Assembly (NCBI RefSeq): GCF_004364285.1
Contig: NZ_SOBE01000003.1
Location: 186,001-250,000, forward strand
DNA from: Frigoribacterium sp. PhB116
Lineage (GTDB): Bacteria > Actinomycetota > Actinomycetes > Actinomycetales > Microbacteriaceae
Reading direction: 5' to 3'
DNA: 64,000 nt
Made by a program: the position numbers and the translations under genes. The notes under the pieces were generated by a model, which did not search any database, was not told the origin of the DNA, and worked only from the letters and a program-made list of their open reading frames with translations. This document shows positions 1 to 64,000 of this stretch, one piece after another; positions within the stretch are counted from its first letter, which is position 1, and the number at the start of each line of letters is the position of its first letter.

Positions 1-450
1 GCCGCAGCAGCGAGCGGCGGCACGGGTCTCGGCATCGCTCTCGGCGCCCTGCTCGACGGCGTGCCCGAGACTGCCGTGCAGGGCGTCAGCCTCACGGGCG
101 GCGGATCGCTGAGCGTCGCGGTGCTCGTCGCCGTCGTCATCTCGAACTTCCCGGAGGGGATGTCGAGCACCGCCGACCTCAAGGAGTCAGGACGCGGCGC
201 AGGGTACGTGTTCGGGCTCTGGTCGGGCATCGCTGTGGTCTGCGCGCTGTCGGCGGTCGGTGGGTACGCGCTCCTGGGCGGCGTGCCGGAGGGGGCTCAG
301 TCGTTCGTCATGGCGTTCGCGGCAGGGGCGATCCTCGCGATGATCTGCGACACCATGATCCCGGAGGCGTTCCGGAAGGCGCAGACGCTGACCGGGCTGG
401 TGACCGTGCTCGGCTTCGTCGCCAGCTACGCGGTGCACCAGGTCGGCTAG
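1..450 (+). CDS. ZIP-family metal transporter, C-terminal part
   Basis: The reading frame is open from base 1, so the gene begins upstream of the window; 149 codons plus stop are visible. The protein is hydrophobic with four or five membrane segments. It carries the ZIP signatures LLDGVPE and NFPEGMSS, whose His/Glu/Asp-type residues line the metal path in transmembrane helices 4 and 5, and a late DTMIPEAF motif. ZIP proteins move zinc, iron or other divalent metals toward the cytoplasm. Substrate cannot be told. The stop codon overlaps the stop of the convergent gene that follows, so no terminator separates them. Confidence 0.85.
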   Translation, partial: AAAASGGTGLGIALGALLDGVPETAVQGVSLTGGGSLSVAVLVAVVISNFPEGMSSTADLKESGRGAGYVFGLWSGIAVVCALSAVGGYALLGGVPEGAQSFVMAFAAGAILAMICDTMIPEAFRKAQTLTGLVTVLGFVASYAVHQVG

Positions 451-800
451 GCGCCCCTGGCCGTCCGCTCGTGCTGCCCGCCGGCGTGCACGGCACCACG
501 GTCGATCGGCTCGGGCAGCATCTGCAGGCCGGTGCCGCTGTTCGCGGCGTTCGAGAGGACCGTCAGCCAGGCCTGGTTGACGACGGGAGGGCGGCTCCCC
601 TCGAACTTGAAGCGGAGGCTGACCGTGGGGTAGATCCAGATCGTGCTGCGACCGTCTCCCGCCGAGGCGGGCTCCTTCCACGAGAAGGCGAAGCTCTCCT
701 GGCGCCGGAGCTTGTTGATGACCACGATCTGCAGGTGCGCGAGGGTGCGGTCGTCCATGTGGATCTCTGCGGTGTTGCCGTCGTAGATCAGGTAGCCCAC
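447..800 (-). CDS. Small Microbacteriaceae-type protein (DUF7882-like), copy 1
   Basis: 117 codons from a GTG start. I chose this start because its N-terminus (GYLIYDG) and leader match the paralog at 20344-20685: both have GAGGACACCCC directly before a non-ATG start codon followed by a glycine codon. The shared core reads DDRTLAHLQIVVINKLRR, then a tryptophan-containing strand, then NQAWL and AANSG. Proteins like this are common in Microbacteriaceae and are sometimes annotated as DNA ligase; nothing here shows ligase motifs. No signal peptide or membrane segment. Function unknown. It is convergent with the ZIP gene and overlaps its stop by three bases. Confidence 0.75.
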   Translation of the reverse strand: MGYLIYDGNTAEIHMDDRTLAHLQIVVINKLRRQESFAFSWKEPASAGDGRSTIWIYPTVSLRFKFEGSRPPVVNQAWLTVLSNAANSGTGLQMLPEPIDRGAVHAGGQHERTARGA

Positions 801-974
801 GGGGTGTCCTCTCGGTGGCGGTGGTTCCCTGCCGAGGCGACGTCCCAGAAGCGTCGACCATGGAGCACCAGTCGGTTCGGCCACGCAGGGATCATGACCC
901 CCACGGCAGTCGGCTGGGGGCCATGATCCCACGACGGGACCGGTGTCGTACAGCCTCGGCCAGGGCTGGCCGGA

Positions 975-1223
975 TCAGCCCTGGGCTGCTAGGCGGGGCG
1001 CCGACTCGCTCGCCGCGGGTGCGGCACGCTCGAGGATCCGCACGGCCTCGGCCGAGCTGACCACCCAGCTGAGCGTGGCCGTGACGGTCGCCGTCGACTG
1101 CTCGCTGATCTCGTTGTCCAGGAAGTTGACGGACACCTTGCTGATCGTCTCGCTCTGCACGGGCACGGTCTTGAGCGCGTCGACGATCGCGCGGTCGTCG
1201 TAGGGGAGGTTGGAGATCGCCAT
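975..1223 (-). CDS. Small hypothetical protein
   Basis: 82 codons beginning MAISNLPYDDRAIVDALK and ending LAAQG. The composition is normal for a soluble actinobacterial protein, with an acidic middle (NFLDNEISEQSTATV) and third-position GC bias typical of real genes here. No motif, signal peptide or membrane segment is visible. The frame stays open upstream, but the sequence there is a low-complexity arginine run, so the Met at 1223 is the most likely start; no strong ribosome site precedes it. It lies downstream of the SGNH hydrolase on the same strand, separated by about 160 bases. Confidence 0.55.
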   Translation of the reverse strand: MAISNLPYDDRAIVDALKTVPVQSETISKVSVNFLDNEISEQSTATVTATLSWVVSSAEAVRILERAAPAASESAPRLAAQG

Positions 1224-1384
1224 GATGTCGGGTCCGATCGGTCTGGTCGCTCGTGGTCGTGGTCGTGGTCGCGTCGCTGCTCGCCCTCGTCGGCGTCGTC
1301 GTGGACTTCCGCGCGACCCTGCCGAGACTACGTCGCGACGTCGCTCGGCGACCGGTGCGGTCCCGCTCGGGCCGGGGCGCGGCG

Positions 1385-2224
1385 CTACGCGGCCAGCGTC
1401 ACAGACGTGTCGGTCACGCCGGTCGCGGCCGCCGCCTCCTGCGCGACCTGCTCGGCCTCGACGACGACGGAGGACCCGGGATCGGGCGCGGGACCGGGGT
1501 CGGACAGCTCGAGCCCCGCCGCGACGGCGCTCGCCCAGCCGCGGTGCATCGCGCTGAACGAGAAGGCCCGGCGCAGGGTCGTGCCGCCGAGGTCCCAGGA
1601 GGGGAAGCCCACGAACTCGACGCCGGCGAACTGGGCGGCGACCTGGCGCAGGGCGTCGTCGACGCGCCTCAGCTGCGAGCCGATCAGGCGGGCGGCGGCG
1701 GGGGAGAGCCCCTGGAACTGCGTCATGGGCGGCAGCCCCGCCAGCAGCACGGGCACCTCCCGGCCCGCGGCCGAGCGGACGCGTGCGACGAGACGACCGG
1801 CGGAGGCGACGATGTCCTCGCTCGCGGTGAGCTGGAGCACGTCGGGCACTCCGAGGGCGACGACCACGGCGTCCGCGTCGGCCGCAGCTGCGCCGAGCCG
1901 GGGGTGGTGCGCGGCTCGGCGGACGGTCATCAGGGGGTCGGCGATCGTCTTCCAGGAGCAGCCCCGACCGGTCCGGCCGGACCAGGCGCCCCCGAGCTGA
2001 GCCGGGAACGCCATGCCGTGCAGGAGGACTCCGTACCCCGACGCGGCCAGGTCGCCGACGACGAGGAGGCGGGCTGCGTCCGGGCCCGGCACGGATGCGA
2101 CGGCCTCGTCCCGGGGGAACGGCGCCCGGCGGATCTTGACGCCGAGCACGCCGAGGTGCAGGGCGAGGTAGGGGCGGGCGAACGCGAGCAGGGTCGCTGC
2201 TGTGCGGTCTCGGAGGGTGGTCAT
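1385..2224 (-). CDS. SGNH/GDSL-family hydrolase
   Basis: 279 residues, with a ribosome site CCAGGA before the ATG. After an N-terminal amphipathic stretch comes LLVVGDLAASGYG, a variant of the GDS block in which GDLA replaces GDS(L). A later ALGVPDVLQL (position of the G/N block) and a C-terminal SAMHRGWA carrying the candidate catalytic His follow. The SGNH family hydrolyses esters or removes acyl groups from lipids and sugars. The weakened serine block, with no obvious Ser directly after GD, makes activity uncertain. No clear signal peptide. Downstream on the same strand is a small hypothetical gene. Confidence 0.65.
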   Translation of the reverse strand: MTTLRDRTAATLLAFARPYLALHLGVLGVKIRRAPFPRDEAVASVPGPDAARLLVVGDLAASGYGVLLHGMAFPAQLGGAWSGRTGRGCSWKTIADPLMTVRRAAHHPRLGAAAADADAVVVALGVPDVLQLTASEDIVASAGRLVARVRSAAGREVPVLLAGLPPMTQFQGLSPAAARLIGSQLRRVDDALRQVAAQFAGVEFVGFPSWDLGGTTLRRAFSFSAMHRGWASAVAAGLELSDPGPAPDPGSSVVVEAEQVAQEAAAATGVTDTSVTLAA

Positions 2225-2488
2225 GGGCCGTCCTGGCGGTGGTGCCGGGATCCGTCCCGGTCGGGTGGCGCGGTGGCGCTCGCCGACGGTACATGCAGCC
2301 GCATCTAGGGCGCCAGCGCCGACCGCTGCCGTTGCGCCTTGCGGACAGACCGAGCGGTCTGCCTCGGCGCGACTGCTCAGCACGGCTCCGACCCGGCCGG
2401 CCCGGCCGACCGGGCACCCCGGAGTGGACGACGGACCCCGACATGACGGGGTGCGTCGTCCACTTCGAGGTGCACGAGGAGGAGCGGG

Positions 2489-3244
2489 TCAGCTGCCGGT
2501 GGCGGACTCGCCGGCGGGGGCAGACGGAGCGTCCGTCGGCGGGGCGGGCGCGTCGGTCGGCGGCGTGGGGCGGTCGCCGCTGCCCGAGCCCTCCTCGCCG
2601 GGGGTCGGAGCGTCGGCCGGCGGGGAGGGCGGCGTCGGGCGCTCGGCCCCGTCGGCACCCTTCGCGCCCGGCCCGGGTGCGTCACCCGGCGCGGGTGCGG
2701 CCGGGCCGCCCTCGACAGCGGCGCCCGGCGCGCAGCCGGGGCCGCCCGCGAGCGGGTCGGCCGGTGCGTCGCCGTCGGCCTCGTCGCCCTTCGCACCCGG
2801 CGCGGCGGGCGTCGGCGACCCCGAGGCGTCCGAGCCGGGGGCCGCGGGGCCGGTCTCGTCCGCGGAGTCCGTGCCGCCTCCTGCGTCCGAGCTCGCGCTG
2901 GGGCTCGGCGACGCGCTCGACGTCGCCGCCGTCAGCGTGCTCGCGCCGCCGCCCGACGACGCCACCGCCGCCGTGCCGCCGACGAGCGCGAGCCCGACCG
3001 CGGCGACGCCGAGGCCGATCCCGAGCCGCTTCGTCACCCGTCGGCGCGGAGCGGCGGGCACGCCCTGCTCCGACGCGACGCGGGGCGAGAGGGGCAGCTC
3101 GCGGGTCGTGTCGTCGGCGGTCGAGTCCTGCCGCGGGGCGCCGAAGGCGTCGCGCTGGTCGCGGTGACGATCGCCGTCGCCGGCGCCGCTGCCGTCGCGG
3201 CCCAGGTCGCCGTCGCGGTCGAAGGGGTTCTGCTGGTCGTTCAT
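2489..3244 (-). CDS. Membrane-anchored Ala/Pro/Gly/Ser-rich protein
   Basis: 251 residues starting MNDQQNPFDRDGD with ribosome site CAGGAGA. An acidic and charged cytoplasmic N-terminus of about 70 residues ends in RRR, then one membrane helix (LGIGLGVAAVGLALVGGTAA, roughly residues 76-96), then about 150 residues very rich in Ala, Pro, Gly, Ser and Asp with repeats such as PTPP and PTDAPAPP. This looks like an extracytoplasmic, disordered, possibly wall-spanning tail. No enzyme motif. It is divergent from the response regulator at 3408, and the shared region contains a direct repeat suited to an OmpR-type regulator, so it may be a target of that system (inference). Confidence 0.65.
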   Translation of the reverse strand: MNDQQNPFDRDGDLGRDGSGAGDGDRHRDQRDAFGAPRQDSTADDTTRELPLSPRVASEQGVPAAPRRRVTKRLGIGLGVAAVGLALVGGTAAVASSGGGASTLTAATSSASPSPSASSDAGGGTDSADETGPAAPGSDASGSPTPAAPGAKGDEADGDAPADPLAGGPGCAPGAAVEGGPAAPAPGDAPGPGAKGADGAERPTPPSPPADAPTPGEEGSGSGDRPTPPTDAPAPPTDAPSAPAGESATGS

Positions 3245-3318
3245 GTCGTCTCCTGACGAAGGGGGTGATGGTGACGCGGACCGGTCGTCCGCCGCTGTGA
3301 CCAACCTCGGGAGCGCAC

Positions 3319-3339
3319 CTGAAGCCGCGCTTAAGCCGC
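3319..3339. promoter_or_regulatory. Putative OmpR-type response-regulator box
   Basis: Two near-identical decamers, CTGAAGCCGC and CTTAAGCCGC, follow each other with an 11-base period (3319-3328 and 3330-3339). Tandem half-sites with this period are typical for winged-helix response regulators. It lies between the divergent tail protein (start 3244) and the response regulator (start 3408), so it could serve autoregulation and control of the divergent gene. Confidence 0.45.
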
Positions 3340-3394
3340 CGGGGCGTCCAGCGCTTCCATAGGCGACGGGCGGCGGCGGCGCATCTCGGCCCCG

Positions 3395-3407
3395 TACCGT
3401 CCAGCCG
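3395..3407 (+). promoter_or_regulatory. Leaderless-type -10 element before the response regulator
   Basis: TACCGT at 3395-3400 is followed by seven bases and then the GTG start. A transcript would begin at or one base from the start codon. No ribosome site is visible, which supports leaderless translation. Confidence 0.45.
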
Positions 3408-4076
3408 GTGATCTCCACCGCCCGCGTCCTCGTGATCGACGACGACCCTGCCCTGCTCTCGTCCGTCGTCGCCGCCCTCGGCGCGGAGGGCTTCGCCGTG
3501 AAGGGGCTGCCCGACGGCTCCGAGCTGGCGGAGGCGCTGCGCGCGTTCGTGCCCGACCTCGTCGTCCTCGACTGGATGCTGCCGGGGGCGAGCGGCATCC
3601 GCCTCGCGGCGACGGTCCGCAAGAGCAGCGACGCGGCCGTCGTCATGCTGACCGCGCGCGACGAGCTGGACGACCGCCTCCGCGGCTTCGCCGAGGGCGT
3701 CGACGACTACGTGGTCAAGCCGTTCTCGGTCGCCGAGCTGCTCGCCCGGATCGGCGCCGTGCTGCGCCGCCGCGGCCGCATCCCCGCGGTCATCGAGGTG
3801 GCCGACCTGGTCGTCGATCCGGAGGCGGCGGTCACCACCCGCTCCGGGGTCGCGCTCGACCTCACCGCGACCGAGCAGCGCCTGCTGACGTTCCTCGCCG
3901 AGAGCCGGGGCCGCACCGTCTCGAAGACACAGATCCTCACGCAGGTGTGGGGCTACGACGACTACGACCCGAACCTCGTCGAGGTGCACCTCAGCTCGCT
4001 GCGCAAGAAGATGGAGCGGCAGGGGCCGCGGCTCATCCACACCGTACGCGGCCTCGGCTACCGGATGAGCGCGTGA
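3408..4076 (+). CDS. OmpR/PhoB-family response regulator
   Basis: 222 residues, GTG start. The receiver domain (about 1-115) has the acidic pair in VLVIDDD, the phosphoacceptor Asp in LVVLDWMLPG, Thr in VVMLTARDE and Lys in DDYVVKPF. The C-terminal winged-helix domain (about 130-220) contains LTATEQRLLTFLAESRG, the recognition-helix region VSKTQILTQVWG, and VEVHLSSLRKKM followed by IHTVRGLGYRM, the standard OmpR ending. The histidine kinase starts about 40 bases downstream and should be its partner. The TANNNT element directly before GTG and the decamer repeat upstream suggest an autoregulated leaderless transcript. Confidence 0.95.
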   Translation: MISTARVLVIDDDPALLSSVVAALGAEGFAVKGLPDGSELAEALRAFVPDLVVLDWMLPGASGIRLAATVRKSSDAAVVMLTARDELDDRLRGFAEGVDDYVVKPFSVAELLARIGAVLRRRGRIPAVIEVADLVVDPEAAVTTRSGVALDLTATEQRLLTFLAESRGRTVSKTQILTQVWGYDDYDPNLVEVHLSSLRKKMERQGPRLIHTVRGLGYRMSA

Positions 4077-4116
4077 TGCGGGTGCCCGCCGGGGCCGCCG
4101 CAGCTGCTGTCCCGTC

Positions 4117-5826
4117 GTGTTCCGAGCATCGCGTCGCGCCGTGACAGGACGGGACGCTCGTAACAGGACGGGACACGACTCCGCGCGACGAGGCTCAGCG
4201 CGTCACGAGACCGCGCAGCCCGACGGGCCGCGGCTCCGCACCGGGTCGCTGCGCGCGCGCACCGTCGTCGCCGTGCTCGTGCTGCTCGCCCTGCTGCTCG
4301 CCGGGCTGGCCGTCGCGGTCGAGGCGACGCTGGGCCAGCGGCTCCGCGCCCAGGTCGAGGACCGCCTCCGCGACCGCGCCTCGGCCGCCGCCGCGCTCGT
4401 CGGCACCGTCGACGGCGACGACCTCGCCGACCGGCTGTCGGCGCAGGGCCTGTCCGTCGTGATCCGGGACGCCGACGGCGGCGCGATCGTCGCCGGGCCC
4501 TCCCCCGACGAGCTGCGCGAGGGCCCGCCCGCGCTCGGGGACGGGGACGGCCTGCCGGCCGGACCGGGCAGGGACGCAGGAGGCGCGGGCACCGGCACGC
4601 CGACCGGCGACGCCACCGCAGGCCCCGCGGCCCCGGGAGAGGAGGCGACGGGCGCCTCCTCGGATGCGGGTGCAGCCGACGACACCGCGGCCGACGCCGT
4701 CACGGTGACCGCCTCGGACGTCACGGCCGACGACGAGGTGACGACGCTGGTCAGCGAGCTGAGCGACGGGTCGACGATCACTCTGACGGCCGACTCGAGC
4801 TCGGTCGGCCAGACGCTGACGCAGCTGCGCTGGGTGATGCTCGGGGCGTCGGGCGTGTTCCTCATCGTGGCCGCCGCAGGGCTCGTGCTCGTGGTGCGCG
4901 CGACCCTGCGTCCGCTCGACCGGATGACCGCCGTGGCGCGCTCCATCGCCCACGGCGACCGGGGTCGGCGGCTGCGTCCCGCGAAGGAGTCCACCGAGAT
5001 CGGCCGCGTCGCCACGGCGTTCGACGAGATGCTCGACGGGGTCGAGGGCGCCGAGCGGACCGCGCTCGAGGCCGAGCGGACGGCACTGGCCGCGGAGCGC
5101 ACCGCGCTGGAGGCCGAGCAGAGGGTGCGCGCGTTCGTGTCCGACGCGGCGCACGAGCTGCGCACGCCCGTCGCCGGGATGCGCGCCGCCGCCGACACGC
5201 TGGTCCGCTCGTCGGCCGACGTCGGGCCCGACGAGCGCGAGCGGCTGGCCGTCCACGTCGTCCGGGAGGCCGCCCGCGCGTCGCGCCTGATCGACGACAT
5301 GCTGCTGATGGCCCGCGTCGACCGCGGACTCGAGCTCGACGTCGCGCCCGTCGACGTGGAGGCGCTGGTCGCCTCGGTCGTGGAGGGGCAGCGGCTGCGT
5401 CGGCCCGGGCTGGAGCTGCGGGTCGAGGTGCGGGGGGCTGGCGCCGGTGCCGGTCCTGGCGCTCTGGTCGTCCTGGGCGATGCCGGTCGGCTGGCGCAGG
5501 TGCTCGGCAACCTCGTCGACAACGCTGCGCGGGCGACGCACGGGACGGGCACGGTCGTGCTGACGGTCGAGTGCTCGTCGTCGGAGGCGGCCGCCGTGCT
5601 CATCGCCGACGACGGCCCCGGCGTGCCGGAGGCCGACCGCGAGCGCGTCTTCGACCGGCTGGTCCGGCTCGACGCGGCCCGGCGGACGGGCGACGGAGGC
5701 GCCGGCCTCGGCCTGCCCATCGCCCGCGGCATCGCACGGGCGCACGGCGGCGACCTCGTCTGCGAGCCCGGAGGCGCGGCCGCGAGCGGCGCCGTCTTCC
5801 GGCTGACGCTCCCCCTGCCTCGCTGA
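4117..5826 (+). CDS. Sensor histidine kinase
   Basis: 569 residues from the GTG at 4117; an in-frame GTG at 4141 is an alternative, and both precede the first membrane helix ([20 protein letters not shown], residues about 50-70). The extracytoplasmic part includes a low-complexity Gly/Ala/Thr/Asp region (about 130-190). A second helix (about 235-260) leads into a HAMP domain, a short coiled coil of repeated AERTALEAE heptads, the H-box VSDAAHELRTPVAG, N-box NLVDNAARAT, and G-boxes DDGPGVP and GAGLGLPIA. It phosphorylates the response regulator encoded just before it. Signal unknown. Confidence 0.93.
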   Translation: MFRASRRAVTGRDARNRTGHDSARRGSARHETAQPDGPRLRTGSLRARTVVAVLVLLALLLAGLAVAVEATLGQRLRAQVEDRLRDRASAAAALVGTVDGDDLADRLSAQGLSVVIRDADGGAIVAGPSPDELREGPPALGDGDGLPAGPGRDAGGAGTGTPTGDATAGPAAPGEEATGASSDAGAADDTAADAVTVTASDVTADDEVTTLVSELSDGSTITLTADSSSVGQTLTQLRWVMLGASGVFLIVAAAGLVLVVRATLRPLDRMTAVARSIAHGDRGRRLRPAKESTEIGRVATAFDEMLDGVEGAERTALEAERTALAAERTALEAEQRVRAFVSDAAHELRTPVAGMRAAADTLVRSSADVGPDERERLAVHVVREAARASRLIDDMLLMARVDRGLELDVAPVDVEALVASVVEGQRLRRPGLELRVEVRGAGAGAGPGALVVLGDAGRLAQVLGNLVDNAARATHGTGTVVLTVECSSSEAAAVLIADDGPGVPEADRERVFDRLVRLDAARRTGDGGAGLGLPIARGIARAHGGDLVCEPGGAAASGAVFRLTLPLPR

Positions 5827-5861
5827 CGCCCGCCCGCCCGCCCGCCCGCGCACACGTCACA

Positions 5862-5915
5862 CCCCCGAACGAGCAGCACACCCCCGAATTCAGGGGTGTG
5901 CTGCTCGTCCGGGGG
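5862..5915. terminator. Bidirectional terminator hairpin
   Basis: Arms 5869-5884 and 5893-5908 pair perfectly around the loop CGAATTCA; one mismatch outward, a further six pairs (5862-5867 with 5910-5915) extend the stem. It sits between the convergent kinase and DUF805 genes. The central block CACCCC-loop-GGGGTG recurs in the hairpin at 11055-11111. Confidence 0.75.
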
Positions 5916-5958
5916 CGCGAGACGGCAGACGCGTCGGGCCGGGCCGGGCCGGCGAGCG

Positions 5959-6719
5959 CTAGGGCCGGGGGCGGTCGAAGCGCGCGCCGCCCGGCTTCGG
6001 GCCGAGGATCGCGAGGACGGTGAGCGCGATGCCGCCGAGGTACGGGAACAGGTTGATCAGCAGCAGCCACCCGCTCAGGTCGACGTCGTGCAGCCGTCGG
6101 ACCCCGATCGAGAGGTACGGGACGATCGTCCCGAAGAACAGGACCGTGAAGACCAAGGCGAAGGGGTAGAAGCCCGGCCCCGGGTCGGACGAGCCGTCGG
6201 CGTGGACCTCCATGCCGGGCAGCGCCGCCAGCAGCGAGAGCAGGCCGAGGCCGAACCAGACGACGACCGTGGCGAGCGCCACCCACCAGTACTCGCTCCG
6301 GCTCGCGCGGCCGCTGAAGTCGGCGTACTTGCGGAAGAACCGCTTGACCGAGTCGATGGGCCCGGCGCCGTACAGCGGCGCCAGAGCGGCACGGAGCCGT
6401 CGGCGAGGCGCGGGGACACCCCAGGAGGCGCGCCGAACGGCTGCTGCTGGCCGTACGACTGTTGGGCGTGCGGCTGCTGGCCGTACGACTGTTGGGCGAA
6501 CGGCTGCTGGGCGTAGGGCTGCGCGCCGTAGGGCTCTTGCGGCTGCCCGTAGGGCGGCTGACCCGACTGCGCCTGCCCGTAGGGCGGCTGACCAGACGGC
6601 TGCTGCCCGTAGGGCTGCTGACCAGATGGCTGCTGGCCGTACGGAGGCTGCGCCTGCCCGTAGGGCTGCGGCTGCTGCCCCTCGGCCCGGCCCTGCTCGT
6701 CGTCTCGTGCGTCGCTCAT
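5959..6719 (-). pseudogene. DUF805 membrane protein with Q/P/Y/G-rich N-terminus, frameshifted
   Basis: The N-terminal frame starts at 6719 (ribosome site GAGGGGGA) with about 95 residues of PYGQ/QQP repeats ending DGSVPLW. The DUF805 body continues only in another frame: [15 protein letters not shown], then [12 protein letters not shown], membrane helices and the family motif [11 protein letters not shown], ending at 5959. Adding one G at 6380/6381 would give [15 protein letters not shown] and join the frames. Either the gene is inactivated or a base was lost in the sequence read. DUF805 proteins are small membrane proteins of unknown function. Confidence 0.8.
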
Positions 6720-6822
6720 GTCGTCCCCCTCGATCCGTCGCCCCTCGCGACCTGCCCAGGCTAGCGGCAGCCGACCACCGCGAGAGCGACCCCGAGCCCT
6801 GGCGAGGGCGGGTGTCCCGGGC

Positions 6823-6852
6823 CGAGGGCGGGTCGTGCGCGACCCGCCCTCG
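6823..6852. terminator. GC-rich hairpin between DUF805 and GNAT genes
   Basis: A perfect 12-base inverted repeat (CGAGGGCGGGTC, loop GTGCGC). A further copy of GACCCGCCCTCG-like sequence follows at about 6861-6872. Both flanking genes are on the minus strand, so it most likely ends the GNAT transcript. Confidence 0.5.
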
Positions 6853-6891
6853 AGCCAGGAGACCCGCCCTCGGCGACGCGCGCCGCGCCTC

Positions 6892-7362
6892 CTACAGCTC
6901 GCGGGCGTAGCAGACCGACTCGGCGCTGCCGACGTAGGCCCCGAACAGCGCGACCTCGTCGTACCCCTCGCGGGCGTAGAAGCGGATCGCGTCGGGCTGT
7001 CTGGTGCCCGTCTCGAGGACGACGCGGCGAGCGCCGAGGCCGCGCGCCTCCTCCTCGAGGGCCCGGAGCACCGCGACGGCCACCCCCGAGCCGCGGGCGG
7101 TCGGATCGACGAACATCCGCTTCACCTCGACCGAGCCGGGCCCGGCGACGTCGTCGGGCAGCGGGCGGAGCCCTCCGCACGCGACCGCGGCACCGGAGGC
7201 GGTGCGTGCGACGACGAAGACGGGCACGTCCGAGGCGCTGGGCGGCGTGCCCGGCTCGTGGTCGTCGCTCCCGTAGCGCTCGTCGAGCTCGCGGCGCTGG
7301 GCCCGGCGCAGCTCGTCGGCCTCGGGGTGGTCGTAGGGGACGACCTCGATCTGCCAGGTCAT
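6892..7362 (-). CDS. GNAT-family N-acetyltransferase
   Basis: 156 residues starting [15 protein letters not shown]. The fold core is visible: [20 protein letters not shown] (strands 2-3), [18 protein letters not shown] (strand 4 and the acetyl-CoA pyrophosphate loop R-G-x-G-V/A), and [19 protein letters not shown] (strand 5 and helix 4). These proteins transfer an acetyl group from acetyl-CoA to an amine; the substrate cannot be read from sequence. It is divergent from a TetR regulator, and the short gap between them holds a symmetric operator, so it is a likely target of that regulator. Confidence 0.85.
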
Positions 7363-7399
7363 GTGCGGCTCCTCTCGCGGACGCCTTCTCGTCCGGCAT

Positions 7400-7432
7400 C
7401 CGTAGCAAGCGTTACGGTAACAGATGCTACGG
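7400..7432. promoter_or_regulatory. Symmetric operator between GNAT and TetR genes
   Basis: Outer arms CCGTAGCA (7400-7407) and TGCTACGG (7425-7432) and inner arms GTTAC/GTAAC (7411-7421) share exactly the same centre, base 7416. This nested palindrome overlaps the -10 element TACGGT (7428-7433) of the TetR gene. It is the expected layout for TetR autorepression and control of the divergent GNAT gene. Confidence 0.7.
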
Positions 7433-7439
7433 TCTGGGG

Positions 7440-8105
7440 GTGCCCCGCCTCCGCGACGACGACGCCCGACGCCTCCAGCTCTCCGAGGCGGTCTTCGCGA
7501 CGCTCGCCGAGCTCGGACCGGGCGGCCTCACCCTGCGCGCTGTCGCCGAGCGGGCCGGCTGCACGACCGGGCTGGTGCTGCACACCTTCCGCGACAAGCA
7601 GGCGCTGCTGCTGCACGCGCGCGACGTGCTCCACGAGCGGTCGCGGCTCCGTGCCGAGCGCCTCGAGGCCGAGGCCGACGCCGACGCCGACGCCGACACC
7701 GTGGCCGACCCCGACCCCGCCGCCGCCGTGCGCGCCGTGGCGAGTGCCTCCCTGCCGACCGACGCCGAGGGGCTCGCCGAGGCCCGCGTGTGGGTGGGCT
7801 TCGTCGCCGCGGCGCTGAGCGACCCCGTGCTCGCGGAACGCCACTCCGCCGCGAACCGGTCATTCGTCGCCCGGCTATCGCGCCTCCTCGAGGCCGCCCG
7901 GGGCCCGGACGGCACCGATGTCGACGGCGACGCCGGCACCCGCGACCCCGACGGAGCCGCGGACGCAGCCACGCGGGCGTCGGCGCTGGTCGCCGCGATC
8001 GAGGGCATCGCCACCCTCACGGCCGGGGACCCGGCCGCCTGGCCGGCGGAGCGACAGCACGCGGCCCTCGCCGTCACACTGACGGCCGTGCTCACCCCCG
8101 CCTGA
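7440..8105 (+). CDS. TetR-family transcriptional regulator
   Basis: 221 residues from the GTG that follows TACGGT by six bases, suggesting a leaderless message; the frame is open further upstream but that part is antisense to the GNAT gene. The N-terminal helix-turn-helix reads LTLRAVAERAGCTTGLVLHTFRDKQALL, the classic TetR pattern. The ligand-binding domain follows, with an acidic low-complexity insertion of alternating Asp-Ala (about residues 77-88), encoded by a GCCGAC tandem repeat, and another acidic loop near residue 165. It most likely represses itself and the GNAT gene through the palindrome centred on 7416. Confidence 0.88.
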   Translation: MPRLRDDDARRLQLSEAVFATLAELGPGGLTLRAVAERAGCTTGLVLHTFRDKQALLLHARDVLHERSRLRAERLEAEADADADADTVADPDPAAAVRAVASASLPTDAEGLAEARVWVGFVAAALSDPVLAERHSAANRSFVARLSRLLEAARGPDGTDVDGDAGTRDPDGAADAATRASALVAAIEGIATLTAGDPAAWPAERQHAALAVTLTAVLTPA

Positions 8106-8117
8106 GCCCGGCCGCGC

Positions 8118-8813
8118 TCACCGGCGCACGACGTCCGTGCTCGACCGCCACGCCTCGAGGCCGCGCCCCACCCGCGAGCGCACCCGTCCGCCTCGCCCGT
8201 GCAGCACCAGGGCCACGCCGAGTAGCAGCGACAGCACCGGGGGCAGCAGGTACAGGCGGGTGACGATCACGAGCAGGCCCAGCGTCGACGACGGGACGAA
8301 CGGGAGCAGCGTGAAGAACACCGCGGCGGCCACCACGGCGACGAGGGCGCGTCGCGGCCACGGCTCGAGGAGGCGCCGGCGGACCACGACGACGACGGCC
8401 GCGACCGCGAGCCCGACCGCCACGAGCCGCACCACGCTGAGCGCCGTGCCGAGCGTCAGGGCCCCTACGGACGCCGACGTCGCCAGGTCGCGCAGGAGGG
8501 ACGACAGCGCCTGGTCGACCACGTCGGGCACGAACAGCAGGACTACGCCCGTCGACGCGAGGGCCGAGACCCGCCCGAGCCCGGTCTCGCCGCGGACCCC
8601 GACGACCAGCAGCACCGCGCCCGCGAGCGCGAGCAGCGGCCCCGCGGTGCTCAGCAGCGAGGGGACGGCGACCAGGTCGACGAAGGCGAGCACCGCCGCC
8701 AGCCCCACGAGCACGCCTGCCACCAGGGTCGTGCGGGTCGAGCCCGTCATGGCGCTGGACGCGCTCGGCACGCCAGGCACGTCCGGCACGCCCGAGGTGC
8801 GCTGGGCGCTCAC
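8118..8813 (-). CDS. Polytopic membrane protein, hypothetical
   Basis: 231 residues with about six or seven hydrophobic segments (for example LVAGVLVGLAAVLAFVDLVA, ALVAVVAAAVFFTLLPF and LYLLPPVLSLLLGVALVLHG). No family motif recognised. I chose the GTG at 8813 because it overlaps the stop of the upstream hydrolase as GTGA, implying translational coupling; an internal Met at 8750 would give a shorter protein starting at the first membrane helix. The C-terminus is basic and probably cytoplasmic. Confidence 0.65.
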   Translation of the reverse strand: MSAQRTSGVPDVPGVPSASSAMTGSTRTTLVAGVLVGLAAVLAFVDLVAVPSLLSTAGPLLALAGAVLLVVGVRGETGLGRVSALASTGVVLLFVPDVVDQALSSLLRDLATSASVGALTLGTALSVVRLVAVGLAVAAVVVVVRRRLLEPWPRRALVAVVAAAVFFTLLPFVPSSTLGLLVIVTRLYLLPPVLSLLLGVALVLHGRGGRVRSRVGRGLEAWRSSTDVVRR

Positions 8814-9559
8814 GCGAACGCCCGCAGCTGCTCGACGACGAGGTCCGGCCGAGTCACGAAGGGGTGGTGCCCGGTGGGCAGCTCGACCGACCGGGTCGCC
8901 CGGGCGGCGTGCTCGCGCTGGAGCCCGACCGAGGTGCTGCGGTCGTCCGCGCAGACGAGGTAGGTGGAGTCGACGCCCTGCCAGCCGGCCCGGGTGGTGG
9001 GCGTCATGAAGGAGGCGGCGTCCTGCGGCACGACCCGGCTGAAGGCCTCGCGCTGCTGCTCGGGCGTGCCGTCCTGCAGGAACCGGGCGCCGAACCACGG
9101 GGCGTCGAGTTCGCCGACCAGCCCGAGCCGCCCCGCGCCGGCGTCGCCGAGGGGCACCGGGTCCGTCTCGCCGCCCATCACGGCGCCCTGCGACAGCCCG
9201 ACGTCGGGCAGGTACGACGAGACCAGCAGGAGGTGCGCCACGGCCGGGTGAGCACCGGCCTCGGCCACGACGGTGCCGCCGTACGAGTGCGCGACGACGA
9301 TCACCTCGCCAGGCCCGCTCGCCTCGTCGAGGGCGCGGCGCAGGGCGGCGGCGTCGGCGACGAGGCCGGTGGTCGTGCCGTCGGCAGCGTCGGAGCCGGC
9401 CCGCACGTCGTCGCGGCCGTCGGCCGGACGCTCGCCGCACGAGGGCAAGGCGACGGAGCGGCTCCGGATGCCGGTCTCCGCCTCCGTCAGCTCGGCGGTC
9501 GGCCGCCACCACCACCGGCCGTCGCGCACCAGGGCGCCGTGCACGAAGAGGATGTCCAT
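8810..9559 (-). CDS. Alpha/beta-fold hydrolase
   Basis: 249 residues, ATG preceded by GGAAGGA. It begins with the strand MDILFVHGALVRDG, where HG is the oxyanion-hole region, and has the nucleophile elbow VVAHSYGGT (G/A-H-S-x-G-G). A late acid and TGHHPF (with the candidate catalytic His) precede the C-terminus. Proteins with this layout are esterases or related hydrolases, often of the salicylate-esterase-like group. The stop overlaps the GTG of the downstream membrane protein, so the two form an operon. Confidence 0.88.
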   Translation of the reverse strand: MDILFVHGALVRDGRWWWRPTAELTEAETGIRSRSVALPSCGERPADGRDDVRAGSDAADGTTTGLVADAAALRRALDEASGPGEVIVVAHSYGGTVVAEAGAHPAVAHLLLVSSYLPDVGLSQGAVMGGETDPVPLGDAGAGRLGLVGELDAPWFGARFLQDGTPEQQREAFSRVVPQDAASFMTPTTRAGWQGVDSTYLVCADDRSTSVGLQREHAARATRSVELPTGHHPFVTRPDLVVEQLRAFA

Positions 9560-9711
9560 GGTGGTCCTTCCGGGGAGGCGGAGCAGCTGCGGCCGCGTCG
9601 TCCGGGGACGACGACGGCCTGGCTCGAACCTACGGGAGACCGGCGAGGCCGCGGTAGTGCCCCGGCACACCGGACACGGTGCGGCCGAGCAGCGAAGCGA
9701 CGAGGCGGAAG

Positions 9712-9785
9712 TGGAGCGAGTGACGGGAATCGAACCCGCGCTACCAGCTTGGGAAGCTGGAGTTCTACCATTGAACTACACTCGC
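9712..9785 (-). tRNA. tRNA-Gly, anticodon CCC
   Basis: On the minus strand the cloverleaf has acceptor arms GCGAGTG and CACTCGC, a T-loop GGTTCGATTCC, and an anticodon stem CCAGC/GCTGG enclosing TTCCCAA, giving anticodon CCC for GGG codons. The discriminator base is T and the CCA end is encoded. It sits alone between the hydrolase and the small genes that follow. Confidence 0.95.
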
Positions 9786-9929
9786 GCAGCCGTCAGGAGG
9801 CGGCGGGCCCGCTCAGGAGCGGGGTGTCCCCACTATAGCGAACAGCGCCTCCTCGTCTCGTGCAGCGCCTCCGCCGCGGGGCTCGTGCAGGATCGGGCCG
9901 TGTCCCCCGATGAGCAGACGGGGTACGCG

Positions 9930-9974
9930 GTTGTCAAGGGCCTGACGCCGGGCGTGCCCCCTGCCTAACGTGGA
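9930..9974 (+). promoter_or_regulatory. GTTGTCAAGGG-N25-TA promoter-like element, copy 1
   Basis: GTTGTCAAGGG (9930-9940), exactly 25 bases, then TAACGTGGA. An element with the same first block and the same 25-base spacing stands at 21417-21458 before another very small gene. It probably drives the two small ORFs at 10029 and 10213. The sigma factor is not identified. Confidence 0.45.
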
Positions 9975-10028
9975 CCGTCCCACTGCTGGCGATCAGGGCG
10001 CCGGCAGGCGACACCCCGAGGACGCACC

Positions 10029-10211
10029 ATGGACAACTCCGCCGGCACGACGAGCTCCGACCTGTCCGACCGCACCCGTCTCCGACCCGTCGGCCGCCGC
10101 TCGCGGCCCCGGTCGTGGCGCCTCCCCTCCGCGCACGAGCAGGTCGCGGCCCGCCGGAGCCCGTGCCTCGACGACCTCGTCGGCGGCAGCCGGGTCCCGG
10201 AGGGGTCCTGA
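10029..10211 (+). CDS. Small basic hypothetical protein
   Basis: 60 residues (MDNSAGTTSSDLSDRTRLRP...), basic and Arg/Ser-rich, with no membrane segment and no recognised motif. A GAGG ribosome-like site lies nine bases upstream of the ATG, and a conserved promoter-like element lies farther upstream. The next small gene starts two bases after its stop, suggesting co-transcription. A low-complexity ORF of this size could be chance, so confidence is moderate. Confidence 0.4.
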   Translation: MDNSAGTTSSDLSDRTRLRPVGRRSRPRSWRLPSAHEQVAARRSPCLDDLVGGSRVPEGS

Positions 10212-10212
10212 C

Positions 10213-10476
10213 GTGGACGCACACCCCGCCTCCACGACGCAGCAGCTCGATCGCGTCCCCCTCACCGACGTCAGCGAGGTTCACCTGCACATGATCGACG
10301 ACGGCCAGTGGCGCGTGCTCGACCGTCGCCTGCCCGACGACGACATCGCGGCGCTGCTCGGCTTCGTCGAGCGCGTGGGCCCCGGCTACCAGGCGACCCT
10401 GATCGGGCACCCGCTCGAGAAGCACGCGTGCGACGACCTGCTCGCCGTCTGCGCGTGCTTCGTCGCGGGCCCGTGA
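10213..10476 (+). CDS. Small hypothetical protein
   Basis: 87 residues from GTG, starting two bases after the stop of the preceding ORF. The sequence has a balanced, soluble composition (VPLTDVSEVHLHMIDDGQWR, LLGFVERVGPGYQATLIGHP, CDDLLAVCACF), more protein-like than the ORF before it. The pattern of a short beta-rich N-terminus with a Trp and a C-terminal Cys-containing helix is not one I can name. The frame is open upstream to about 9970, but the GTG at 10213 best fits the operon spacing. Confidence 0.6.
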   Translation: MDAHPASTTQQLDRVPLTDVSEVHLHMIDDGQWRVLDRRLPDDDIAALLGFVERVGPGYQATLIGHPLEKHACDDLLAVCACFVAGP

Positions 10477-10540
10477 CCAGCCCTGCGCCCGACCAGGGCA
10501 CGACCTCCTGTGAATGCGGACGCCGCGCCGCCCGCCGCCG

Positions 10541-10552
10541 TACGGTCGCCCC
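10541..10552 (+). promoter_or_regulatory. Leaderless-type -10 element before the lipoprotein gene
   Basis: TACGGT (10541-10546), six bases, then ATG at 10553. No ribosome site is visible. Confidence 0.45.
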
Positions 10553-11032
10553 ATGATCACGAAGAAGACGCTGTTCCCCCTCGCCGCCCTCCTGCTGCTG
10601 CCGCTGACGGGCTGCACCGGCGGCGCCCAGGTCGTCGACCCGGCCGGCGACGTGCCCGGCAGCGAGAAGACGGCGACCAGCCCGGCCCAGTCGAACCAGG
10701 TCGACTGCACCCGCGTGCTCGACAGCGCGCTGAACGCCCTCGGCGACGAGGTCGACGACGACGTGCTGCTCGCCTACGCCCGCGAAGACGACGGCACCTG
10801 GTACGTCGCCGCCCCCGTCGGCGAGAACAACGTGCTGAGCGACACGGTCGGCCTGTGGACCACGACCGGGGACGTCGAGTCCGACGAGTTCGACGGCACC
10901 TTCGAGTCGGTGAACGAGGACGCGCAGTCGTCGTCGACCTGGCCCGTCTCGTCCGACGCGTCGGCCGAGCAGTCCGACGCCGGCCAGCAGGCGCTCAGCT
11001 GCATCGCCGACGCGGGCGAGACCGCGCGCTAG
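10553..11032 (+). CDS. Secreted lipoprotein, hypothetical
   Basis: 159 residues. The N-terminus MITKKTLFPLAALLLLPLTGC is a lipoprotein signal peptide with lipobox LTGC; the Cys near residue 21 would be lipidated and anchor the protein outside the membrane. The mature part is acidic, with a strand-rich centre (LLAYAREDDGTWYVAAPV) and one late Cys (ALSCIAD) that could pair with the Cys in VDCTRV. No family recognised. I chose the ATG directly after TACGGT; an upstream in-frame ATG at 10514 would place a non-signal-like extension before the Lys pair. Confidence 0.75.
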   Translation: MITKKTLFPLAALLLLPLTGCTGGAQVVDPAGDVPGSEKTATSPAQSNQVDCTRVLDSALNALGDEVDDDVLLAYAREDDGTWYVAAPVGENNVLSDTVGLWTTTGDVESDEFDGTFESVNEDAQSSSTWPVSSDASAEQSDAGQQALSCIADAGETAR

Positions 11033-11054
11033 CAGGCGGAAACCCGATCTGCCG

Positions 11055-11111
11055 CACCCCCTACCGTGCACTGCACCCCGATCTCAGGGGTGCGCTGCAC
11101 CGTAGGGGGTG
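11055..11111. terminator. Long hairpin terminator
   Basis: 25-base arms with three mismatches (11055-11079 and 11087-11111) around the loop GATCTCA. The inner part, CACCCC-loop-GGGGTG, matches that of the hairpin at 5862-5915. It follows the lipoprotein gene. Confidence 0.6.
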
Positions 11112-11131
11112 TGGTGTGCGAGGGGCGAGCG

Positions 11132-11175
11132 CAGGAGGCGCGGGCCGGCCCTCGCAGGCCGGCCCGCGCCTCCTG
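11132..11175. repeat. Perfect 19-base inverted repeat containing AGGAGGCGC
   Basis: Arms 11132-11150 and 11157-11175 pair perfectly around CTCGCA. The outer half of each arm is the recurrent word AGGAGGCGC / GCGCCTCCT. It lies 20 bases after another hairpin and before the permease gene, so it may be a second terminator or a repeat element. Confidence 0.65.
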
Positions 11176-11303
11176 GGTTGCACGTCGCGCACCCGCGGCG
11201 CAAGCCCCTCGCGCAGAACGGCCCTCGCGCTCCGAGCAGGACGACGATCGACGGCGCACCGCCGTGACCGAGCGGGTGCACCGCTGACAGCCGGAGGACA
11301 TCG

Positions 11304-12677
11304 ATGTCGAGACCTGCCCCCACCGATGCCGCACCCGCCGCTCCCGACGGAGAACCGGGGACGGGCACCGCGCTGAAGCGTGCCATCACCGGCCCGCTGC
11401 TCTACCTCTTCATCCTCGGCGACGTGCTCGGGGCGGGCATCTACGCGCTGATGGGCACGCTGTCCGCGGAGGTGGGGGGTGCGCTCTGGGCTCCCCTGCT
11501 GCTGGCGCTGCTGCTCGCGCTGCTGACCGCCGGCTCGTACGCCGAGTTGGTGACGAAGTACCCCAAGGCCGGCGGAGCCGCCATCTTCGCCGAGCGGGCG
11601 TACAAGGCGCCGCTCGTGTCGTTCCTCGTCGGCTTCAGCATGCTGGCCGCGGGCGTCACCAGCGCGGCCGGCCTCTCGCTCGCCTTCGCGGGCGACTACC
11701 TCGGCACCTTCGTCGACCTGCCGGCGGTGCCCACGGCGATCGCGTTCCTCGCGCTCGTCGCCTGCCTCAACGCCCGGGGCATCAGCGAGTCACTCAAGGG
11801 CAACGTCGTCATGACCGTGATCGAGGTGAGCGGCCTCGTCGTCGTGATCGCCGTGGTGGCGATCATGCTCGGCGGCGGCCGCGGCGACGTCGGCCGCGTC
11901 GGCGAGTTCCCCGTCGACGCGAACCCGGCGATCGCGACCCTCGGCGCCGCGATCATCGCCTACTACTCGTTCGTCGGGTTCGAGACGAGCGCCAACGTCG
12001 CCGAGGAGGTGCGCGACCCCAGCCGCGTCTACCCCCGCGCCCTGTTCGCCTCGCTCGCCACCGCGGGCGTGGTCTACGTGCTCGTCGGGCTCGCCAGCTC
12101 GATCGCCCTGCCCGCCGAGGAGCTCAGCGACTCGACCGGCCCCCTGCTCGCCGTCGTCTCGGCGTCCGGCGTCGGCGTGCCCGAGTGGATCTTCAGCCTG
12201 CTCGCGCTCGTGGCCGTCGCCAACGGCGCGCTGCTCACGATGATCATGGCGAGCCGCGTCACCTACGGCATGGCCGACCAGGGGCTGCTGCCCCGCCCGC
12301 TCGCGGCCGTCCTGCCGCGTCGCCGCACCCCGTGGGCCGCCATCCTCGTCACGACCGCCGTGGCGATGGTCCTGACCACGGTGGGCGACATCAGCGTGCT
12401 GGCCGAGACGGTCGTGCTGCTGCTGCTCTTCGTCTTCATCAGCACGAACATCGCCGTGCTCGTGCTGCGCCGCGACCGGGTGGAGCACTCGCACTTCAGG
12501 GTCTGGACCGCCGTGCCCGTGCTGGGCACCGCCTCCTGCGTGCTGCTGCTCACCCAGCAGAGCGCCCAGGTGTGGCTCTTCGGGGCGGTCCTGCTCGCCG
12601 TCGGCACGGTGCTGTTCTTCGTCGCCCGTGCCGGGTCGCGTCGCGGCTCGCGCGCCGACGCCGACGCTGCGGAGTAG
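11304..12677 (+). CDS. APC-family amino-acid permease
   Basis: 457 residues, ATG preceded by CCGGAGGAC. About twelve membrane segments begin with LLYLFILGDVLGAGIYALMG, the family's first helix with its unwound G-x-G-I motif, followed by YAELVTKYPKAGGAAIFAE in helix 2 and the loop after it. A conserved YSFVGFETSANVAEEVRDP lies in the middle (helix 6 region). APC proteins exchange or import amino acids and amines by proton symport; substrate is not predictable here. Transcription probably continues toward the Rieske gene, about 105 bases downstream, which has its own ribosome site. Confidence 0.92.
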   Translation: MSRPAPTDAAPAAPDGEPGTGTALKRAITGPLLYLFILGDVLGAGIYALMGTLSAEVGGALWAPLLLALLLALLTAGSYAELVTKYPKAGGAAIFAERAYKAPLVSFLVGFSMLAAGVTSAAGLSLAFAGDYLGTFVDLPAVPTAIAFLALVACLNARGISESLKGNVVMTVIEVSGLVVVIAVVAIMLGGGRGDVGRVGEFPVDANPAIATLGAAIIAYYSFVGFETSANVAEEVRDPSRVYPRALFASLATAGVVYVLVGLASSIALPAEELSDSTGPLLAVVSASGVGVPEWIFSLLALVAVANGALLTMIMASRVTYGMADQGLLPRPLAAVLPRRRTPWAAILVTTAVAMVLTTVGDISVLAETVVLLLLFVFISTNIAVLVLRRDRVEHSHFRVWTAVPVLGTASCVLLLTQQSAQVWLFGAVLLAVGTVLFFVARAGSRRGSRADADAAE

Positions 12678-12782
12678 ACGGAGACCACCGCCGGCCGGCC
12701 GGCCGCCTCGACCACCCACCGCCACCGCCGCCACCACCACCCAGGGCCCCGGAGCCCCGGAGCCCCGACCAGAGGAGCAGCC

Positions 12783-13667
12783 ATGCGAGAACTGAAGATC
12801 GTCGAGGCGCTGAGCGCCGTCGAGAACGCCGCACAGCTCGACCCCGTCATCGACGCGGTGGCCGGTGTCGTGGACGCCGTCGTCCAGCCCCGCGCCCTCA
12901 AGGACCTGCTGCACGGCGTCCCTGCAGGGCACCCCCTGCACCCGGTGCTGGTGCTCGTGCCGACCGGCGCGTGGATCAGCTCGGCGGTGCTCGACTTCAT
13001 GCCCGGCCAGGAGAAGGCGTCGCGAGCGCTGGTCGGCGTCGGTGTGATGGCCGTCGCCCCCGCCGCCCTCGCGGGCTTCGTCGACTGGGCCGCGTCGCAC
13101 GAGCAGCAGAAGCGCACCGGCCTCGTGCACTCGGTCGCGAACCTCGTGGCGACGGGCCTCTACGGCGCCTCGTACCTCCAGCGGGTGCGGGGGAAGCAGG
13201 CGAGCGCCAGGCTCCTCGGCCTCGCGGGCCTCGGCGCCGTCGGCCTCGGCGGCTTCATCGGCGGACACCTCGCCTACCGCCAGGCCGTCGGCGCGAACCA
13301 CGCGGAGGACGTGCCGCACCTCGTCAGCCCCGGCTGGCACGCCGTCACCCGGCTCGACGCCCTGCCCGAGGGCGAGCTCACCGGGCTCGAGCTCGACGGC
13401 CAGCCGCTCGTCGCCCTGCGGCGCGGCGACGAGGTCGAGGTGCTCTCGAGCGTCTGCAGCCACCTCTCGGGACCGCTCTCGCAGGGCGAGGTCGTGCTCG
13501 ACGCGGGCCGCCCCGGCGAGGCCTGCGTGTCGTGCCCGTGGCACGACAGCGTCTTCTCGATGCGCACCGGCCAGGTCGTGCACGGTCCGGCCACGTCCCC
13601 GCAGCCCGTCTTCGAGACGCGCGTCGTCGACGGCGCCGTCGAGGTGCGACTGCCGAACGCCGGCTGA
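12783..13667 (+). CDS. DUF2231 membrane domain fused to Rieske [2Fe-2S] protein
   Basis: 294 residues, ATG after CAGAGGAGC. Residues about 40-165 contain the DUF2231 membrane domain (GHPLHPVLVLVPTGAWISS, then helices to about 165). Residues about 190-290 are a Rieske domain with the cluster ligands in CSHLSGPLSQG and CVSCPWHDSVF (Cys-x-His and Cys-x2-His). Domain order suggests a membrane-anchored one- or two-electron carrier. The partner is not encoded alongside. The fusion is found in several actinobacteria; its role is not established as far as I know. Confidence 0.9.
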   Translation: MRELKIVEALSAVENAAQLDPVIDAVAGVVDAVVQPRALKDLLHGVPAGHPLHPVLVLVPTGAWISSAVLDFMPGQEKASRALVGVGVMAVAPAALAGFVDWAASHEQQKRTGLVHSVANLVATGLYGASYLQRVRGKQASARLLGLAGLGAVGLGGFIGGHLAYRQAVGANHAEDVPHLVSPGWHAVTRLDALPEGELTGLELDGQPLVALRRGDEVEVLSSVCSHLSGPLSQGEVVLDAGRPGEACVSCPWHDSVFSMRTGQVVHGPATSPQPVFETRVVDGAVEVRLPNAG

Positions 13668-13696
13668 CCCGAGGAGGCGCCGCACCCGCTCCTGGA

Positions 13697-13746
13697 GCAC
13701 CCGCAGGAGGCGTCGGCTCGGCCCACTAGGGCACCCGCAGGAGGCG
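13697..13746 (+). repeat. Short direct repeat GCACCCGCAGGAGGCG
   Basis: Two exact 16-base copies at 13697-13712 and 13731-13746, each ending in the AGGAGGCG word, lie between the Rieske gene and the next ORF. A third related block (GAGGAGGCGCCGCACCCG) begins near 13673. Confidence 0.7.
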
Positions 13747-13791
13747 CGTCAAGGGTCGGACGCGACCCCCGGCCGCTGATTCGGTGGAGCC

Positions 13792-14214
13792 ATGAGACGA
13801 CTGCACTACGCGGGCGGCTACATGCTGCTCGGCGACACCACCTGCAAGGCCGTGCTGCGGTACGCACGAGCGCTCGCCCGGTCCGGCACCTCCGACGTCG
13901 TGTCCGTCCCGGTCGTGACCGAGGGCGGCAGCCGCGCCTACGCCCACCTGCTGATCGGCCCGGCCAGCCAGGTCTTCTCGACCCCCGTCGAGAACGGCAC
14001 GGAGGAGCGAGAGGACGACGAGGTCATCCGCGAGCTCGAGGAGGCGACCCTGCGGCTCCAGCCCGGCCGCCCCTCCTGGCCGGAGGAGATGGCCGACATC
14101 CCCGACCTGGACTTCGACGGCTACGACTTCGACGCCGCCCACGACTCGGGCGCGGACGACGAGGACGAGCCGCAGCTGAGCGCCCACACGCACGGGTCGG
14201 AGGGGGCCTCGTAG
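13792..14214 (+). CDS. Small acidic protein, paralog of the gene at 24349
   Basis: 140 residues. The first 70 residues align by eye with the product of 24349-24708: LLGDTTCKAVLRYARALARS, then VVSVPVVTEGG, then AHLLIGPASQVFSTP match VGNDIADAILEYAAVLGEM, IDIVAVGPDG and ATLFLSTGVPLVAET. The C-terminus is strongly acidic (DLDFDGYDFD, DDEDEP) and probably disordered. No catalytic motif or signal peptide. These proteins look like a Microbacteriaceae-restricted family of unknown role. It lies just upstream of the heat-shock-type Clp gene but is separated from it by the HAIR elements. Confidence 0.7.
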   Translation: MRRLHYAGGYMLLGDTTCKAVLRYARALARSGTSDVVSVPVVTEGGSRAYAHLLIGPASQVFSTPVENGTEEREDDEVIRELEEATLRLQPGRPSWPEEMADIPDLDFDGYDFDAAHDSGADDEDEPQLSAHTHGSEGAS

Positions 14215-14229
14215 GCTGCCCGTGCGCAG

Positions 14230-14250
14230 GTTGAGTCGCTTCCGCTCAAC
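14230..14250. promoter_or_regulatory. Imperfect HAIR (HspR) site
   Basis: GTTGAGT-N7-GCTCAAC, one substitution per arm from the HAIR consensus CTTGAGT-N7-ACTCAAG. It lies 42 bases upstream of a perfect copy, suggesting paired HspR binding. Confidence 0.7.
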
Positions 14251-14291
14251 TTCGTACCGAGACGGGAATGCGACGGGGCCTCCTGCGTTGA

Positions 14292-14312
14292 CTTGAGTCG
14301 TACGCACTCAAG
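14292..14312. promoter_or_regulatory. Perfect HAIR (HspR-binding) element
   Basis: CTTGAGT-CGTACGC-ACTCAAG matches the known actinobacterial HspR operator exactly. It overlaps the promoter region of the Clp ATPase, whose ribosome site AGGAGGT follows at 14320-14326. The gene should be derepressed on heat or protein-folding stress. Confidence 0.9.
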
Positions 14313-14329
14313 TTCACCCAGGAGGTCCC

Positions 14330-16969
<2,640 letters not shown>

Positions 16970-16983
16970 GCGCTCGCGACTCG

Positions 16984-17022
16984 AGGAGGCGCGGTGTCGG
17001 CACGGCCGGCACCGCGCCTCCT
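16984..17022. terminator. Terminator hairpin after the Clp gene
   Basis: 13-base arms (16984-16996 and 17010-17022, beginning AGGAGGCGCGGTG) around a GC-rich loop, 15 bases after the stop codon. The arm again contains the recurrent word AGGAGGCGC. Confidence 0.7.
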
Positions 17023-17066
17023 GCGGAACAGGTCACGGATCGCGGGGCGGGCGTATCGTCGCCCCC

Positions 17067-17219
17067 ATGAGCGACCACGACGACACCACACCGGACACCG
17101 CCCCCGACGGATCGACGAACGTCACCGACGAGCAGGCCGAGCACACCGAGCAGCTCGCCGACGGCTCGAAGGACGGCCTCGTCGACGACGACAAGGACTC
17201 GGACGCCGACAAGGCCTGA
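17067..17219 (+). CDS. Very small acidic protein
   Basis: 50 residues, MSDHDDTTPDTAPDGSTNVT and onward, extremely acidic (many Asp and Glu), with a single Lys-rich end. Probably disordered and soluble. TATCGT at 17054-17059 is followed by seven bases and the ATG, so the message looks leaderless. A strong hairpin follows directly after the stop. The codon bias is normal for this genome. Function unknown; similar short acidic ORFs occur at 42379-42576. Confidence 0.6.
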   Translation: MSDHDDTTPDTAPDGSTNVTDEQAEHTEQLADGSKDGLVDDDKDSDADKA

Positions 17220-17239
17220 GCCCGCTCCCCGCGAGCCCC

Positions 17240-17296
17240 ACGAGAGGCCCCGGTCCGACGTCCCGCAGCTGCGGGCGACGGGTCGGGGCCTCTCGT
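17240..17296. terminator. Bidirectional terminator with inner palindrome
   Basis: Perfect 13-base arms ACGAGAGGCCCCG / CGGGGCCTCTCGT (17240-17252 and 17284-17296) flank an inner palindrome CCCGCAG/CTGCGGG. It separates the convergent acidic-protein and nitroreductase genes and reaches the latter's stop codon. Arms resemble the hairpin at 58614-58669. Confidence 0.75.
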
Positions 17297-18135
17297 CACG
17301 CGCCGGCCGTCCCGGCGCCGCCCGACGCGTCCCGCGCGCCCGGCGGCTCGTCCCACCCCGTCTGCGGCGTCGTCGCGTCCTCGCGGAACACGTACTGCGA
17401 GATGCGCTTCCGCTCGTCGCTGACCCAGTCGATCGCCGGCCGCACGCGTTCCCGGGGGACGTGGCCGATCCGGTACACGGCCATCAGCTCGAGGTCGTCG
17501 GGCACCCGCAGCAGCTCGGAGACCTGCGCCCAGCGAGCGGGCGACTCCATCGGGAACGAGATGAACTGGATGCCGAGCCCGAGCGGCACGGTCGCCAGCC
17601 AGATGTTCTCGACCGCGGCCGCCATGCTGAACGTCGAGTAGAACGACGTCAGCGAGTCGGGCCGGTACGACGACCGGTCGAGCATCACGCCGAGCAGCAG
17701 CGGCGACCCGGCGACCAGGGCCCGGTTCTCCGCACCGAGCGTCTGCGGGACCCGCAGTGCGTTCATCAGCAGCTGGCCCCTCCTCGTGAAGACCTGCCCC
17801 GTGAACGGTCGCAGGGGCGCCGGCAGCTTGTCGAACAGCATCCCGTCCCGGTGCCGCGCCATCTCGGCCGCGCTGAAGCGGAAGAACGGCTTGTAGCGCT
17901 CGAAGAACGAGCCCGACGACATCGACTCGGTCATGCTCTCGCCGCTGATCCTGGCGATCTCGTCGATGGTCTCGCGCGCCTCGACCAGCACGAAGCGCCA
18001 CGGTTGACTGTTCAGCTGGCTGGGCGCGCGGCCGGCGAGCTCCATCAGGAGGCGCTGGTCGGCGGCGCTCACGGGCTCGTCCGTGAAGTGGCCGTTGGTG
18101 GTGCGGCGGCGGCGGACGACCTCCGTGAAGTCCAT
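17296..18135 (-). CDS. Nitroreductase-family protein
   Basis: 279 residues starting [20 protein letters not shown], the usual nitroreductase opening with the FMN-phosphate-binding RRR(S/T) motif. [16 protein letters not shown] is the second flavin-contact block, and a central [18 protein letters not shown] helix matches the family's dimer/flavin region. These enzymes use FMN and NAD(P)H to reduce nitro groups, quinones or other electrophiles. The ATG overlaps the stop of the upstream membrane-protein gene (ATGA), so the two are translationally coupled. The C-terminal 50 residues are longer than in short family members. Confidence 0.88.
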
Positions 18136-18491
18136 CAGCGCACCCCACGGCTGAGCAGCCACGCGGCGACGTAGGCGGGCGCCGCGGCGAGCGCCGTCCG
18201 GGCGTGCGGCCCCGTGCGCGCCGAGATGCGCGTCAGCCGGGCGAACGGCGCCGCGACCGACAGCAGCGCCAGGGCGGCGGCGCGCTGCCGGGCAGCCGTC
18301 AGGGCGACGACCGCCGCGGACGAGGAGGCGGCGGTCAGCACGAACAGGACGTGGTGCACCCAGCGGGCCCGGTCGGTGCGCAGCACCCCGCGCCGCACGC
18401 CGAGGCCCACGCCGCAGGTCAGGAGGTAGGCGGACGCGGCGACGGCCAGGGCGGGCACGCCGGAGGGCGTCGGCGGTGAGGCGACGGACAT
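18135..18491 (-). CDS. Small membrane protein, hypothetical
   Basis: 118 residues from the ATG at 18491 (an in-frame ATG at 18500 would add three residues). Four hydrophobic segments: [54 protein letters not shown] and an Ala-rich last helix ending RGVR. No family recognised. Its stop overlaps the nitroreductase start, so it is the first gene of that operon. The frame stays open upstream, but that part is antisense to the divergent gene at 18631. Confidence 0.6.
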
Positions 18492-18630
18492 GGCTGCCAT
18501 CGAAGCAGCGGCGCCGGGGGCGTCCCCGTGCGGTCGGGGGACATCCCGGACCGGCAGGCATGAGACCGGGCGCACCGGGTAGGGGACGGCAGCACCGTCC
18601 GCACCTCCGTCCCCCACCGAAGGAGCCCCC

Positions 18631-19041
18631 GTGGCGAAGTCCCTCTCGCTCATGATCGCCGTCGTCGTCGGCGGACACGGCCTGATCGGCCTCTTCATCG
18701 AAGGCGAGCACATGCTCGGCATCTTCACCGTCGACATCGTGCTCGACGTGATCTACCTCGGCACGGCGCTGCTGCTCGTCGCGGTCGCCGTGCTCGACCT
18801 CTCGGCCCTGACGATCAGGATCATCGTGGGCTTCGTCGCCGTCTCGTACTTGGCGCTGCTGCTCGCGGGCCTCGCCGACCGGCAGCTCGCGGGCGCGGCG
18901 CCGACGGGACTGACGCTGATGGACGACGTGCTCTTCGCCGGCCTCGCCGCCGCCTGCGCGGTGACCGCCCTGCAGCCCCGGCCGGAGCTGCCGCTCTGGG
19001 CCGACGACGCGTCCCACGGGCACCCCCTGTCGAAGCTCTAG
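18631..19041 (+). CDS. Four-helix membrane protein, hypothetical
   Basis: 136 residues, GTG start after GAAGGAGC. Four membrane helices ([75 protein letters not shown]) and a short polar C-terminus. The layout resembles DUF4383-like small integral membrane proteins, but I cannot assign it firmly. Divergent from the nitroreductase operon. Confidence 0.65.
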
Positions 19042-19250
19042 ACCAGCCCGCGGGCGTGCCGCAGGCTGGCCGGCCCGGCTCGCGAACCTGGGAATCCGTC
19101 CCCCGACGCCGTGGAGGCCGCGCGAAAGTAGCAGCACTGCCCGGCCCGGTCCAGGGGGGTGCCGAGGTCCCCGCCCGGTGGCAGCGTCGCCCTCGTCGAC
19201 GACGGCGGCCAAGCAACGAGCCGCTCCGCCTCAGCTGGGACGAGGACGAC

Positions 19251-20183
19251 GTGAGCACCATCACGACCGCAGGACGCAGCACCACCACCGACAGCCCGAC
19301 GACCACGACCGGCACGAGCACCGCGCCCGGCGCCGGCCCTGCCGCCTCGCCGCGCAGGCCCACCTCGAGCGCCCACCGCGCCTCCTCGGCACGGTCCCCT
19401 CGGGAGGAGGGACGTCGCCTCGAGACGCTCGCCGCCTACCGTCGCGCGGGCCGCGCGTCGCCGCACGAGGTCGGACCCGCCCGCCGCCGTCTGGTCGCCC
19501 AGGTCGTCGAGCAGCACCTCGACGTCGCCGACGCGGTCGCCCGGCGCTACGCCTCCGCAGGCGACGAGTGGGCCGACATCCGCCAGGTGGCCTGCCTCGG
19601 CCTGCTCAAGGCGGCGCTGCGGTTCGACCACGAGAAGGGCGACGACTTCGTCGCGTTCGCCGGGCCGACCGTGTCCGGCGAGGTCAAGCGGCACCTGCGC
19701 GACGCGACCTGGGCCGTGCGTCCGCCCCGCCGCCTGCAGGAGCTGTCGGTCGCCCTCGCCGCCGTCCGCGGCCCGCTGACGCACCACCTGGGCCACGAGC
19801 CGTCCGCCGAGGAGCTCGCCCTGCGGCTCGGCGAGCCCGTCGCCGAGGTCCGCCTCGCGCTGCGCGCCCGGCTCGACCGCACCGCCGCCTCGCTCGACCT
19901 CCCGATCGGGACCGCCGAGGGCACGAGCCTCGGCGACACGATCGCCGCCGCCGACGAGCACGAGGCGACGGAGGTGCGGTGCGAGCTGCAGAGGGCGATC
20001 GCGCAGCTTCCCGATCGAGACCGGCTGCTCGTCCGGCTGCGCTTCGTCGACGAGCTCTCGCAGGCCGAGATCGGCCGCGTGCTCGGCGTGACCCAGATGC
20101 AGGTGTCGCGGCTGCTCGCGAAGGTGCTGGGGCGCCTCCGGGGGCTGCTCTCGGTCGACGAGGTCAGGAGCCGGGCCGACTAG
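19251..20183 (+). CDS. Sigma-70 factor of the SigB/SigF stress type
   Basis: 310 residues from GTG, with GACGAGG upstream. The first 85 residues are Ser/Thr/Pro-rich and disordered. Region 2 is clear: ADIRQVACLGLLKAALRFD and FVAFAGPTVSGEVKRHLRD, then RPPRRLQEL, which is characteristic of the SigB/SigF/SigG group. Region 3 includes LGHEPSAEELALRLG and region 4 is LPDRDRLLVRLRFVDELSQAEIGRVLGV with the helix-turn-helix TQMQVSRLLAKVL. No anti-sigma or anti-anti-sigma gene is adjacent, unlike the usual operon. It probably controls a general-stress or stationary-phase regulon. Confidence 0.9.
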   Translation: MSTITTAGRSTTTDSPTTTTGTSTAPGAGPAASPRRPTSSAHRASSARSPREEGRRLETLAAYRRAGRASPHEVGPARRRLVAQVVEQHLDVADAVARRYASAGDEWADIRQVACLGLLKAALRFDHEKGDDFVAFAGPTVSGEVKRHLRDATWAVRPPRRLQELSVALAAVRGPLTHHLGHEPSAEELALRLGEPVAEVRLALRARLDRTAASLDLPIGTAEGTSLGDTIAAADEHEATEVRCELQRAIAQLPDRDRLLVRLRFVDELSQAEIGRVLGVTQMQVSRLLAKVLGRLRGLLSVDEVRSRAD

Positions 20184-20343
20184 GCGGCGTCGTCGAGGCA
20201 CGGGACCCGGTCGTCCGGCGGGCGGTGTCGTCCACCATGCGACCGGGGGGGTCGTGAGCCTCGCCGAGATCCCCGCCTCCACTATCGTGACGCTTGCCGG
20301 GACCCACCGGCCCCCCTTCACCCAGACCCCGTGAGGACACCCC

Positions 20344-20685
20344 TTGGGAACGTTCACCTATGGCCCGACATCGATCGACGTCACGCTCGACGACCGGTTG
20401 CTCGCCCATCTCCGCAGCGTCGTCGTCACCAAGCTGCGACGCGGCGAGTGCTTCCTGTTCACCTGGACCGACGACACGGGGCCCGAGCCCGTCGAGGAGT
20501 CCCTCTGGATGCACCCGGCGGTGGCCATGCGGTTCCGGGTCGAGAAGGCCGCCGCGGAGTCCATGAACCAGGACTGGCTGGCAGTCCTGATGCACGCCGC
20601 CAACAGCGGCTTCGGACTCACCACGAGGCCCGAGCCGGTGCCGGCCCCCGGCTCCCGCCCCGGGGACGCAGCGAAGCATGGCTGA
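20344..20685 (+). CDS. Small Microbacteriaceae-type protein (DUF7882-like), copy 2
   Basis: 113 residues from a TTG start preceded by GAGGACACCCC. The core LDDRLLAHLRSVVVTKLRR, a Trp-containing strand (FLFTWTDD), NQDWLAVLMHAANSG and the closing PEP correspond position by position to copy 1 at 447-800, and both genes share the same leader and a non-ATG start. No membrane segment or known catalytic motif. It overlaps the ANTAR gene by eight bases, so the two are co-translated. A TATCGT box lies about 55 bases upstream. Confidence 0.78.
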   Translation: MGTFTYGPTSIDVTLDDRLLAHLRSVVVTKLRRGECFLFTWTDDTGPEPVEESLWMHPAVAMRFRVEKAAAESMNQDWLAVLMHAANSGFGLTTRPEPVPAPGSRPGDAAKHG

Positions 20686-21391
20686 CGCCGGACACGACGC
20701 CGACATCGCGTCCGTGTTCGTCGAGCTGGTCGAGGCCCTCCGCTCCGGCCGCGAGCTCGTCGACGCGCTCGACCTCCTCGTCCGGGCGTGCACGGACCAC
20801 ACGGGCGCCGTCGAGGCCGCCGTGATCCTCCGTGCCGACGACCGCACCTACCGTGCGGTCGCCTCGACCCACGAACGCACCCTCGACGTCGAGGAGGCCC
20901 AGCTCGGCGTCGAGGGCGGACCCTGCATCGAGAGCATCGCGCGCGGCGAGCTGCTCGCCGTCCCCGACGTCCGCACCGTCCACGACAGGTGGCCGGAGTT
21001 CACCGAGACCGCCCTCTCAGCAGGGCTCCGGGGCGCCCTGGCCCTGCCCCTCGAGGTCGACGGGACGGCGGTGGGAGGCGTCAACGTCTTCTTGGCCGAG
21101 CCCGGAGAGCTCAGCGAGTCCGAGGTGTCGCTGATCACCTCGATGGTCCGGGTCGTCGGCACCGGCCTCAGCCAGCGACGGCAGAACGACGAGCAGACCG
21201 CCCTCGCGGACCAGCTGGCCTACGCCCTCGAGAGCCGGGTCGTGATCGAGCAGGCCAAGGGATACCTTTCCTACGAGCGCAGCACGACCGTCACCTCGGC
21301 GTTCTCCCTGCTCAGGAGCCACGCACGGTCGCACCAGCTGCCGCTCCGCGACGTCGCGCAGGGCGTCGTCGACCGCCGGCTCGTCCTGTAG
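20678..21391 (+). CDS. GAF-ANTAR transcription antiterminator
   Basis: 237 residues. A GAF-type sensor domain (about 20-170: AVILRADDRTYRAVAST, GPCIESIARGELLAVPDV, GALALPLEVDGTAVGGVNVF) precedes an ANTAR domain (about 175-235: LESRVVIEQAKGYL, then AFSLLRSHARSHQLPLRDVA). ANTAR proteins bind paired RNA hairpins and stop premature termination. The gene overlaps the small DUF7882-like gene. A second GAF-ANTAR protein is encoded at 24796-25494. The RNA target is not identified here. Confidence 0.9.
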   Translation: MADAGHDADIASVFVELVEALRSGRELVDALDLLVRACTDHTGAVEAAVILRADDRTYRAVASTHERTLDVEEAQLGVEGGPCIESIARGELLAVPDVRTVHDRWPEFTETALSAGLRGALALPLEVDGTAVGGVNVFLAEPGELSESEVSLITSMVRVVGTGLSQRRQNDEQTALADQLAYALESRVVIEQAKGYLSYERSTTVTSAFSLLRSHARSHQLPLRDVAQGVVDRRLVL

Positions 21392-21416
21392 CTCGGACGT
21401 CGAGAGGCAGGACCCC

Positions 21417-21458
21417 GTTGTCAAGGGGATGCCCGCGTCGCCTCCCGTGGCGTAGGAC
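21417..21458 (+). promoter_or_regulatory. GTTGTCAAGGG-N25-TA promoter-like element, copy 2
   Basis: GTTGTCAAGGG (21417-21427), 25 bases, then TAGGAC. Block and spacing match the element at 9930-9974. It precedes the zinc-ribbon ORF at 21484. Confidence 0.45.
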
Positions 21459-21483
21459 GGTGGTCCGACGAGGAAGGACCACC

Positions 21484-21659
21484 ATGCCGATCCCGAAGAA
21501 GTCGTGCCCGCACTGCGGCGCGGCGACCTCCATGCACGCGAGCATCGCGCCGGGCGCGGGCGGCCGTCGCGTCCGCTGGGCCTGCCTCGCGTGCGGGCAC
21601 GCCTACGACACCACAGCGACTACTGGGCGACGCGCGCCGTGTACGGGGCGCGGGACTGA
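21484..21659 (+). pseudogene. Zinc-ribbon small protein gene joined to the tail of a lost gene
   Basis: The ATG (after GGAAGGACC) opens MPIPKKSCPHCGAAT, and a second pair WACLACGHAYD completes a two-CxxC zinc ribbon within about 45 residues. No stop follows: this frame runs on to 21972 through an unrelated gene in another frame. In a different frame the bases before 21659 read SDYWATRAVYGARD and stop exactly at TGATG, overlapping the next start, like the end of a lost upstream operon gene. I infer a deletion that fused the ribbon ORF to that tail. It could still make a longer chimeric protein. Confidence 0.55.
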
Positions 21660-22226
21660 TGGACCTCGGCATCACGGGCAGGAAGGCCCTCGTCACCGGC
21701 GGGCGTCACCGGCGCACAGGGCATGTTCCACGAGATCGACGACGCGGGCTGGGTCGAGACCCTCGAGACCGATCTGCTCGGACCCGTGCGCCTGGTCAGG
21801 GAGTTCCTGCCCGACCTCCGTTCCGGGGGCTGGGGACGCCTCGTGCTCACCGCGTCCGAGGACGCCGTGCAGCCCTACGACGACGAGCTGCCGTACTGCG
21901 CGGCCAAGGCGGGGGTCCTCGCGTTCGCGAAGGGGCTGTCGCGGTCCTACGCGAGCGAGGGGCTCCTCGTGAACACCGTCAGCCCGGCCTTCATCGCGAC
22001 GCCCATGACGGACGCCATGATGACGACGCGGGCCGAGCAGACCGGCACCACCTTCGACGAGGCAGTCGAGTCGTTCCTCGACGAGGAACGGCCCCATCTC
22101 GAGCTGCACCGACGAGGCGAGGCCGACGAGGTCGCGAGCGTCATCGCGTTCCTCGTCTCCGACCGGGCCAGCTTCGTCAACGGGAGCAACTACCGGGTCG
22201 ACGCCGGATCCGTCGCGACGATCTGA
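21659..22226 (+). pseudogene. SDR-family dehydrogenase with an internal deletion
   Basis: The start MDLGITGRKALVTGG is a normal SDR opening, but the cofactor-binding Gly motif, the middle strands and the NNAG-type block are missing. After about 45 bases the sequence resumes in another frame with VTGAQGMFHEIDDAGW and runs normally: active-site region YCAAKAGVLAFAKGLSRSYA, then LVNTVSPAFIATPM and the C-terminal FVNGSNYRVDAGSVATI, ending at 22226. Some 70-80 codons are gone and the frames no longer match, so it cannot work. GTCACCGGC flanks the junction on both sides (21691 and 21704). Confidence 0.85.
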
Positions 22227-22389
22227 GCGCCGCCGAGCTCGCCCGCGTCGACCCGACGAGGCCGCTCTCGGGACAGCCGAGGCCGACGGCCGACGGCCTG
22301 CGACGACGACGGGCGCCGCCTCCTGGGGAGACGACGCCCGTGCGGCGCAGACGCGGCGACCCTCGAGGAGGTGCGGCGCGACGAGTCGG

Positions 22390-24267
22390 TCAGCGCCCGT
22401 CCGGTGCCTCCCGGTCCGTGGCGTCGGGTGCGACCTCGTCGAGGCGAGCGTCGACCGCCGGGTCGGGCGACACGACGTCCACCCGCAGCGGCGGCTCGGC
22501 GACGACCGCGGAGGCCGACACCGCGGACGACGCCTCGCGGCTCGCGGCCGACCCGTCGCGGGCACCCCGGACCCGTCGCTTGACGGCTTCCCACGGGCGG
22601 CCGAGGCCGCGGTTCCCCGCCTGGGTCGGCGCGTCGACCTCGAGGCCGTAGTAGGCGCCGACGTGCTCGAGCAGCACGTCGCGCTCGGCTTTGTCGTACG
22701 CGCGGCGCTCTCGCGTGAACGCGATGATCGTCGACCAACAGGTGAGCAGCAGCACGATGCTGAACGGCAGGGCAGTCGTGATGGCCGCCGTCTTCAGGGC
22801 GTCGAGGCCGCCCGTGAGGAGGAGCGCCACGGCGAGCAGCGCGGCCACGAGCGCGAAGAAGACGCGCAGCCAGTTCTTCGGCTCGATGTCGCCGCCCGAG
22901 GCGATCATCGCCATGACGAGCGACCCGGAGTCCGACGACGTGACGAAGAAGACGCCGATGAGCAGGATCGCGCCGAAGGTCAGCACGGTGCCGGCGGGCA
23001 GCCCGCCGAGGAGGGCGAACAGCGAGCCCTCGATGTCGACGCTGCCGTCCGCCCCGATCAGGCCGCCCGAGCCGTCGGTCTGCTGGTGGATGGCCGCGCC
23101 GCCGAGCACGGCGAACCAGAGGAAGGTGAGCGCGGTGGGCACGAGCAGCACGCCGAAGACGAACTGACGGACGGTGCGGCCCTTGGAGATGCGCGCGATG
23201 AAGATGCCGACGAACGGCGCCCACGACATCCACCAGCCCCAGTAGAAGGTCGTCCAGGCGCCCTGCCACTCCTCGCCGGCCGTGCCCTGCTGGGCGGTGA
23301 CGTTGAACGACAGCCCGACGACGTTCTGCAGGTAGGCCCCGATGGACTGCACGAAGTCGCGCAGGAGGAACTGCGTGGGGCCGACGATGAGGACGAAGAG
23401 CAAGAGGGCCGCGGCGAGGACGAGGTTGAAGTTCGAGAGGATCTTCATGCCCTTCGTCACGCCGGTGACGAGCGAGACGATCGTGACGGCGGTGATCACC
23501 GCGATGATCGAGATCTGGCTGACGATGCTGCTGTCGGCGATGCCGGCAGCTTCGAGGCCGGCGCCGATCTGGATGACGCCGAGGCCGAGCGAGGTCGCGA
23601 CGCCGAAGAGCGTGCCGACCAGGGCGATCACGTCGATCAGGTTGCCCCAGCCGCCGCGGACGCGGTCGCCCAGCAGGGGCTCGAGCGCCCACCGGATCGA
23701 GACGGGACGGCCACGGCGGTGGATCGCGTAGGCGAGGGCGAGTCCGAGCACGACGTAGATGGCCCAGGCGTGCAGTCCCCAGTGCAGGAACGTCTGGGTC
23801 AGGGCCTGCTGGGCGAGCTGGTCCTCGGTGCCCGTGACGCCGGGGCGCGGCGACGCGAAGTGGCTGAGCGGCTCGGAGACGCCGTAGAAGACGAGACCGA
23901 TCCCCATGCCCGCGGCGAACAGCAGGGCGAACCACGAACCGGTCGAGAACTCGGGCTCGTCCTTGTCCTTGCCGAGCTTGATGCTGCCGAACCGGCTGAA
24001 GCCGACGAAGATGCTGAAGCCGACGAAGAACGCCGCGATCAGCACGTAGTACCAGCTGAAGTTGCGGACGATCCCGCTCTGGAGGCCGAGGAACACGGCC
24101 TCGGCCGAGGCGGGCGCGATCAGCGTCCAGGCGACGAAGCCGAGGACGACGACGGCGGCTGGCCAGAAGACCCAGCGGCGCAGCTGCGGAGTGGTCGAGA
24201 CGGGCTCGGTGAGCGCCGAGGGACGGTCGGCGGTGGGCCCGGATGAGGGCGGAGTTGTCGTGGCCAT
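22390..24267 (-). CDS. BCCT-family (betaine/choline/carnitine) transporter
   Basis: 625 residues, ATG directly after GGAGGC. Twelve membrane helices with the family signatures GMGIGLVFYGVSEPL near residue 110, and YWGWWMSWAPFVGIFIARISKGR, whose Trp/Tyr box binds the quaternary ammonium, near 345. After the last helices come a hydrophilic tail with Arg-rich (VKRRVRG) and acidic segments of about 90 residues; in BetP such tails sense osmotic state. It should import glycine betaine or related solutes with sodium. It lies downstream of the small gene at 24349 on the same strand, with an inverted repeat between them. Confidence 0.93.
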   Translation of the reverse strand: MATTTPPSSGPTADRPSALTEPVSTTPQLRRWVFWPAAVVVLGFVAWTLIAPASAEAVFLGLQSGIVRNFSWYYVLIAAFFVGFSIFVGFSRFGSIKLGKDKDEPEFSTGSWFALLFAAGMGIGLVFYGVSEPLSHFASPRPGVTGTEDQLAQQALTQTFLHWGLHAWAIYVVLGLALAYAIHRRGRPVSIRWALEPLLGDRVRGGWGNLIDVIALVGTLFGVATSLGLGVIQIGAGLEAAGIADSSIVSQISIIAVITAVTIVSLVTGVTKGMKILSNFNLVLAAALLLFVLIVGPTQFLLRDFVQSIGAYLQNVVGLSFNVTAQQGTAGEEWQGAWTTFYWGWWMSWAPFVGIFIARISKGRTVRQFVFGVLLVPTALTFLWFAVLGGAAIHQQTDGSGGLIGADGSVDIEGSLFALLGGLPAGTVLTFGAILLIGVFFVTSSDSGSLVMAMIASGGDIEPKNWLRVFFALVAALLAVALLLTGGLDALKTAAITTALPFSIVLLLTCWSTIIAFTRERRAYDKAERDVLLEHVGAYYGLEVDAPTQAGNRGLGRPWEAVKRRVRGARDGSAASREASSAVSASAVVAEPPLRVDVVSPDPAVDARLDEVAPDATDREAPDGR

Positions 24268-24277
24268 GCCTCCATGG

Positions 24278-24301
24278 TGACGGCTCGACGACCTGCCGTC
24301 A
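24278..24301. promoter_or_regulatory. Inverted repeat upstream of the BCCT gene
   Basis: TGACGGC-N10-GCCGTCA, perfect seven-base arms, ten bases upstream of the start codon of the transporter and after the stop of the preceding gene. It may be an operator or a weak terminator. Confidence 0.35.
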
Positions 24302-24348
24302 CAATCGATCCCTCGGATGAGGCCGGACGGCCACGCCGGAGCGGACGA

Positions 24349-24708
24349 TCAGTCCTGGGTCGCCGCCCAGTCCCCCAGCGACTGGTCGTACCTCTCGAGG
24401 GGGCTCCCGCCGAGCGCCGGCTCGACGGACGCCGGATCGAGGTGCAGTGCCAACCTGGCCTCGATGTAGGCGAGCGTCTCCGCGTTGTCCGGCTCGGGCA
24501 GCCGGCTCGTCGTGGTCTCCGCCACGAGGGGGACCCCGGTCGACAGGAACAGGGTCGCCTCCACCTCGTCGCCGTCGGGCCCGACGGCGACGATGTCGAT
24601 CGAGTCGGCCGAGCGCATCTCGCCGAGGACGGCGGCGTACTCGAGGATCGCGTCGGCGATGTCGTTCCCGACGAGGAAGTCCTTGTCTGCGAACCTGACG
24701 TGCTTCAT
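24349..24708 (-). CDS. Small protein, paralog of the gene at 13792
   Basis: 119 residues starting MKHVRFADKDFLVGNDIADA. The first 70 residues match the product of 13792-14214 in layout (short beta hairpin, helix AILEYAAVLGEM, beta strands IDIVAVGPDG and ATLFLSTGVPLVAET); the C-terminus differs and lacks its acidic tail. No enzyme motif, signal peptide or membrane helix. Function unknown. Its position before the transporter and after the ANTAR gene gives no clear hint. Confidence 0.7.
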   Translation of the reverse strand: MKHVRFADKDFLVGNDIADAILEYAAVLGEMRSADSIDIVAVGPDGDEVEATLFLSTGVPLVAETTTSRLPEPDNAETLAYIEARLALHLDPASVEPALGGSPLERYDQSLGDWAATQD

Positions 24709-24795
24709 GGGCAGAGCCTAGGAACGTCCACGTCCGGCTGACCCCGGCTTGACGAGACGGCCTCGCCATGGCAGGTGCCGGAGCGCACTGGGCCG

Positions 24796-25494
24796 TCAGC
24801 GGCCTGGACGCCCCTCCGGCAGCCGCCGTGTGCGCACGAGCTGCGCCGCGACGTCGCGGAGCTTGACGTTGCCCTGCTGCGAGTAGCGCCGCAGCACCGC
24901 GAAGGCCTGGTCGGCGTCGAGGTCGTGGCGCTCCATGAGGATGCCCTGGGCCTGTCCGACGAGCGTGCGCGCCTCACGGACGGTCTCGAGGTCCTCGGCG
25001 GCGCGCAGGTCGACCAGTGCCACCGCGACCTGCCGCACCAGCAGCTCCAGCGAGTCGTCGTCCGCCCAGCGCCTCAGCGACCCCGCCTCAGCGGCGTAGA
25101 GCGAGAGCAGGCCGAGCGACGAGCCCCGCGCGGCGAGGGGCACGGTCAGCACGCTGCCGACTCCCTCAGCGGCGAGCGCGGCGGCCCACGCGGGCCAGCT
25201 CGGATCGTGCGCGGTGTCGTCGACGAGCACGACCCCTCCGATCTCGTCGGGGACGGTCTCGTCGGCGGCGGCCGACCCGTGCTCGTCGCGCAGCCCGTCG
25301 AGCCGCTCTCCACGCGACGACGTCGCCGCAGCCCGAGGCGCCGCGGAGCCCCCGACGTGCAGTCGCACCGCCACCTCGTCGCACCGCGTCAGCGCACGGA
25401 CGTAGCCGACGGCCCGCTGCACCGTCACCCTCAGGTCGGGCTCGGACTGCAGGTCCGCGGCGAGCGCCGCGAAGAAGGAGTCGTCCGTCGTCAC
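24796..25494 (-). CDS. GAF-ANTAR transcription antiterminator, coupled to a GT9 gene
   Basis: 232 residues from a GTG that overlaps the stop of the GT9 gene as GTGA. The GAF-like part spans about 15-165 (DEVAVRLHVGG, GVGSVLTVPLAARGSSLGLL). The ANTAR part spans about 170-228: EARTLVGQAQGILMERHDLDADQAFAVLRRYSQ, then VKLRDVAAQLV. It should act on nascent RNA by preventing termination. The tight coupling to a heptosyltransferase-like gene suggests it regulates genes of the sugar locus, or that the locus is read under the condition it senses (inference). Confidence 0.88.
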   Translation of the reverse strand: MTTDDSFFAALAADLQSEPDLRVTVQRAVGYVRALTRCDEVAVRLHVGGSAAPRAAATSSRGERLDGLRDEHGSAAADETVPDEIGGVVLVDDTAHDPSWPAWAAALAAEGVGSVLTVPLAARGSSLGLLSLYAAEAGSLRRWADDDSLELLVRQVAVALVDLRAAEDLETVREARTLVGQAQGILMERHDLDADQAFAVLRRYSQQGNVKLRDVAAQLVRTRRLPEGRPGR

Positions 25495-26471
25495 GCGCCG
25501 ATCCCGTCGAGGCTGCGCGCGACCTCCCTGGCCGCCGCGAGCACGTCGGCGGGCTGCACGGCGAGCAGGGCAGGGTCGCACTCGGTGCCGAAGGTGTCGC
25601 CGACGCGCAGGCTCGCGTCCGTGAGGACCACGTGCGGGCCGCTCGCGGGCGGGCCCCACTCCTCGGGCGGAGCAGGCCCGAAGAGCACGACCGAAGGCGT
25701 GGCGTAGGCCGAGGCCAGGTGCGCCGCCCCGGTGTCGACCGAGACCACGACGGAGGCGTCGGCCACGACCGCGGCCATCTCGGCCAGGTCGACCGTGCCG
25801 GCGAGCACGTCCGCGGCGACGACCTCGTCGTCGAGTCCGGCGAGCGCCGCGACCTCGAGCGCACGCGGCCGCTCCTTCTCGCTGCCGGTGAGCACGACCC
25901 GCCGTCCCTCCTCACGGAGCTCGCGCACGACCGTCGCGAAGCGGTCGACGGGCCAGTGCCGCGAGCCGTAGAAGGCCCCCACGTGCACGACGACCGCACC
26001 GGGCGCGGCGCTCGGCAGGTCGGGGCGGGCGATGCCGACGTCCTCCTGGTCGGCGGGCATCCCGTGCTCGCTCGCCAGCCGCGCCCAACGGTGCCGCTCG
26101 AGCACGTGGTCCTCCCACTCCGGGCCGTCCCACCCGGGGCTCGCGTGACCCAGCCGCACCCGCGGCTGCAGCTGCTCGAGCACCCCGCGGCTCTCGGGAC
26201 CGTCGCCGTGCAGGTTCATCGCCGTGTCGATCCGCCCCGGCTCGATGCCGAGCGGGTGGTCGAGCCCCGGGGTCGGCCAGAGCACGTCGATCCCCCCGAC
26301 GAGCTCGGCGACCGGCTCGAGCCAACCGGGCACGGCGAGCACCAGGCGGTGGTCGGGCCGCGAGCGGCGGATCGCGTGCAGCGCGGGCACGGCGACGAGC
26401 AGGTCGCCCAGCTTGAGGGCGCGCAGCGCCAGGAACTCGGGGGTGTCGTCCTTCTCGGGGAGGCGGTCCAT
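25491..26471 (-). CDS. Glycosyltransferase family 9 (heptosyltransferase-like), copy 1
   Basis: 326 residues starting MDRLPEKDDTPEFLALRALK. The GT9 N-terminal motif LKLGDLLVAVPALHAIRR, the central PGAVVVHVGAFYGSRHWPVDRF (H-x-G followed by K/R-x-W) and the C-terminal VVVSVDTGAAHLASAYATPSVVLFGP (D-T/S-G-x-x-H, the nucleotide-sugar site) are all present. GT9 enzymes transfer heptose from ADP-heptose in Gram-negative LPS assembly. Here the gene is divergent from the gmhB-to-hldE operon and overlaps the ANTAR regulator downstream. Confidence 0.88.
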   Translation of the reverse strand: MDRLPEKDDTPEFLALRALKLGDLLVAVPALHAIRRSRPDHRLVLAVPGWLEPVAELVGGIDVLWPTPGLDHPLGIEPGRIDTAMNLHGDGPESRGVLEQLQPRVRLGHASPGWDGPEWEDHVLERHRWARLASEHGMPADQEDVGIARPDLPSAAPGAVVVHVGAFYGSRHWPVDRFATVVRELREEGRRVVLTGSEKERPRALEVAALAGLDDEVVAADVLAGTVDLAEMAAVVADASVVVSVDTGAAHLASAYATPSVVLFGPAPPEEWGPPASGPHVVLTDASLRVGDTFGTECDPALLAVQPADVLAAAREVARSLDGIGA

Positions 26472-26578
26472 CCCGACAGCCTGCCGTGCCGGACCGCCCG
26501 CCGCCCGAACAGGAGGGCTTCGACAGAAAGGTGATCTGTGCACGTTTCGGCGGGGGCGCCTCGGGGCACGGCGCTGGC

Positions 26579-27205
26579 ATGACCTCGTCGACCCGCGCCT
26601 CCTCGTGGCCCCTCGCGGTGCCCTCGGCGGTGCTGTTCGACCGCGACGGCACGCTCGTCGTCGACGTGCCCCACAACGGCGACCCCGACCTCGTGCAGCT
26701 GGTGCCGGGGGCCGAGGAGTCGGTGGCCGCGGTCCGCGAGGCCGGCGTCGCCACCGGGGTGGTCACCAACCAGTCCGCAGTGGGCCGCGGCCTGATCACC
26801 CGCGACCAGGTCGACGACGTCGCCGCGCGGGTCGACGAGCTGCTCGGCGCGTTCGGCACCTGGGCCGTGTGCCCGCACGTCGCCGAGGACGGCTGCCGCT
26901 GCCGCAAGCCCGCCCCCGGTCTCGTGCTGCAGGCGGCGGAGACGCTCGGGGTCGACCCCGCGCACTGCGTCGTCATCGGAGACATCGGCGCGGACGTGGG
27001 CGCCGCACGCGCGGCGGGGGCGCTGGGGGTCCTCGTGCCGACCCCGGTCACGCTGCCCGCCGAGATCGCCGACGCCGACGTCGTCGCGGCCGACCTCCGC
27101 GAGGCGGTCGACCTGGCGCTCGCCCACCTGGCGCAGGTCGCGTCGCGCGCCGGCTCGGCGACGTCGCGCCTGCTTCCGTCCCCCGAGCGCGAGGCGACCT
27201 CGTGA
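26579..27205 (+). CDS. gmhB: HAD-IIIA phosphatase, GmhB-like (heptose bisphosphate)
   Basis: 208 residues. HAD motif I is VLFDRDGTLVVDVPHNGD with the nucleophile and acid Asp residues; motif II is VVTNQSAVGRG; the zinc loop CPHVAEDGCRCRKPAPG (C-x-H-x5-C-x-C) and motif IV VVIGDIGADVGAA follow. The set, including the zinc loop, is that of GmhB, which removes the 7-phosphate from heptose 1,7-bisphosphate. HisB-N phosphatases share it, but the neighbouring gmhA and hldE genes favour heptose. First gene of a six-gene operon; the next gene overlaps it by four bases. The start at 26579 lacks a strong ribosome site. Confidence 0.88.
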   Translation: MTSSTRASSWPLAVPSAVLFDRDGTLVVDVPHNGDPDLVQLVPGAEESVAAVREAGVATGVVTNQSAVGRGLITRDQVDDVAARVDELLGAFGTWAVCPHVAEDGCRCRKPAPGLVLQAAETLGVDPAHCVVIGDIGADVGAARAAGALGVLVPTPVTLPAEIADADVVAADLREAVDLALAHLAQVASRAGSATSRLLPSPEREATS

Positions 27206-28344
27206 CCCGCCGCGTCCTCGTCGCCCGCCTCGACAGCGCCGGCGACGTGCTCGTCTCGGGCCCGGCCGTGCGTGCCGTGGCCGCCGCCCCCGACACCGAG
27301 GTGACCCTGCTCTGCAGCCCGCAGGGCGCTGCCGCGGGTCGCCTCCTGCCCGGCGTCGACCGCGTGCTGACCTGGGCCGCGCCGTGGATCGTCGACCCTG
27401 CCCCCGCCGCGACCCCCGAGCACGTCGCCGCGCTGGCCGAGCTGCTCGCCGAGGCCCGCCACGACGAGGCCGTGCTGCTCACGTCGTTCCACCAGTCGCC
27501 GCTGCCGCTCGCGCTGCTGCTCCGCCTCGCCGGCGTCGAGCGGATCAGCGGAGCGAGCACCGACTACGCGGGCAGCCTGCTCGACGTGCGGCTGAAGCCC
27601 GGCGAGACCCTCGACGAGGACCAGCCCGAGCCGCTGCGCGCCCTCGCGATCGCGAGAGCTGCCGGCTTCGAGCTGCCCGCCGACGACGACGGCCGCCTCG
27701 CGGTGCTGCCCGGGCCGGACGTGTCCGAGCTGGGCATCGCCGAGCTCGGCGACCGTCCCTACGTCGTCGTCCACCCCGGCGCTGCCGTCCCGGCCCGCGC
27801 CTGGTCCCCCGAGCGCAACGCGGAGGCGGTCGTCGCCCTGGCGGCGGCCGGCTGGCGGGTGCTCGTCACGGGCTCCCCCGCCGAGGCCGAGCTGACGCGC
27901 ACCGTCGCCGGCACCGCGGGCGTCGACCTCGGCGGCCGCACCGACCTCGCCGGCCTGGCGAGCATCCTCGCCGGCGCCGCCGCGACGGTCACGGGCAACA
28001 CCGGCCCCGCGCACCTCAGCGCCGCCGTCGGCACGCCCGTCGTCAGCCTCTTCTCCCCCGTCGTCCCGGCCGGGCGCTGGGCGCCGTTCGGGGTCCCGGT
28101 CGCACTGCTCGGCGACCAGCAGGCCGCCTGCCGCGGCACGCGGGCGCGCGAGTGCCCCGTCCCCGGGCACCCGTGCCTCGGGCAGGTGACGGCGCACGAC
28201 GCCGTCGCCGCGCTCACGGACCTGGTGGGCGTGCCCGGCGCGACCTCGTCGGGGAGCGCGACCGGCGCGACCGGCGCCTCCTCGGCGCCCGCCGCCGTCC
28301 CCGACGCCATCCCGGCCCCGACCCTCGAGGAGGCGACCCGATGA
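27202..28344 (+). CDS. Glycosyltransferase family 9 (heptosyltransferase-like), copy 2
   Basis: 380 residues, GTG start inside GTGA at the end of gmhB. The GT9 layout is clear: [20 protein letters not shown] (N-terminal acceptor loop), [19 protein letters not shown] (H-P-G-A with R-x-W), and [24 protein letters not shown] (nucleotide-sugar site). The family's usual D-S/T-G-P-x-H has N-T-G-P-A-H. Late cysteines ([17 protein letters not shown]) are common in GT9. The C-terminal 35 residues are an Ala/Ser/Pro tail encoded partly by GCCTCCTC repeats. Second gene of the heptose operon. Confidence 0.88.
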
Positions 28345-29378
28345 AGATCCTGCTCTGGCACGTGCACGGCGGCTGGGCCGACGCGTTCGTCCGCGGCCGT
28401 CACGAGTACCTCCTGCCGACGACGCCCGCGGGAGGCCCGTGGGGCCTCGGCCGCGCAGGTCGCGACTGGCCGGAGAACGTCCGCGAGGTGCACCCCGACG
28501 ACCTGCGCGACGCCGGGGTCGACCTCGTCGTGCTGCAGCGGACAGACGAGCTGGCCGAGGCGGAGCGCCTCCTCGGCCGCCGGCTCGGCACCGGCGCGGG
28601 CCGCGTGCCCGCCGTGTTCGTCGAGCACAACGCCCCCCGCGAGTCCGTGCCGAACTCGGTCCACCCGCTGTCAGGTCGCGACGACGTGCTCGTCGCGCAC
28701 GTGACCGCGTTCAACTCGCTCTTCTGGGACTGCGGCGACGCACCGACCGTGACGATCGAGCACGGCGTCGTCGACCCCGGGCCCCTCTACACCGGCGAGC
28801 GCGCCCGCCTCGGCGTCGTCGTCAACGAGCCGGTGCGCCGCTGGCGGGTCACCGGCAGCGACCTGCTGCCGCGCTTCGCGGAGGCCGCCCCCCTCGACGT
28901 CTTCGGCATGGGTGCCGACGGCCTGCCCGACGCCCTCGGCCTCGGCGCCGACTCGATGACGGTGGTGGGCGACCTGCCGACCGCGCGCCTCCATCGCCGC
29001 CTCTCGGAGTGCCGCGTCTACCTGCACCCGATCCGCTGGACGTCGCTCGGCCTCTCGCTGATCGAGGCGATGCAGGCCGGGATGCCCGTCGTCGCGCTGG
29101 CCACGACCGAGGCGTACCGGGCGGTGCCGGCGCGCGCGGGGGCGGTCTCGACCGACCTCGACGTCCTGGTCCGCGCGGCCCGCGAGCTCGTCGCCGACCC
29201 CGACGCGGCCCGCGCGGCCGGCGAGGTCGCCAGGGCGCACGCGCTCGAGCGGTACGGGCTCGGACGGTTCCTGGCCGAGTGGGACGCCGTGCTGGAGGCG
29301 GTGATCGCGGACGGCCCGCGTGCTGCGGCCGGCGCGGCTGGGACGAGCACGAGCACGAACGAGAGGACGAACGCATGA
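28341..29378 (+). CDS. GT-B-fold glycosyltransferase
   Basis: 345 residues, ATG overlapping the previous stop (ATGA). It starts [17 protein letters not shown] and has [18 protein letters not shown] in the N-terminal half and [28 protein letters not shown] in the C-terminal half, the GT1/GT4 pattern where the Glu pair around LIEAM contacts the nucleotide sugar. Acceptor and donor unknown. Third gene of the heptose operon. C-terminal tail Thr/Asn/Ser-rich. Confidence 0.8.
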
Positions 29379-30685
29379 GGATCGCGATGGTCTCGGAGCA
29401 CGCCAGCCCCCTGGCCGTGCTCGGCGGCGTCGACGCCGGCGGCCAGAACGTGCACGTCGCGGAGCTGTCCGCCGCGCTCGTCCGCCGCGGGCACGACGTC
29501 GTCGTCTACACGCGGCGCGACGACGCCGGCCTGTCCGACCGGGTCGTGATGCCGTCGGGCGTCACGGTGGTCCACGTCGCGGCGGGCCCCGCCGAGCACG
29601 TGCCCAAGGACGAGCTGCTGCCCCACATGGCGGCCCTCGCCGACGGCCTCGAGCAGGCGTGGCTCGCGGACCGGCCCGACGTCGTGCACGCCCACTTCTG
29701 GATGAGCGGCGTCGCGTCGCTCGACGCCGCCCGCCGCCCCTCGGTGCGCGACGCCGGCCAGGGCAGGACGGTCCCGGTCGTGCAGACCTTCCACGCGCTC
29801 GGCCACGTCAAGCGCCGCCACCAGGGCCTCCTCGACACGAGCCCGCCCGAGCGCGCGCAGCTCGAGCCGCAGGTCGGCCGCACGGTCGACACCGTGATCG
29901 CGACCTGCTCGGACGAGGTCTTCGAGCTGCGCGGCATCGGCGTCGAGGCCGACCGCATCGACGTGGCGCCCTGCGGCGTCGACACCGCGCTCTTCACCCC
30001 CGAGGGCCCGCAGGAGGCGCGGCGCCGGCCGACGAGGATCGCCACCGTGGGCCGCCTGGTCACCCGCAAGGGCCACGGCACCGCGATCAGCGCGCTCGCC
30101 CGGCTCGTCGACGAGGGCCGCGACGTCGAGCTGCTCGTCGTCGGAGGGCCGCCGCGCGAGCGCCTCGCGGAGGACGAGACCTACCGCGCACTGGCCGCCC
30201 TGGCCGACGAGCTCGGCGTGCGCGACCGGGTCGAGTTCCGGGGCCAGGTGCCCCAGGCCGAGCTGCCGACGGTGCTCCGCTCGCTCGACGCCCTCGTCTG
30301 CGCCCCCTGGTACGAGCCGTTCGGCATCGTGCCGCTCGAGGCGATGGCCTGCGGCGTGCCCGTGGTCGCCGCCTCCGTGGGCGGGTTGATCGACACCGTC
30401 GTCGACGGGCGCACCGGGCGGCTCGTGCCGACGCGCGACCCCGAGGCGGTGGCCGGGGCACTCGGCGTCCTGGTCGACTCGCCAGCCACCGCCGCGCAGT
30501 ACGGGCGCGAGGGCCGGCGCCGTGCCCGCAGCCGCTACTCGTGGGACCGCGTCGCCGCCGGCACCGACCGCAGCTACCGGTCGACGGTCGCCCGCACGCG
30601 CGCCGCAGGCCCCGCCGGGCGCACCGACCACACCGACCGCACCGACCGCACCGACTTCGCCTCCACGAAGGGAGCCACCCTGTGA
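29375..30685 (+). CDS. Glycosyltransferase family 4
   Basis: 436 residues, ATG in an ATGA overlap. N-terminus [20 protein letters not shown] followed by [19 protein letters not shown] is the typical GT4 start, as in sucrose-phosphate synthase and MshA-like enzymes (GG-x-N-V acceptor/donor loop). The C-terminal half has [12 protein letters not shown], then [19 protein letters not shown], the E-x7-E retaining motif. The last 30 residues are low-complexity (TD repeats from a 9-base ACCGACCGC tandem). It probably adds a sugar in retaining mode to the product of this locus. Fourth gene of the operon. Confidence 0.9.
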
Positions 30686-31440
30686 CCTCGCTCGTCCGCA
30701 CCCGGCCGATCACGATCGTGCGCACGGCCACGAGCCCGGCAGAGCGGGCCGCGCCCGACGCACCACCGATCACGGGACCAGCGGCGGCGACGGCGACGGC
30801 TGCGCCCGCGCCCGCGCTCGACCTCGCCGAGGTCGTCCGTGAGCACCTCGTCACCCTCGACCCCGTGCTGCGGGCGCTCCGCGACGAGGCCGAGCACCTC
30901 CGCGACTGGGGCGTGGAGCTCGCCGAGCGGCTCTGCGGGGGCGCCCGCCTGCTCGCCGCCGGCAACGGGGGCTCGGCCGCCGAGGCCCAGCACCTCACGA
31001 GCGAGTTCGTCGGACGGTTCGCCGCGGACCGCCCCTCCTTCTCGGCCATCTCGCTGCACGCCGAGTCGAGCGCGGTGACCGCGATCGGCAACGACTACGG
31101 CTACGAGCAGGTCTTCGCCCGCCAGGTGCGCGGCCACGGACGCGAGGGCGACGTGCTCGTGCTGCTCTCGACGAGCGGCGCCAGCAGCAACCTGATCGAG
31201 GCCGCCGAGGCCGCCCGCGGGATCGGCGTGACGACCTGGGCGCTGACCGGCCCCGGGCCGAACCCGCTCTCGTCCGCCTGCGACGACGCGATCACGCTGC
31301 CCGGCCCCTCGTCGAACGTGCAGGAGGCGCAGCTCGTCGCCGTGCACGCCCTCTGCCTCGTGTTCGACGCGGAGGTGGAGCGCACCGGGTCGACCGGTCC
31401 CGACCGTGCGGGGCTGCGTCCCGCGGGGGCGCGCCCGTGA
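30682..31440 (+). CDS. gmhA: SIS-domain phosphoheptose isomerase, GmhA-like
   Basis: 252 residues, GTG in a GTGA overlap. After an Ala/Pro/Thr-rich N-terminal extension of about 45 residues, absent from ordinary GmhA (about 190 residues), the GmhA signature appears: [20 protein letters not shown], then GRF, then [20 protein letters not shown] and [15 protein letters not shown]. It should convert sedoheptulose 7-phosphate to a heptose 7-phosphate, the first step toward activated heptose. Fifth gene of the operon. Confidence 0.9.
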
Positions 31441-32888
31441 GCGGCGGCGTGCGCGGAGGCGGCGGCATGCGCGGCGGCGGCGGGATCGTCGTCGTCGGGG
31501 ACGCCCTGCTCGACGTCGACGTGGTCGGCACCGCGACTCGCCTCAGCCCCGACGGCCCCGTGCCCGTGCTCGACGTGTCGTCGCGCACCACGAGGGCAGG
31601 AGGCGCTGGCCTGGTGGCCGCGATGCTCGCCCTCGACGGCACGGCCGTGCGCCTGGTCACGGCCCTGTCCGACGACGCCGGCGCCGACGACCTGCGACGT
31701 GCCCTCGGCGCCGTGCCCGTCGTCGCGGGCGACCTGCGCGCGGGCACCCCCACCAAGACCCGCGTGCGCGCCGAGGGCGGGCACGCGATCGCCCGCGTCG
31801 ACGACCACTGCGGCGCCGCCCCCGCGCCGCTCGTCACCGACGAGATGGTCGACGCCGTGCTCTCGGCCGACGTCGTCGTCGTCGCCGACTACGGCCGCGG
31901 CCTGACCGGTGTCCAGCGGCTGCGCGAGGCGCTGCGACAGGTCGCCGAGCGCGGCACGCCGGTCGTCTGGGACCCGCACCCGAAGGGCTCCCCTCCCGTC
32001 GTCGGCTGCACGGTCGTCACCCCCAACCAGGGCGAGGCCTCCGCGCTGCACGGCTCGGTCGTCGGCGACGTCGCCTCGGCCGGCGCCGTCGCGGGCGACC
32101 TCCGCGACCGGTGGCAGGTCGGAGCCGTCGCCGTGACCCTCGGCGCACGCGGGGCGGTGCTCGCCACGACAGGGTCCGCCGGCGTGCCCGCTCACGTGCC
32201 GGCGCCCTCCGTCGACTCGGCCGACCCGTGCGGCGCAGGCGACCGGCTGGCGTCCGCCCTCGCGGTGGCGCTCCACGGCGGCTCGTCGCTCGACGAGGCC
32301 CTGGCGACGGCGGTGCGGTCGGCGGCGTGGTTCCTCGGCGCGGGCGGGGTCGCGGTGCTCGACCTGGAGGCGCTGCGGTCCGGGACGGGCGCCGGGTCCG
32401 AGCCCGCGCCTCCTGCGCCCGTCGCCCTCCCCGGCGTCGACGCCCTGGCCGTCGCGCGACGGGTGCGCGCCGAGGGCGGCACGGTCGTCGCGACCGGCGG
32501 CTGCTTCGACCTCCTGCACGCCGGCCACGCGCGCACCCTCGCGGGCGCCCGCGCCCTCGGCGACTGCCTGATCGTGTGCCTCAACAGCGACCAGTCGGTC
32601 ACGCGGCTCAAAGGGCCCGAGCGGCCGATCATGTCGCAGGGCGACCGCGTCGACCTGCTGCTCGCGCTCGAGTGCGTCGACGCCGTGGTCGTCTTCGACG
32701 AGGATACCCCGCACGCCGTGCTCGACCGCGTCCGGCCCGACCTATGGGTGAAGGGCGGGGACTACTCCGCCGACACCCTGCCGGAGGCCTCGCTCGTGGC
32801 CGGCTGGGGAGGGCGCACCGTCACGGTGCCGTTCCACCCCGGGCGGTCGACGACGAGGCTCGCGTCGGCGCTGGAGCGCGTGGGCTGA
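31437..32888 (+). CDS. hldE: Bifunctional HldE-like kinase/nucleotidyltransferase, copy 1
   Basis: 483 residues, GTG in a GTGA overlap; the first 18 residues are Gly-rich. The PfkB kinase half (about 18-320) has VVVGDALLDVDVVG, DPHPKG, VVTPNQGEAS and DPCGAGDRLASALA, with catalytic Asp in GAGD. The nucleotidyltransferase half (about 345-480) has ATGGCFDLLHAGHARTL (HxGH motif) and VKGGDYSADTLPE. HldE phosphorylates heptose 7-phosphate at C1 and activates the product with ATP. The kinase first motif is degenerate compared with copy 2. Sixth and last gene of the operon. Confidence 0.88.
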   Translation: MSGGVRGGGGMRGGGGIVVVGDALLDVDVVGTATRLSPDGPVPVLDVSSRTTRAGGAGLVAAMLALDGTAVRLVTALSDDAGADDLRRALGAVPVVAGDLRAGTPTKTRVRAEGGHAIARVDDHCGAAPAPLVTDEMVDAVLSADVVVVADYGRGLTGVQRLREALRQVAERGTPVVWDPHPKGSPPVVGCTVVTPNQGEASALHGSVVGDVASAGAVAGDLRDRWQVGAVAVTLGARGAVLATTGSAGVPAHVPAPSVDSADPCGAGDRLASALAVALHGGSSLDEALATAVRSAAWFLGAGGVAVLDLEALRSGTGAGSEPAPPAPVALPGVDALAVARRVRAEGGTVVATGGCFDLLHAGHARTLAGARALGDCLIVCLNSDQSVTRLKGPERPIMSQGDRVDLLLALECVDAVVVFDEDTPHAVLDRVRPDLWVKGGDYSADTLPEASLVAGWGGRTVTVPFHPGRSTTRLASALERVG

Positions 32889-32968
32889 CCCGCGCCTCCT
32901 CGTCGTCGCCCGTGCACCGGGCCGCCCGCGCCGCACGACACCCATGTCCCTCACGGAAGGAACCACCC

Positions 32969-33718
32969 ATGACCTCGACCGACACCAGCACGACCGACAC
33001 CAGCACCGGCACCGGCGCCGAGGGCCGTCGTGGCCCTGGCCGCGTGATCGTGACCGGCGGTGCCAGCGGGCTCGGCGCGGCCGTCGCGCACGCCGTGCTC
33101 CGGGCCGGCGGCACGCCGATCGTGCTCGACCTCGACGTCTCCCGCGTGGCCGAGGGCGTCGAGGCGCACCAGGTCGACGTGTCCGACTCGGCAGCCGTGG
33201 AGGCGGCGGTCACGTCGGCCGCGGAGGCGCACGGCGGCCTCGACGCGGTCGTCACCGCCGCGGGCATCGACACCCCCGCCCCGCTCGACGGCATCAGCAC
33301 CTCGCGCTGGGAGGCGATCGTCGGCGTCAACCTGTTCGGCACCGTCTCGACCGTGCGCGCCGCGCTGCCGCACCTCAAGCAGTCGCACGGCAAGGTCGTC
33401 ACCGTGGCGTCGTCGCTCGGCATCAAGGCCGTCGGCGACGCGACCGCGTACTGCGCCTCGAAGTTCGGCGTGGTCGGCTTCACGCGCTCGCTCGCGGCCG
33501 AGCTGAAGGGCGTCGTCGGCGTGACGACCCTGATCCCCTCCGGGATGAGGACGCGCTTCTTCGACGCCCGCGACGAGCAGTACAAGCCGCAGGACGACTC
33601 CCGTCTGCAGGACCCGTCCGATGTCGCGGACGCCGTGCTCTACGTGCTCGGGATGCCCGCGACCAGCGAGATCCGCGAGCTCGTCGTGACGCACCCCGAA
33701 GAGGACAGCTGGCCCTGA
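32969..33718 (+). CDS. SDR-family dehydrogenase
   Basis: 249 residues, ATG after GGAAGGAACC. A Thr/Ser/Asp-rich leader of about 25 residues is followed by VIVTGGASGLGAAVAHAVLR (cofactor loop TGxxxGxG), VVTAAGIDTPAP, the active-site VASSLGIKAVGDATAYCASKFG (Ser and YxxxK) and IPSGMRTRFFD. It starts about 80 bases after the heptose operon and may be transcribed with it. It could oxidise or reduce a sugar intermediate, or epimerise one; this is inference. Confidence 0.85.
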   Translation: MTSTDTSTTDTSTGTGAEGRRGPGRVIVTGGASGLGAAVAHAVLRAGGTPIVLDLDVSRVAEGVEAHQVDVSDSAAVEAAVTSAAEAHGGLDAVVTAAGIDTPAPLDGISTSRWEAIVGVNLFGTVSTVRAALPHLKQSHGKVVTVASSLGIKAVGDATAYCASKFGVVGFTRSLAAELKGVVGVTTLIPSGMRTRFFDARDEQYKPQDDSRLQDPSDVADAVLYVLGMPATSEIRELVVTHPEEDSWP

Positions 33719-33752
33719 TCGGCCTCGTCGAGCTCGTCGAGCTCGTCGTGCT

Positions 33753-33808
33753 CGAGTGGTCAGTTCCCGTCCTTCCGCGCGCCGGGGAGGACAGGAGCTG
33801 ACCACTCG
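33753..33808. terminator. Hairpin terminator after the SDR gene
   Basis: Twenty-base arms (33753-33772 and 33789-33808) with two mismatches, the outer eleven being CGAGTGGTCAG/CTGACCACTCG. It follows the SDR stop by 34 bases and probably ends the heptose transcript. Confidence 0.6.
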
Positions 33809-33909
33809 CCGTCGCCGCAGGCGGGCGTACCCCGGCGTGAACGTTCACGCCGCCGAGGCGTAGCGTCGACGGCGGTGCGCAGCGGAGCGCCCCCGACAAG
33901 GAGAACCCC

Positions 33910-34914
33910 ATGGAATTCAGGTACCTCGGCAACTCAGGACTCAAGGTCTCCGAGCTCACGTTCGGCAACTGGCTGACCCACGGCTCGCAGGTCGAGAACG
34001 ACACGGCGACCGCGTGCGTGCGCGCCTCGCTCGACGTCGGGATCTCGACCTTCGACACGGCCGACGTCTACGCGAACACGCAGGCGGAGGTCGTGCTCGG
34101 CGAGGCGCTGAAGGGCGAGCGCCGCGAGTCGGTCGAGATCTTCACCAAGGTCTACGGCCCGACCGGCCCCAAGGGCCACAACGACACCGGCCTCAGCCGC
34201 AAGCACGTCACCGAGTCGATCAACGGCTCGCTGAGGCGGCTCCAGACGGACTACGTCGACCTGTACCAGGCGCACCGCTACGACGTCGAGACTCCCCTCG
34301 AGGAGACGATGGAGACGTTCGCCGACCTGGTCCGCCAGGGCAAGGTGCTGTACATCGGCGTCTCCGAGTGGAACGCCGAGCAGCTGCGCGAGGCGCACGC
34401 GCTCGCCCGTGAGCTCAAGATCCAGCTCGTCTCGAACCAGCCCGAGTACTCGCTGCTCTGGCGGGTCATCGAGGAGGAGGTCGTCCCGGCCTCGAAGGAG
34501 CTCGGCATCTCGCAGATCGTCTGGTCGCCCGTCGCCCAGGGCGTGCTCACCGGCAAGTACACCAAGGGCGGCGAGCTGCCCTCGGGCAGCCGGGCCACCG
34601 ACCAGAAGGGCGGCGCCGCGATGATCGAGCGCTGGATGGGCGACGACGTGCTCGACGCCGTGGCCCAGCTGAAGCCGGTCGCGGACGACCTCGGCCTCAC
34701 GCAGGCGCAGCTGTCGCTGGCCTGGGTGCTGTCCAACGAGAACGTCGCGTCGGCGATCATCGGGGCCTCGCGTCCGGAGCAGGTCGAGTCGAACGCGAAG
34801 GCGTCGGGCGTCGTGCTCGAGGCCGACGTGCTCGCGAAGATCGAGTCGATCTTCGAGGGGCTCGCGGAGACCGACCCCCGCAAGACGCAGATGCCCGCCG
34901 GCCGCGAGGTCTAG
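33910..34914 (+). CDS. Aldo/keto reductase (potassium-channel beta-subunit-like)
   Basis: 334 residues starting MEFRYLGNSGLKVSELTFGN. The catalytic tetrad is present: Asp and Tyr in FDTADVYANTQAE, Lys in IFTKVYGP and His in LYQAHRYD. The C-terminal IIGASRPEQVESNAKAS is the NADPH site. The pattern LSRKHVTESINGSLRRLQTDYVDLYQ resembles KCNAB-type reductases. It uses NADPH on aldehydes or ketosugars. It has its own ribosome site (AAGGAGAACC) and lies within the heptose region, so a role there is possible but unproven. Related to the gene at 53515. Confidence 0.9.
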   Translation: MEFRYLGNSGLKVSELTFGNWLTHGSQVENDTATACVRASLDVGISTFDTADVYANTQAEVVLGEALKGERRESVEIFTKVYGPTGPKGHNDTGLSRKHVTESINGSLRRLQTDYVDLYQAHRYDVETPLEETMETFADLVRQGKVLYIGVSEWNAEQLREAHALARELKIQLVSNQPEYSLLWRVIEEEVVPASKELGISQIVWSPVAQGVLTGKYTKGGELPSGSRATDQKGGAAMIERWMGDDVLDAVAQLKPVADDLGLTQAQLSLAWVLSNENVASAIIGASRPEQVESNAKASGVVLEADVLAKIESIFEGLAETDPRKTQMPAGREV

Positions 34915-35049
34915 GCCGCCGCCCCGGCGCTGACCACTGGCCGACCGCCTCCTGGGAACATCCCGAACGGCGGTCCGTGGTGGCGCCGCGGGCCTACCGT
35001 CCACGACACAGCCGGGACATCCCGGGAACTCAGCAGGAGGAGGAACCGC

Positions 35050-35223
35050 ATGTCCATCGGAGACAAGGCCAAGGACGCAGTGCAGAAGGCAGCCGGACAC
35101 GTGGAGGAGGCCGTCGGCAAGAAGACCGACGACGCCGAGCTCACTGCTCAGGGCCAGAAGGACAAGTCGATGAGCGAGGACCGTCTCGCCACCGAGCGCG
35201 CCAAGGACGGCGACCAGCACTGA
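35050..35223 (+). CDS. CsbD-family small stress protein
   Basis: 57 residues starting MSIGDKAKDAVQKAAGHVEE and ending KDGDQH, highly charged (Lys, Glu, Asp), with a strong AGGAGGAGG ribosome site. CsbD proteins are small, soluble and often general-stress induced; their exact function is unknown. A 15-base perfect hairpin follows, so it forms its own unit. The GGAGG purine run at the ribosome site is among the strongest in the window. Confidence 0.85.
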   Translation: MSIGDKAKDAVQKAAGHVEEAVGKKTDDAELTAQGQKDKSMSEDRLATERAKDGDQH

Positions 35224-35262
35224 CCCACCCGGACGCCGACACGTCGAGCGTCCACCCCGGTC

Positions 35263-35294
35263 CGAGCCCGGCACCTGCACAGGTGCCGGGCTCG
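35263..35294. terminator. Perfect 15-base hairpin after the CsbD gene
   Basis: CGAGCCCGGCACCTG and its complement (35263-35277, 35280-35294) separated by two bases. Confidence 0.8.
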
Positions 35295-35331
35295 CCTGCT
35301 GCCCGGGCCCGGCTCGGCGTGGCGCGCGGCT

Positions 35332-35416
35332 CCGCAGATGCCGACCGCACGCGCTGCGATACGGGGACATCCGGGTACGACGGACAGTGATCGACGCGAA
35401 CGGTCGGCATCTGCGG
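35332..35416. repeat. Intergenic palindromic repeat, copy A
   Basis: Perfect 16-base arms (35332-35347, CCGCAGATGCCGACCG, and 35401-35416) enclose 53 bases. Nearly the same arms with a 51-base interior occur at 55635-55719. Both interiors contain ACGGGGA. It lies between the CsbD hairpin and the epimerase gene. Confidence 0.75.
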
Positions 35417-35455
35417 GCCGAGCGGGTGTCGGGGGCGAGCCGTACGGTGAGGGGC

Positions 35456-36364
35456 ATGAGCGACCACGCCGAGCCCGACGCCGCCCGCCTCCGAGGAGCA
35501 CGCTGGGCCGTGACCGGCGCCGCGGGCCGCATCGGGGTGCACCTCCGCTCCGCGCTGCACGAGCTCGGCGTCGAGCTCGTCTCGACCGACGTCGTCGAGG
35601 TGCCGCCGGTCGGGGGCGACGCCGTCGTGCCCGACGCCGCCAGGCCCGACGCCGCCCCGGGCCCGGCCGCCGAGCGGCGCGAGGTCGTCGACGTCGCCGA
35701 CCTCGAGGCCCTCACCGAGCTCTTCGCGGGCTGCGACGGCGTCGTCCACCTGGGCGGCATCAGCGACGAGGCGGACTTCCACGACCTGGCCACGGTGAAC
35801 GTGGTGGGCACCTACCACGTGCTCGAGGCGGCCCGCCGGGCAGGGGTCGGCCGGGTGGTCTTCGCGAGCAGCAACCGCCTCACGGGCTCGTACGACACCG
35901 ACACGACCGTCGACGTCGGCATGCCGCCGCGACCCGACGGCTTCTACGGCGTCTCGAAGGTCGCGGGCGAGGCGCTCTGCCGCCTCTACTCGGACAAGTT
36001 CGGGCTGAGCACGGTCTCCGTCCGCATCGGGAGCTGGGGCGAGGCCCCGGAGGACACCCGCCACCTGCACACCTGGCTCAGCGAGCCGGACGGGGTGCGC
36101 GCGTTCGTCGCCGCCATGACCACCGACGTGCAGGTCGCCGTGTTCTACGCCGTGTCGGCCAACGCCGAGGGGTGGTGGGACCTCGCGGCAGGCGAGGCCG
36201 TCGGCTTCCGGCCGCAGGACGACGCCTCGACGGTCGTCGACGGCCCCCTGCCCGAGCCCGCCGGCACCGTCCCTCCCGGAACCGGGGAGCCGGCCGAGCC
36301 CGCGGGTCCCCAGGGCGGGCCCTTCGCCTCCTCGACCTTCTCGCTGGACCGCATGACGCGCTGA
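35456..36364 (+). CDS. NAD-dependent epimerase/dehydratase (extended SDR)
   Basis: 302 residues from an ATG seven bases after TACGGT (leaderless pattern). N-terminus WAVTGAAGRIGVHLRSAL carries the TGxxGxxG cofactor loop; DGVVHLGGIS and the active site VFASSNRLTGSYDTD (with Ser and the following FYGVSKVAGE, YxxxK) follow. The spacing and GFYGVSK resemble uronate dehydrogenases and UDP-glucose 4-epimerases. In this locus it is one of several candidates to act as the missing nucleotide-heptose epimerase (HldD role), but the active-site context is nearer to uronate dehydrogenase. C-terminus is Pro/Gly-rich. Confidence 0.82.
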   Translation: MSDHAEPDAARLRGARWAVTGAAGRIGVHLRSALHELGVELVSTDVVEVPPVGGDAVVPDAARPDAAPGPAAERREVVDVADLEALTELFAGCDGVVHLGGISDEADFHDLATVNVVGTYHVLEAARRAGVGRVVFASSNRLTGSYDTDTTVDVGMPPRPDGFYGVSKVAGEALCRLYSDKFGLSTVSVRIGSWGEAPEDTRHLHTWLSEPDGVRAFVAAMTTDVQVAVFYAVSANAEGWWDLAAGEAVGFRPQDDASTVVDGPLPEPAGTVPPGTGEPAEPAGPQGGPFASSTFSLDRMTR

Positions 36365-36390
36365 GCGACGCCTTCACCGCGACCTCCCGC

Positions 36391-37650
36391 TCAGGACCGG
36401 GCTTCCTGGACGGGGAGAGACGTGCCGCGGCCCGCGAGCACACCGTCGAGCAGCTCCCGGGTGTTCTCCCACACCTCGTCGAGCCCCACCCCGTCGACGA
36501 CGCTCGCGTCGTGCTCGCAGCGCTCCGCCGTCCAGCCGACCTGGGTGATGTCGACTCCGCACACCGGACACGACGTGCTGAACGCCATCGCGACACGGTG
36601 GCTCGTGCGGCCGAGGGCACCCGCGTTGATCACGTTGCCGAACCAGAAGACCGCGCTCGTCGCCGTCCCGACGGCCTCGGCCACGTGCCGGGGCCCGCTG
36701 TCGTTCCCGACGAAGGCGTCGACCGACGCGAGCACGCCCACGAGGCCGGAGAGGTCGAGCTGCCCCGCCAGCGACGACACGAGGGAGGCGCGGCTCGGCT
36801 GGCGCTCGTGGGCCACGGTCGTGACGCGGTCGGCCAGTGCCACGTCGTCGCCCTCGCCGACGACCACGACCCGCACGCCGTGGTGCGCGAGGCGAGCGGC
36901 GAGCTCGCCGAACCGGTCGGCCGACCACCGCCTCCTCGGGTCGCTCGCCCCGGGGTGGATCGCGACGACCGGGCGCCCGTCTCCGCCGGCCGACGTGCCG
37001 GCCGGACCACCGCCGACGAGCGCCGCCCCGCGGCCCCGCTCGGCCCGGGTCGGCGAGAGCACCGGACGCCCCGACGAGGAGGCGCCGGCGAGCGCCACGA
37101 CCTCGAGGGCGCGCAGCACCTCGTGCTGGTAGTAGACGTAGGGGATCGTGCGCTCGAGCGGGATCGCGTCGGGGGTCCGCGTGCCGATCGTGTGCCGGGC
37201 GCCGAGCCGGTGCAGGAACGGGTTCGAGTTGCGTCCCCCGCCGTGCACCTGCACGGCCAGGTCGTAGCGGCGCGCACGGTGGCGAGCGACGAACTCCTCG
37301 GTGGCGACGGCGTCGACCTCGGTGCCCGACGCGTCGCCGACGCCCGGGACGACGGGGAGCACGTCGACCTCGTCGACGCCGGAGGTACGTCCGGCGAGCA
37401 GGGCCCGGTGGACGGGCGAGCCGAGCAGCGTGAGGCGGGCCGCGGGGTACGCCTCGGCGAGCGCCTCGATCGCAGGCAGGGCGAAGACGAGGTCGCCGAT
37501 GCCTCCGCCACGGAGGACGGCGATCTCGTGGACATCGTCGAAGCGCGGGTGCAGCTCCGGCAGGCCGGGGACGGGCTGGGACGACGCGGGACGGTCGGGG
37601 GCCGGGCGGGCGAGTGCCGGACGGGCGGGTGCGGTGGTGTCGGGCTGCAC
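36391..37650 (-). CDS. Glycosyltransferase family 9 (heptosyltransferase-like), copy 3
   Basis: 419 residues, GTG start after GAGAGGACCCC. A Pro/Ala leader of about 40 residues precedes IAVLRGGGIGDLVFALPAIEA (GT9 start). VVAIHPGASDPRRRWSADRF (H-P-G-A with R-x-W) and VDAFVGNDSGPRHVAEAVGT (D-S-G-P-x-H, donor site) follow. A C-terminal CPVCGVDITQVGWTAERC segment adds four cysteines, possibly a metal site. It is convergent with the epimerase gene and divergent from the aldehyde dehydrogenase, so it is transcribed separately from copy 2. Confidence 0.9.
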   Translation of the reverse strand: MQPDTTAPARPALARPAPDRPASSQPVPGLPELHPRFDDVHEIAVLRGGGIGDLVFALPAIEALAEAYPAARLTLLGSPVHRALLAGRTSGVDEVDVLPVVPGVGDASGTEVDAVATEEFVARHRARRYDLAVQVHGGGRNSNPFLHRLGARHTIGTRTPDAIPLERTIPYVYYQHEVLRALEVVALAGASSSGRPVLSPTRAERGRGAALVGGGPAGTSAGGDGRPVVAIHPGASDPRRRWSADRFGELAARLAHHGVRVVVVGEGDDVALADRVTTVAHERQPSRASLVSSLAGQLDLSGLVGVLASVDAFVGNDSGPRHVAEAVGTATSAVFWFGNVINAGALGRTSHRVAMAFSTSCPVCGVDITQVGWTAERCEHDASVVDGVGLDEVWENTRELLDGVLAGRGTSLPVQEARS

Positions 37651-37826
37651 GGGGTCCTCTCTCTCGTCGGTCCCCTGCCCTGCGCGCCTCGTGGCCAAAC
37701 GCCCTCCTCCTCGCCCTCCTCCTCTTCCTGCGCCGTCCGCCCCCGGCACCCCACCCCGACGCCGACCACGTGTGAGGCGCGCCGAGCCGGGGTAGGGCAC
37801 GAGCACCGACACGAGAGGACGCCTCC

Positions 37827-39563
37827 ATGACGACCTGGGCCCCTGGCACCCGCCCCGACGACGCCGTCGACGCGCGCCCGCACGACGACGTCGCGCCCGA
37901 CGACGCGCACGACCACCGGCCCGGCCCCGCCGTCGGCAGGTCGGCGGCCGGCGGCGTGCTGACCGTCCTCGACCCCAGCGACGGGTCGACGGTGGGCGAG
38001 ATCCGCGAGGCCGACCGCGACGAGGTCGTCGAGGCCGTGCGCCGGGCGAGGGCCGCCCAGCACGGCTGGGAGCGCACGCCCGCCGCGGACCGCGGCGCCC
38101 AGCTGCACGGCGCCGCCGCGGCCCTCCGCGAGCACGCCGCCGAGCTCGCCGCGCTCAACCAGCGCGAGACCGGCAAGCCGTTCGACGACTCCCTCGGCGG
38201 GGTGCTCGCCGGTGCCGACACCCTGCGCCAGTACGCCGAGCTCGGGCCCGTGCACCGCGGCCTCAGCCTCGTCGGGGGCCGAGAGTCCGCCGACTTCACG
38301 ATCGACCAGCCCCGGGGCGTCGTCGCGGCGATCACCCCCTGGAACGACCCCGTCGCCGTCGCCTGCGGCCTGATCGGTGCCGCGCTCGTCACGGGCAGCA
38401 CGGTCGTGCACAAGCCGAGCGAGCGCTGCCCGCACGTCGGCGAGCTGCTCGGCCGCGTGCTCGCCGAGACGCTGCCGCCCGACGTGCTCGTCACCGTCTC
38501 GGGAGGCGGCGGCGTGGGCGCCGCGCTCACCGAGCAGCCGGGCGTCGACGCCGTCGCCCACGTCGGCTCGACCGCGACGGGCCGGCGCATCGCGCGCATG
38601 GCCGCGCTGACCGGCGCCCACGTCGTGCTCGAGAACGGCGGCAACGACGCCCTCATCGTCGACGGCGACGTCGACCCCGTCTGGGCGGCGGAGCAGGCGG
38701 CGATCGGCTCGTTCGCCAACGCGGGCCAGATCTGCACCAGCGTGGAGCGCATCTTCGTGCACCGGGACGTCGCCGCCGCATTCGTCGAGGCGCTCGTCGC
38801 CGAGGCGGCCCGGCGCCACGACCGGCTCGAGATGGGCCCGCTCGTCGACGCCCGCCTCCGTGCCGAGGTGCAGCGCCAGGTCGACGAGGCCGTCGCCGAC
38901 GGGGCGACGGTCGAGATCGGCGGCACGACCCCCGAGGGCCCGGGGTCGTGGTGGCCCGCCACGGTGCTGACGGGCTGTCGGCCGCACATGACGATCATGC
39001 AGGAGGAGACCTTCGGCCCCGTCGCCCCCGTGCAGGTCGTCGACGACTTCGACGAGGCCCTGCGCCTCGCCTGCCACGACCGCCACGGGCTCGCGGCGAC
39101 CGTGCTCACGGGCTCGATCGCGCACGCGAACCGGGCTCTGGCCGACCTGCCCGTCGGCACCGTCAAGATCAACGCCGTCTTCGGCGGAGCACCGGGCGGA
39201 TCAGCCCAGCCGCGCGGCGAGAGCGGCTCCGGCTACGGCTACGGCCCCGAGCTGCTCGACGAGCTGACGCTGACGAAGGTCGTGCACTACGGGGTCCCCG
39301 TGCTCGCGGCCGACGGCGGGCACCAGGAGGTGCGGGGCACCTCCTCGGCACCGCTCGCCGCGGGCGACCAGGTCGGGGGCCAGGACTCGGCCGAGGCGCC
39401 GCACGGCGCCGCCACGACCGGCACCTCCACAGGCCGCACCCGGCACCCGCAGGAGCCCGCCGAGGGCGGCGACCCCGACGACACGGCGCACACCGGCACC
39501 GGCAGGGGTGAGGACGACGCCGAGCCCCGCGTGCACCCCTCCTCCCCCGCCGAGGGCGACTGA
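37827..39563 (+). CDS. Aldehyde dehydrogenase
   Basis: 578 residues, longer than the usual 480-500 because of a His/Asp-rich N-terminal extension (about 45 residues) and a low-complexity C-terminal tail (about 70). Catalytic Glu lies in VLENGGNDALI (GGN replaces the more common LGGK/N), the nucleophile Cys in SFANAGQICTSVERIF, and cofactor contacts in ITPWNDPVAVACG and HKPSE. It oxidises an aldehyde with NAD(P)+. It is immediately followed, two bases after its stop, by the second hldE-like gene, so it is probably part of the heptose pathway or of sugar-acid formation. Confidence 0.85.
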   Translation: MTTWAPGTRPDDAVDARPHDDVAPDDAHDHRPGPAVGRSAAGGVLTVLDPSDGSTVGEIREADRDEVVEAVRRARAAQHGWERTPAADRGAQLHGAAAALREHAAELAALNQRETGKPFDDSLGGVLAGADTLRQYAELGPVHRGLSLVGGRESADFTIDQPRGVVAAITPWNDPVAVACGLIGAALVTGSTVVHKPSERCPHVGELLGRVLAETLPPDVLVTVSGGGGVGAALTEQPGVDAVAHVGSTATGRRIARMAALTGAHVVLENGGNDALIVDGDVDPVWAAEQAAIGSFANAGQICTSVERIFVHRDVAAAFVEALVAEAARRHDRLEMGPLVDARLRAEVQRQVDEAVADGATVEIGGTTPEGPGSWWPATVLTGCRPHMTIMQEETFGPVAPVQVVDDFDEALRLACHDRHGLAATVLTGSIAHANRALADLPVGTVKINAVFGGAPGGSAQPRGESGSGYGYGPELLDELTLTKVVHYGVPVLAADGGHQEVRGTSSAPLAAGDQVGGQDSAEAPHGAATTGTSTGRTRHPQEPAEGGDPDDTAHTGTGRGEDDAEPRVHPSSPAEGD

Positions 39564-39564
39564 C

Positions 39565-41175
39565 GTGGCGGGCCCGATCGACCTCGGCCAGGTCCGGGGG
39601 CTGAGCCCCGAGGTGGTGCGCGCCCTGCGCGACGCCGCCCCGGTCGTCAGCGTCGTCGGCGACCTCGTGCTCGACGGCTGGTGGCAGGGCACGACCGAGC
39701 GCATGACGCGCGAGGCTCCCGTGCCCGTCGTCGAGGTGGCCGACCGCCGGTTCGTGCCGGGCGGCGCCGCCAACACGGCGGTCAACCTCGCCGCCCTGGG
39801 CGCGCGGGTGCGGCTCGCGGGGATCGTCGGCGACGACGAGGCCGGCCGACGGCTCACCGAGCTGCTCGCCTCGCACGGCGTCGACACCACGGGAGTGGTG
39901 CGCGTGCGCGGCCGTGCCACCGTCGCGAAGAACCGGGTGCTCGTCGACGACCAGGTGCTCATCCGGCTGGACGACGTGGAGTCGGAGCCCGCGCCGGCCG
40001 CCTCCCTCGCGCTGCTCGCCGAGGCCGCGCTGGCGCAGGCCCACGGCGCCGACGCCGAGCTCGTCTGCGACTACGCCTCCGGGTGCCTCACCGGCCTCGT
40101 GCTCGACGCCCTCGTCGCCCGGCCCGCCGCCGACCGCCCCCCGCTCGTCGTGGTCGACGCGCACGACCTCGCTCCCTGGGCGCGGCTGCGGCCCGACCTC
40201 GTCACGCCGAACGCGGGCGAGAGCGGGGCCCTCGCGGGGATCGCGATCGGCGACTCGCTGCCCACCGACGTCCGCGTCGAGCGCGTCGAGGCCGCCGCCT
40301 CCTCGTTGCTCGAGCGCTCGGGGGCGGGCGCCGTCGTCGCGACGCTCGACCACGACGGGTCGATGCTGCTCGTGCACGGCGGCGCGACGGCGGGTCAGCC
40401 CGACGTCGCCCTCGACCGCGGCGACGGCAGCCCGCAGGAGGCGCGGGTGCAGCACCGGACCTGGGCGCGCCGGGCGCGCGAGCGGCAGGCCTCCGGCGCG
40501 GGCGACTCGTTCGTCGCCGCGCTGACCGTCGGACGGGCAGCCGGCCTCCCGCTGACGACGAGCGTCGACCTGGCGCAGGCGGCGGCGGACGTCGTCGTGC
40601 GGCGCTTCGGCACCTCCGTGTGCTCGACGGACGACCTCGTCGGGCACGTCGACCGCACCGGCGACCTCATGCTGGGCCTGGACGAGCTGGCGCGCCGGCT
40701 CGACGAGGAGCGGGCGGCGGGCCGACGCGTCGTCCTCACGAACGGCTGCTTCGACGTGCTGCACCGAGGCCACACCACCTACCTGACGCAGGCGAAGCAG
40801 CTCGGGGACGTGCTCGTCGTCGCGCTCAACGACGACGACTCGACCCGGCGTCTCAAGGGCCCCGGCCGACCGATCAACGCGCTGGCCGACCGGGCCGGCG
40901 TGCTGTCCGCGCTGAGCTGCGTCGACTACGTCACGTCGTTCGCCACGGACACGCCGATCCCCCTGATCCGTCGCGTCCGACCCGACCTCTACGCGAAGGG
41001 CGGCGACTACACGCCGCAGATGCTCGAGGAGACGGCCTCGGTCGTCGAGGGAGGCGGCGAGGTGCGCATCCTCGACTACGTCGCCGACCACTCGACGACG
41101 GGCATCGTCGACCGCATCCGCCAGTCGCACGGCGCCGGCGCCGATGGCGACGGCCCGGGACGGGGACGCGCGTGA
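39565..41175 (+). CDS. hldE: Bifunctional HldE-like kinase/nucleotidyltransferase, copy 2
   Basis: 536 residues from a GTG two bases after the aldehyde dehydrogenase stop. Kinase half (about 1-350): VVSVVGDLVLDGWWQG, REAPVPVVEVADRRFVPGGA with AANTAVNLAALGA (the RfaE-type sugar-phosphate site), RLDDVE, and ASGAGDSFVAAL. Nucleotidyltransferase half (about 390-525): LTNGCFDVLHRGHTTYL (HxGH), LKGPGRPINALADRA and KGGDYTPQMLEET. This copy is closer to canonical HldE than copy 1. Having two copies suggests different substrates or a split of activities. The glycosyltransferase after it overlaps by four bases. Confidence 0.92.
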   Translation: MAGPIDLGQVRGLSPEVVRALRDAAPVVSVVGDLVLDGWWQGTTERMTREAPVPVVEVADRRFVPGGAANTAVNLAALGARVRLAGIVGDDEAGRRLTELLASHGVDTTGVVRVRGRATVAKNRVLVDDQVLIRLDDVESEPAPAASLALLAEAALAQAHGADAELVCDYASGCLTGLVLDALVARPAADRPPLVVVDAHDLAPWARLRPDLVTPNAGESGALAGIAIGDSLPTDVRVERVEAAASSLLERSGAGAVVATLDHDGSMLLVHGGATAGQPDVALDRGDGSPQEARVQHRTWARRARERQASGAGDSFVAALTVGRAAGLPLTTSVDLAQAAADVVVRRFGTSVCSTDDLVGHVDRTGDLMLGLDELARRLDEERAAGRRVVLTNGCFDVLHRGHTTYLTQAKQLGDVLVVALNDDDSTRRLKGPGRPINALADRAGVLSALSCVDYVTSFATDTPIPLIRRVRPDLYAKGGDYTPQMLEETASVVEGGGEVRILDYVADHSTTGIVDRIRQSHGAGADGDGPGRGRA

Positions 41176-42092
41176 GCGGCAGCCGGCGCTGGTCGGGGGC
41201 GTGGGCGTCGGCGTCGGGATCGGTCCTCGACGCGCAGGGGGCGCCTCCTGCGCTCGTCGACGTGCTCGTGCCCACCGCCGACCGCCCGGCAGAGCTGGCG
41301 GTCACGCTCGCCGGGCTCGCCGCCCAGGACGACCCGCCGTTCTCGGTCGTGGTCAGCGACCAGTCCGAGGGCGAGCCCGACTGGGCGCACCCGGCGGCGC
41401 AGGCCATGGTGCGGGTGCTGCGCGCGCAGGGACGCTCCGTCGAGACGCACGTCCACCTGCCGCGTCGGGGCCTCGCCGAGCACCGCCAGTCGCTGCTCGA
41501 GCGGGCGACGGCACCCGAGGTGCTGTTCCTCGACGACGACGACGTCTGGCTCGAGCCCGGCGCTCTCCACCGGATGCACGACGCCCTGGACCGGCTCGGC
41601 TGCGGCTTCGTCGGCTCGGCGGTGCAGGGCCTGTCGTACCTGGACGACGTCCGGCCGCACGAACGGGAGGCCTTCGAGCTCTGGTCCGGGGAGGTGCTGC
41701 CCGAGCGCGTCCGGCGGGACACGCCCGCGTTCTCCCGCTGGCGGCTGCACAACGCCGCGAACCTCGTCCACGAGGCGGCTCGGCTCGGCGTGCCCGAGGG
41801 CGACTGGGAGGCCTACCGGGTGGCCTGGGTCGGGGGCTGCGCGCTGTACCGCAGGGACGTCCTGCTCGAGGCCGGCGGCTTCGGGTTCTGGGACGACCTG
41901 CCGCGCGACCACGCGGGCGAGGACGTCGCCGCCCAGTGGCGCGTCATGCAGGCACGAGGAGGCGCGGGCATCGTCCCCAGCGGTGCCGTCCACCTCGAGG
42001 CGCCCACCACCGTGGAGCGCCGCGACGTCGAGGCGACAGACCTGGTCGACCTCGACACCCCGGCCGGACCCGGCCGGGCCACCCCGAGATGA
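41172..42092 (+). CDS. Glycosyltransferase family 2
   Basis: 306 residues, GTG in a GTGA overlap with hldE. The GT-A core is visible: VDVLVPTADRPAELAVTLAG, VVVSDQSEG, and the metal-binding aspartate cluster in VLFLDDDDVWLEPG. A later VAWVGGCALYRRDVLLEAGG and FWDDLPRDHAGEDVA (E/D-D acceptor motif) fit inverting GT2 enzymes. As the last enzyme gene of the aldehyde dehydrogenase-hldE unit it probably transfers the activated sugar made here, or another sugar, to the same product. Confidence 0.85.
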   Translation: MSGSRRWSGAWASASGSVLDAQGAPPALVDVLVPTADRPAELAVTLAGLAAQDDPPFSVVVSDQSEGEPDWAHPAAQAMVRVLRAQGRSVETHVHLPRRGLAEHRQSLLERATAPEVLFLDDDDVWLEPGALHRMHDALDRLGCGFVGSAVQGLSYLDDVRPHEREAFELWSGEVLPERVRRDTPAFSRWRLHNAANLVHEAARLGVPEGDWEAYRVAWVGGCALYRRDVLLEAGGFGFWDDLPRDHAGEDVAAQWRVMQARGGAGIVPSGAVHLEAPTTVERRDVEATDLVDLDTPAGPGRATPR

Positions 42093-42106
42093 AGGAGGCG
42101 ACCGTC

Positions 42107-42301
42107 ATGGCCGACACCCCGAACCCCATCCAGATGCAGAAGTACCTCAGCGGCGTGGACTACCCGGTCTCGAAGGAGGACCTGATCGCCACGGCGAGGG
42201 AGCAGGGCGCGCCCGACGACGTCGTGTCGGCGCTCGAGGCGCTCGACGGAGACTCGTTCGACGCGCCGACCGACGTCAGCAAGGGCGTCTCGGAGGAGTA
42301 G
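42107..42301 (+). CDS. DUF2795-family small protein
   Basis: 64 residues starting MADTPNPIQMQKYLSGVDYP and containing SKEDLIATAREQGAPDDVVSALEAL, the DUF2795 core (a two-helix domain that suggests a helix-turn-helix-like fold). Ribosome site GAAGGAGG. Function unknown; the family is common in actinobacteria as a single small gene. It lies 14 bases after the glycosyltransferase and may be read through from it; a hairpin ends the unit. Confidence 0.85.
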   Translation: MADTPNPIQMQKYLSGVDYPVSKEDLIATAREQGAPDDVVSALEALDGDSFDAPTDVSKGVSEE

Positions 42302-42320
42302 CTCGCCGCCGTGGGACACG

Positions 42321-42363
42321 GCACGGGACCGCCCGTCGTCGGGGACGGCGGGCGGTCCCGTGC
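42321..42363. terminator. Bidirectional terminator hairpin
   Basis: Perfect 15-base arms (GCACGGGACCGCCCG, 42321-42335, and 42349-42363) between the convergent DUF2795 and acidic-protein genes. Confidence 0.8.
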
Positions 42364-42378
42364 GTTCGTCGACGCGGG

Positions 42379-42576
42379 TCAGACCTCGTCGGGCGAGGGC
42401 GCCTGCGTCGGGACGTCGTCGCCGCCCCGGTCGCCGTCGGCGCGCTGCTCGACGTCGTCGTCGACCGAGCCGTCGGCGTCGAGGTCGTAGTCCTCGCCCT
42501 TCAGCACCTGGTCCCACTTCTGGGCGTCGTCGGGGTTCGAGTCGGGGTTCTGCGGGGTGATGGGGACGCTGCTCAT
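42379..42576 (-). CDS. Very acidic small hypothetical protein
   Basis: 65 residues, ATG after CGAGGAGGTC. Asn/Pro/Asp-rich start (SVPITPQNPDSNPDDAQKW), a short DQVLKGEDYDLD segment, then an Asp/Glu/Gly tail. Probably disordered. No known family. It sits at the 3' end of the Asp23/ECF region and has a strong ribosome site, which supports expression. Confidence 0.65.
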   Translation of the reverse strand: MSSVPITPQNPDSNPDDAQKWDQVLKGEDYDLDADGSVDDDVEQRADGDRGGDDVPTQAPSPDEV

Positions 42577-42644
42577 GGTGACCTCCTCGGTCGGTCGTGG
42601 TCCCCTCGACGGTAGGCGCGCCTCCCCGCGCTGTCCGCCCCCGG

Positions 42645-43145
42645 CTACGACGAGGTGCCGACGATGCGGACGTCGATCGTCGGGGCCGGCAGCTGCTGCG
42701 CCTCGAGGTGCCCGAGGAGGCGAGCCGCGACCGCCCGCGCGACCGCCGGCCCCGAGGCGGCGTCGTCCACGGCGAGGTCGAGCACCACCCGCGTCTCGTC
42801 GTCGGTGACGGCGAGCGTCACGAGCGGCCTCGGCCGACCCGGGGTCCCGTCGGCCGCGCCGGCCGAGGCGGGCACGCCGGCCGCGGCGGCACCGGTCACG
42901 ACCGCGCCGGCCGCACCGGTCACGCTGGCGACGGCTGCCCGGAGTCCGCCGAGCGCCTGGCGGGCGATCTCGACCGCACCAGGCCGGGCGTGCACGCGGG
43001 CGACGCCGTCCGTCTCCGCCGCCAGCGCCCCGAGCTCGAGCGCGAGGTCGTCGAGCCGGTCCTGCGGCACGGTCGCGACGCCGTCGGCACCCACGGCCGG
43101 GCCTGCGCCCGTACCAGCACGGTCGTCGATCGTCGGGTCGTCCAT
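42645..43145 (-). CDS. Asp23-cluster accessory protein
   Basis: 166 residues, ATG overlapping the stop of the Asp23 gene (ATGA). An Ala/Gly-rich middle (SVTGAAGAVVTGAAAAGVPA) separates an N-terminal helix region (DRLDDLALELGALAAETDGVARVHA) from a beta-rich C-terminus (PLVTLAVTDDETRVVLDLAV, then PTIDVRIVG) that resembles half of an Asp23/Gls24 fold. I take it as a diverged partner of the Asp23 proteins here. Cytoplasmic face of the membrane is likely. Confidence 0.65.
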   Translation of the reverse strand: MDDPTIDDRAGTGAGPAVGADGVATVPQDRLDDLALELGALAAETDGVARVHARPGAVEIARQALGGLRAAVASVTGAAGAVVTGAAAAGVPASAGAADGTPGRPRPLVTLAVTDDETRVVLDLAVDDAASGPAVARAVAARLLGHLEAQQLPAPTIDVRIVGTSS

Positions 43146-43795
43146 CACAGTCCTGCCTCTCGGGCCTCGAGGTGCACGTCGCGCACGGTGACGTCGAGGG
43201 ACTCGACGACGATCTCGGTCTGCCGAGCGAGCGCCTCGGACACGGCCTCGCGCACGAGCTCGGCGACTCGCCGCAGGTCGGCGCCGTAGACGACGCTCAC
43301 CGCCACGTCGACCCGGATCGGCGCGTCGACGACGCCCACGTCGCCGGCCAGCCCGCACGAGATGACGACGGCACCCGGCACCGCGTCGCCGGCCTCGCGG
43401 ACGAGCGAGCGCACCGCGCCCTCGGTGATGTGCAGGGTGCTGCGGACGTCGGGCGACGCGAGCGGGATGTCGCGCCCCGTGCGCGACTCGAGCCGGACGC
43501 GGTCCATGACGCTCGCGATCCACGACGGGTCGGGTGCCGGAGCCGTCGCGACGTCGCTCTCGACGAGCTCGGACGACAGCGCCCGCAGCCGCTCGAGCGC
43601 GAGGAGCTGCGCCAGGCACTCGGGGTCGTCCTCGATGAGCGGGTCGTACGGCTCACGGCCGGCGTCGAGGTAGTCGGCGAGCCGCTCGGTCGGGACCGAG
43701 TCGCCCCCCGAGCCCGAGCCGCCGCCCGTCAGCGGGCCCTCGGCGGGGCCGTCGCTCGGCTGCGCGGAGGGCGAGAAGGGCGTCGGGTCGCTCAT
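43145..43795 (-). CDS. Asp23/Gls24-family envelope stress protein
   Basis: 216 residues. The Asp23 region (about 110-210) has LHITEGAVRSLVREAGDAV, PIRVDVAVSVVYGADLRRVAELVREAVSEAL and VVESLDVTVRDVHLE, a clear family match. A Pro/Ser/Gly leader and a charged region (YDPLIEDDPECLAQLLALER) precede it. The start codon overlaps the ECF sigma factor's stop, so sigma factor, Asp23 and accessory gene are one operon. Asp23 proteins sit at the membrane and respond to alkaline or wall stress. Confidence 0.85.
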   Translation of the reverse strand: MSDPTPFSPSAQPSDGPAEGPLTGGGSGSGGDSVPTERLADYLDAGREPYDPLIEDDPECLAQLLALERLRALSSELVESDVATAPAPDPSWIASVMDRVRLESRTGRDIPLASPDVRSTLHITEGAVRSLVREAGDAVPGAVVISCGLAGDVGVVDAPIRVDVAVSVVYGADLRRVAELVREAVSEALARQTEIVVESLDVTVRDVHLEAREAGL

Positions 43796-44349
43796 CGCCA
43801 GGCCTCCATCTCTCGGGTCAGTGACTCTCGGGCACGGGCGAGCTGGCCCCTCACGGCGGTCACGGACGAGCCGGTCCGCTCCGCGATGTCAGCGTACGAC
43901 TCGCCGCCGACCTCGCGCATGGTCCACACGCGGCGCTGGGCGGCGGGCAGCCGGCCGAGCGCCTGGCGCAGCGCGACCATCGCGTCGGACGACTGCGCCC
44001 GCCGTTCGGGGTCGTCGTGGGCGCCGTCGGTCGAGGGCACCTCCAGCTCGTCGACGTCGGCGGCGGGACGGCGACGACGGATCAGGTCGAACGCCTTGCG
44101 CGACACGATCGTCATCATCCAGCCGCGGACGGCGTCGGGGGCCTGCAGGCCCGGGAGCTCACGCCAGATGGTGATCGACGCCTCCTGCACCGCGTCGGAG
44201 GCGTCGGCCCGGGACGAGGTCAGCCGCGTCGCGTAGGCGGTCATCAGCCCGAGGTGGCGCCGCAGCAGCACCTCGAAGGCCCGTTCGTCGCCCTCCGCGG
44301 CACGGGACGCGAGCGTGCCGTCGGCAGCCTCGGTGAGGTCGATCGACAC
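43792..44349 (-). CDS. ECF-type RNA polymerase sigma factor
   Basis: 185 residues. Region 2: DERAFEVLLRRHLGLMTAYATR, SDAVQEASITIW and RGWMMTIVSRKAFDLIRRRR. Region 4: LGRLPAAQRRVWTMREVGGES and the helix-turn-helix YADIAERTGSSVTAVRGQLARARE. No anti-sigma domain gene is seen; instead it is coupled to Asp23 genes. It probably directs its own operon and the divergent Asp23 gene at 44479, whose upstream region carries a GGAAC motif. Confidence 0.92.
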   Translation of the reverse strand: MSIDLTEAADGTLASRAAEGDERAFEVLLRRHLGLMTAYATRLTSSRADASDAVQEASITIWRELPGLQAPDAVRGWMMTIVSRKAFDLIRRRRPAADVDELEVPSTDGAHDDPERRAQSSDAMVALRQALGRLPAAQRRVWTMREVGGESYADIAERTGSSVTAVRGQLARARESLTREMEAWR

Positions 44350-44390
44350 GGTGCCTCCTCTGTGCGGCGAGCCCCGGCAGGGCGTTCGAT

Positions 44391-44415
44391 GGAACGACTG
44401 GGACGGATTCCGTGA
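44391..44415 (+). promoter_or_regulatory. Possible ECF promoter before the Asp23 gene
   Basis: GGAAC (44391-44395), 15 bases, CGTGA (44411-44415). GGAAC is the common -35 core of ECF promoters. It lies between the ECF sigma gene and the divergent Asp23 gene. Confidence 0.35.
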
Positions 44416-44478
44416 CGATCAGGTCGCGGCGTGCGTCTCGTCCATGACTACACCAGCCTCTCGCAGAACGGAGCCACC

Positions 44479-44904
44479 ATGGCCGACACCACCCCGACCA
44501 CCCCCACCGCCGCCACGACGCCGACCGGCCTCGCGACGGACGGCCCGACGCCCGGCCGCACGGTCGTCGCCGACGCCGTCGTCGCCAAGGTCGCGGGCAT
44601 CGCCGCCCGTGAGGTGCCCGGCGTGCACGCCCTCGGTGGCGGGGCGGCCCGCGCCTTCGGCGCCCTCCGCGACGTCGTCGGCAGCACGGACCTCGGCCAG
44701 GGAGTCCGCGTCGAGGTCGGCGAGACCCAGGTCGCGGCCGACGTCACGATCGTCGTCGAGTACCCCGTCGCCATCAGCCAGGTCGCCGACCAGGTCCGCG
44801 AGTCCGTCGCGGCCGCCATCGAGCAGCTCGTCGGCATGGACGTCGCCGAGGTCAACGTGTCAGTCACCGACGTGCACATCCCGGGCGACGACGACGAGGT
44901 CTGA
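44479..44904 (+). CDS. Asp23/Gls24-family envelope stress protein
   Basis: 141 residues after a Thr/Pro-rich leader of about 25. The core VVADAVVAKVAGIAAREVPGV, VADVTIVVEYPVAISQVADQV and MDVAEVNVSVTDVHI is a complete Asp23 domain, closer to the family than the accessory gene at 42645. Ribosome site CGGAGCC. Divergent from the ECF sigma gene; together with the three-gene operon it forms an envelope-stress cluster with four genes. Confidence 0.9.
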   Translation: MADTTPTTPTAATTPTGLATDGPTPGRTVVADAVVAKVAGIAAREVPGVHALGGGAARAFGALRDVVGSTDLGQGVRVEVGETQVAADVTIVVEYPVAISQVADQVRESVAAAIEQLVGMDVAEVNVSVTDVHIPGDDDEV

Positions 44905-44939
44905 CGTCGACCGGGCGCACGGCCCTCAGCGCACCGCCC

Positions 44940-45920
44940 TCAGCGCACCGCGAGCACGATCTTGCCGAGGTGCTGCCCCGCCTCCATGCGCTTGTGGGCG
45001 GTCGCGGCGAACTCGAGCGGGTAGACGCTGTCGAGCACCGGGCGCACCGTGCCGGCGGCGACGAGCGGCCAGACGTGCTCGCGGACCTCGGCCATGATCG
45101 CGCGCCGCTCCTCGAGGGGGCGGGCACGCAGGGTCGTGCCCCAGATGCGTGCGCGCGCGGCCATCAGCCGCCCCACGTCGATCGTCGCGGCCGTGCCGCC
45201 CTGCGTCGCGATCACCATGACGCGGCCCCCGGGGGCGACCGCCTCGACGTCGCGCGCCAGGTAGTCGCCGCCGACGAGGTCGAGCACGACGTCGACGCCG
45301 CGCCCGTCGGTGAGCTCGTGGACGACCTCGACGAAGTCCTCCTGCTTGTAGTCGATGCCGCGGGCCGCGCCGAGCTGCTCGCAGAACGCGGTCTTCTCGG
45401 CCGAGCCGGCGGTCGCGTAGACGGTGGAGCCGAGGGCCACGGCGAGCTGGATCGCGATCGACCCGATGCCGCTCGACCCGCCGTGCACCAGCAGGGTCTC
45501 GCCCGGCTGCAGCCCGGCTGACATGAACACGTTCGACCACACGGTCGCGAGCGCCTCGGGCAGACCCGCCGCCTCGACCAGGTCGAGCCCCTTCGCGTAG
45601 GGCAGCAGGAGGCCCTCGTCGACGGCCACGCGGTCGGCGTAGCCGCCGCCGGACAGCAGCGCCAAGACGTAGTCGCCCAGGGAGGCGCCCGTCACCTCGC
45701 TGCCCACGCTCACGACGGTGCCGCTCACCTCGAGCCCCGGCCACGCGGGCGCCCCGGCCGGCGACGGGTAGTGCCCCTCGCGCTGCGAGACGTCGGCGCG
45801 GTTCACGCCCGCGGCGGCGACGTCGATCACGACCTCGTGGGGGCCGGCGACGGGCTCGGGGACTTCGCTGACGACGAGGGCGGAGGGCCCTCCGGGAACG
45901 GGGACGGTGACGGCGCGCAT
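44940..45920 (-). CDS. NAD(P)H:quinone oxidoreductase (zinc-less MDR family)
   Basis: 326 residues starting MRAVTVPVPGGPSALVVSEV. Matches the QOR family: AGVNRADVSQREGHYP, a PGLEVSGTVVSVG block, VHGGSSGIGSIAIQLAVALG (NADPH loop AxGGxG-like GSSGIG) and IATQGGTAATIDVGRLMA. Reduces quinones or enones with NADPH. Independent of the idonate operon, separated by 70 bases. The ribosome site before the ATG (GGAGGC) is good. Confidence 0.9.
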   Translation of the reverse strand: MRAVTVPVPGGPSALVVSEVPEPVAGPHEVVIDVAAAGVNRADVSQREGHYPSPAGAPAWPGLEVSGTVVSVGSEVTGASLGDYVLALLSGGGYADRVAVDEGLLLPYAKGLDLVEAAGLPEALATVWSNVFMSAGLQPGETLLVHGGSSGIGSIAIQLAVALGSTVYATAGSAEKTAFCEQLGAARGIDYKQEDFVEVVHELTDGRGVDVVLDLVGGDYLARDVEAVAPGGRVMVIATQGGTAATIDVGRLMAARARIWGTTLRARPLEERRAIMAEVREHVWPLVAAGTVRPVLDSVYPLEFAATAHKRMEAGQHLGKIVLAVR

Positions 45921-45989
45921 GCCTCCATCCTCCCCCTGCGGGGCGGGACCAGGCTCGCCGGCTCCGTCCCGTGGCGCGACCGGCGCCTC

Positions 45990-47009
45990 CTACGGCCTGT
46001 CAGGCCAGGCGGCGACGAGCACCTTGCCGCTGACCGACGAGTCCCGGGCGACGTCGAAGGCCCGGGCCGCGTCGGCACTGTCGACGACGTGCGTGACGAC
46101 CGTGCCGAGCGACGGGTCGGCGTCGAGCATCCGCACGGCCTCGTCGATCTCGTCCCGGAACCGGAAGACGCCGAGCACGGTGAGCTCCTTCGAGATCGCG
46201 GGCGCGAGGTTGACCGGGCGGGCGACGTCCGGCACCATCCCGACCTGCGCGACGACGCCGAGGCGACGGGCGGCGACGAAGGCGGCGCTGACGGCCGGCG
46301 CGGCGCCCGAGCACTCGAGCACGACGTCGAACGAGTCGGCGGGGACGGCGTCCTCCCCGAGCCGGAGGACTTGGTCGGCGCCCACGGCGAGCGCCCTGGC
46401 CAGGGGCTCGGGCAGGACGTCGACGACGGTCACGTGCGCCGCACCGCGGGCACGGGCCGCGGCGGCGGCGAGCAGGCCGATCGGGCCGGCCCCGGAGATG
46501 AGGACCCGGGCGCTCCGGACGTCGCCGACCCGGCTGACGGCGTGCAGGGCGACGGCGAGCGGCTCGGCCAGGGCCGCGCGCTCGAGCGGCAGCGTGGCGG
46601 GCAGAGCCCGCAGCATGCCCGCGTCGACCACGAGGTACTCGCTGAGGGCGCCCTGCGTGTGCGGGTGCGTCGAGGCGCTGCCCAGGTAGGAGCCGCCGGG
46701 CCACAGGTGCGGCGCCTCCTCGGTGCCCTCGGTCGGGGTGCCGAACCGGGCAGGGTGCACGGTGACGGGGGTCCCGGGTGCCCACTCGCCGCTCGGGTCG
46801 AGGTCGACGCGTCCCGACAGCTCGTGGCCGGGGGCGAGGGGCTCCTCGACGACGAAGGCACCGTTGGCACCCTCGAAGTAGTAGTGCAGGTCGGAGCCGC
46901 AGATGCCGACGAAGTCGACGCGGAGGCGCACCTCGCCCTCGCCGGGCTCGGGCGTCGGGACCTCGCGCTCCGTCAGGACGGTCGCGGAGTCGATCTGGAT
47001 GGTCTTCAC
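45990..47009 (-). CDS. idnD: L-idonate 5-dehydrogenase-like zinc alcohol dehydrogenase
   Basis: 339 residues. Catalytic zinc region CGSDLHYYFEGANGAFV and the GHE in APGHELSG are present; the structural-zinc loop with four Cys is replaced by PARFGTPTEGTEEAPHLWPG, as in the idonate branch. The cofactor loop is VLISGAGPIGLLAAAAAR. Preceded by idnO and a gluconate permease on the same strand, it should oxidise L-idonate to 5-keto-D-gluconate. Last gene of the operon. Confidence 0.85.
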   Translation of the reverse strand: MKTIQIDSATVLTEREVPTPEPGEGEVRLRVDFVGICGSDLHYYFEGANGAFVVEEPLAPGHELSGRVDLDPSGEWAPGTPVTVHPARFGTPTEGTEEAPHLWPGGSYLGSASTHPHTQGALSEYLVVDAGMLRALPATLPLERAALAEPLAVALHAVSRVGDVRSARVLISGAGPIGLLAAAAARARGAAHVTVVDVLPEPLARALAVGADQVLRLGEDAVPADSFDVVLECSGAAPAVSAAFVAARRLGVVAQVGMVPDVARPVNLAPAISKELTVLGVFRFRDEIDEAVRMLDADPSLGTVVTHVVDSADAARAFDVARDSSVSGKVLVAAWPDRP

Positions 47010-47076
47010 GGTCGTTCTCCTCTGTGGGCGGGTCGGTTCTGCGTGCTCGTCGGACGACGCACGGGGACGACGCGCG

Positions 47077-47847
47077 TCAGACGACGCCCGTCATGCCGCC
47101 GTCGACGAAGATGTTCTGCCCCGAGACGAAGTCGCTCGCGCTCGACGCGAGGTAGATCAGCGTCCCCGTGAGCTCCTCGACGCGGCCCCAGCGACGCGCC
47201 GGCGTGCGCTGCCGCAGCCAGGAGTCGAAGGTCTCGTCCTGCCAGAGGGCCGTGTTCATCTCGGTCGCGAAGTAGCCGGGCGACAGGGTGTTCACCTGGA
47301 CCCCGTGCCGGGCCACGTCGGCCGCCATGCCGCGGCTCAGCTGGGCGACCCCGCCCTTGCTCGCCGAGTACGGCGCGATGGTCTCGCGCGCCAGCATCGA
47401 CTGCACGCTCGCGACGTTGACGATCTTCCCCGAGCCGCGCTCGACCATGCCGGGCGCGACGAACCGCGAGACGTAGAACACGCTCGACAGGTTGGTGGCG
47501 ACGACGGCGTCCCAGTCCTCGACGGGGAACTCGGTGAACGGCGCGCGCTTCTGCACGCCGGCGTTGTTGACCAGGACGTCGGGCACGCCGTGCTCGGCCA
47601 CGAGCTCCCCGACGGCCGCCTCGACGGACGCGGCCTCGGTGACGTCGAAGACCGTCGTCGCGGGCCGCGTCCCCGTGGCCGCCTCGAGGGCGTCCTGGGT
47701 CTCGCGCAGCGCACCGGCGTCGCGACCGTGCACGATCACCTCGGCCCCCGCCTCCGCCAGCGCCAGGGCGAACGAGCGACCGAGTCCGCGGGAGGAGCCG
47801 GTCACGAGGGCGAGCCGGCCGGTGAGGTCGAACAGGGACGAGGTCAT
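47077..47847 (-). CDS. idnO: Gluconate 5-dehydrogenase-like SDR
   Basis: 256 residues starting MTSSLFDLTGRLALVTGSSR. Cofactor loop TGSSRGLGR, NNAG in VLVNNAGVQKR, active site Ser in NVASVQSM and YSASKGG. Ends in FVSGQNIFVDGGMTGV. It interconverts 5-keto-D-gluconate and D-gluconate. Between the permease and idnD it fits the idonate pathway exactly. The ribosome site GGAGA is eight bases from the ATG. Confidence 0.88.
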   Translation of the reverse strand: MTSSLFDLTGRLALVTGSSRGLGRSFALALAEAGAEVIVHGRDAGALRETQDALEAATGTRPATTVFDVTEAASVEAAVGELVAEHGVPDVLVNNAGVQKRAPFTEFPVEDWDAVVATNLSSVFYVSRFVAPGMVERGSGKIVNVASVQSMLARETIAPYSASKGGVAQLSRGMAADVARHGVQVNTLSPGYFATEMNTALWQDETFDSWLRQRTPARRWGRVEELTGTLIYLASSASDFVSGQNIFVDGGMTGVV

Positions 47848-47939
47848 GGTTCTCCTTGGTGGTTCCGGGCGGTCCGGACGGTCGGCGTGGTCGATGCGGT
47901 CGGGACGGCCCGGGCCGTCGGGACGGCCCGGGCGGTCGG

Positions 47940-49331
47940 TCAGACCAGCGAGCCGACGGCGAAGACGAGCAGCGCCGCGGCGAAGCCGAGCACGGACTCG
48001 ACGCCCTGCTGCACGGTCCACACGCGCAGGGTGGTCTTCACGTCCATGCCCATCAGCCGGCCGACGAGCCAGAAGCCCGAGTCGTTGACGTGGCCGGCGA
48101 AGACCGAGCCCGCAGCCGTGGCGAGCACGACGGCGGCCAGCTGGACGGCGTTGAGGTCGGCCAGGGCGACGGCCGGGGCCACGAGGCCCGCGGCGGTGAC
48201 GAGGGCCACGGTCGCCGAGCCCTGGGCGAGGCGGAGGATCGCGGCGATGATCCACGCGGCCACGATGACCGGCAGTCCGAGGTCGCCCAGCACGTCGGCG
48301 AGGGCGTCGCCGATGCCCGAGGCGCGGAGGACGCCGCCGAACATGCCGCCGGCGCCGGTGATGAGCACGACCGAGCAGATCGGGCCGAGCGCGCTGTCGA
48401 GCACCTTCTCGAGAGCACTGCCGCCGACGCCGCGGGCCCGGCCCAGGACGACGGCCGCGACGAGGACGGAGATGAGCAGCGCGATGCCGCTGGTGCCGAT
48501 CAGGACGAGCGCCTGCACCCAGGTGGCGTCGGGGTCGACGACCCCCACGGAGCCGAGCGAGCTGAGCCCGGTGTTCAGCAGGATCAGGACGAGCGGGACG
48601 GCGAGGACGGCCATGACCGTGCCGGCCTTGGGCGGGTTCGCGGCGTGGACGTCGTCCTTCTCGCTGCCGAAGAGGGACAGCACGGGCAGCGGGATGCGCT
48701 TGTTGACGTACTTGGCCCACAGGTAGCCCGACACGTACCAGACGGGGAACACGATGACGAGGCCCGCGACGAGCACGATGCCGAGGTCGGCGCCGAGCAG
48801 CTCGGTCGCCGAGACCGGGCCGGGGTGCGGCGGCAGGAACACGTGCATGACCGAGAAGGCCGCGGCGGAGCTGATGCCGTAGAGCAGCAGCGACTTGCCG
48901 CCCATGCGGCGGGCCACGGCGAAGACGATCGGCAGCATGACGATCAGCCCGGCGTCGAAGAAGATCGGGAAGCCCATGATCAGCGAGGCGAGGCCGAGGG
49001 CGAACGGCGCGCGCTTCTCCCCGAAGACGTCGACCATGCGGTCGGCGAGCACCCGGGCGCCGCCCGACGACTCGACGAGCCGCCCGAGCATGGCCCCGAG
49101 CCCGACGAGCAGCGCGACGGAGCCGAGGGTGCTGCCGAAGCTCGTGACGAGCAGGTCGGCGATGGCGCCCGTGGGGATGCCCGTCGCGAGGGCCGTGAGC
49201 GCCGCGACGATGACGAGGGTGAGGAACGCGTGCAGCTTGAACTTGATGACGAGCACCAGGATCAAGGCGATCGCCCCCGCGGCGATCGCGAGCAGCGGTG
49301 CCGCCCCCAGGGTCTGTGTCCAGTCGTCCAT
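47940..49331 (-). CDS. Gluconate:H+ symporter (GntP family)
   Basis: 463 residues, ATG after CGGAGAAG. About twelve helices, with the signatures GFPIFFDAGLIVMLPIVFAV and LPPHPGPVSATELLGADLG near residues 120-180, and GHVNDSGFWLVGRLMGMD near residue 410. GntP transporters import gluconate or idonate with protons. It is the first gene of a permease-idnO-idnD operon and is divergent from a GntR-type regulator. Confidence 0.93.
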   Translation of the reverse strand: MDDWTQTLGAAPLLAIAAGAIALILVLVIKFKLHAFLTLVIVAALTALATGIPTGAIADLLVTSFGSTLGSVALLVGLGAMLGRLVESSGGARVLADRMVDVFGEKRAPFALGLASLIMGFPIFFDAGLIVMLPIVFAVARRMGGKSLLLYGISSAAAFSVMHVFLPPHPGPVSATELLGADLGIVLVAGLVIVFPVWYVSGYLWAKYVNKRIPLPVLSLFGSEKDDVHAANPPKAGTVMAVLAVPLVLILLNTGLSSLGSVGVVDPDATWVQALVLIGTSGIALLISVLVAAVVLGRARGVGGSALEKVLDSALGPICSVVLITGAGGMFGGVLRASGIGDALADVLGDLGLPVIVAAWIIAAILRLAQGSATVALVTAAGLVAPAVALADLNAVQLAAVVLATAAGSVFAGHVNDSGFWLVGRLMGMDVKTTLRVWTVQQGVESVLGFAAALLVFAVGSLV

Positions 49332-49429
49332 GTCGATCTTCTCCGTTGAATACCGTGGGCTGCGCCCGTCGAGTCCGTGGTCGAGGCGCACAGGAGGTGC
49401 GCGACCGCGGTGAAGGCCAGGGTGCCACC

Positions 49430-49444
49430 AAAGGTAGTACTTTT
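49430..49444. promoter_or_regulatory. Putative operator AAAGGTAGTACTTTT
   Basis: An AT-rich imperfect palindrome centred on GTA-G-TAC, in a GC-rich setting, 33 bases before the GntR gene and about 100 from the permease start. It is the only evident candidate for the regulator's binding site. Confidence 0.4.
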
Positions 49445-49476
49445 CAAGTCGTGCCGAGCTCGCGGCCTACGACAGG

Positions 49477-50223
49477 ATGACCCTCATGACTTCTCGCCCC
49501 GGGCCCGAGGGGACGCACGCCCGGCTCGTGCAGGCCCTCGGCGGCCGCATCGCCTCGGGCGACCTGCCCGCGGGCACCGTGCTCACCCTCGCCGCCCTCG
49601 AGCTCGAGTTCGGGGCGTCCCGGACGTCCGTGCGCGAGGCGGTGCGCGTCCTCGAGTCGCTCGACCTGATCCGGTCGCGCCGACGGGTGGGGATGACCGT
49701 GCAGCCACGGGCGTCGTGGCGGGTGCTCGACGCGCAGCTCATCCGCTGGACCCTGGCCGGCCCGCTGCGGCAGCGGCACCTCGTCGAGCTGATGGAGCTG
49801 CGCGCCGCGCTCGAGCCGGTCGCCGCCCGGCTCGCGGCCCGGAACGCCACCGACGACCAGCGGGCGGGTCTCGTGCGCCTCGCCTCCGAGCTCGACGACC
49901 TCGGCCGGGCCGGGCGGGGCGACTCGTCCGAGTACCTCGCGGTCGACGTCGCGTTCCACTCGCTGCTGCTCACCGCCAGCGGCAACCTCCTGTACGCCGA
50001 GCTCGCCGCCCCGGTCCGCGAGATCCTCGGGGGGCGCGCCGACCTCGGCCTCACACCGGCCGTCCCCTGGCCGGGCACCCTCGACGCCCACGTCGCGGCC
50101 GCGCGCGCGGTCGCCGACGGCGACGGCGACGCGGCCGAGCACCAGGTGCGCACCCACATCGCCATCGTCAGCCACGAGGTCGAGGAGGCGCCGAGCGCCG
50201 AGGCGGACCAGGCGGCTGACTAG
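49477..50223 (+). CDS. GntR/FCD-family regulator of the idonate operon
   Basis: 248 residues from the ATG at 49477; an ATG at 49486 (three codons later) is also possible. The winged helix reads LVQALGGRIASGDLPAGTVL, ELEFGASRTSVREAVRVLESL and DLIRSRRRVGMTV, a typical GntR domain. The C-terminal FCD domain (about 95-235) contains LMELRAALEPVAARLAA and VAFHSLLLTASGN. FCD ligands are often sugar acids. Divergent from the gluconate permease, it should respond to gluconate or idonate. Confidence 0.9.
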   Translation: MTLMTSRPGPEGTHARLVQALGGRIASGDLPAGTVLTLAALELEFGASRTSVREAVRVLESLDLIRSRRRVGMTVQPRASWRVLDAQLIRWTLAGPLRQRHLVELMELRAALEPVAARLAARNATDDQRAGLVRLASELDDLGRAGRGDSSEYLAVDVAFHSLLLTASGNLLYAELAAPVREILGGRADLGLTPAVPWPGTLDAHVAAARAVADGDGDAAEHQVRTHIAIVSHEVEEAPSAEADQAAD

Positions 50224-50232
50224 GCTGACCGC

Positions 50233-50820
50233 GTGCTGCTCTCCGACCACGACATCAAGCTCGAGCTCGACGCCGGGCGCATCGGCCTCGACCCGTACGA
50301 CTCCTCGCTGATCCAGCCGTCGAGCATCGACGTGCGGCTCGACCGCCTGTTCCGGCTGTTCGACAACCACAAGTACCCGTTCATCGACCCGGCTGCCGAG
50401 CAGCCCGAGCTGACGCGCCTGGTCGAGACTCCCGCCGACGAGCCGTTCATCCTGCACCCGGGCGAGTTCGTCCTCGGCAGCACCTACGAGCGCGTCACGC
50501 TGCCCGACGACGTCGCCGCCCGCCTCGAGGGGAAGAGCTCGCTGGGCCGCCTCGGCCTGCTGACGCACTCGACGGCCGGCTTCATCGACCCCGGCTTCAC
50601 CGGGCACGTCACCCTCGAGCTGTCGAACGTCGCGACGCTGCCGATCAAGCTCTGGCCGGGCATGAAGATCGGGCAGCTCTGCTTCTTCCGGCTGAGCTCG
50701 CCGGCCGACCACCCCTACGGCTCGGGCGAGTACGGCTCCCGGTACCAGGGCCAGCGCGGACCGACCGCGAGCCGCTCGGCGACGAACTTCGTCCACACGG
50801 ACGTGTCCGCGCGCGACTGA
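50233..50820 (+). CDS. dcd: dCTP deaminase (bifunctional Dcd-Dut type)
   Basis: 195 residues from a GTG six bases after TAGGCT (leaderless pattern). [20 protein letters not shown], then [17 protein letters not shown], then [23 protein letters not shown] with the Glu-containing active loop, [12 protein letters not shown] and [16 protein letters not shown]. It matches the Mycobacterium enzyme, which deaminates dCTP and hydrolyses the resulting dUTP to dUMP. Length fits. Monocistronic. Confidence 0.97.
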
Positions 50821-50889
50821 GCCCCGGAGGGCTCAGCCCTGCAGGAGGCGCGGCTCGGCTGAGCAGGACGCTCGGCCGAGCTGCACCGA

Positions 50890-51975
50890 TCAGGCCCCGG
50901 GAGGCGTGAAGGGCACCGGTCCGATCTGGGCCCGGAACGCGAGCACGTGGTCCATCACGACCAGGGCGAGCATCGCCTCCACGATCGGCGTCGCACGGAT
51001 GCCCACGCAGGGGTCGTGCCGCCCGAAGGTCTCGACGCTCGTCTCGTTCCCCGCGCGGTCGATCGAGCGCTGGGGCGTCCTGATCGAGCTCGTCGGCTTG
51101 ATCGCGACCGAGACCCTCAGGTCCTGCCCGGTCGAGATCCCGCCGAGCACGCCGCCCGCGTCGTTCGTCTCGAAGCCGTCGGCGGTCAGGGCGTCGCCGT
51201 GCTCGCTGCCGCGCTGCGAGACGCTGTCGAAGCCCGCCCCGATCTCGACGCCCTTGACGGCGTTGATGCCCATCATCGCGGCGGCGATGTCCGCGTCGAG
51301 CTTGGAGAACAGGGGCTCGCCGAGGCCCGCGGGCACGTTGCGGGCGACCACGTCGATGCGGGCGCCGCACGAGTCGCCGGCCCGGCGCAGCTCGTCCATG
51401 CGCTCCTCGAGCCGCGGCACGATCGCCGCGTCGGGGGCGAAGAACGGGTTCTGCGAGATCTGCGACTCGTCGGTGAAGGGGACGGCGATGTCGTCGAGCT
51501 GGCTCATCCAGCCGGTGAACGAGATGCCGCCCTGCTCCTGCAGCCACTTGCGCGCGACGGCGCCGGCGGCGACCATCGGCGCGGTGAGGCGGGCGGAGGA
51601 GCGGCCGCCGCCACGAGGATCGCGCACGCCGTACTTGCGCCAGTACGTGTAGTCGGCGTGGCCGGGGCGGAACGTGTCGAGGATGTTGCCGTAGTCCTTG
51701 CTGCGCTGGTCGACGTTCCGGATCATGAGGGCGATCGGGGTGCCCGTGGTCTGCCCCTCGTAGACGCCGGACAGGATCTCGACGGCGTCGGGCTCCCTGC
51801 GCTGCGTGACGTGGCGCGAGGTGCCCGGGCGGCGGCGGTCGAGCTCCCCCTGGATGTCGGCCTCGGTCAGGGCGAGGCCCGGAGGGCACCCGTCGATGAC
51901 GCAGCCGATGGCGACGCCGTGCGACTCGCCGAAGTTCGTGACGCGGAAGAGTTCACCGAAGGTGCTGCCAGACAT
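50890..51975 (-). CDS. aroC: Chorismate synthase, E. coli-type
   Basis: 361 residues, the same length I recall for the E. coli enzyme, with near-identical motifs: [71 protein letters not shown] and [14 protein letters not shown]. It converts EPSP to chorismate using reduced FMN. Most actinobacteria carry the other, Mycobacterium/Bacillus-like type, so this gene may have come from elsewhere or be a second copy; the base composition is like its neighbours. No aro neighbours are present. Confidence 0.95.
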
Positions 51976-52270
51976 GGGACGACCTTACGGCCCCCACGTC
52001 TCGAGCGATGGAGAGAAGGGGGTGCGAGTGGGGACCCGACGCCCTCACCCGCACCCCTCGCAGCCGCGACCGGGACCCGACGTCCCTGCGCTTGCCGCGT
52101 GTACGACTCGCGATCCTGAACCCAAATCGCGAGGCCCCCTCATTCTGCGTCGTGTCGGGCCCTCCTGGCCACCAGGTGGTCACGAAACGAAGGAGGAGGA
52201 CAGGGAGCGAAGGAGGCGCCGGATCGGGTCACCTGACGCCCTCGTCCCTGCCCCCGGTCCCGTCGACCGC
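51976..52270. other. Gene-poor gap before the AraC gene, with a small hairpin
   Basis: About 295 bases between aroC's start and the end of the AraC gene. I find no credible gene. CTCGCGAT-N11-ATCGCGAG (52107-52133) is a perfect eight-base inverted repeat, and GGGTGCGAGTGGGG with a later CCCTCACCCGCACCC (about 52019-52055) form a second imperfect one. The aroC promoter must lie at its left edge. Confidence 0.6.
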
Positions 52271-53290
52271 TCAGGACTCGAGGGTCTCGCGCGGGGTCCG
52301 GCCGAACTGCGTCGAGTAGAGCGCGGCGAACCGCCCGGGGTTCGCGAAGCCCCAGCTCAGCGCGATCCCGGCCACGGTGTGCCCGAGCGTGGGGTCGCCG
52401 AGCACGAGGTCGGCATGCGCACCGCGCAGGCGAGCCGCGCGCAGGGCCGCCATCGGGGTCGTGTCGAGGTGGCGACGGAACGCCAGCTGCAGCCCTCTCG
52501 GGGTCAGGCGGGCCGCCTCCGCGATCTCGACGATCCCGATGTCGTCGTGCGCGTGCTCCTCGACGAAGGCGAGCGCTCGACGGACGGTGGACGGCAGGGC
52601 ACGCGCGTCGGAGGACCGGCCCGTCCCCACCACGTTCGTGTCGTAGGCCTCGACGAACGCCGTCACGAGCGAGCGGAACGCGGCCGACCGCACCAGCGGG
52701 CTCGCCATCGCGGCGTCGTTCGAGAGCACCCCGTCGAGCACGTGCCGGGTCGTGCTGCCCCAGTGCTCGCCCAGGGCCTCGGAGACGGGCTCCATCGCGA
52801 GGGTCTGCAGCCCCTCCGGCGGCGTCGTGAGCGACAGGCCGGCGAGCTCGCGCTCCACGGCGGCCCGGTCGAGCATCACCTGGCCGAGGTGCATGTCGTC
52901 CCAGCGGTGCTCCTTGACGCGGTCGCTGGGGAACACGAAGCGGTCGCCCGTCTGTGCCCGCAGGTCGGCCCTGCCGTCCGCGAGGCCGTAGCGGCCGCCC
53001 AGGACGCGGCTGATGCAGAAGAACTCGGGCAGCGGCTCGCTGACGGCGTGCAGCTGTCCCCTGTAGTGGATCTGGCCCATCGCGAACCGGTCGTCGCCGG
53101 AGACGACCCGGCCGAAGCTGAAGTCGGGGCCGGCCTCGGGAGTGAGGTCGCGGAGACGGTAGATGCGGCTGATGATGGAGTGCGCGACCGCGGGGTCCGA
53201 GGTCTCGACGCCGCGCACCCGAGGGTCGTCGAAGTCCGGGCGACGGGAGCCCGCGCGGGTCCAGGCCGTGGGCGTCGCAGGACTGGCCAT
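52271..53290 (-). CDS. AraC-family transcriptional regulator
   Basis: 339 residues. The C-terminal double helix-turn-helix is clear: IVEIAEAARLTPRGLQLAFRR and TVAGIALSWGFANPGRFAALYS, then QFGRTPRETL. The N-terminal half has a cupin-like ligand region (FVFPSDRVKEHRW). The frame starts at an ATG at 53290. It is divergent from the aldo/keto reductase at 53515, which is its obvious target (inference). Confidence 0.9.
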   Translation of the reverse strand: MASPATPTAWTRAGSRRPDFDDPRVRGVETSDPAVAHSIISRIYRLRDLTPEAGPDFSFGRVVSGDDRFAMGQIHYRGQLHAVSEPLPEFFCISRVLGGRYGLADGRADLRAQTGDRFVFPSDRVKEHRWDDMHLGQVMLDRAAVERELAGLSLTTPPEGLQTLAMEPVSEALGEHWGSTTRHVLDGVLSNDAAMASPLVRSAAFRSLVTAFVEAYDTNVVGTGRSSDARALPSTVRRALAFVEEHAHDDIGIVEIAEAARLTPRGLQLAFRRHLDTTPMAALRAARLRGAHADLVLGDPTLGHTVAGIALSWGFANPGRFAALYSTQFGRTPRETLES

Positions 53291-53514
53291 GCGCCCCTCC
53301 AGGCGGTGCGGCGGAGCACGAGGTGCTCTCGTGGGCGACGAGGCCCGTGGTCGACGCACCTCGCACGCATCGGCCTGATCCACCGATGCCGCGATGCTAC
53401 CTCGCAGGCTCGTCTCGGGCGACTCTCACCCGACCGCCTGGTATCGAGCGTCTCCCGGTGCCGGGCCGACGCCTCCTCGGGCACGGCCACGAGCTCGCGG
53501 CGTAGCGTCGGGGC

Positions 53515-54552
53515 ATGGACTACAGGACCCTCGGGAACAGCGGTGCCTCCGTGTCGGAGCTGACACTGGGCACCATGACGTTCGGCGCAGAAGCCGACGA
53601 GACCACCTCTCACCAGATCCTCGACGCGTTCGTCGCGGCCGGCGGCACGCTCGTCGACACCGCCGACGTGTACACGGCAGGGACCTCGGAGGAGATCATC
53701 GGGCGCTGGCTCGCCTCGCACCCCACGGAGGCGGCGCAGGTCGTGCTCGCGACGAAGGGGCGGTTCCCGATGGGGGACGGCCCCAACGACGTCGGCCTCT
53801 CGCGCCGGCACCTCGCGACGGCGCTCGACGCGTCGCTCAGCCGGCTCGGCGTGGAGCACGTCGACCTCTACCAGATGCACGCCTGGGACGCCTTCACCCC
53901 GATCGACGAGACGCTGCGGTTCCTCGACGACGCGGTCACCGCGGGCAAGATCGGCTACTACGGCTTCTCGAACTACCTCGGCTGGCAGCTGACGAAGGCC
54001 GTCGCCCGGGCCCAGGCGCTCGGCTTCGCGCCGCCCGTCACGCTGCAGCCGCAGTACAACCTGCTCGTCCGCGACATCGAGCACGAGATCGTGCCGGCCT
54101 CGCTCGACGCCGGCATCGGCCTGCTGCCGTGGTCGCCCCTCGCCGGCGGCTGGCTGAGCGGCAAGTACCGTCGCGACGAGGCACCCACCGGCGCGACCCG
54201 CCTGGGCGAGGACCCGGGGCGGGGCATGGAGGCGTGGGAGGCGCGCAACGGCGACGAGCGGACCTGGTCGGCCATCGAGGCCGTCGCCTCCGTCGCGGAC
54301 GCGCACGGCGCCTCCTCGTCGCAGGTGTCGCTCGCGTGGCTGCTGCGGCAGCCCGCCGTGACCTCGGTGATCCTGGGCGCGCGCACGGTCGCGCAGCTCG
54401 ACGACAACCTCGGCGCCTCCGACCTCGCGAAGCTGCTCACCGACGACGAGCTGGCCCGCCTCGACGCGTCGAGCAGCCCGCGCGTCGACGACTACCCGTA
54501 CGGGACCGCCGGCGTCGCGCAGCGCGACCGCAAGCTGACCGGCGGCCGCTGA
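53515..54552 (+). CDS. Aldo/keto reductase
   Basis: 345 residues starting MDYRTLGNSGASVSELTLGT, six bases after TAGCGT (leaderless pattern). Catalytic Asp and Tyr in DTADVYTAGTSEE, Lys in LATKGRFPM and His in YQMHAWDAF. The C-terminal LGARTVAQLDDNLGASD is the NADPH-binding end. The LATALDASLSRLGVEHVDLYQ helix fits YajO-type reductases. Divergent from the AraC regulator. Paralogous to the gene at 33910. Confidence 0.92.
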   Translation: MDYRTLGNSGASVSELTLGTMTFGAEADETTSHQILDAFVAAGGTLVDTADVYTAGTSEEIIGRWLASHPTEAAQVVLATKGRFPMGDGPNDVGLSRRHLATALDASLSRLGVEHVDLYQMHAWDAFTPIDETLRFLDDAVTAGKIGYYGFSNYLGWQLTKAVARAQALGFAPPVTLQPQYNLLVRDIEHEIVPASLDAGIGLLPWSPLAGGWLSGKYRRDEAPTGATRLGEDPGRGMEAWEARNGDERTWSAIEAVASVADAHGASSSQVSLAWLLRQPAVTSVILGARTVAQLDDNLGASDLAKLLTDDELARLDASSSPRVDDYPYGTAGVAQRDRKLTGGR

Positions 54553-54614
54553 GCCGCTGATCCGCTGGTCCGCGGCCGCTGAGCCGCGCAGAGCGAGGCT
54601 CAGGCGACGCGAGA

Positions 54615-54652
54615 ACGACGAACCGACGTGGGAGACCACGTCGGTTCGTCGT
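54615..54652. terminator. Perfect 17-base bidirectional terminator
   Basis: Arms 54615-54631 and 54636-54652 (ACGACGAACCGACGTGG) around GAGA, between the convergent aldo/keto reductase and TspO-like genes. Confidence 0.85.
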
Positions 54653-54673
54653 CCTGGCGGAGGGACAGGGCCT

Positions 54674-55537
54674 CTAGGAGGCGCGCGTCGCCTCCCCGCG
54701 GGCGCGGGCCGAGCCGCTCCGCTCGGCGCGCACCCGCAGCACGAGCACGACGACCAGCACGACGGCGGCGGCGACCAGCGCGGTGACCCCCGCGGCGGTG
54801 TCGAGGGGCTGCCCCGAGAACCGACCGACGGCGACCCACGCCAGGCCCCAGACCAGCGAGAGCATCGGGGCGATCCGCCCCCGTCCGACGACGGCGACCG
54901 CGACGCCCGAGAGCCCGGCGACCGCGAGGACGACCGTCGACCAGAGCCCGCTCGGCAGCCCGAACCCGTCGAAGCCGGACTCGACGAGGGCCGCGGCGAC
55001 GTTGGCGGCCGTCGCGACCGACACCCAGCCAAGGTAGAGGCCCATCGTCCCGTCGGTGACGATCGCGTCGACCCGGCTGCGGGTGGGCGTGTGGACGACG
55101 AGCAGGAAGATCCGGACCAGGACGGCGAGCAGCGCGACGATCACGACGACGCTGAGCCAGACCTGGCCGAGCTGCACGGCGGCGAACAGCCAGCCCGCGT
55201 TGAGCAACATGGAGGCGGCGACCCAGTAGCCGAGGCGACGGTGCCGGTCGACGGCCCGCTGGCCGGGCAGCGCCTGGTAGACGGCGTAGGCGACGAGGCC
55301 GGCGTAGATGACCGACCAGATCGAGAAGGCCGTCGTCGCCGGGGCGATCGGCGTCGCGTCGGCGCTGAGCGCGCCGCCCGAGGCTCCCGACACCGAGGTG
55401 CCGCCGAAGGCCCCCGAGCCGACCGCGGCCAGGACGATCGCGAGCACGGCGCCCACGACGACGACGACCTGACGGACGACGTCGGCGGACGCAGGAGGTG
55501 CGGTGGCGGAGGCGGGACGGCTCGCTGCTGTGCTCAT
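54674..55537 (-). CDS. TspO/MBR-like tryptophan-rich membrane protein
   Basis: 287 residues with about eight membrane helices. After an N-terminal helix and a Ser/Gly loop come TTAFSIWSVIYAGLVAYAVY, LGYWVAASMLLNAGWLFAAVQ and other helices that match the TspO/MBR pattern (W-x-x-I/V-Y, N-x-x-W). It is longer than the five-helix TspO (about 160) and so belongs to the extended branch. Possible roles in tetrapyrrole binding or stress signalling are not proven. Confidence 0.75.
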   Translation of the reverse strand: MSTAASRPASATAPPASADVVRQVVVVVGAVLAIVLAAVGSGAFGGTSVSGASGGALSADATPIAPATTAFSIWSVIYAGLVAYAVYQALPGQRAVDRHRRLGYWVAASMLLNAGWLFAAVQLGQVWLSVVVIVALLAVLVRIFLLVVHTPTRSRVDAIVTDGTMGLYLGWVSVATAANVAAALVESGFDGFGLPSGLWSTVVLAVAGLSGVAVAVVGRGRIAPMLSLVWGLAWVAVGRFSGQPLDTAAGVTALVAAAVVLVVVLVLRVRAERSGSARARGEATRAS

Positions 55538-55634
55538 GCCGCCGACGCTATCCCCGCCCGATCTCTTAGCAACTGAATCATCAGCGATCTCCCAGCCCGC
55601 GCCTCCCGCGCCCGCCCCTTCGACAGGCTCTTCT

Positions 55635-55719
55635 CCGCAAATGCCGACCGTGAGTGCGCAGATCGCCCGACAAAACGGGGATCTCCCACTACAAGAGCCC
55701 CGACGGTCGGCATGTGCGG
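55635..55719. repeat. Intergenic palindromic repeat, copy B
   Basis: 17-base arms with one mismatch (55635-55651, CCGCAAATGCCGACCGT, and 55703-55719) enclose 51 bases. Copy A is at 35332-35416. It sits between the copper ATPase and the TspO-like gene. Confidence 0.7.
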
Positions 55720-55727
55720 GCCTGCGC

Positions 55728-57953
55728 TCAGGCGGCGGGGCGCCAGCGGCGGAGGAGCTGCGCGTTCAGCGCCACGATGACCGTCGACAGGCTCATGAGC
55801 ACCGCTCCGGCGGCCGGCGACAGCACGAAGCCGACCGGCGCGAGCACGCCCGCGGCCAGCGGCACCGAGAGCACGTTGTAGCCGGCGCCCCAGACCAGGT
55901 TCTGGATCATCTTGCGGTAGCCGACCCGCGACAACGAGATCACCGAGAGCACGGCACGCGGATCGCTCGAGGCGAGCACGACGCCCGCCGACTCGACCGC
56001 GACGTCGGTGCCCGCGCCGATCGCGATCCCCACGTCGGCCCGAGCCAGCGCGGGAGCGTCGTTGACGCCGTCGCCCACCATCGCCACGCGCTGGCCGCGC
56101 TGCTGCAGCTCGGCGACGCGGGCGTCCTTCTCGTCCGGGCGCACCTCCGCGAAGACCTCGTCGATGCCGAGCTCGCGCGCGACCGAGTCTGCGACCTGCC
56201 GCGCGTCACCCGTCACCATCGCGACGCGGACCCCGGCGTCGTGCAGCCGGCGCACCGCCTCGGCCGACTCGGGCCGGACCTCGTCGCGCAGCGCGAAGGC
56301 CGCCACGACGCCGCCCGAGCGCACGAGCCACAGCACAGCCGCGCCGTCACCGCGCCACGGCTCCGTCGCGGCCGCGAGGTCGGCGGGCGCCTCGAGCGCC
56401 AGGTCGCGGAGCAGCCCGGGACCTCCGACCGCGACGTCGACCCCGTCGACGCGGGCCGAGACGCCGCTGCCGGTCAGCGAGCGGAACGACTCGACCCGCG
56501 CCTCCTGCGGGGCAGCCGCAGCCTCAGCCGCCGCGGCACGCACCAGCGCGCGGGCGACCGGGTGCTCGCTGTCGCGCTCGGCGGCCGCGGCGAGGCGCAG
56601 GGCCTCGTCGCCCGTCAGCCCCCCGGACGAGGAGGCGGTGGCCACGTCCGTCACGCCGGGCTCGCCCTTCGTGAGGGTGCCGGTCTTGTCGAACAGCACG
56701 GTGTCGACCGTGCGCATGCGCTCGAGGGCGAGGCGGTCCTTGACGAGGACGCCCGCCCGGGCGGCGCGCTCGGTCGAGATCGCGATCACCAACGGGATCG
56801 CGAGCCCGAGGGCGTGCGGGCAGGCGATGACGAGCACGGTCACGGTGCGCGTGATCGCCTGGTCGAGGTCGCCGAGGAGGAGCCACACGACGAAGGTGAC
56901 CACCCCGGCACCCGAGGCGAACCAGAAGAGCAGGGCGGCGGCGCGGTCGGCGAGCGCCTGGGCGCGCGACGACGAGGCCTGGGCCTCGGCGACGAGCCGC
57001 CGGATGCCCGCGAGGGCCGTCTCGTCGCCGACCGCGGTGACCCGGACCCTCAGGGCGCCGTCGGTCGCGACGGTGCCCGCGACGACGCGGTCGCCCTCGC
57101 CGCGCGCGACGGTCCGGGACTCGCCCGTGATCATCGACTCGTCCATCTCGGCGGAGCCGTCGACCACGACGCCGTCGGCGGGCACACGGGCGCCCGAGCG
57201 CACGAGCACGACGTCGCCCGCGACGAGGTCGGCGAGCGCCACCTCGGTCGTCGCGCCGGAGCCGGTGCCGGGGCCGGTGCCGTCGCCCGAGTCCGTGCCG
57301 GAGGTGCCGTCGACACGGTCGGCCGTGTCGGGCAGCAGCGCGGCGAGGGCGTCGAGGGCACCGGAGGCGGCGCCCAGGGCCCGCATCTCGATCCAGTGCC
57401 CGAGCAGCATGATGACGACGAGGAGCGCGAGCTCCCACCAGAAGTCGAGGTCGAGGCCGCCGATGCCGAGCGTCGTCGCCCAGCTCGCGACGAACGCGAC
57501 GGTGATGGCCATCGCGATGAGGAGCATCATCCCCGGCTGCTTCGCCCGTGCCTCCGCGACGCCTCCGCTGAGGAACGGCCAGCCGCCCCACGCGAAGAGG
57601 AACGTGCCGAGCACCGGCGAGATCCACTCGGAGCCGGGGAACGACGGGACGTCGTAGCCGAGCAGCCCGGCGAACATCGAGCTGAAGGCGACCACCGGCA
57701 CGGCGACGACGAGGCTGACCCAGAACTTGTCGCGGAACTGCGCGGCGTGGTCGCCGTGGCCTCCGTGGCCTCCGTGGCCGTGGTGGCCGGCGTGCGCGTC
57801 CTGCCCGGCGTGCGCGTCGTGGCCGGCGTGCGGGTCGTGCCCCGCGTCGACGCCCGCGGCCTCCTGGCCGTGGTCGGCCGTCGCGAGTCCCGAGTGGTCG
57901 GTGCCGACCTGCTCGTCGTCGCCGGGGGCGTGGTGGTCGTGCGCAGCGCTCAT
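55728..57953 (-). CDS. Heavy-metal P1B-type ATPase, CopB-like
   Basis: 741 residues from the ATG at 57953, chosen because TAGGGT lies six bases upstream; an ATG at 57959 is in frame two codons earlier. A His-rich N-terminus (DAHAGHHGHGGHGGHGDHA) replaces CxxC domains. The membrane motif is CPHALGLAIP (CPH, not CPC), typical for CopB-type Cu or Ag export. Phosphorylation site DKTGTLTKGE, phosphatase TGES region, and the MVGDGVNDAPAL hinge are all present. A CsoR-like palindrome overlaps the promoter. Confidence 0.93.
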   Translation of the reverse strand: MSAAHDHHAPGDDEQVGTDHSGLATADHGQEAAGVDAGHDPHAGHDAHAGQDAHAGHHGHGGHGGHGDHAAQFRDKFWVSLVVAVPVVAFSSMFAGLLGYDVPSFPGSEWISPVLGTFLFAWGGWPFLSGGVAEARAKQPGMMLLIAMAITVAFVASWATTLGIGGLDLDFWWELALLVVIMLLGHWIEMRALGAASGALDALAALLPDTADRVDGTSGTDSGDGTGPGTGSGATTEVALADLVAGDVVLVRSGARVPADGVVVDGSAEMDESMITGESRTVARGEGDRVVAGTVATDGALRVRVTAVGDETALAGIRRLVAEAQASSSRAQALADRAAALLFWFASGAGVVTFVVWLLLGDLDQAITRTVTVLVIACPHALGLAIPLVIAISTERAARAGVLVKDRLALERMRTVDTVLFDKTGTLTKGEPGVTDVATASSSGGLTGDEALRLAAAAERDSEHPVARALVRAAAAEAAAAPQEARVESFRSLTGSGVSARVDGVDVAVGGPGLLRDLALEAPADLAAATEPWRGDGAAVLWLVRSGGVVAAFALRDEVRPESAEAVRRLHDAGVRVAMVTGDARQVADSVARELGIDEVFAEVRPDEKDARVAELQQRGQRVAMVGDGVNDAPALARADVGIAIGAGTDVAVESAGVVLASSDPRAVLSVISLSRVGYRKMIQNLVWGAGYNVLSVPLAAGVLAPVGFVLSPAAGAVLMSLSTVIVALNAQLLRRWRPAA

Positions 57954-57957
57954 CCCC

Positions 57958-57974
57958 ATACCCTAGGGGGGTAT
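57958..57974. promoter_or_regulatory. CsoR-like copper operator
   Basis: ATACCC-TA-GGGGGGTAT is close to known CsoR operators (GTACCCC...GGGGTAT type). It overlaps the -10 TAGGGT (minus strand, 57960-57965) of the ATPase gene, so a bound repressor would block transcription until copper is present. No csoR gene lies within the window. Confidence 0.7.
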
Positions 57975-58049
57975 CGTGCGCGACGTCCAGGACTCGGGAC
58001 GACCGCCTCCTCGACCGTCAGCCCCCTCTCTGTCAGCCCCCTCGACGGA

Positions 58050-58508
58050 TCAGCCGCCGACGGGCGGGCCGACGATCAGCAGCAGGACGAAGACGACCAC
58101 GACGGCCGCGAGCAGCAGCACGACCGCGAGCGCGAGGTGCCCGAGCACCCAGCGGAGGAGGCGGTCGAGCGGCCGGCGGTCGCGCGGGTCGCCGGTCGCC
58201 TCACGCCGCCAGTCGCCGTCGAGCCCGCTGCGGCGGTCGATCCAGCGCTCGACGGGCAGCGAGGCGAACGGCACGACGGCGCTCGCGAGGGCGAGCACGG
58301 TCACCCCCGGCGACCAGCGCTGGTTCACGGCGACGACGACCCCCGCGACCAGGTAGGCGAGGAACACGAACCCGTGGATCGGCCCCGCGACGCTGACGGG
58401 CCAGTCGCCCACCTTCGCGACGTACTTCAGCAGCATCCCGCCGATCAGCAGGGCCCAGGTCACGACCTCGGCGACAGCGAACGAGCGGAAGAGGGCGCGG
58501 GGCGACAT
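58050..58508 (-). CDS. DUF3817-family membrane protein
   Basis: 152 residues, ATG after CCAGGAGCC. Four helices: FAVAEVVTWALLIGGMLLKY, GPIHGFVFLAYLVAGVVVAV, VTVLALASAVVPFASLP and the last VLLLAAVVVVFVLLLIVGPP. VAGPIHGFVFLAY is a conserved feature of the family. Role unknown. It is read separately from the ATPase. Confidence 0.85.
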   Translation of the reverse strand: MSPRALFRSFAVAEVVTWALLIGGMLLKYVAKVGDWPVSVAGPIHGFVFLAYLVAGVVVAVNQRWSPGVTVLALASAVVPFASLPVERWIDRRSGLDGDWRREATGDPRDRRPLDRLLRWVLGHLALAVVLLLAAVVVVFVLLLIVGPPVGG

Positions 58509-58613
58509 GGCGGCTCCTGGTGAGGGGGTCGGTGGGCCTCCATGGTCGCAGCACCGCCCTGGACGCCGCCTCCCCCGGTGCAGCGCCTGCACCGCCGCCC
58601 GTCCCCACGACCA

Positions 58614-58669
58614 CGAGAGGCCCCGGACCGACCTCCGAGCACCTCCGGACGTCGCTCCGAGGCCTCTCG
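58614..58669. other. Hairpin with CGAGAGGCC arms
   Basis: CGAGAGGCC (58614-58622) and GGCCTCTCG (58661-58669) frame about 38 bases beginning CCGGACCGAC. It shares ACGAGAGGCCCCGG-CCGAC with the terminator at 17240-17296 but lies between divergent genes, not after one. Confidence 0.5.
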
Positions 58670-58739
58670 ACCCGACCCGAGGGGCGAAGGAGGCGCGGCG
58701 TACGGTGGACGGATCGACGACGACCACGAAGGGGACTCC

Positions 58740-59087
58740 ATGAGCGACCGCGACGCCGAGCAGCACCGCCCGCACGACCGACACGAGCGCCCCGGTGCGA
58801 CGCGCCCCGCCGCCGACGGTCGGTCGCGAGGCAGGCTGCGCCTGCAGTGGCCGACCTTCCGCGGGTCGCCGTTCCTCTGGGGCGTGCTCGCGTTCCCGCT
58901 GTTCCTGCACCTGGTCACGGCCGCCGTCTCGCTCGGCCGCGGCGAGGCGCCCACGCCGTTCGGCATCGTGTTCCTGGTGCTGGTCGCGGTCGTGTTCGTC
59001 GTCTGCCTGGTCGGCGTCGTGCAGACGCTCCGGCACCCGCGGCCCTCGCGGCCGTCGTGGCTCGACGAGGGCGACCCGCGCGCCTGA
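58740..59087 (+). CDS. Small two-helix membrane protein
   Basis: 115 residues, ATG after GAAGGGGA. A charged N-terminus rich in Arg, Asp and His (about 45 residues) leads to two helices, FLWGVLAFPLFLHLVTAAV and FGIVFLVLVAVVFVVCLVGV, and a short basic end. No family recognised. TACGGT at 58701-58706 could be its -10 element, giving a leader of about 30 bases. Confidence 0.7.
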   Translation: MSDRDAEQHRPHDRHERPGATRPAADGRSRGRLRLQWPTFRGSPFLWGVLAFPLFLHLVTAAVSLGRGEAPTPFGIVFLVLVAVVFVVCLVGVVQTLRHPRPSRPSWLDEGDPRA

Positions 59088-59134
59088 CCCGGCCCGCGCC
59101 TCCTCCATCGCGACGGGCGGGCCAGGCGGGCAGG

Positions 59135-59533
59135 TCAGGCCGCGTCGCGGGCAGGCTCGGCGGGCTCGCGCAGGGCCGGGCAGTGCTCGGGCGTCGGGTG
59201 CCGCGCGATCTCGACCATGCGGTCGAGGGCGTCGCGCGCGGCCGAGAGGTCGGCCATCGCCGCGGTGATGCGCCGACGCTCCGCCTCGAGCACGGCGAAG
59301 ACCTCGGGCGAGCTCGTGCCGGAGTCGACGCAGGGCAGCAGCTGCAGGATCGTGCGGCTCGGGAGCCCCGCCGTGAAGAACTGCTGGATCAGCTGCACCC
59401 GCTCGACCGCCGCCTCCGCGTAGCTGCGCTGGCCGCTGCTCGTGCGGTCGGACTCGAGCAGGCCCTGCTCTTCGTAGTACCGCAGCGCGCGCGTGCTGAC
59501 GCCCGCTCGCTCTGCCACCTCGCCGATGCGCAT
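59135..59533 (-). CDS. MerR-family transcriptional regulator
   Basis: 132 residues starting MRIGEVAERAGVSTRALRYY, the MerR helix-turn-helix, then EEQGLLESDRTSSGQRSY. The coiled-coil effector region follows, with one Cys (LLPCVDS). It is divergent from the SDR gene at 59680. The promoter between them has TTGACG and TAGCCG separated by 19 bases, the unusual spacing that MerR activators correct. Confidence 0.92.
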   Translation of the reverse strand: MRIGEVAERAGVSTRALRYYEEQGLLESDRTSSGQRSYAEAAVERVQLIQQFFTAGLPSRTILQLLPCVDSGTSSPEVFAVLEAERRRITAAMADLSAARDALDRMVEIARHPTPEHCPALREPAEPARDAA

Positions 59534-59591
59534 CCATGCCCCTGTTCTTCTTGGAAGGCGTCTCGGCCTGGTCCGCGTGTCGGACTTGCCC

Positions 59592-59622
59592 TTGACGTCA
59601 ACGTGAAGTCCTAGCGTAGCCG
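59592..59622 (+). promoter_or_regulatory. MerR-type promoter with 19-base spacer
   Basis: TTGACG (59592-59597), 19 bases, TAGCCG (59617-59622). The spacer contains ACGTCAACGTGAAG, a partly symmetric stretch (CTTnACGTnnACGTnAAG including the -35) as in MerR operators. Confidence 0.55.
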
Positions 59623-59679
59623 ACGCCGGGCCAGCCGAGACTGCCCGGCCGACCGTCCACGACCAGGAAGACACCACGC

Positions 59680-60405
59680 ATGAACATCGACATCACCGGC
59701 CAGACCGTCCTCGTGACCGGGGCCAACCGCGGCATCGGCCGCCAGTTCGTCCTCGAGGCGCTCGAGCGCGGCGCCGCCAAGGTCTGGGCGACGGCGCGCC
59801 GGACCGAGACCCTCGACTTCGCCGACCCTCGGGTCGTGCCGCTGCAGCTCGACCTCACCGACCACGACTCCGTGGTGGCCGCCGCCGTCGCGGCCCACGA
59901 CGTGACCGTGCTCGTCGACAACGCCGGCATCGCGACCGGCGCGTCGCTGATCACCGGCGACCTCGTCGACGCCCGCCGCGAGATGGACACGCACTACTGG
60001 GGCACCCTCGACGTGATCCGCGAGTTCGCCCCCGTGCTCGCGGCCAACGGGGGCGGTGCGATCGTCAACGTCCTCTCCGCTCTCTCGTGGTTCGCCGCTC
60101 CCGGCAGCGGGGCCTACGCCGCCGCCAAGGCCGCCGAGTGGAACATGACCAACGCCGTCCGGCTCGAGCTCGCCGCCCAGGGGACGCTCGTCCAGGGCGT
60201 GATGCTCGGGGCCGCGGACACCGACATCACGGCGAACTACGACGGACCGAAGATCGACCCGCGCGACGTGCCCCGCAGCTCGTTCGACGGCCTCGCCGCC
60301 GGTGCGATCGAGGTCGTCGTCGACGACTGGAGCGCGATGGTGAAGGCGTCGCTCGCCGGCGACCCCGCCGAGTTCTACGCGAAGATGCGCGAGCTGCTCG
60401 GCTAG
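59680..60405 (+). CDS. SDR-family oxidoreductase under MerR control
   Basis: 241 residues starting MNIDITGQTVLVTGANRGIG. NNAG in VLVDNAGIATG, Ser in VNVLSALSW and YAAAKAAEW (YxxxK) are all present. It uses NAD(P)H on an unknown carbonyl or alcohol. The stop codon overlaps that of the convergent flavin reductase gene, so no terminator separates them. Its regulator should be the divergent MerR protein. Confidence 0.88.
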   Translation: MNIDITGQTVLVTGANRGIGRQFVLEALERGAAKVWATARRTETLDFADPRVVPLQLDLTDHDSVVAAAVAAHDVTVLVDNAGIATGASLITGDLVDARREMDTHYWGTLDVIREFAPVLAANGGGAIVNVLSALSWFAAPGSGAYAAAKAAEWNMTNAVRLELAAQGTLVQGVMLGAADTDITANYDGPKIDPRDVPRSSFDGLAAGAIEVVVDDWSAMVKASLAGDPAEFYAKMRELLG

Positions 60406-61379
60406 ACGCCGCCGAAGCGCTCCGTACGGACGCGGGTCGGGTCGTGGCCGGCGTCGACCAGCCAGCCTGCGACGGTCTCGACGAACGAGTTCGTGCCGCA
60501 GACGTAGACGAGCGGGTGCACGGACGCCGGCAGCACGAGGTCGAGCAGCTCGTCACGGGTGAGCCTGCCGGAGGCGCGGGTCGCCCCTGCAGGAGCCTCC
60601 CGCGTGAAGACCCAGTCGACCTGCACCTCGCCCGCCGACTCCTCGGCGAGCGCCGCCAGCTCGTCGCCGAACCAGCGGTCGGCCGGCGTCCGGACGGAGC
60701 AGAGCAGCCGCATCGGCGGCGGCCCGGCCGAGCCGGCCGCACCGGCCGCACCGGCCGCACCGGCCGCAGCAGCGTCAGCGTCAGCAGCACCAGCCCCCGC
60801 GGCCCTGGCACGCACCATCGCGACGAGCGGGGCGATGCCCGACCCTCCCCCGATCAGCTGCACCGGCGACCGGCCCGGTGCCGGAGCCCCGTCCGGCTCG
60901 GGCAGCACGGCGTGCACCGCCGAGTCGGGGTCGAACTCGGTCGGCGGCCAGACGAACCAGCCGCCGATCGGGCCGCGCACCTCGACGGGGTCGCCGACCT
61001 CGGCCGCCGAGACGAGGTACGGCGAGACCTCGCCGTCGGGGAGCTCCTCGACGGTGAGCTCGATCTGCGGTGCCCGGCCCGCGCCTCCTGCGCTCGCCCG
61101 CACGTCCGACGACGAGTCGTCCGACGGCGAGACGTCCGACAGCGTGACGTCCGACAACGAGTACGAGCGGACGGCCTGGTAGCCGTCGTCCGCGGTGAGG
61201 CGGACGTCGACGTGCTGACCAGCCCGGGCCGGTCGCAGCCCCGGCACCTCGAGCACGATCGAGCGCCCGGTCGGCGTCTGCCCTGCCGCGGCGACGATCG
61301 TCGCCGGCATCCACCTGAAGGGGTCAGCGGGCAGCGACGCCGACGAGGAGGCAGGCGCGCCGTCGTCCGACGAGCTCAC
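60402..61379 (-). CDS. FAD-binding ferredoxin-reductase-type oxidoreductase
   Basis: 325 residues, GTG overlapping the stop of the Moco gene (GTGA). Flavin motif RSYSLS and the FAD/NAD region GGGSGIAPLVAMVR, with the C-terminal YVCGTNSFVETVAGWL, mark the ferredoxin-NADP reductase fold without a [2Fe-2S] domain. Two low-complexity insertions are odd: a pentapeptide repeat from a 15-base tandem (61102-61161) and an Ala/Gly tract from a 9-base tandem (about 60733-60770). It should pass electrons to or from the coupled molybdopterin enzyme. Confidence 0.85.
   Translation of the reverse strand: MSSSDDGAPASSSASLPADPFRWMPATIVAAAGQTPTGRSIVLEVPGLRPARAGQHVDVRLTADDGYQAVRSYSLSDVTLSDVSPSDDSSSDVRASAGGAGRAPQIELTVEELPDGEVSPYLVSAAEVGDPVEVRGPIGGWFVWPPTEFDPDSAVHAVLPEPDGAPAPGRSPVQLIGGGSGIAPLVAMVRARAAGAGAADADAAAAGAAGAAGAAGSAGPPPMRLLCSVRTPADRWFGDELAALAEESAGEVQVDWVFTREAPAGATRASGRLTRDELLDLVLPASVHPLVYVCGTNSFVETVAGWLVDAGHDPTRVRTERFGGV
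61102..61161 (+). repeat. Tandem repeat, 4 x 15 bases, inside the flavin reductase gene
   Basis: Four units close to ACGTCCGACGACGAG. They encode a repeated (L/S)SDV-type pentapeptide just after the RSYSLS flavin motif, in a place where related enzymes have only a short loop. Confidence 0.8.
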
Positions 61380-61954
61380 GCGTAGCGCTGTTCGCGCCAG
61401 GGGTCGCCGAGCGCGTGGTAGCCCATGCTCTCCCAGAAGCCGCGGCGGTCGGAGGCCATCGTCTGGATGCCCTGCACCCACTTCGCGCTCTTCCAGAAGT
61501 AGAGGCCGGGCACGAAGAGCCGGGCCGGGCCGCCGTGCTCGGACCCCAGGGGCTCGCCCTCGTAGGTGTCGACGACCCAGGCCTTGCCGCCCAGCAGCTC
61601 GCTCAGGGGCAGGTTCGTCGTGTAGCCGCCGTAGCTCGTCGTCATCGCGAACTCGTGCGTGGTGTCGAGGCCGTCGAAGAGGGTGTCGAGCGAGACGCCC
61701 GACCAGTGCGTGCCGAGCTTCGACCAGCTCGTGACGCAGTGGATGTCGGTCTCGATCTGCTCGTGCGGCAGCGCCTGGAAGTCGGCCCAGCTGAGCGAGC
61801 GGCTGCCCTGCTCGGTGCCGAGCTGCAGCTCCCACCGCTTGATGTTCGGGGTCGGGCCGGCCGACAGCACCGGGAACCCCTTCTCGAGGTGCTGCCCCGG
61901 CGGGAGGCGCGGGTCGGCCTCGCGACGTCGGCCGAAGCCCGTGAAACCTGCCAT
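61376..61954 (-). CDS. Sulfite-oxidase-like molybdopterin oxidoreductase
   Basis: 192 residues starting MAGFTGFGRRREADPRLPPG. The Moco-binding core is present: IETDIHCVTSWSKLGTHWSG, where the Cys ligates Mo, TTSYGGYTTNLPLSEL and a GPARLFVPGLYFWKSAKW block. No Tat signal, so it is cytoplasmic. Its gene is coupled to the flavin reductase; such pairs are common in actinobacteria and may repair oxidised methionine or reduce another substrate (unproven). Good ribosome site GAGGAGG. Confidence 0.9.
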   Translation of the reverse strand: MAGFTGFGRRREADPRLPPGQHLEKGFPVLSAGPTPNIKRWELQLGTEQGSRSLSWADFQALPHEQIETDIHCVTSWSKLGTHWSGVSLDTLFDGLDTTHEFAMTTSYGGYTTNLPLSELLGGKAWVVDTYEGEPLGSEHGGPARLFVPGLYFWKSAKWVQGIQTMASDRRGFWESMGYHALGDPWREQRYA

Positions 61955-62034
61955 GGTGCGCCTCCTCGTGGTCGACGCCAGGCTAGCCGTCCCGACCGAC
62001 ACCTGGTCGGGCCGAACGGTCGGCGGCTCAGGCC

Positions 62035-62517
62035 CTACGGCAGCTCGAGGGAGACGGGCTCGGCGCCCTCCTCCGCGGGGACGACGTCGACCGTGACGGG
62101 ACGACCGTCCACGCCGGCGGGGAGCTCGTGCTCGGACACGGCCGGCACGTAGTCCATCGTGCACATGCCCGGGTCGGCAGGCGCGAGCCGCACGGTCACG
62201 GCGTCGGCACCGGCCGCCTCGACCGACTCGACGGCAGGCGGGCAGGTCGAGCTGCCGAAGAGGGTCAGGGAGAACGACGTCCCCTCGTCGAGCCAGGCCA
62301 CCGAGGGGCCGCCCTCGGCGGCGCCGTCGTCCGTGCCGTCGCCGTCGCCGTCGTCCGCCGGCCCCGACGGGGTCGACGACCCGGTCGGCGCCGCCCCCGC
62401 GTCGGGTGCGCCGCCCGGCCCGGCCTGCGCGCAGGCGCCCAGGAGGAAGGTCGCCGCGACCGCCACGAGGGCGATGCGGGCGGCGGCAGGTCGTCGGTGG
62501 GGTGTCGTCTCGGCCAT
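62035..62517 (-). CDS. Secreted lipoprotein, hypothetical
   Basis: 160 residues with a signal peptide ([16 protein letters not shown]) and lipobox LLGAC, lipidated at about residue 29. A Gly/Pro/Asp-rich linker (about 35 residues) precedes a beta-rich domain with two Cys ([12 protein letters not shown] and [11 protein letters not shown]) likely to form a disulfide. No named family. The composition and domain are similar to many actinobacterial solute-binding-like lipoproteins of unknown function. Confidence 0.75.
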
Positions 62518-62602
62518 TCAGCCATGGTGCCAGGGCCGTCCACGACCGCGCGCCTCCTCCGTGCCCGGCCGCGGTCGAGGCGAGCCCAGGAGCAGGCGAG
62601 CC

Positions 62603-63544
62603 TCAGGAGGTGGTGGCCTGGTCGGCCTCGGAGCCCTCGTCGACCATCTGCTGCCACCAGTCGGGGTGCAGGTCGACCAGGCGGACCCAGGCGTACCCGG
62701 CGACGACGCGGTCGACGTGCCCCGTCAGCTCGGCGAGCGCCAGCTCGCGCGCGTCGCCGACGTCGGCACCGCCGTCGAGGTCGCCGTCGCCCTGGACGTC
62801 GAGCATGCCCAGCGCGTCGACCACGGCGACGGGCACGCGCCAGGCGTCCGGCCCCTCGAGGTGCCGCGGGACGTCGTCGACGACGCCGAGCAGCACCGCC
62901 ACCGCCGAGGCCGCCCCCGTCTCGCCCAGCGCCGCGACGACGTCGAGGTGCTCCTCGTGCCAGTCGCCGTCCCAGAGCTCGGCGAGCAGCGGCACGTGGT
63001 CGCCGTCGAGCCCGAAGACGACGCAGACCCGCAGCGCGGCCCACAGGTCGTCCTCGGCCCGCGACAGCACGACCTCGTGCAGCAGCTCGAGCCCGAGGTC
63101 GCGTCCGTCGCGGGCGCCGAACCAGAAGAGGAAGTCGGCGGCGGCGATCGGCTCGGGCAGGCTGCGGATCAGGTGCCGCTCCTGGTCCGTCAGGCGTCCC
63201 TCGTCGCGCGGCCTCTCGACGGGCGGGTGGTCGAGCACGGACAGCAGGGCCCGCATGCCCCGGCGACGCCGACCCGTCAGGCGGACGACGACGGCGGCGA
63301 TCGACCAGAACAGCACGAGCGGGACGAGGTCCCCGAGCGCACGCGACGGCGAGGGCGTCGTCACCAGGATCCCCACGGACAGCACGACGGGCAGCACGCC
63401 GAACATCGCGAGGGTGAACCACCGCGCGAACCGCTGCGTGCCGAGCTCACGCCGCAGGGCCCGACGCCACGGGTCGAGGGGCACGTTGATCGGCAGCTGC
63501 CGTCGACGGGCGGCCTCGAAGACCTCGACTCGGGTGATCGGCAT
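62603..63544 (-). CDS. Membrane protein of unknown function
   Basis: 313 residues starting [20 protein letters not shown]. Two membrane helices early ([20 protein letters not shown] and [19 protein letters not shown]), then a soluble C-terminal 200 residues rich in Asp, Glu and Leu, with several helical stretches ([35 protein letters not shown]) that recall HEAT-like repeats. No motif recognised. Divergent from sodA. Confidence 0.65.
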
Positions 63545-63649
63545 GTGCACGGTCCAGATCGTTGCAGACTCTGCATGCTCGGCCGGACACCGGCCCACGA
63601 GGCTGCGTCCCTGCTGGGAGTTGCTCGACACAGCACCCCACGGGAGTCG

Positions 63650-63655
63650 TACGGT
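63650..63655 (+). promoter_or_regulatory. -10 element of the sodA promoter
   Basis: TACGGT followed by GGACGG, 31 bases before the sodA start codon. TCGACA (63625-63630) is a possible -35 with a 19-base spacer. Confidence 0.4.
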
Positions 63656-63686
63656 GGACGGAGGTCAACTGCGAAAGGACTCCCAC

Positions 63687-64000
63687 ATGGCTGAGTACAC
63701 CCTCCCCGATCTCCCCTACGACTACAGCGCCCTCGCGCCGCACATCAGCGCGACGATCATGGAGCTGCACCACTCCAAGCACCACAACACCTACGTCACC
63801 GGCGCGAACACGGCCAACGCCGCCCTCGCCGAGGCCCGCGAGACCGGCGACCTGGCGAACGTGAACAAGCTCGAGAAGGACCTCGCGTTCAACCTCGGCG
63901 GCCACGTCAACCACTCGATCTTCTGGACGAACCTGACCCCCGAGACCGGCGAGCCCACCGGCGACCTGCTCGAGGCCATCGGCCGCGACTTCGGCGACCT
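63687..64000 (+). CDS. sodA: Superoxide dismutase (Mn/Fe), N-terminal part
   Basis: The first 104 codons are visible; the gene runs off the window. [37 protein letters not shown] and [12 protein letters not shown] are the N-terminal Mn/Fe-SOD motifs with two of the four metal ligands (His in MELHHSKHH and His in GGHVNHS). The ribosome site is GAAAGGA. It converts superoxide to peroxide and oxygen in the cytoplasm. The metal cannot be told from this half. Confidence 0.97.

Follow-up and report, generated by a model that had tools for sequence, protein, structure and literature searches.

The locus at positions 25491-42301 of a 64,000-nucleotide window from Frigoribacterium sp. PhB116 (the window being the whole stretch of DNA analysed) is probably, at a likelihood that we place near 70%, an actinobacterial heptose-glycan cluster of the type of the Streptomyces cwg operon, and its product would be a heptose-containing cell-envelope glycan or glycolipid. 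The cluster is real and conserved, and the argument draws on its gene content and order, its intact motifs, its conservation among relatives and its match to cwg through those relatives.

Gene content and organization of the locus

Pfam and NCBIfam profiles identified in 25491-42301 a GmhB, a GmhA, two bifunctional HldE proteins, three GT9 proteins, three other glycosyltransferases, an SDR oxidoreductase, an aldehyde dehydrogenase (ALDH) and a DUF2795 protein. The profiles agreed, at the same coordinates, with the GmhA-like, GmhB-like, two HldE-like, three GT9 and three other glycosyltransferase genes named by the first-pass annotation, which had however overlooked the SDR, the ALDH, DUF2795, an aldo/keto reductase (AKR) and a uronate-dehydrogenase-like SDR. 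On the plus strand, the core comprises gmhB (26531-27205; PDB 4pnh, 4.4e-20), GT9b, of the heptosyltransferase family (27202-28344; PF01075, 4.2e-22; WaaC structure 2gt1, 1.8e-8), the compact GT-B (GT4-type) glycosyltransferase GTx, which served as cluster marker (28341-29378; PF13692, 1.4e-9), an MshA-like GT4 (29375-30685; PDB 3c4q MshA, 1.8e-54), the sedoheptulose-7-phosphate isomerase gene gmhA (30682-31440; PDB 2xbl, 2.8e-36) and hldE1, for a heptose-7-phosphate kinase/heptose-1-phosphate nucleotidyltransferase (31437-32888; NF008454, 1.1e-80). These genes are joined by five four-base overlaps (GTGA/ATGA). The earlier statement that six genes are so joined holds, but its corollary of stoichiometric production was overstated, as the overlaps suggest translational coupling only.

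Divergent from the core, and separated from gmhB by 59 bases (26472-26530), lies the heptosyltransferase-family gene GT9a on the minus strand (25491-26471; ATG start at 26471, alternative GTG at 26543; PF01075, 3e-23). Its stop is overlapped by four bases by the GTG start (25494) of a minus-strand GAF-ANTAR regulator (24796-25494; PF03861 and PF01590 on a longer open reading frame), which likewise adjoins GT9a in the congener G002; by its inferred role, this regulator is a possible antiterminator. Downstream of hldE1 is the SDR gene (32969-33718, plus strand; PF00106, 3.6e-39). A minus-strand frame at 32821-33585 that matched several relatives was considered as a conserved gene of unknown function and rejected, being an antisense shadow of this SDR. 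Two large unlabelled opposite-strand neighbour groups also resemble antisense frames.

The core is extended by a second module, GT9c-ALDH-hldE2-GT2, formed by the heptosyltransferase-family gene GT9c (36391-37650, minus strand; PF01075, 8.1e-22 on a longer open reading frame) and, on the plus strand, the ALDH gene (37827-39563; PF00171, 5.6e-115), the adjoining hldE2, for a second HldE-type kinase/nucleotidyltransferase (39565-41175; NF008454, 4.9e-107), and a GT2-type glycosyltransferase gene (41172-42092; PF13641, 8.6e-10), followed by a small DUF2795 gene (42089-42301, plus strand; PF11387, 1.9e-20). Two further four-base overlaps join hldE2 to GT2 and GT2 to DUF2795. In the whole genome, all three GT9 matches fall inside the locus and none elsewhere. 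The genome has two SIS_2 matches; the stronger is in the locus, and the other, on another contig, scored 22.5 bits alone and 31 bits with its neighbours (cut-off 27).

Predicted heptose pathway and product

As had been proposed, the locus encodes a full predicted pathway from sedoheptulose 7-phosphate to NDP-heptose and several heptosyltransferase-family enzymes, in a genome where LpxC was not detected (0/1; 4 of 14 controls positive). Among the heptose-specific NCBIfam models, a cut-off was passed solely by the nucleotidyltransferase domain of HldE2 (rfaE_dom_II, 186.4 bits; cut-off 181.5), that of HldE1 scoring just under it (181.3 bits). GmhA scored 139.6 bits with TIGR00441 (cut-off 209.45), GT9a 84.3 bits with its best NCBIfam model, heptsyl_trn_I (cut-off 185.3), and GT9c 58.6 bits with TIGR02195 (cut-off 134.6). 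For GmhB the beta-form model (NF006506, 105.2 bits; cut-off 178) scored better than the alpha-form model (NF050049, 37.6 bits). GT4 reached 244.1 bits with the MshA model TIGR03449 (cut-off 462.5), and an AlphaFold model of GTx (pLDDT 88.5) had 6kih as its top Foldseek match (E 2.1e-10).

Motif conservation was assessed in alignments drawn from 92 loci, keeping per gene and locus the rows with coverage >75% and no early stop; before the window was added these held 35 rows for gmhA, 43 for gmhB, 74 for hldE1, 52 for hldE2, 67 for GT9a, 76 for GT9b and 42 for GT9c, and a GT9 tree took in 106 of 190 rows. The equivalent of WaaC D13 is kept in every row of the three GT9 alignments (68/68 for GT9a, 77/77 and 43/43). 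The GmhB of the window has both DRDGT and CxH..CxC, and DxD and CxH..CxC each occur in 43/43 GmhB rows; AQH...E is found in 35/35 GmhA rows. The kinase domains of the locus belong to PfkB by Pfam, with GAGD in 75/75 HldE1 and 52/53 HldE2 rows (GGGD in the remaining one), and HxGH is present in all HldE1 (75) and HldE2 (53) rows.

We infer the enzyme activities, the donor, the acceptor, the export, the final location and the roles of the SDR and ALDH. GmhA would convert sedoheptulose 7-phosphate to D-glycero-D-manno-heptose 7-phosphate, the HldE kinase domain would yield the beta-1,7-bisphosphate, and GmhB would remove the 7-phosphate. The donor is expected to be the D,D form because an HldD-grade epimerase was not found: none of 40 genomes exceeded the TIGR02197 cut-off of 274.6 bits, which 2 of 14 controls did; sub-cut-off matches occurred in 40/40 genomes, the best in the Frigoribacterium genome reaching 91.5 bits. 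The plus-strand SDR at 35387-36364 (PDB 6mfh, 1e-49) was considered as a candidate HldD and discarded, since it is uronate-dehydrogenase-like, scores 22.7 bits with TIGR02197 (cut-off 274.6) and is present in cluster-free congeners. At the inner face of the membrane the three GT9 enzymes would add heptoses, and GTx, GT4 and GT2 other sugars, the heptose-containing envelope glycan or glycolipid then being exported via a route encoded elsewhere.

Pfam scans of 10 neighbour-group members yielded no flippase, polymerase or ligase. The lack of a polymer export gene among these 10 proteins would also suit a different role, in which the GT9 enzymes heptosylate surface proteins in the manner of autotransporter heptosyltransferases, and Gram-negatives are known to heptosylate proteins with ADP-heptose as donor (PMC11461863, PMC10948575). 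We consider this protein-modifying role improbable, as six glycosyltransferases of several types fit a longer glycan, and a surface-protein gene was not recognised in the neighbour groups scanned (10 members, a minority of the groups).

Relationship to the Streptomyces cwg operon and conservation among relatives

The Streptomyces cwg "cell wall glycan" operon was reportedly described in 2002. In S. coelicolor it spans SCO6179-6190 and is a putative cell wall glycan operon controlled by sigma-E; the accessible portion of its source presents it as a vancomycin-induced sigma-E envelope-stress target with a product that is predicted only. A phosphoheptose isomerase is among its published genes, as is a bifunctional synthase/transferase, and their order matches the core. 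A copy of the cwg promoter published for S. coelicolor, differing at one position, stands ahead of gmhB-GT9b-GTx-GT4-gmhA-hldE1-GT9a in two of the three Streptomyces-type genomes examined (L191 and L193). In the third (G560, L192) it is followed by an operon with GT4 as its only match to the window, so the promoter and the heptose genes can part; a fourth match, with two mismatches, was found in G576. Through the promoter in two Streptomyces-type genomes and the published list, the gmhB-like, GT9, GT, GT4, gmhA and hldE genes of the core thus correspond to cwg in the same order. Judged by L191 and L193, the window differs in having no relatives of a promoter-proximal protein of about 350 amino acids, of a carbamoyltransferase or of a further protein, and in adding GT9c-ALDH-hldE2-GT2-DUF2795. 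The carbamoyltransferase group (one member Pfam-checked) occurred in 8 of the best 80 of 584 loci, with relatives in L191 and L193, and Pfam found none among the window proteins scanned. By comparison of sequences, the locus is an enlarged variant of a known, poorly understood Streptomyces cell-wall sugar operon.

The gene order gmhB-GT9-GT-GT4-gmhA-hldE, which the first-pass annotation had singled out for a search, recurs with all its genes on the same strand in 69 loci out of the best 80 of 584 confirmed, a sample biased to close relatives and with some loci cut by contig ends, and was not seen in the other 11; chance is therefore excluded. In 64 of these 69 the SDR is the next plus-strand gene after hldE1; ALDH was present in 46 and DUF2795 in 4 of the same best 80 of 584. 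The marker GTx was detected in 40 of 396 phylum genomes and 26 of 150 family genomes, and GT9b-GTx-GT4 are adjacent in 25 of 30 phylum loci, our own included. The cluster is thus not unusual in actinobacteria, and the earlier claim that the heptose genes already known from actinobacteria are composed differently was wrong, because the core matches the S. coelicolor cwg operon.

Congeners show an empty site from which the heptose genes are missing. The genes interrupting the locus, the plus-strand AKR (33910-34914; PF00248) and the SDR at 35387-36364, adjoin Asp23/sigma in congeners without heptose genes; in two of these, G001 and G008, the AKR has 99.1% and 97.6% identity and the SDR 84%. From this comparison both genes are probably bystanders.

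That Gram-positives draw on ADP-heptose to make septacidin and hygromycin B is already published (PMC9704527). Together with the oxidoreductases (SDR, ALDH) adjoining the hldE genes, this precedent could point to a heptoside that is secreted or a natural product that bears heptose. Such a product seems quite unlikely here: assembly-line genes are absent from the 10 neighbour-group proteins covered by Pfam, the best 80 of 584 loci extend over seven families while the HldE tree mostly follows families, and the Streptomyces counterpart responds to envelope stress through sigma-E.

Tridomain actinobacterial NDP-heptose synthetases are said to have been reported by Tang in 2018 and 2022. The septacidin and hygromycin B synthetases share with the window the making of NDP-heptose from sedoheptulose 7-phosphate in actinobacteria, whereas in the window HldE is a didomain protein, GmhA is encoded on its own and the cluster is rich in glycosyltransferases. 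Mycobacterial heptose genes comprise gmhA, gmhB and hddA, HddA being a GHMP-type kinase; GmhA and a GmhB-type phosphatase are shared, whereas the kinase domains of the window are of the PfkB type and its GmhB fits the beta over the alpha model.

Two HldE groups

The HldE tree mostly follows families and resolves HldE1 (75 rows) and HldE2 (53 rows, support 97), each as one actinobacterial group; the two groups are old and separate. E. coli HldE, the sole Gram-negative row, falls on the HldE2 side on a long branch. This placement and annotation names such as heptosyltransferase I/II would favour the view that LPS-core genes were recently acquired from a Gram-negative. Such a transfer is disfavoured as highly improbable, given that each HldE type is a single actinobacterial group with families mostly together (in a tree with one Gram-negative sequence), that GTx relatives occur throughout the phylum and that the genome lacks LpxC. 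With the Gram-negative ADP-heptose pathway the window shares the same four predicted chemical steps, an HldE of the fused kinase-nucleotidyltransferase type and GT9 enzymes with the WaaC D13 equivalent. It differs in lacking LpxC and an HldD over the cut-off and in its two HldE groups, and the E. coli hldE and waa regions have a gene order unlike its own.

The STTR5 motif, (F/L)XXGRSTT, marks NTP-promiscuous heptose nucleotidyltransferases (PMC11573728). HldE1 of the window conforms to it with FHPGRSTT; among HldE1 rows the fifth-position R is kept in 72/75 and the strict motif in 20/75. HldE2 has YVADHSTT there, with H instead of R, and its rows show the strict motif in 0/53 and R in 17/53. 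The age of the two groups, this differing position and the co-occurrence of HldE2 with ALDH might mean that the two proteins differ in the sugar or nucleotide on which they act, with one using something other than heptose. This is unlikely, as both have heptose-specific NCBIfam models as best matches and both keep the kinase and nucleotidyltransferase motifs. A tentative proposal, which we regard as possible though doubtful, is that the cwg operon encodes a D,D-heptose glycan pathway found throughout the phylum, and that in Micrococcales-type bacteria and some Pseudonocardiaceae its two old HldE paralogs differ in the nucleotides they use: HldE1 (STTR5) would give ADP-, CDP- and UDP-heptose, and HldE2 would feed the GT9c-ALDH-GT2 branch from an ADP-heptose pool of its own.

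Significance

Searches of open-licence papers yielded no description of this cluster as a heptose pathway and no measurement of heptose in the product of such clusters. The newer points of this work are the two HldE groups, the STTR5 arginine in HldE1, the second module and the empty site in congeners. The locus offers a concrete chemical hypothesis for the cwg operon, namely a D,D-heptose glycan, with a core spread through Actinomycetota. Relevance to animal ALPK1, raised by the first-pass annotation, is chemically plausible: the prediction is that many LPS-free Gram-positives would hold ADP-heptose, and perhaps CDP- or UDP-heptose, as agonists for vertebrate ALPK1. The cluster may make compounds detectable by animal immune cells and, if the phylum-wide split-donor proposal is true, strong ALPK1 agonists would come regularly from many LPS-free actinobacteria.

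Results and discussion

The genes ascribed to this region by the first-pass annotation, namely those for a GmhA-like isomerase, a GmhB-like phosphatase, two HldE-like enzymes, three GT9 proteins and three other glycosyltransferases, were present as described according to Pfam and NCBIfam assignments. Inspection of start and stop codons revealed five GTGA or ATGA overlaps linking gmhB, GT9b (27202-28344), GTx, GT4, gmhA and hldE1, all on the plus strand, and two further overlaps of this kind joining hldE2, GT2 and a DUF2795 gene on the same strand. An SDR gene (32969-33718), masked by a misleading antisense ORF, lies directly after hldE1. GT9a (25491-26471) and GT9c (36391-37650) are on the minus strand, and the GT9a stop codon shares a four-base overlap with a GAF-ANTAR regulator gene starting with GTG (24796-25494). 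An AKR gene and a uronate-dehydrogenase-like gene, both also present in congeners without the cluster, separate the two halves of the locus.

The enzymology proposed for these genes is sound. GmhA matched solved phosphoheptose isomerases (2xbl, 2.8e-36) and GmhB a heptose bisphosphate phosphatase structure (4pnh, 4.4e-20); of the two NCBIfam models for GmhB, beta scored higher (105.2 bits) than alpha (37.6 bits), and neither score reached its cut-off. The fused HldE model matched HldE1 (1.1e-80) and HldE2 (4.9e-107), also under its cut-off. Among the heptose-specific NCBIfam models the nucleotidyltransferase domain of HldE2 gave the only match above cut-off, which that of HldE1 missed by 0.2 bits. 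Across the aligned copies, HxGH was found in every HldE1 (75) and HldE2 (53) row, and the kinase GAGD in 75/75 and 52/53, respectively, the remaining one being GGGD. The genome contains two SIS_2 matches, the GmhA of the locus being the best; the other scored 22.5 bits alone and 31 with its neighbours (cut-off 27). No LpxC was found in this genome. As no HldD exceeded the cut-off in any of 40 genomes, this one among them (weaker relatives occurred in all 40), the predicted heptose donor is D,D-heptose.

In the available text of two reports, Tang and colleagues (PMC11573728, PMC11461863) gave the motif (F/L)XXGRSTT (STTR5) as a mark of heptose nucleotidyltransferases also using CTP and UTP, and described stronger ALPK1 responses in cells to CDP- and UDP-heptose. 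HldE1 of the window carries FHPGRSTT, with the Arg in 72/75 HldE1 rows and the strict motif in 20/75; HldE2 carries YVADHSTT, and of the 53 HldE2 rows 17 have the Arg but none has the strict motif. A split in NTP use between the two enzymes is only predicted, because one HldE was promiscuous without the motif (PMC11461863, available text), and the motif split is not uniform across the HldE2 rows.

All three GT9 matches of the genome fall within the locus. The equivalent of WaaC D13 was invariant in the GT9a (68), GT9b (77) and GT9c (43) rows, and GT9b orthologs have Asn in place of D261 (77/77 rows); we take D13 and D261 to be functional residues of WaaC. The Asn of GT9b might hint at a different substrate contact. 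GTx is predicted to adopt the GT-B fold of GT4 enzymes (AlphaFold model, pLDDT 88.5; Foldseek search), and GT4 is nearest to MshA among solved structures, but its score with the MshA model, 244.1 bits, is below the cut-off of 462.5. Four actinobacterial loci (L041, L045, L047 and L059) contained GTx, mostly together with GT4, and no gmhB or GT9 match in their 1.5 kb flanks; from these loci, GTx may have a role separate from heptose.

Counting this genome, GTx occurred in 26/150 genomes (18/85 genera) of the family and in 40/396 of the phylum, one fragment and some weaker matches, at 38-44% identity, being among the 40. Scanning of named genomes yielded 584 confirmed relatives, and the following counts refer to the best 80 of these, which cover 7 families: GT4 79, GT9b 77, gmhA 77, gmhB 75, hldE1 75, SDR 71 (70 at no less than 50% identity), GT9a 61 (in some families at 43-51% identity and placed elsewhere), hldE2 47, ALDH 46, GT9c 39, GT2 16 and DUF2795 4. 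The whole core order was found on a single strand in 69 of these 80. In a tree of 129 HldE rows (quick method, SH-aLRT support only), HldE1 (75) and HldE2 (53) each formed one group, largely tracking families; E. coli HldE fell on the HldE2 side on a long branch, and the named rows nearest to HldE1 of the window were from Microbacteriaceae, so the host probably belongs to this family. Since presence is patchy while the trees follow taxonomy, the distribution is more suggestive of repeated loss than of recent transfer.

Both HldE genes were present in two of 15 congeners (G002 and G007), with no match in the other 13. The congeners G001 and G008 have the AKR gene and the uronate-dehydrogenase-like gene beside Asp23, sigma and ADH genes, and no heptose gene of the window was matched in the 19.5 kb read, apart from a generic SDR at 32%; this arrangement is an empty site. 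L194, L195 and L196 are congener loci with these two genes by Asp23/sigma, the heptose genes being absent there. The G007 cluster adjoins the sigma/Asp23 flank, as in the window. The location is not fixed among congeners, because the G002 sigma gene is on a separate contig from the cluster. The position of AKR inside the cluster also differs between the window and G002. Genome G023 has hldE2, ALDH and GT2, a single HldE match, and GTx about 17 kb away.

The available text on Streptomyces coelicolor lists SCO6180-6188 as cwgB, C, D, E, G, H, I and J, with cwgH a phosphoheptose isomerase and cwgI a bifunctional synthase/transferase (PMC5839063), and describes the cwg operon (SCO6179-6190) as a predicted cell wall glycan maker, partially sigma-E dependent and induced by vancomycin, with its promoter sequence printed (PMC6767563). 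The term "heptose" is absent from the available text of PMC6767563 and PMC13011467, and at word start from that of PMC5839063, whose table has "phosphoheptose isomerase". A search for the published promoter in 199 genomes of one genus gave four matches (three with one mismatch, one with two, none exact), and three of these loci were read. About 4 kb downstream of the cwg-type promoter, L191 and L193 contain gmhB-GT9b-GTx-GT4-gmhA-hldE1-GT9a, the GT9b and hldE1 matches of L191 each being split in two pieces. In L192 (genome G560) the promoter is followed by an operon with GT4 as its sole window match, which looks like a natural partial loss. We refer to these loci as Streptomyces-type because HldE1 of L193 clusters with named Streptomyces rows (support 100). 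Through these relatives of the S. coelicolor operon, we infer that the core of the window is cwg-type. The earlier view that its make-up differs from known actinobacterial heptose sets is not supported, given this cwg-type core, which recurs in relatives.

The promoter-proximal genes of L191 and L193 include a relative of the S. megasporus-locus carbamoyltransferase. This gene (L123 5451-7166, L191 12661-14352, L193 2194-3834) is cluster-linked in Streptomyces-type and Streptosporangiaceae loci. In Pseudomonas LPS, heptose is carbamoylated, and by analogy the cluster-linked enzyme might carbamoylate heptose.

Among the best 80 of the 584 relatives, 34 loci (29 from Micrococcaceae) had a gene of a group assigned to the sigma-70 family from one member examined by Pfam (L064 6530-7384, beside the cluster; regions 2, 3 and 4). 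It lies convergently within 1 kb on the 3' side of GT9a in 23/34 loci and further away in 2/34, while 9/34 had no GT9a match. The GAF-ANTAR gene adjoins GT9a in G002 too. Together with sigma-E control in Streptomyces, these two regulatory genes would fit a cluster encoding a stress-regulated envelope component.

In summary, judged from sequence, the locus is a real and conserved cluster for a predicted pathway and varies an operon type that is already known; its pairing of two HldE genes and the link to cwg across the phylum are the parts worth testing.
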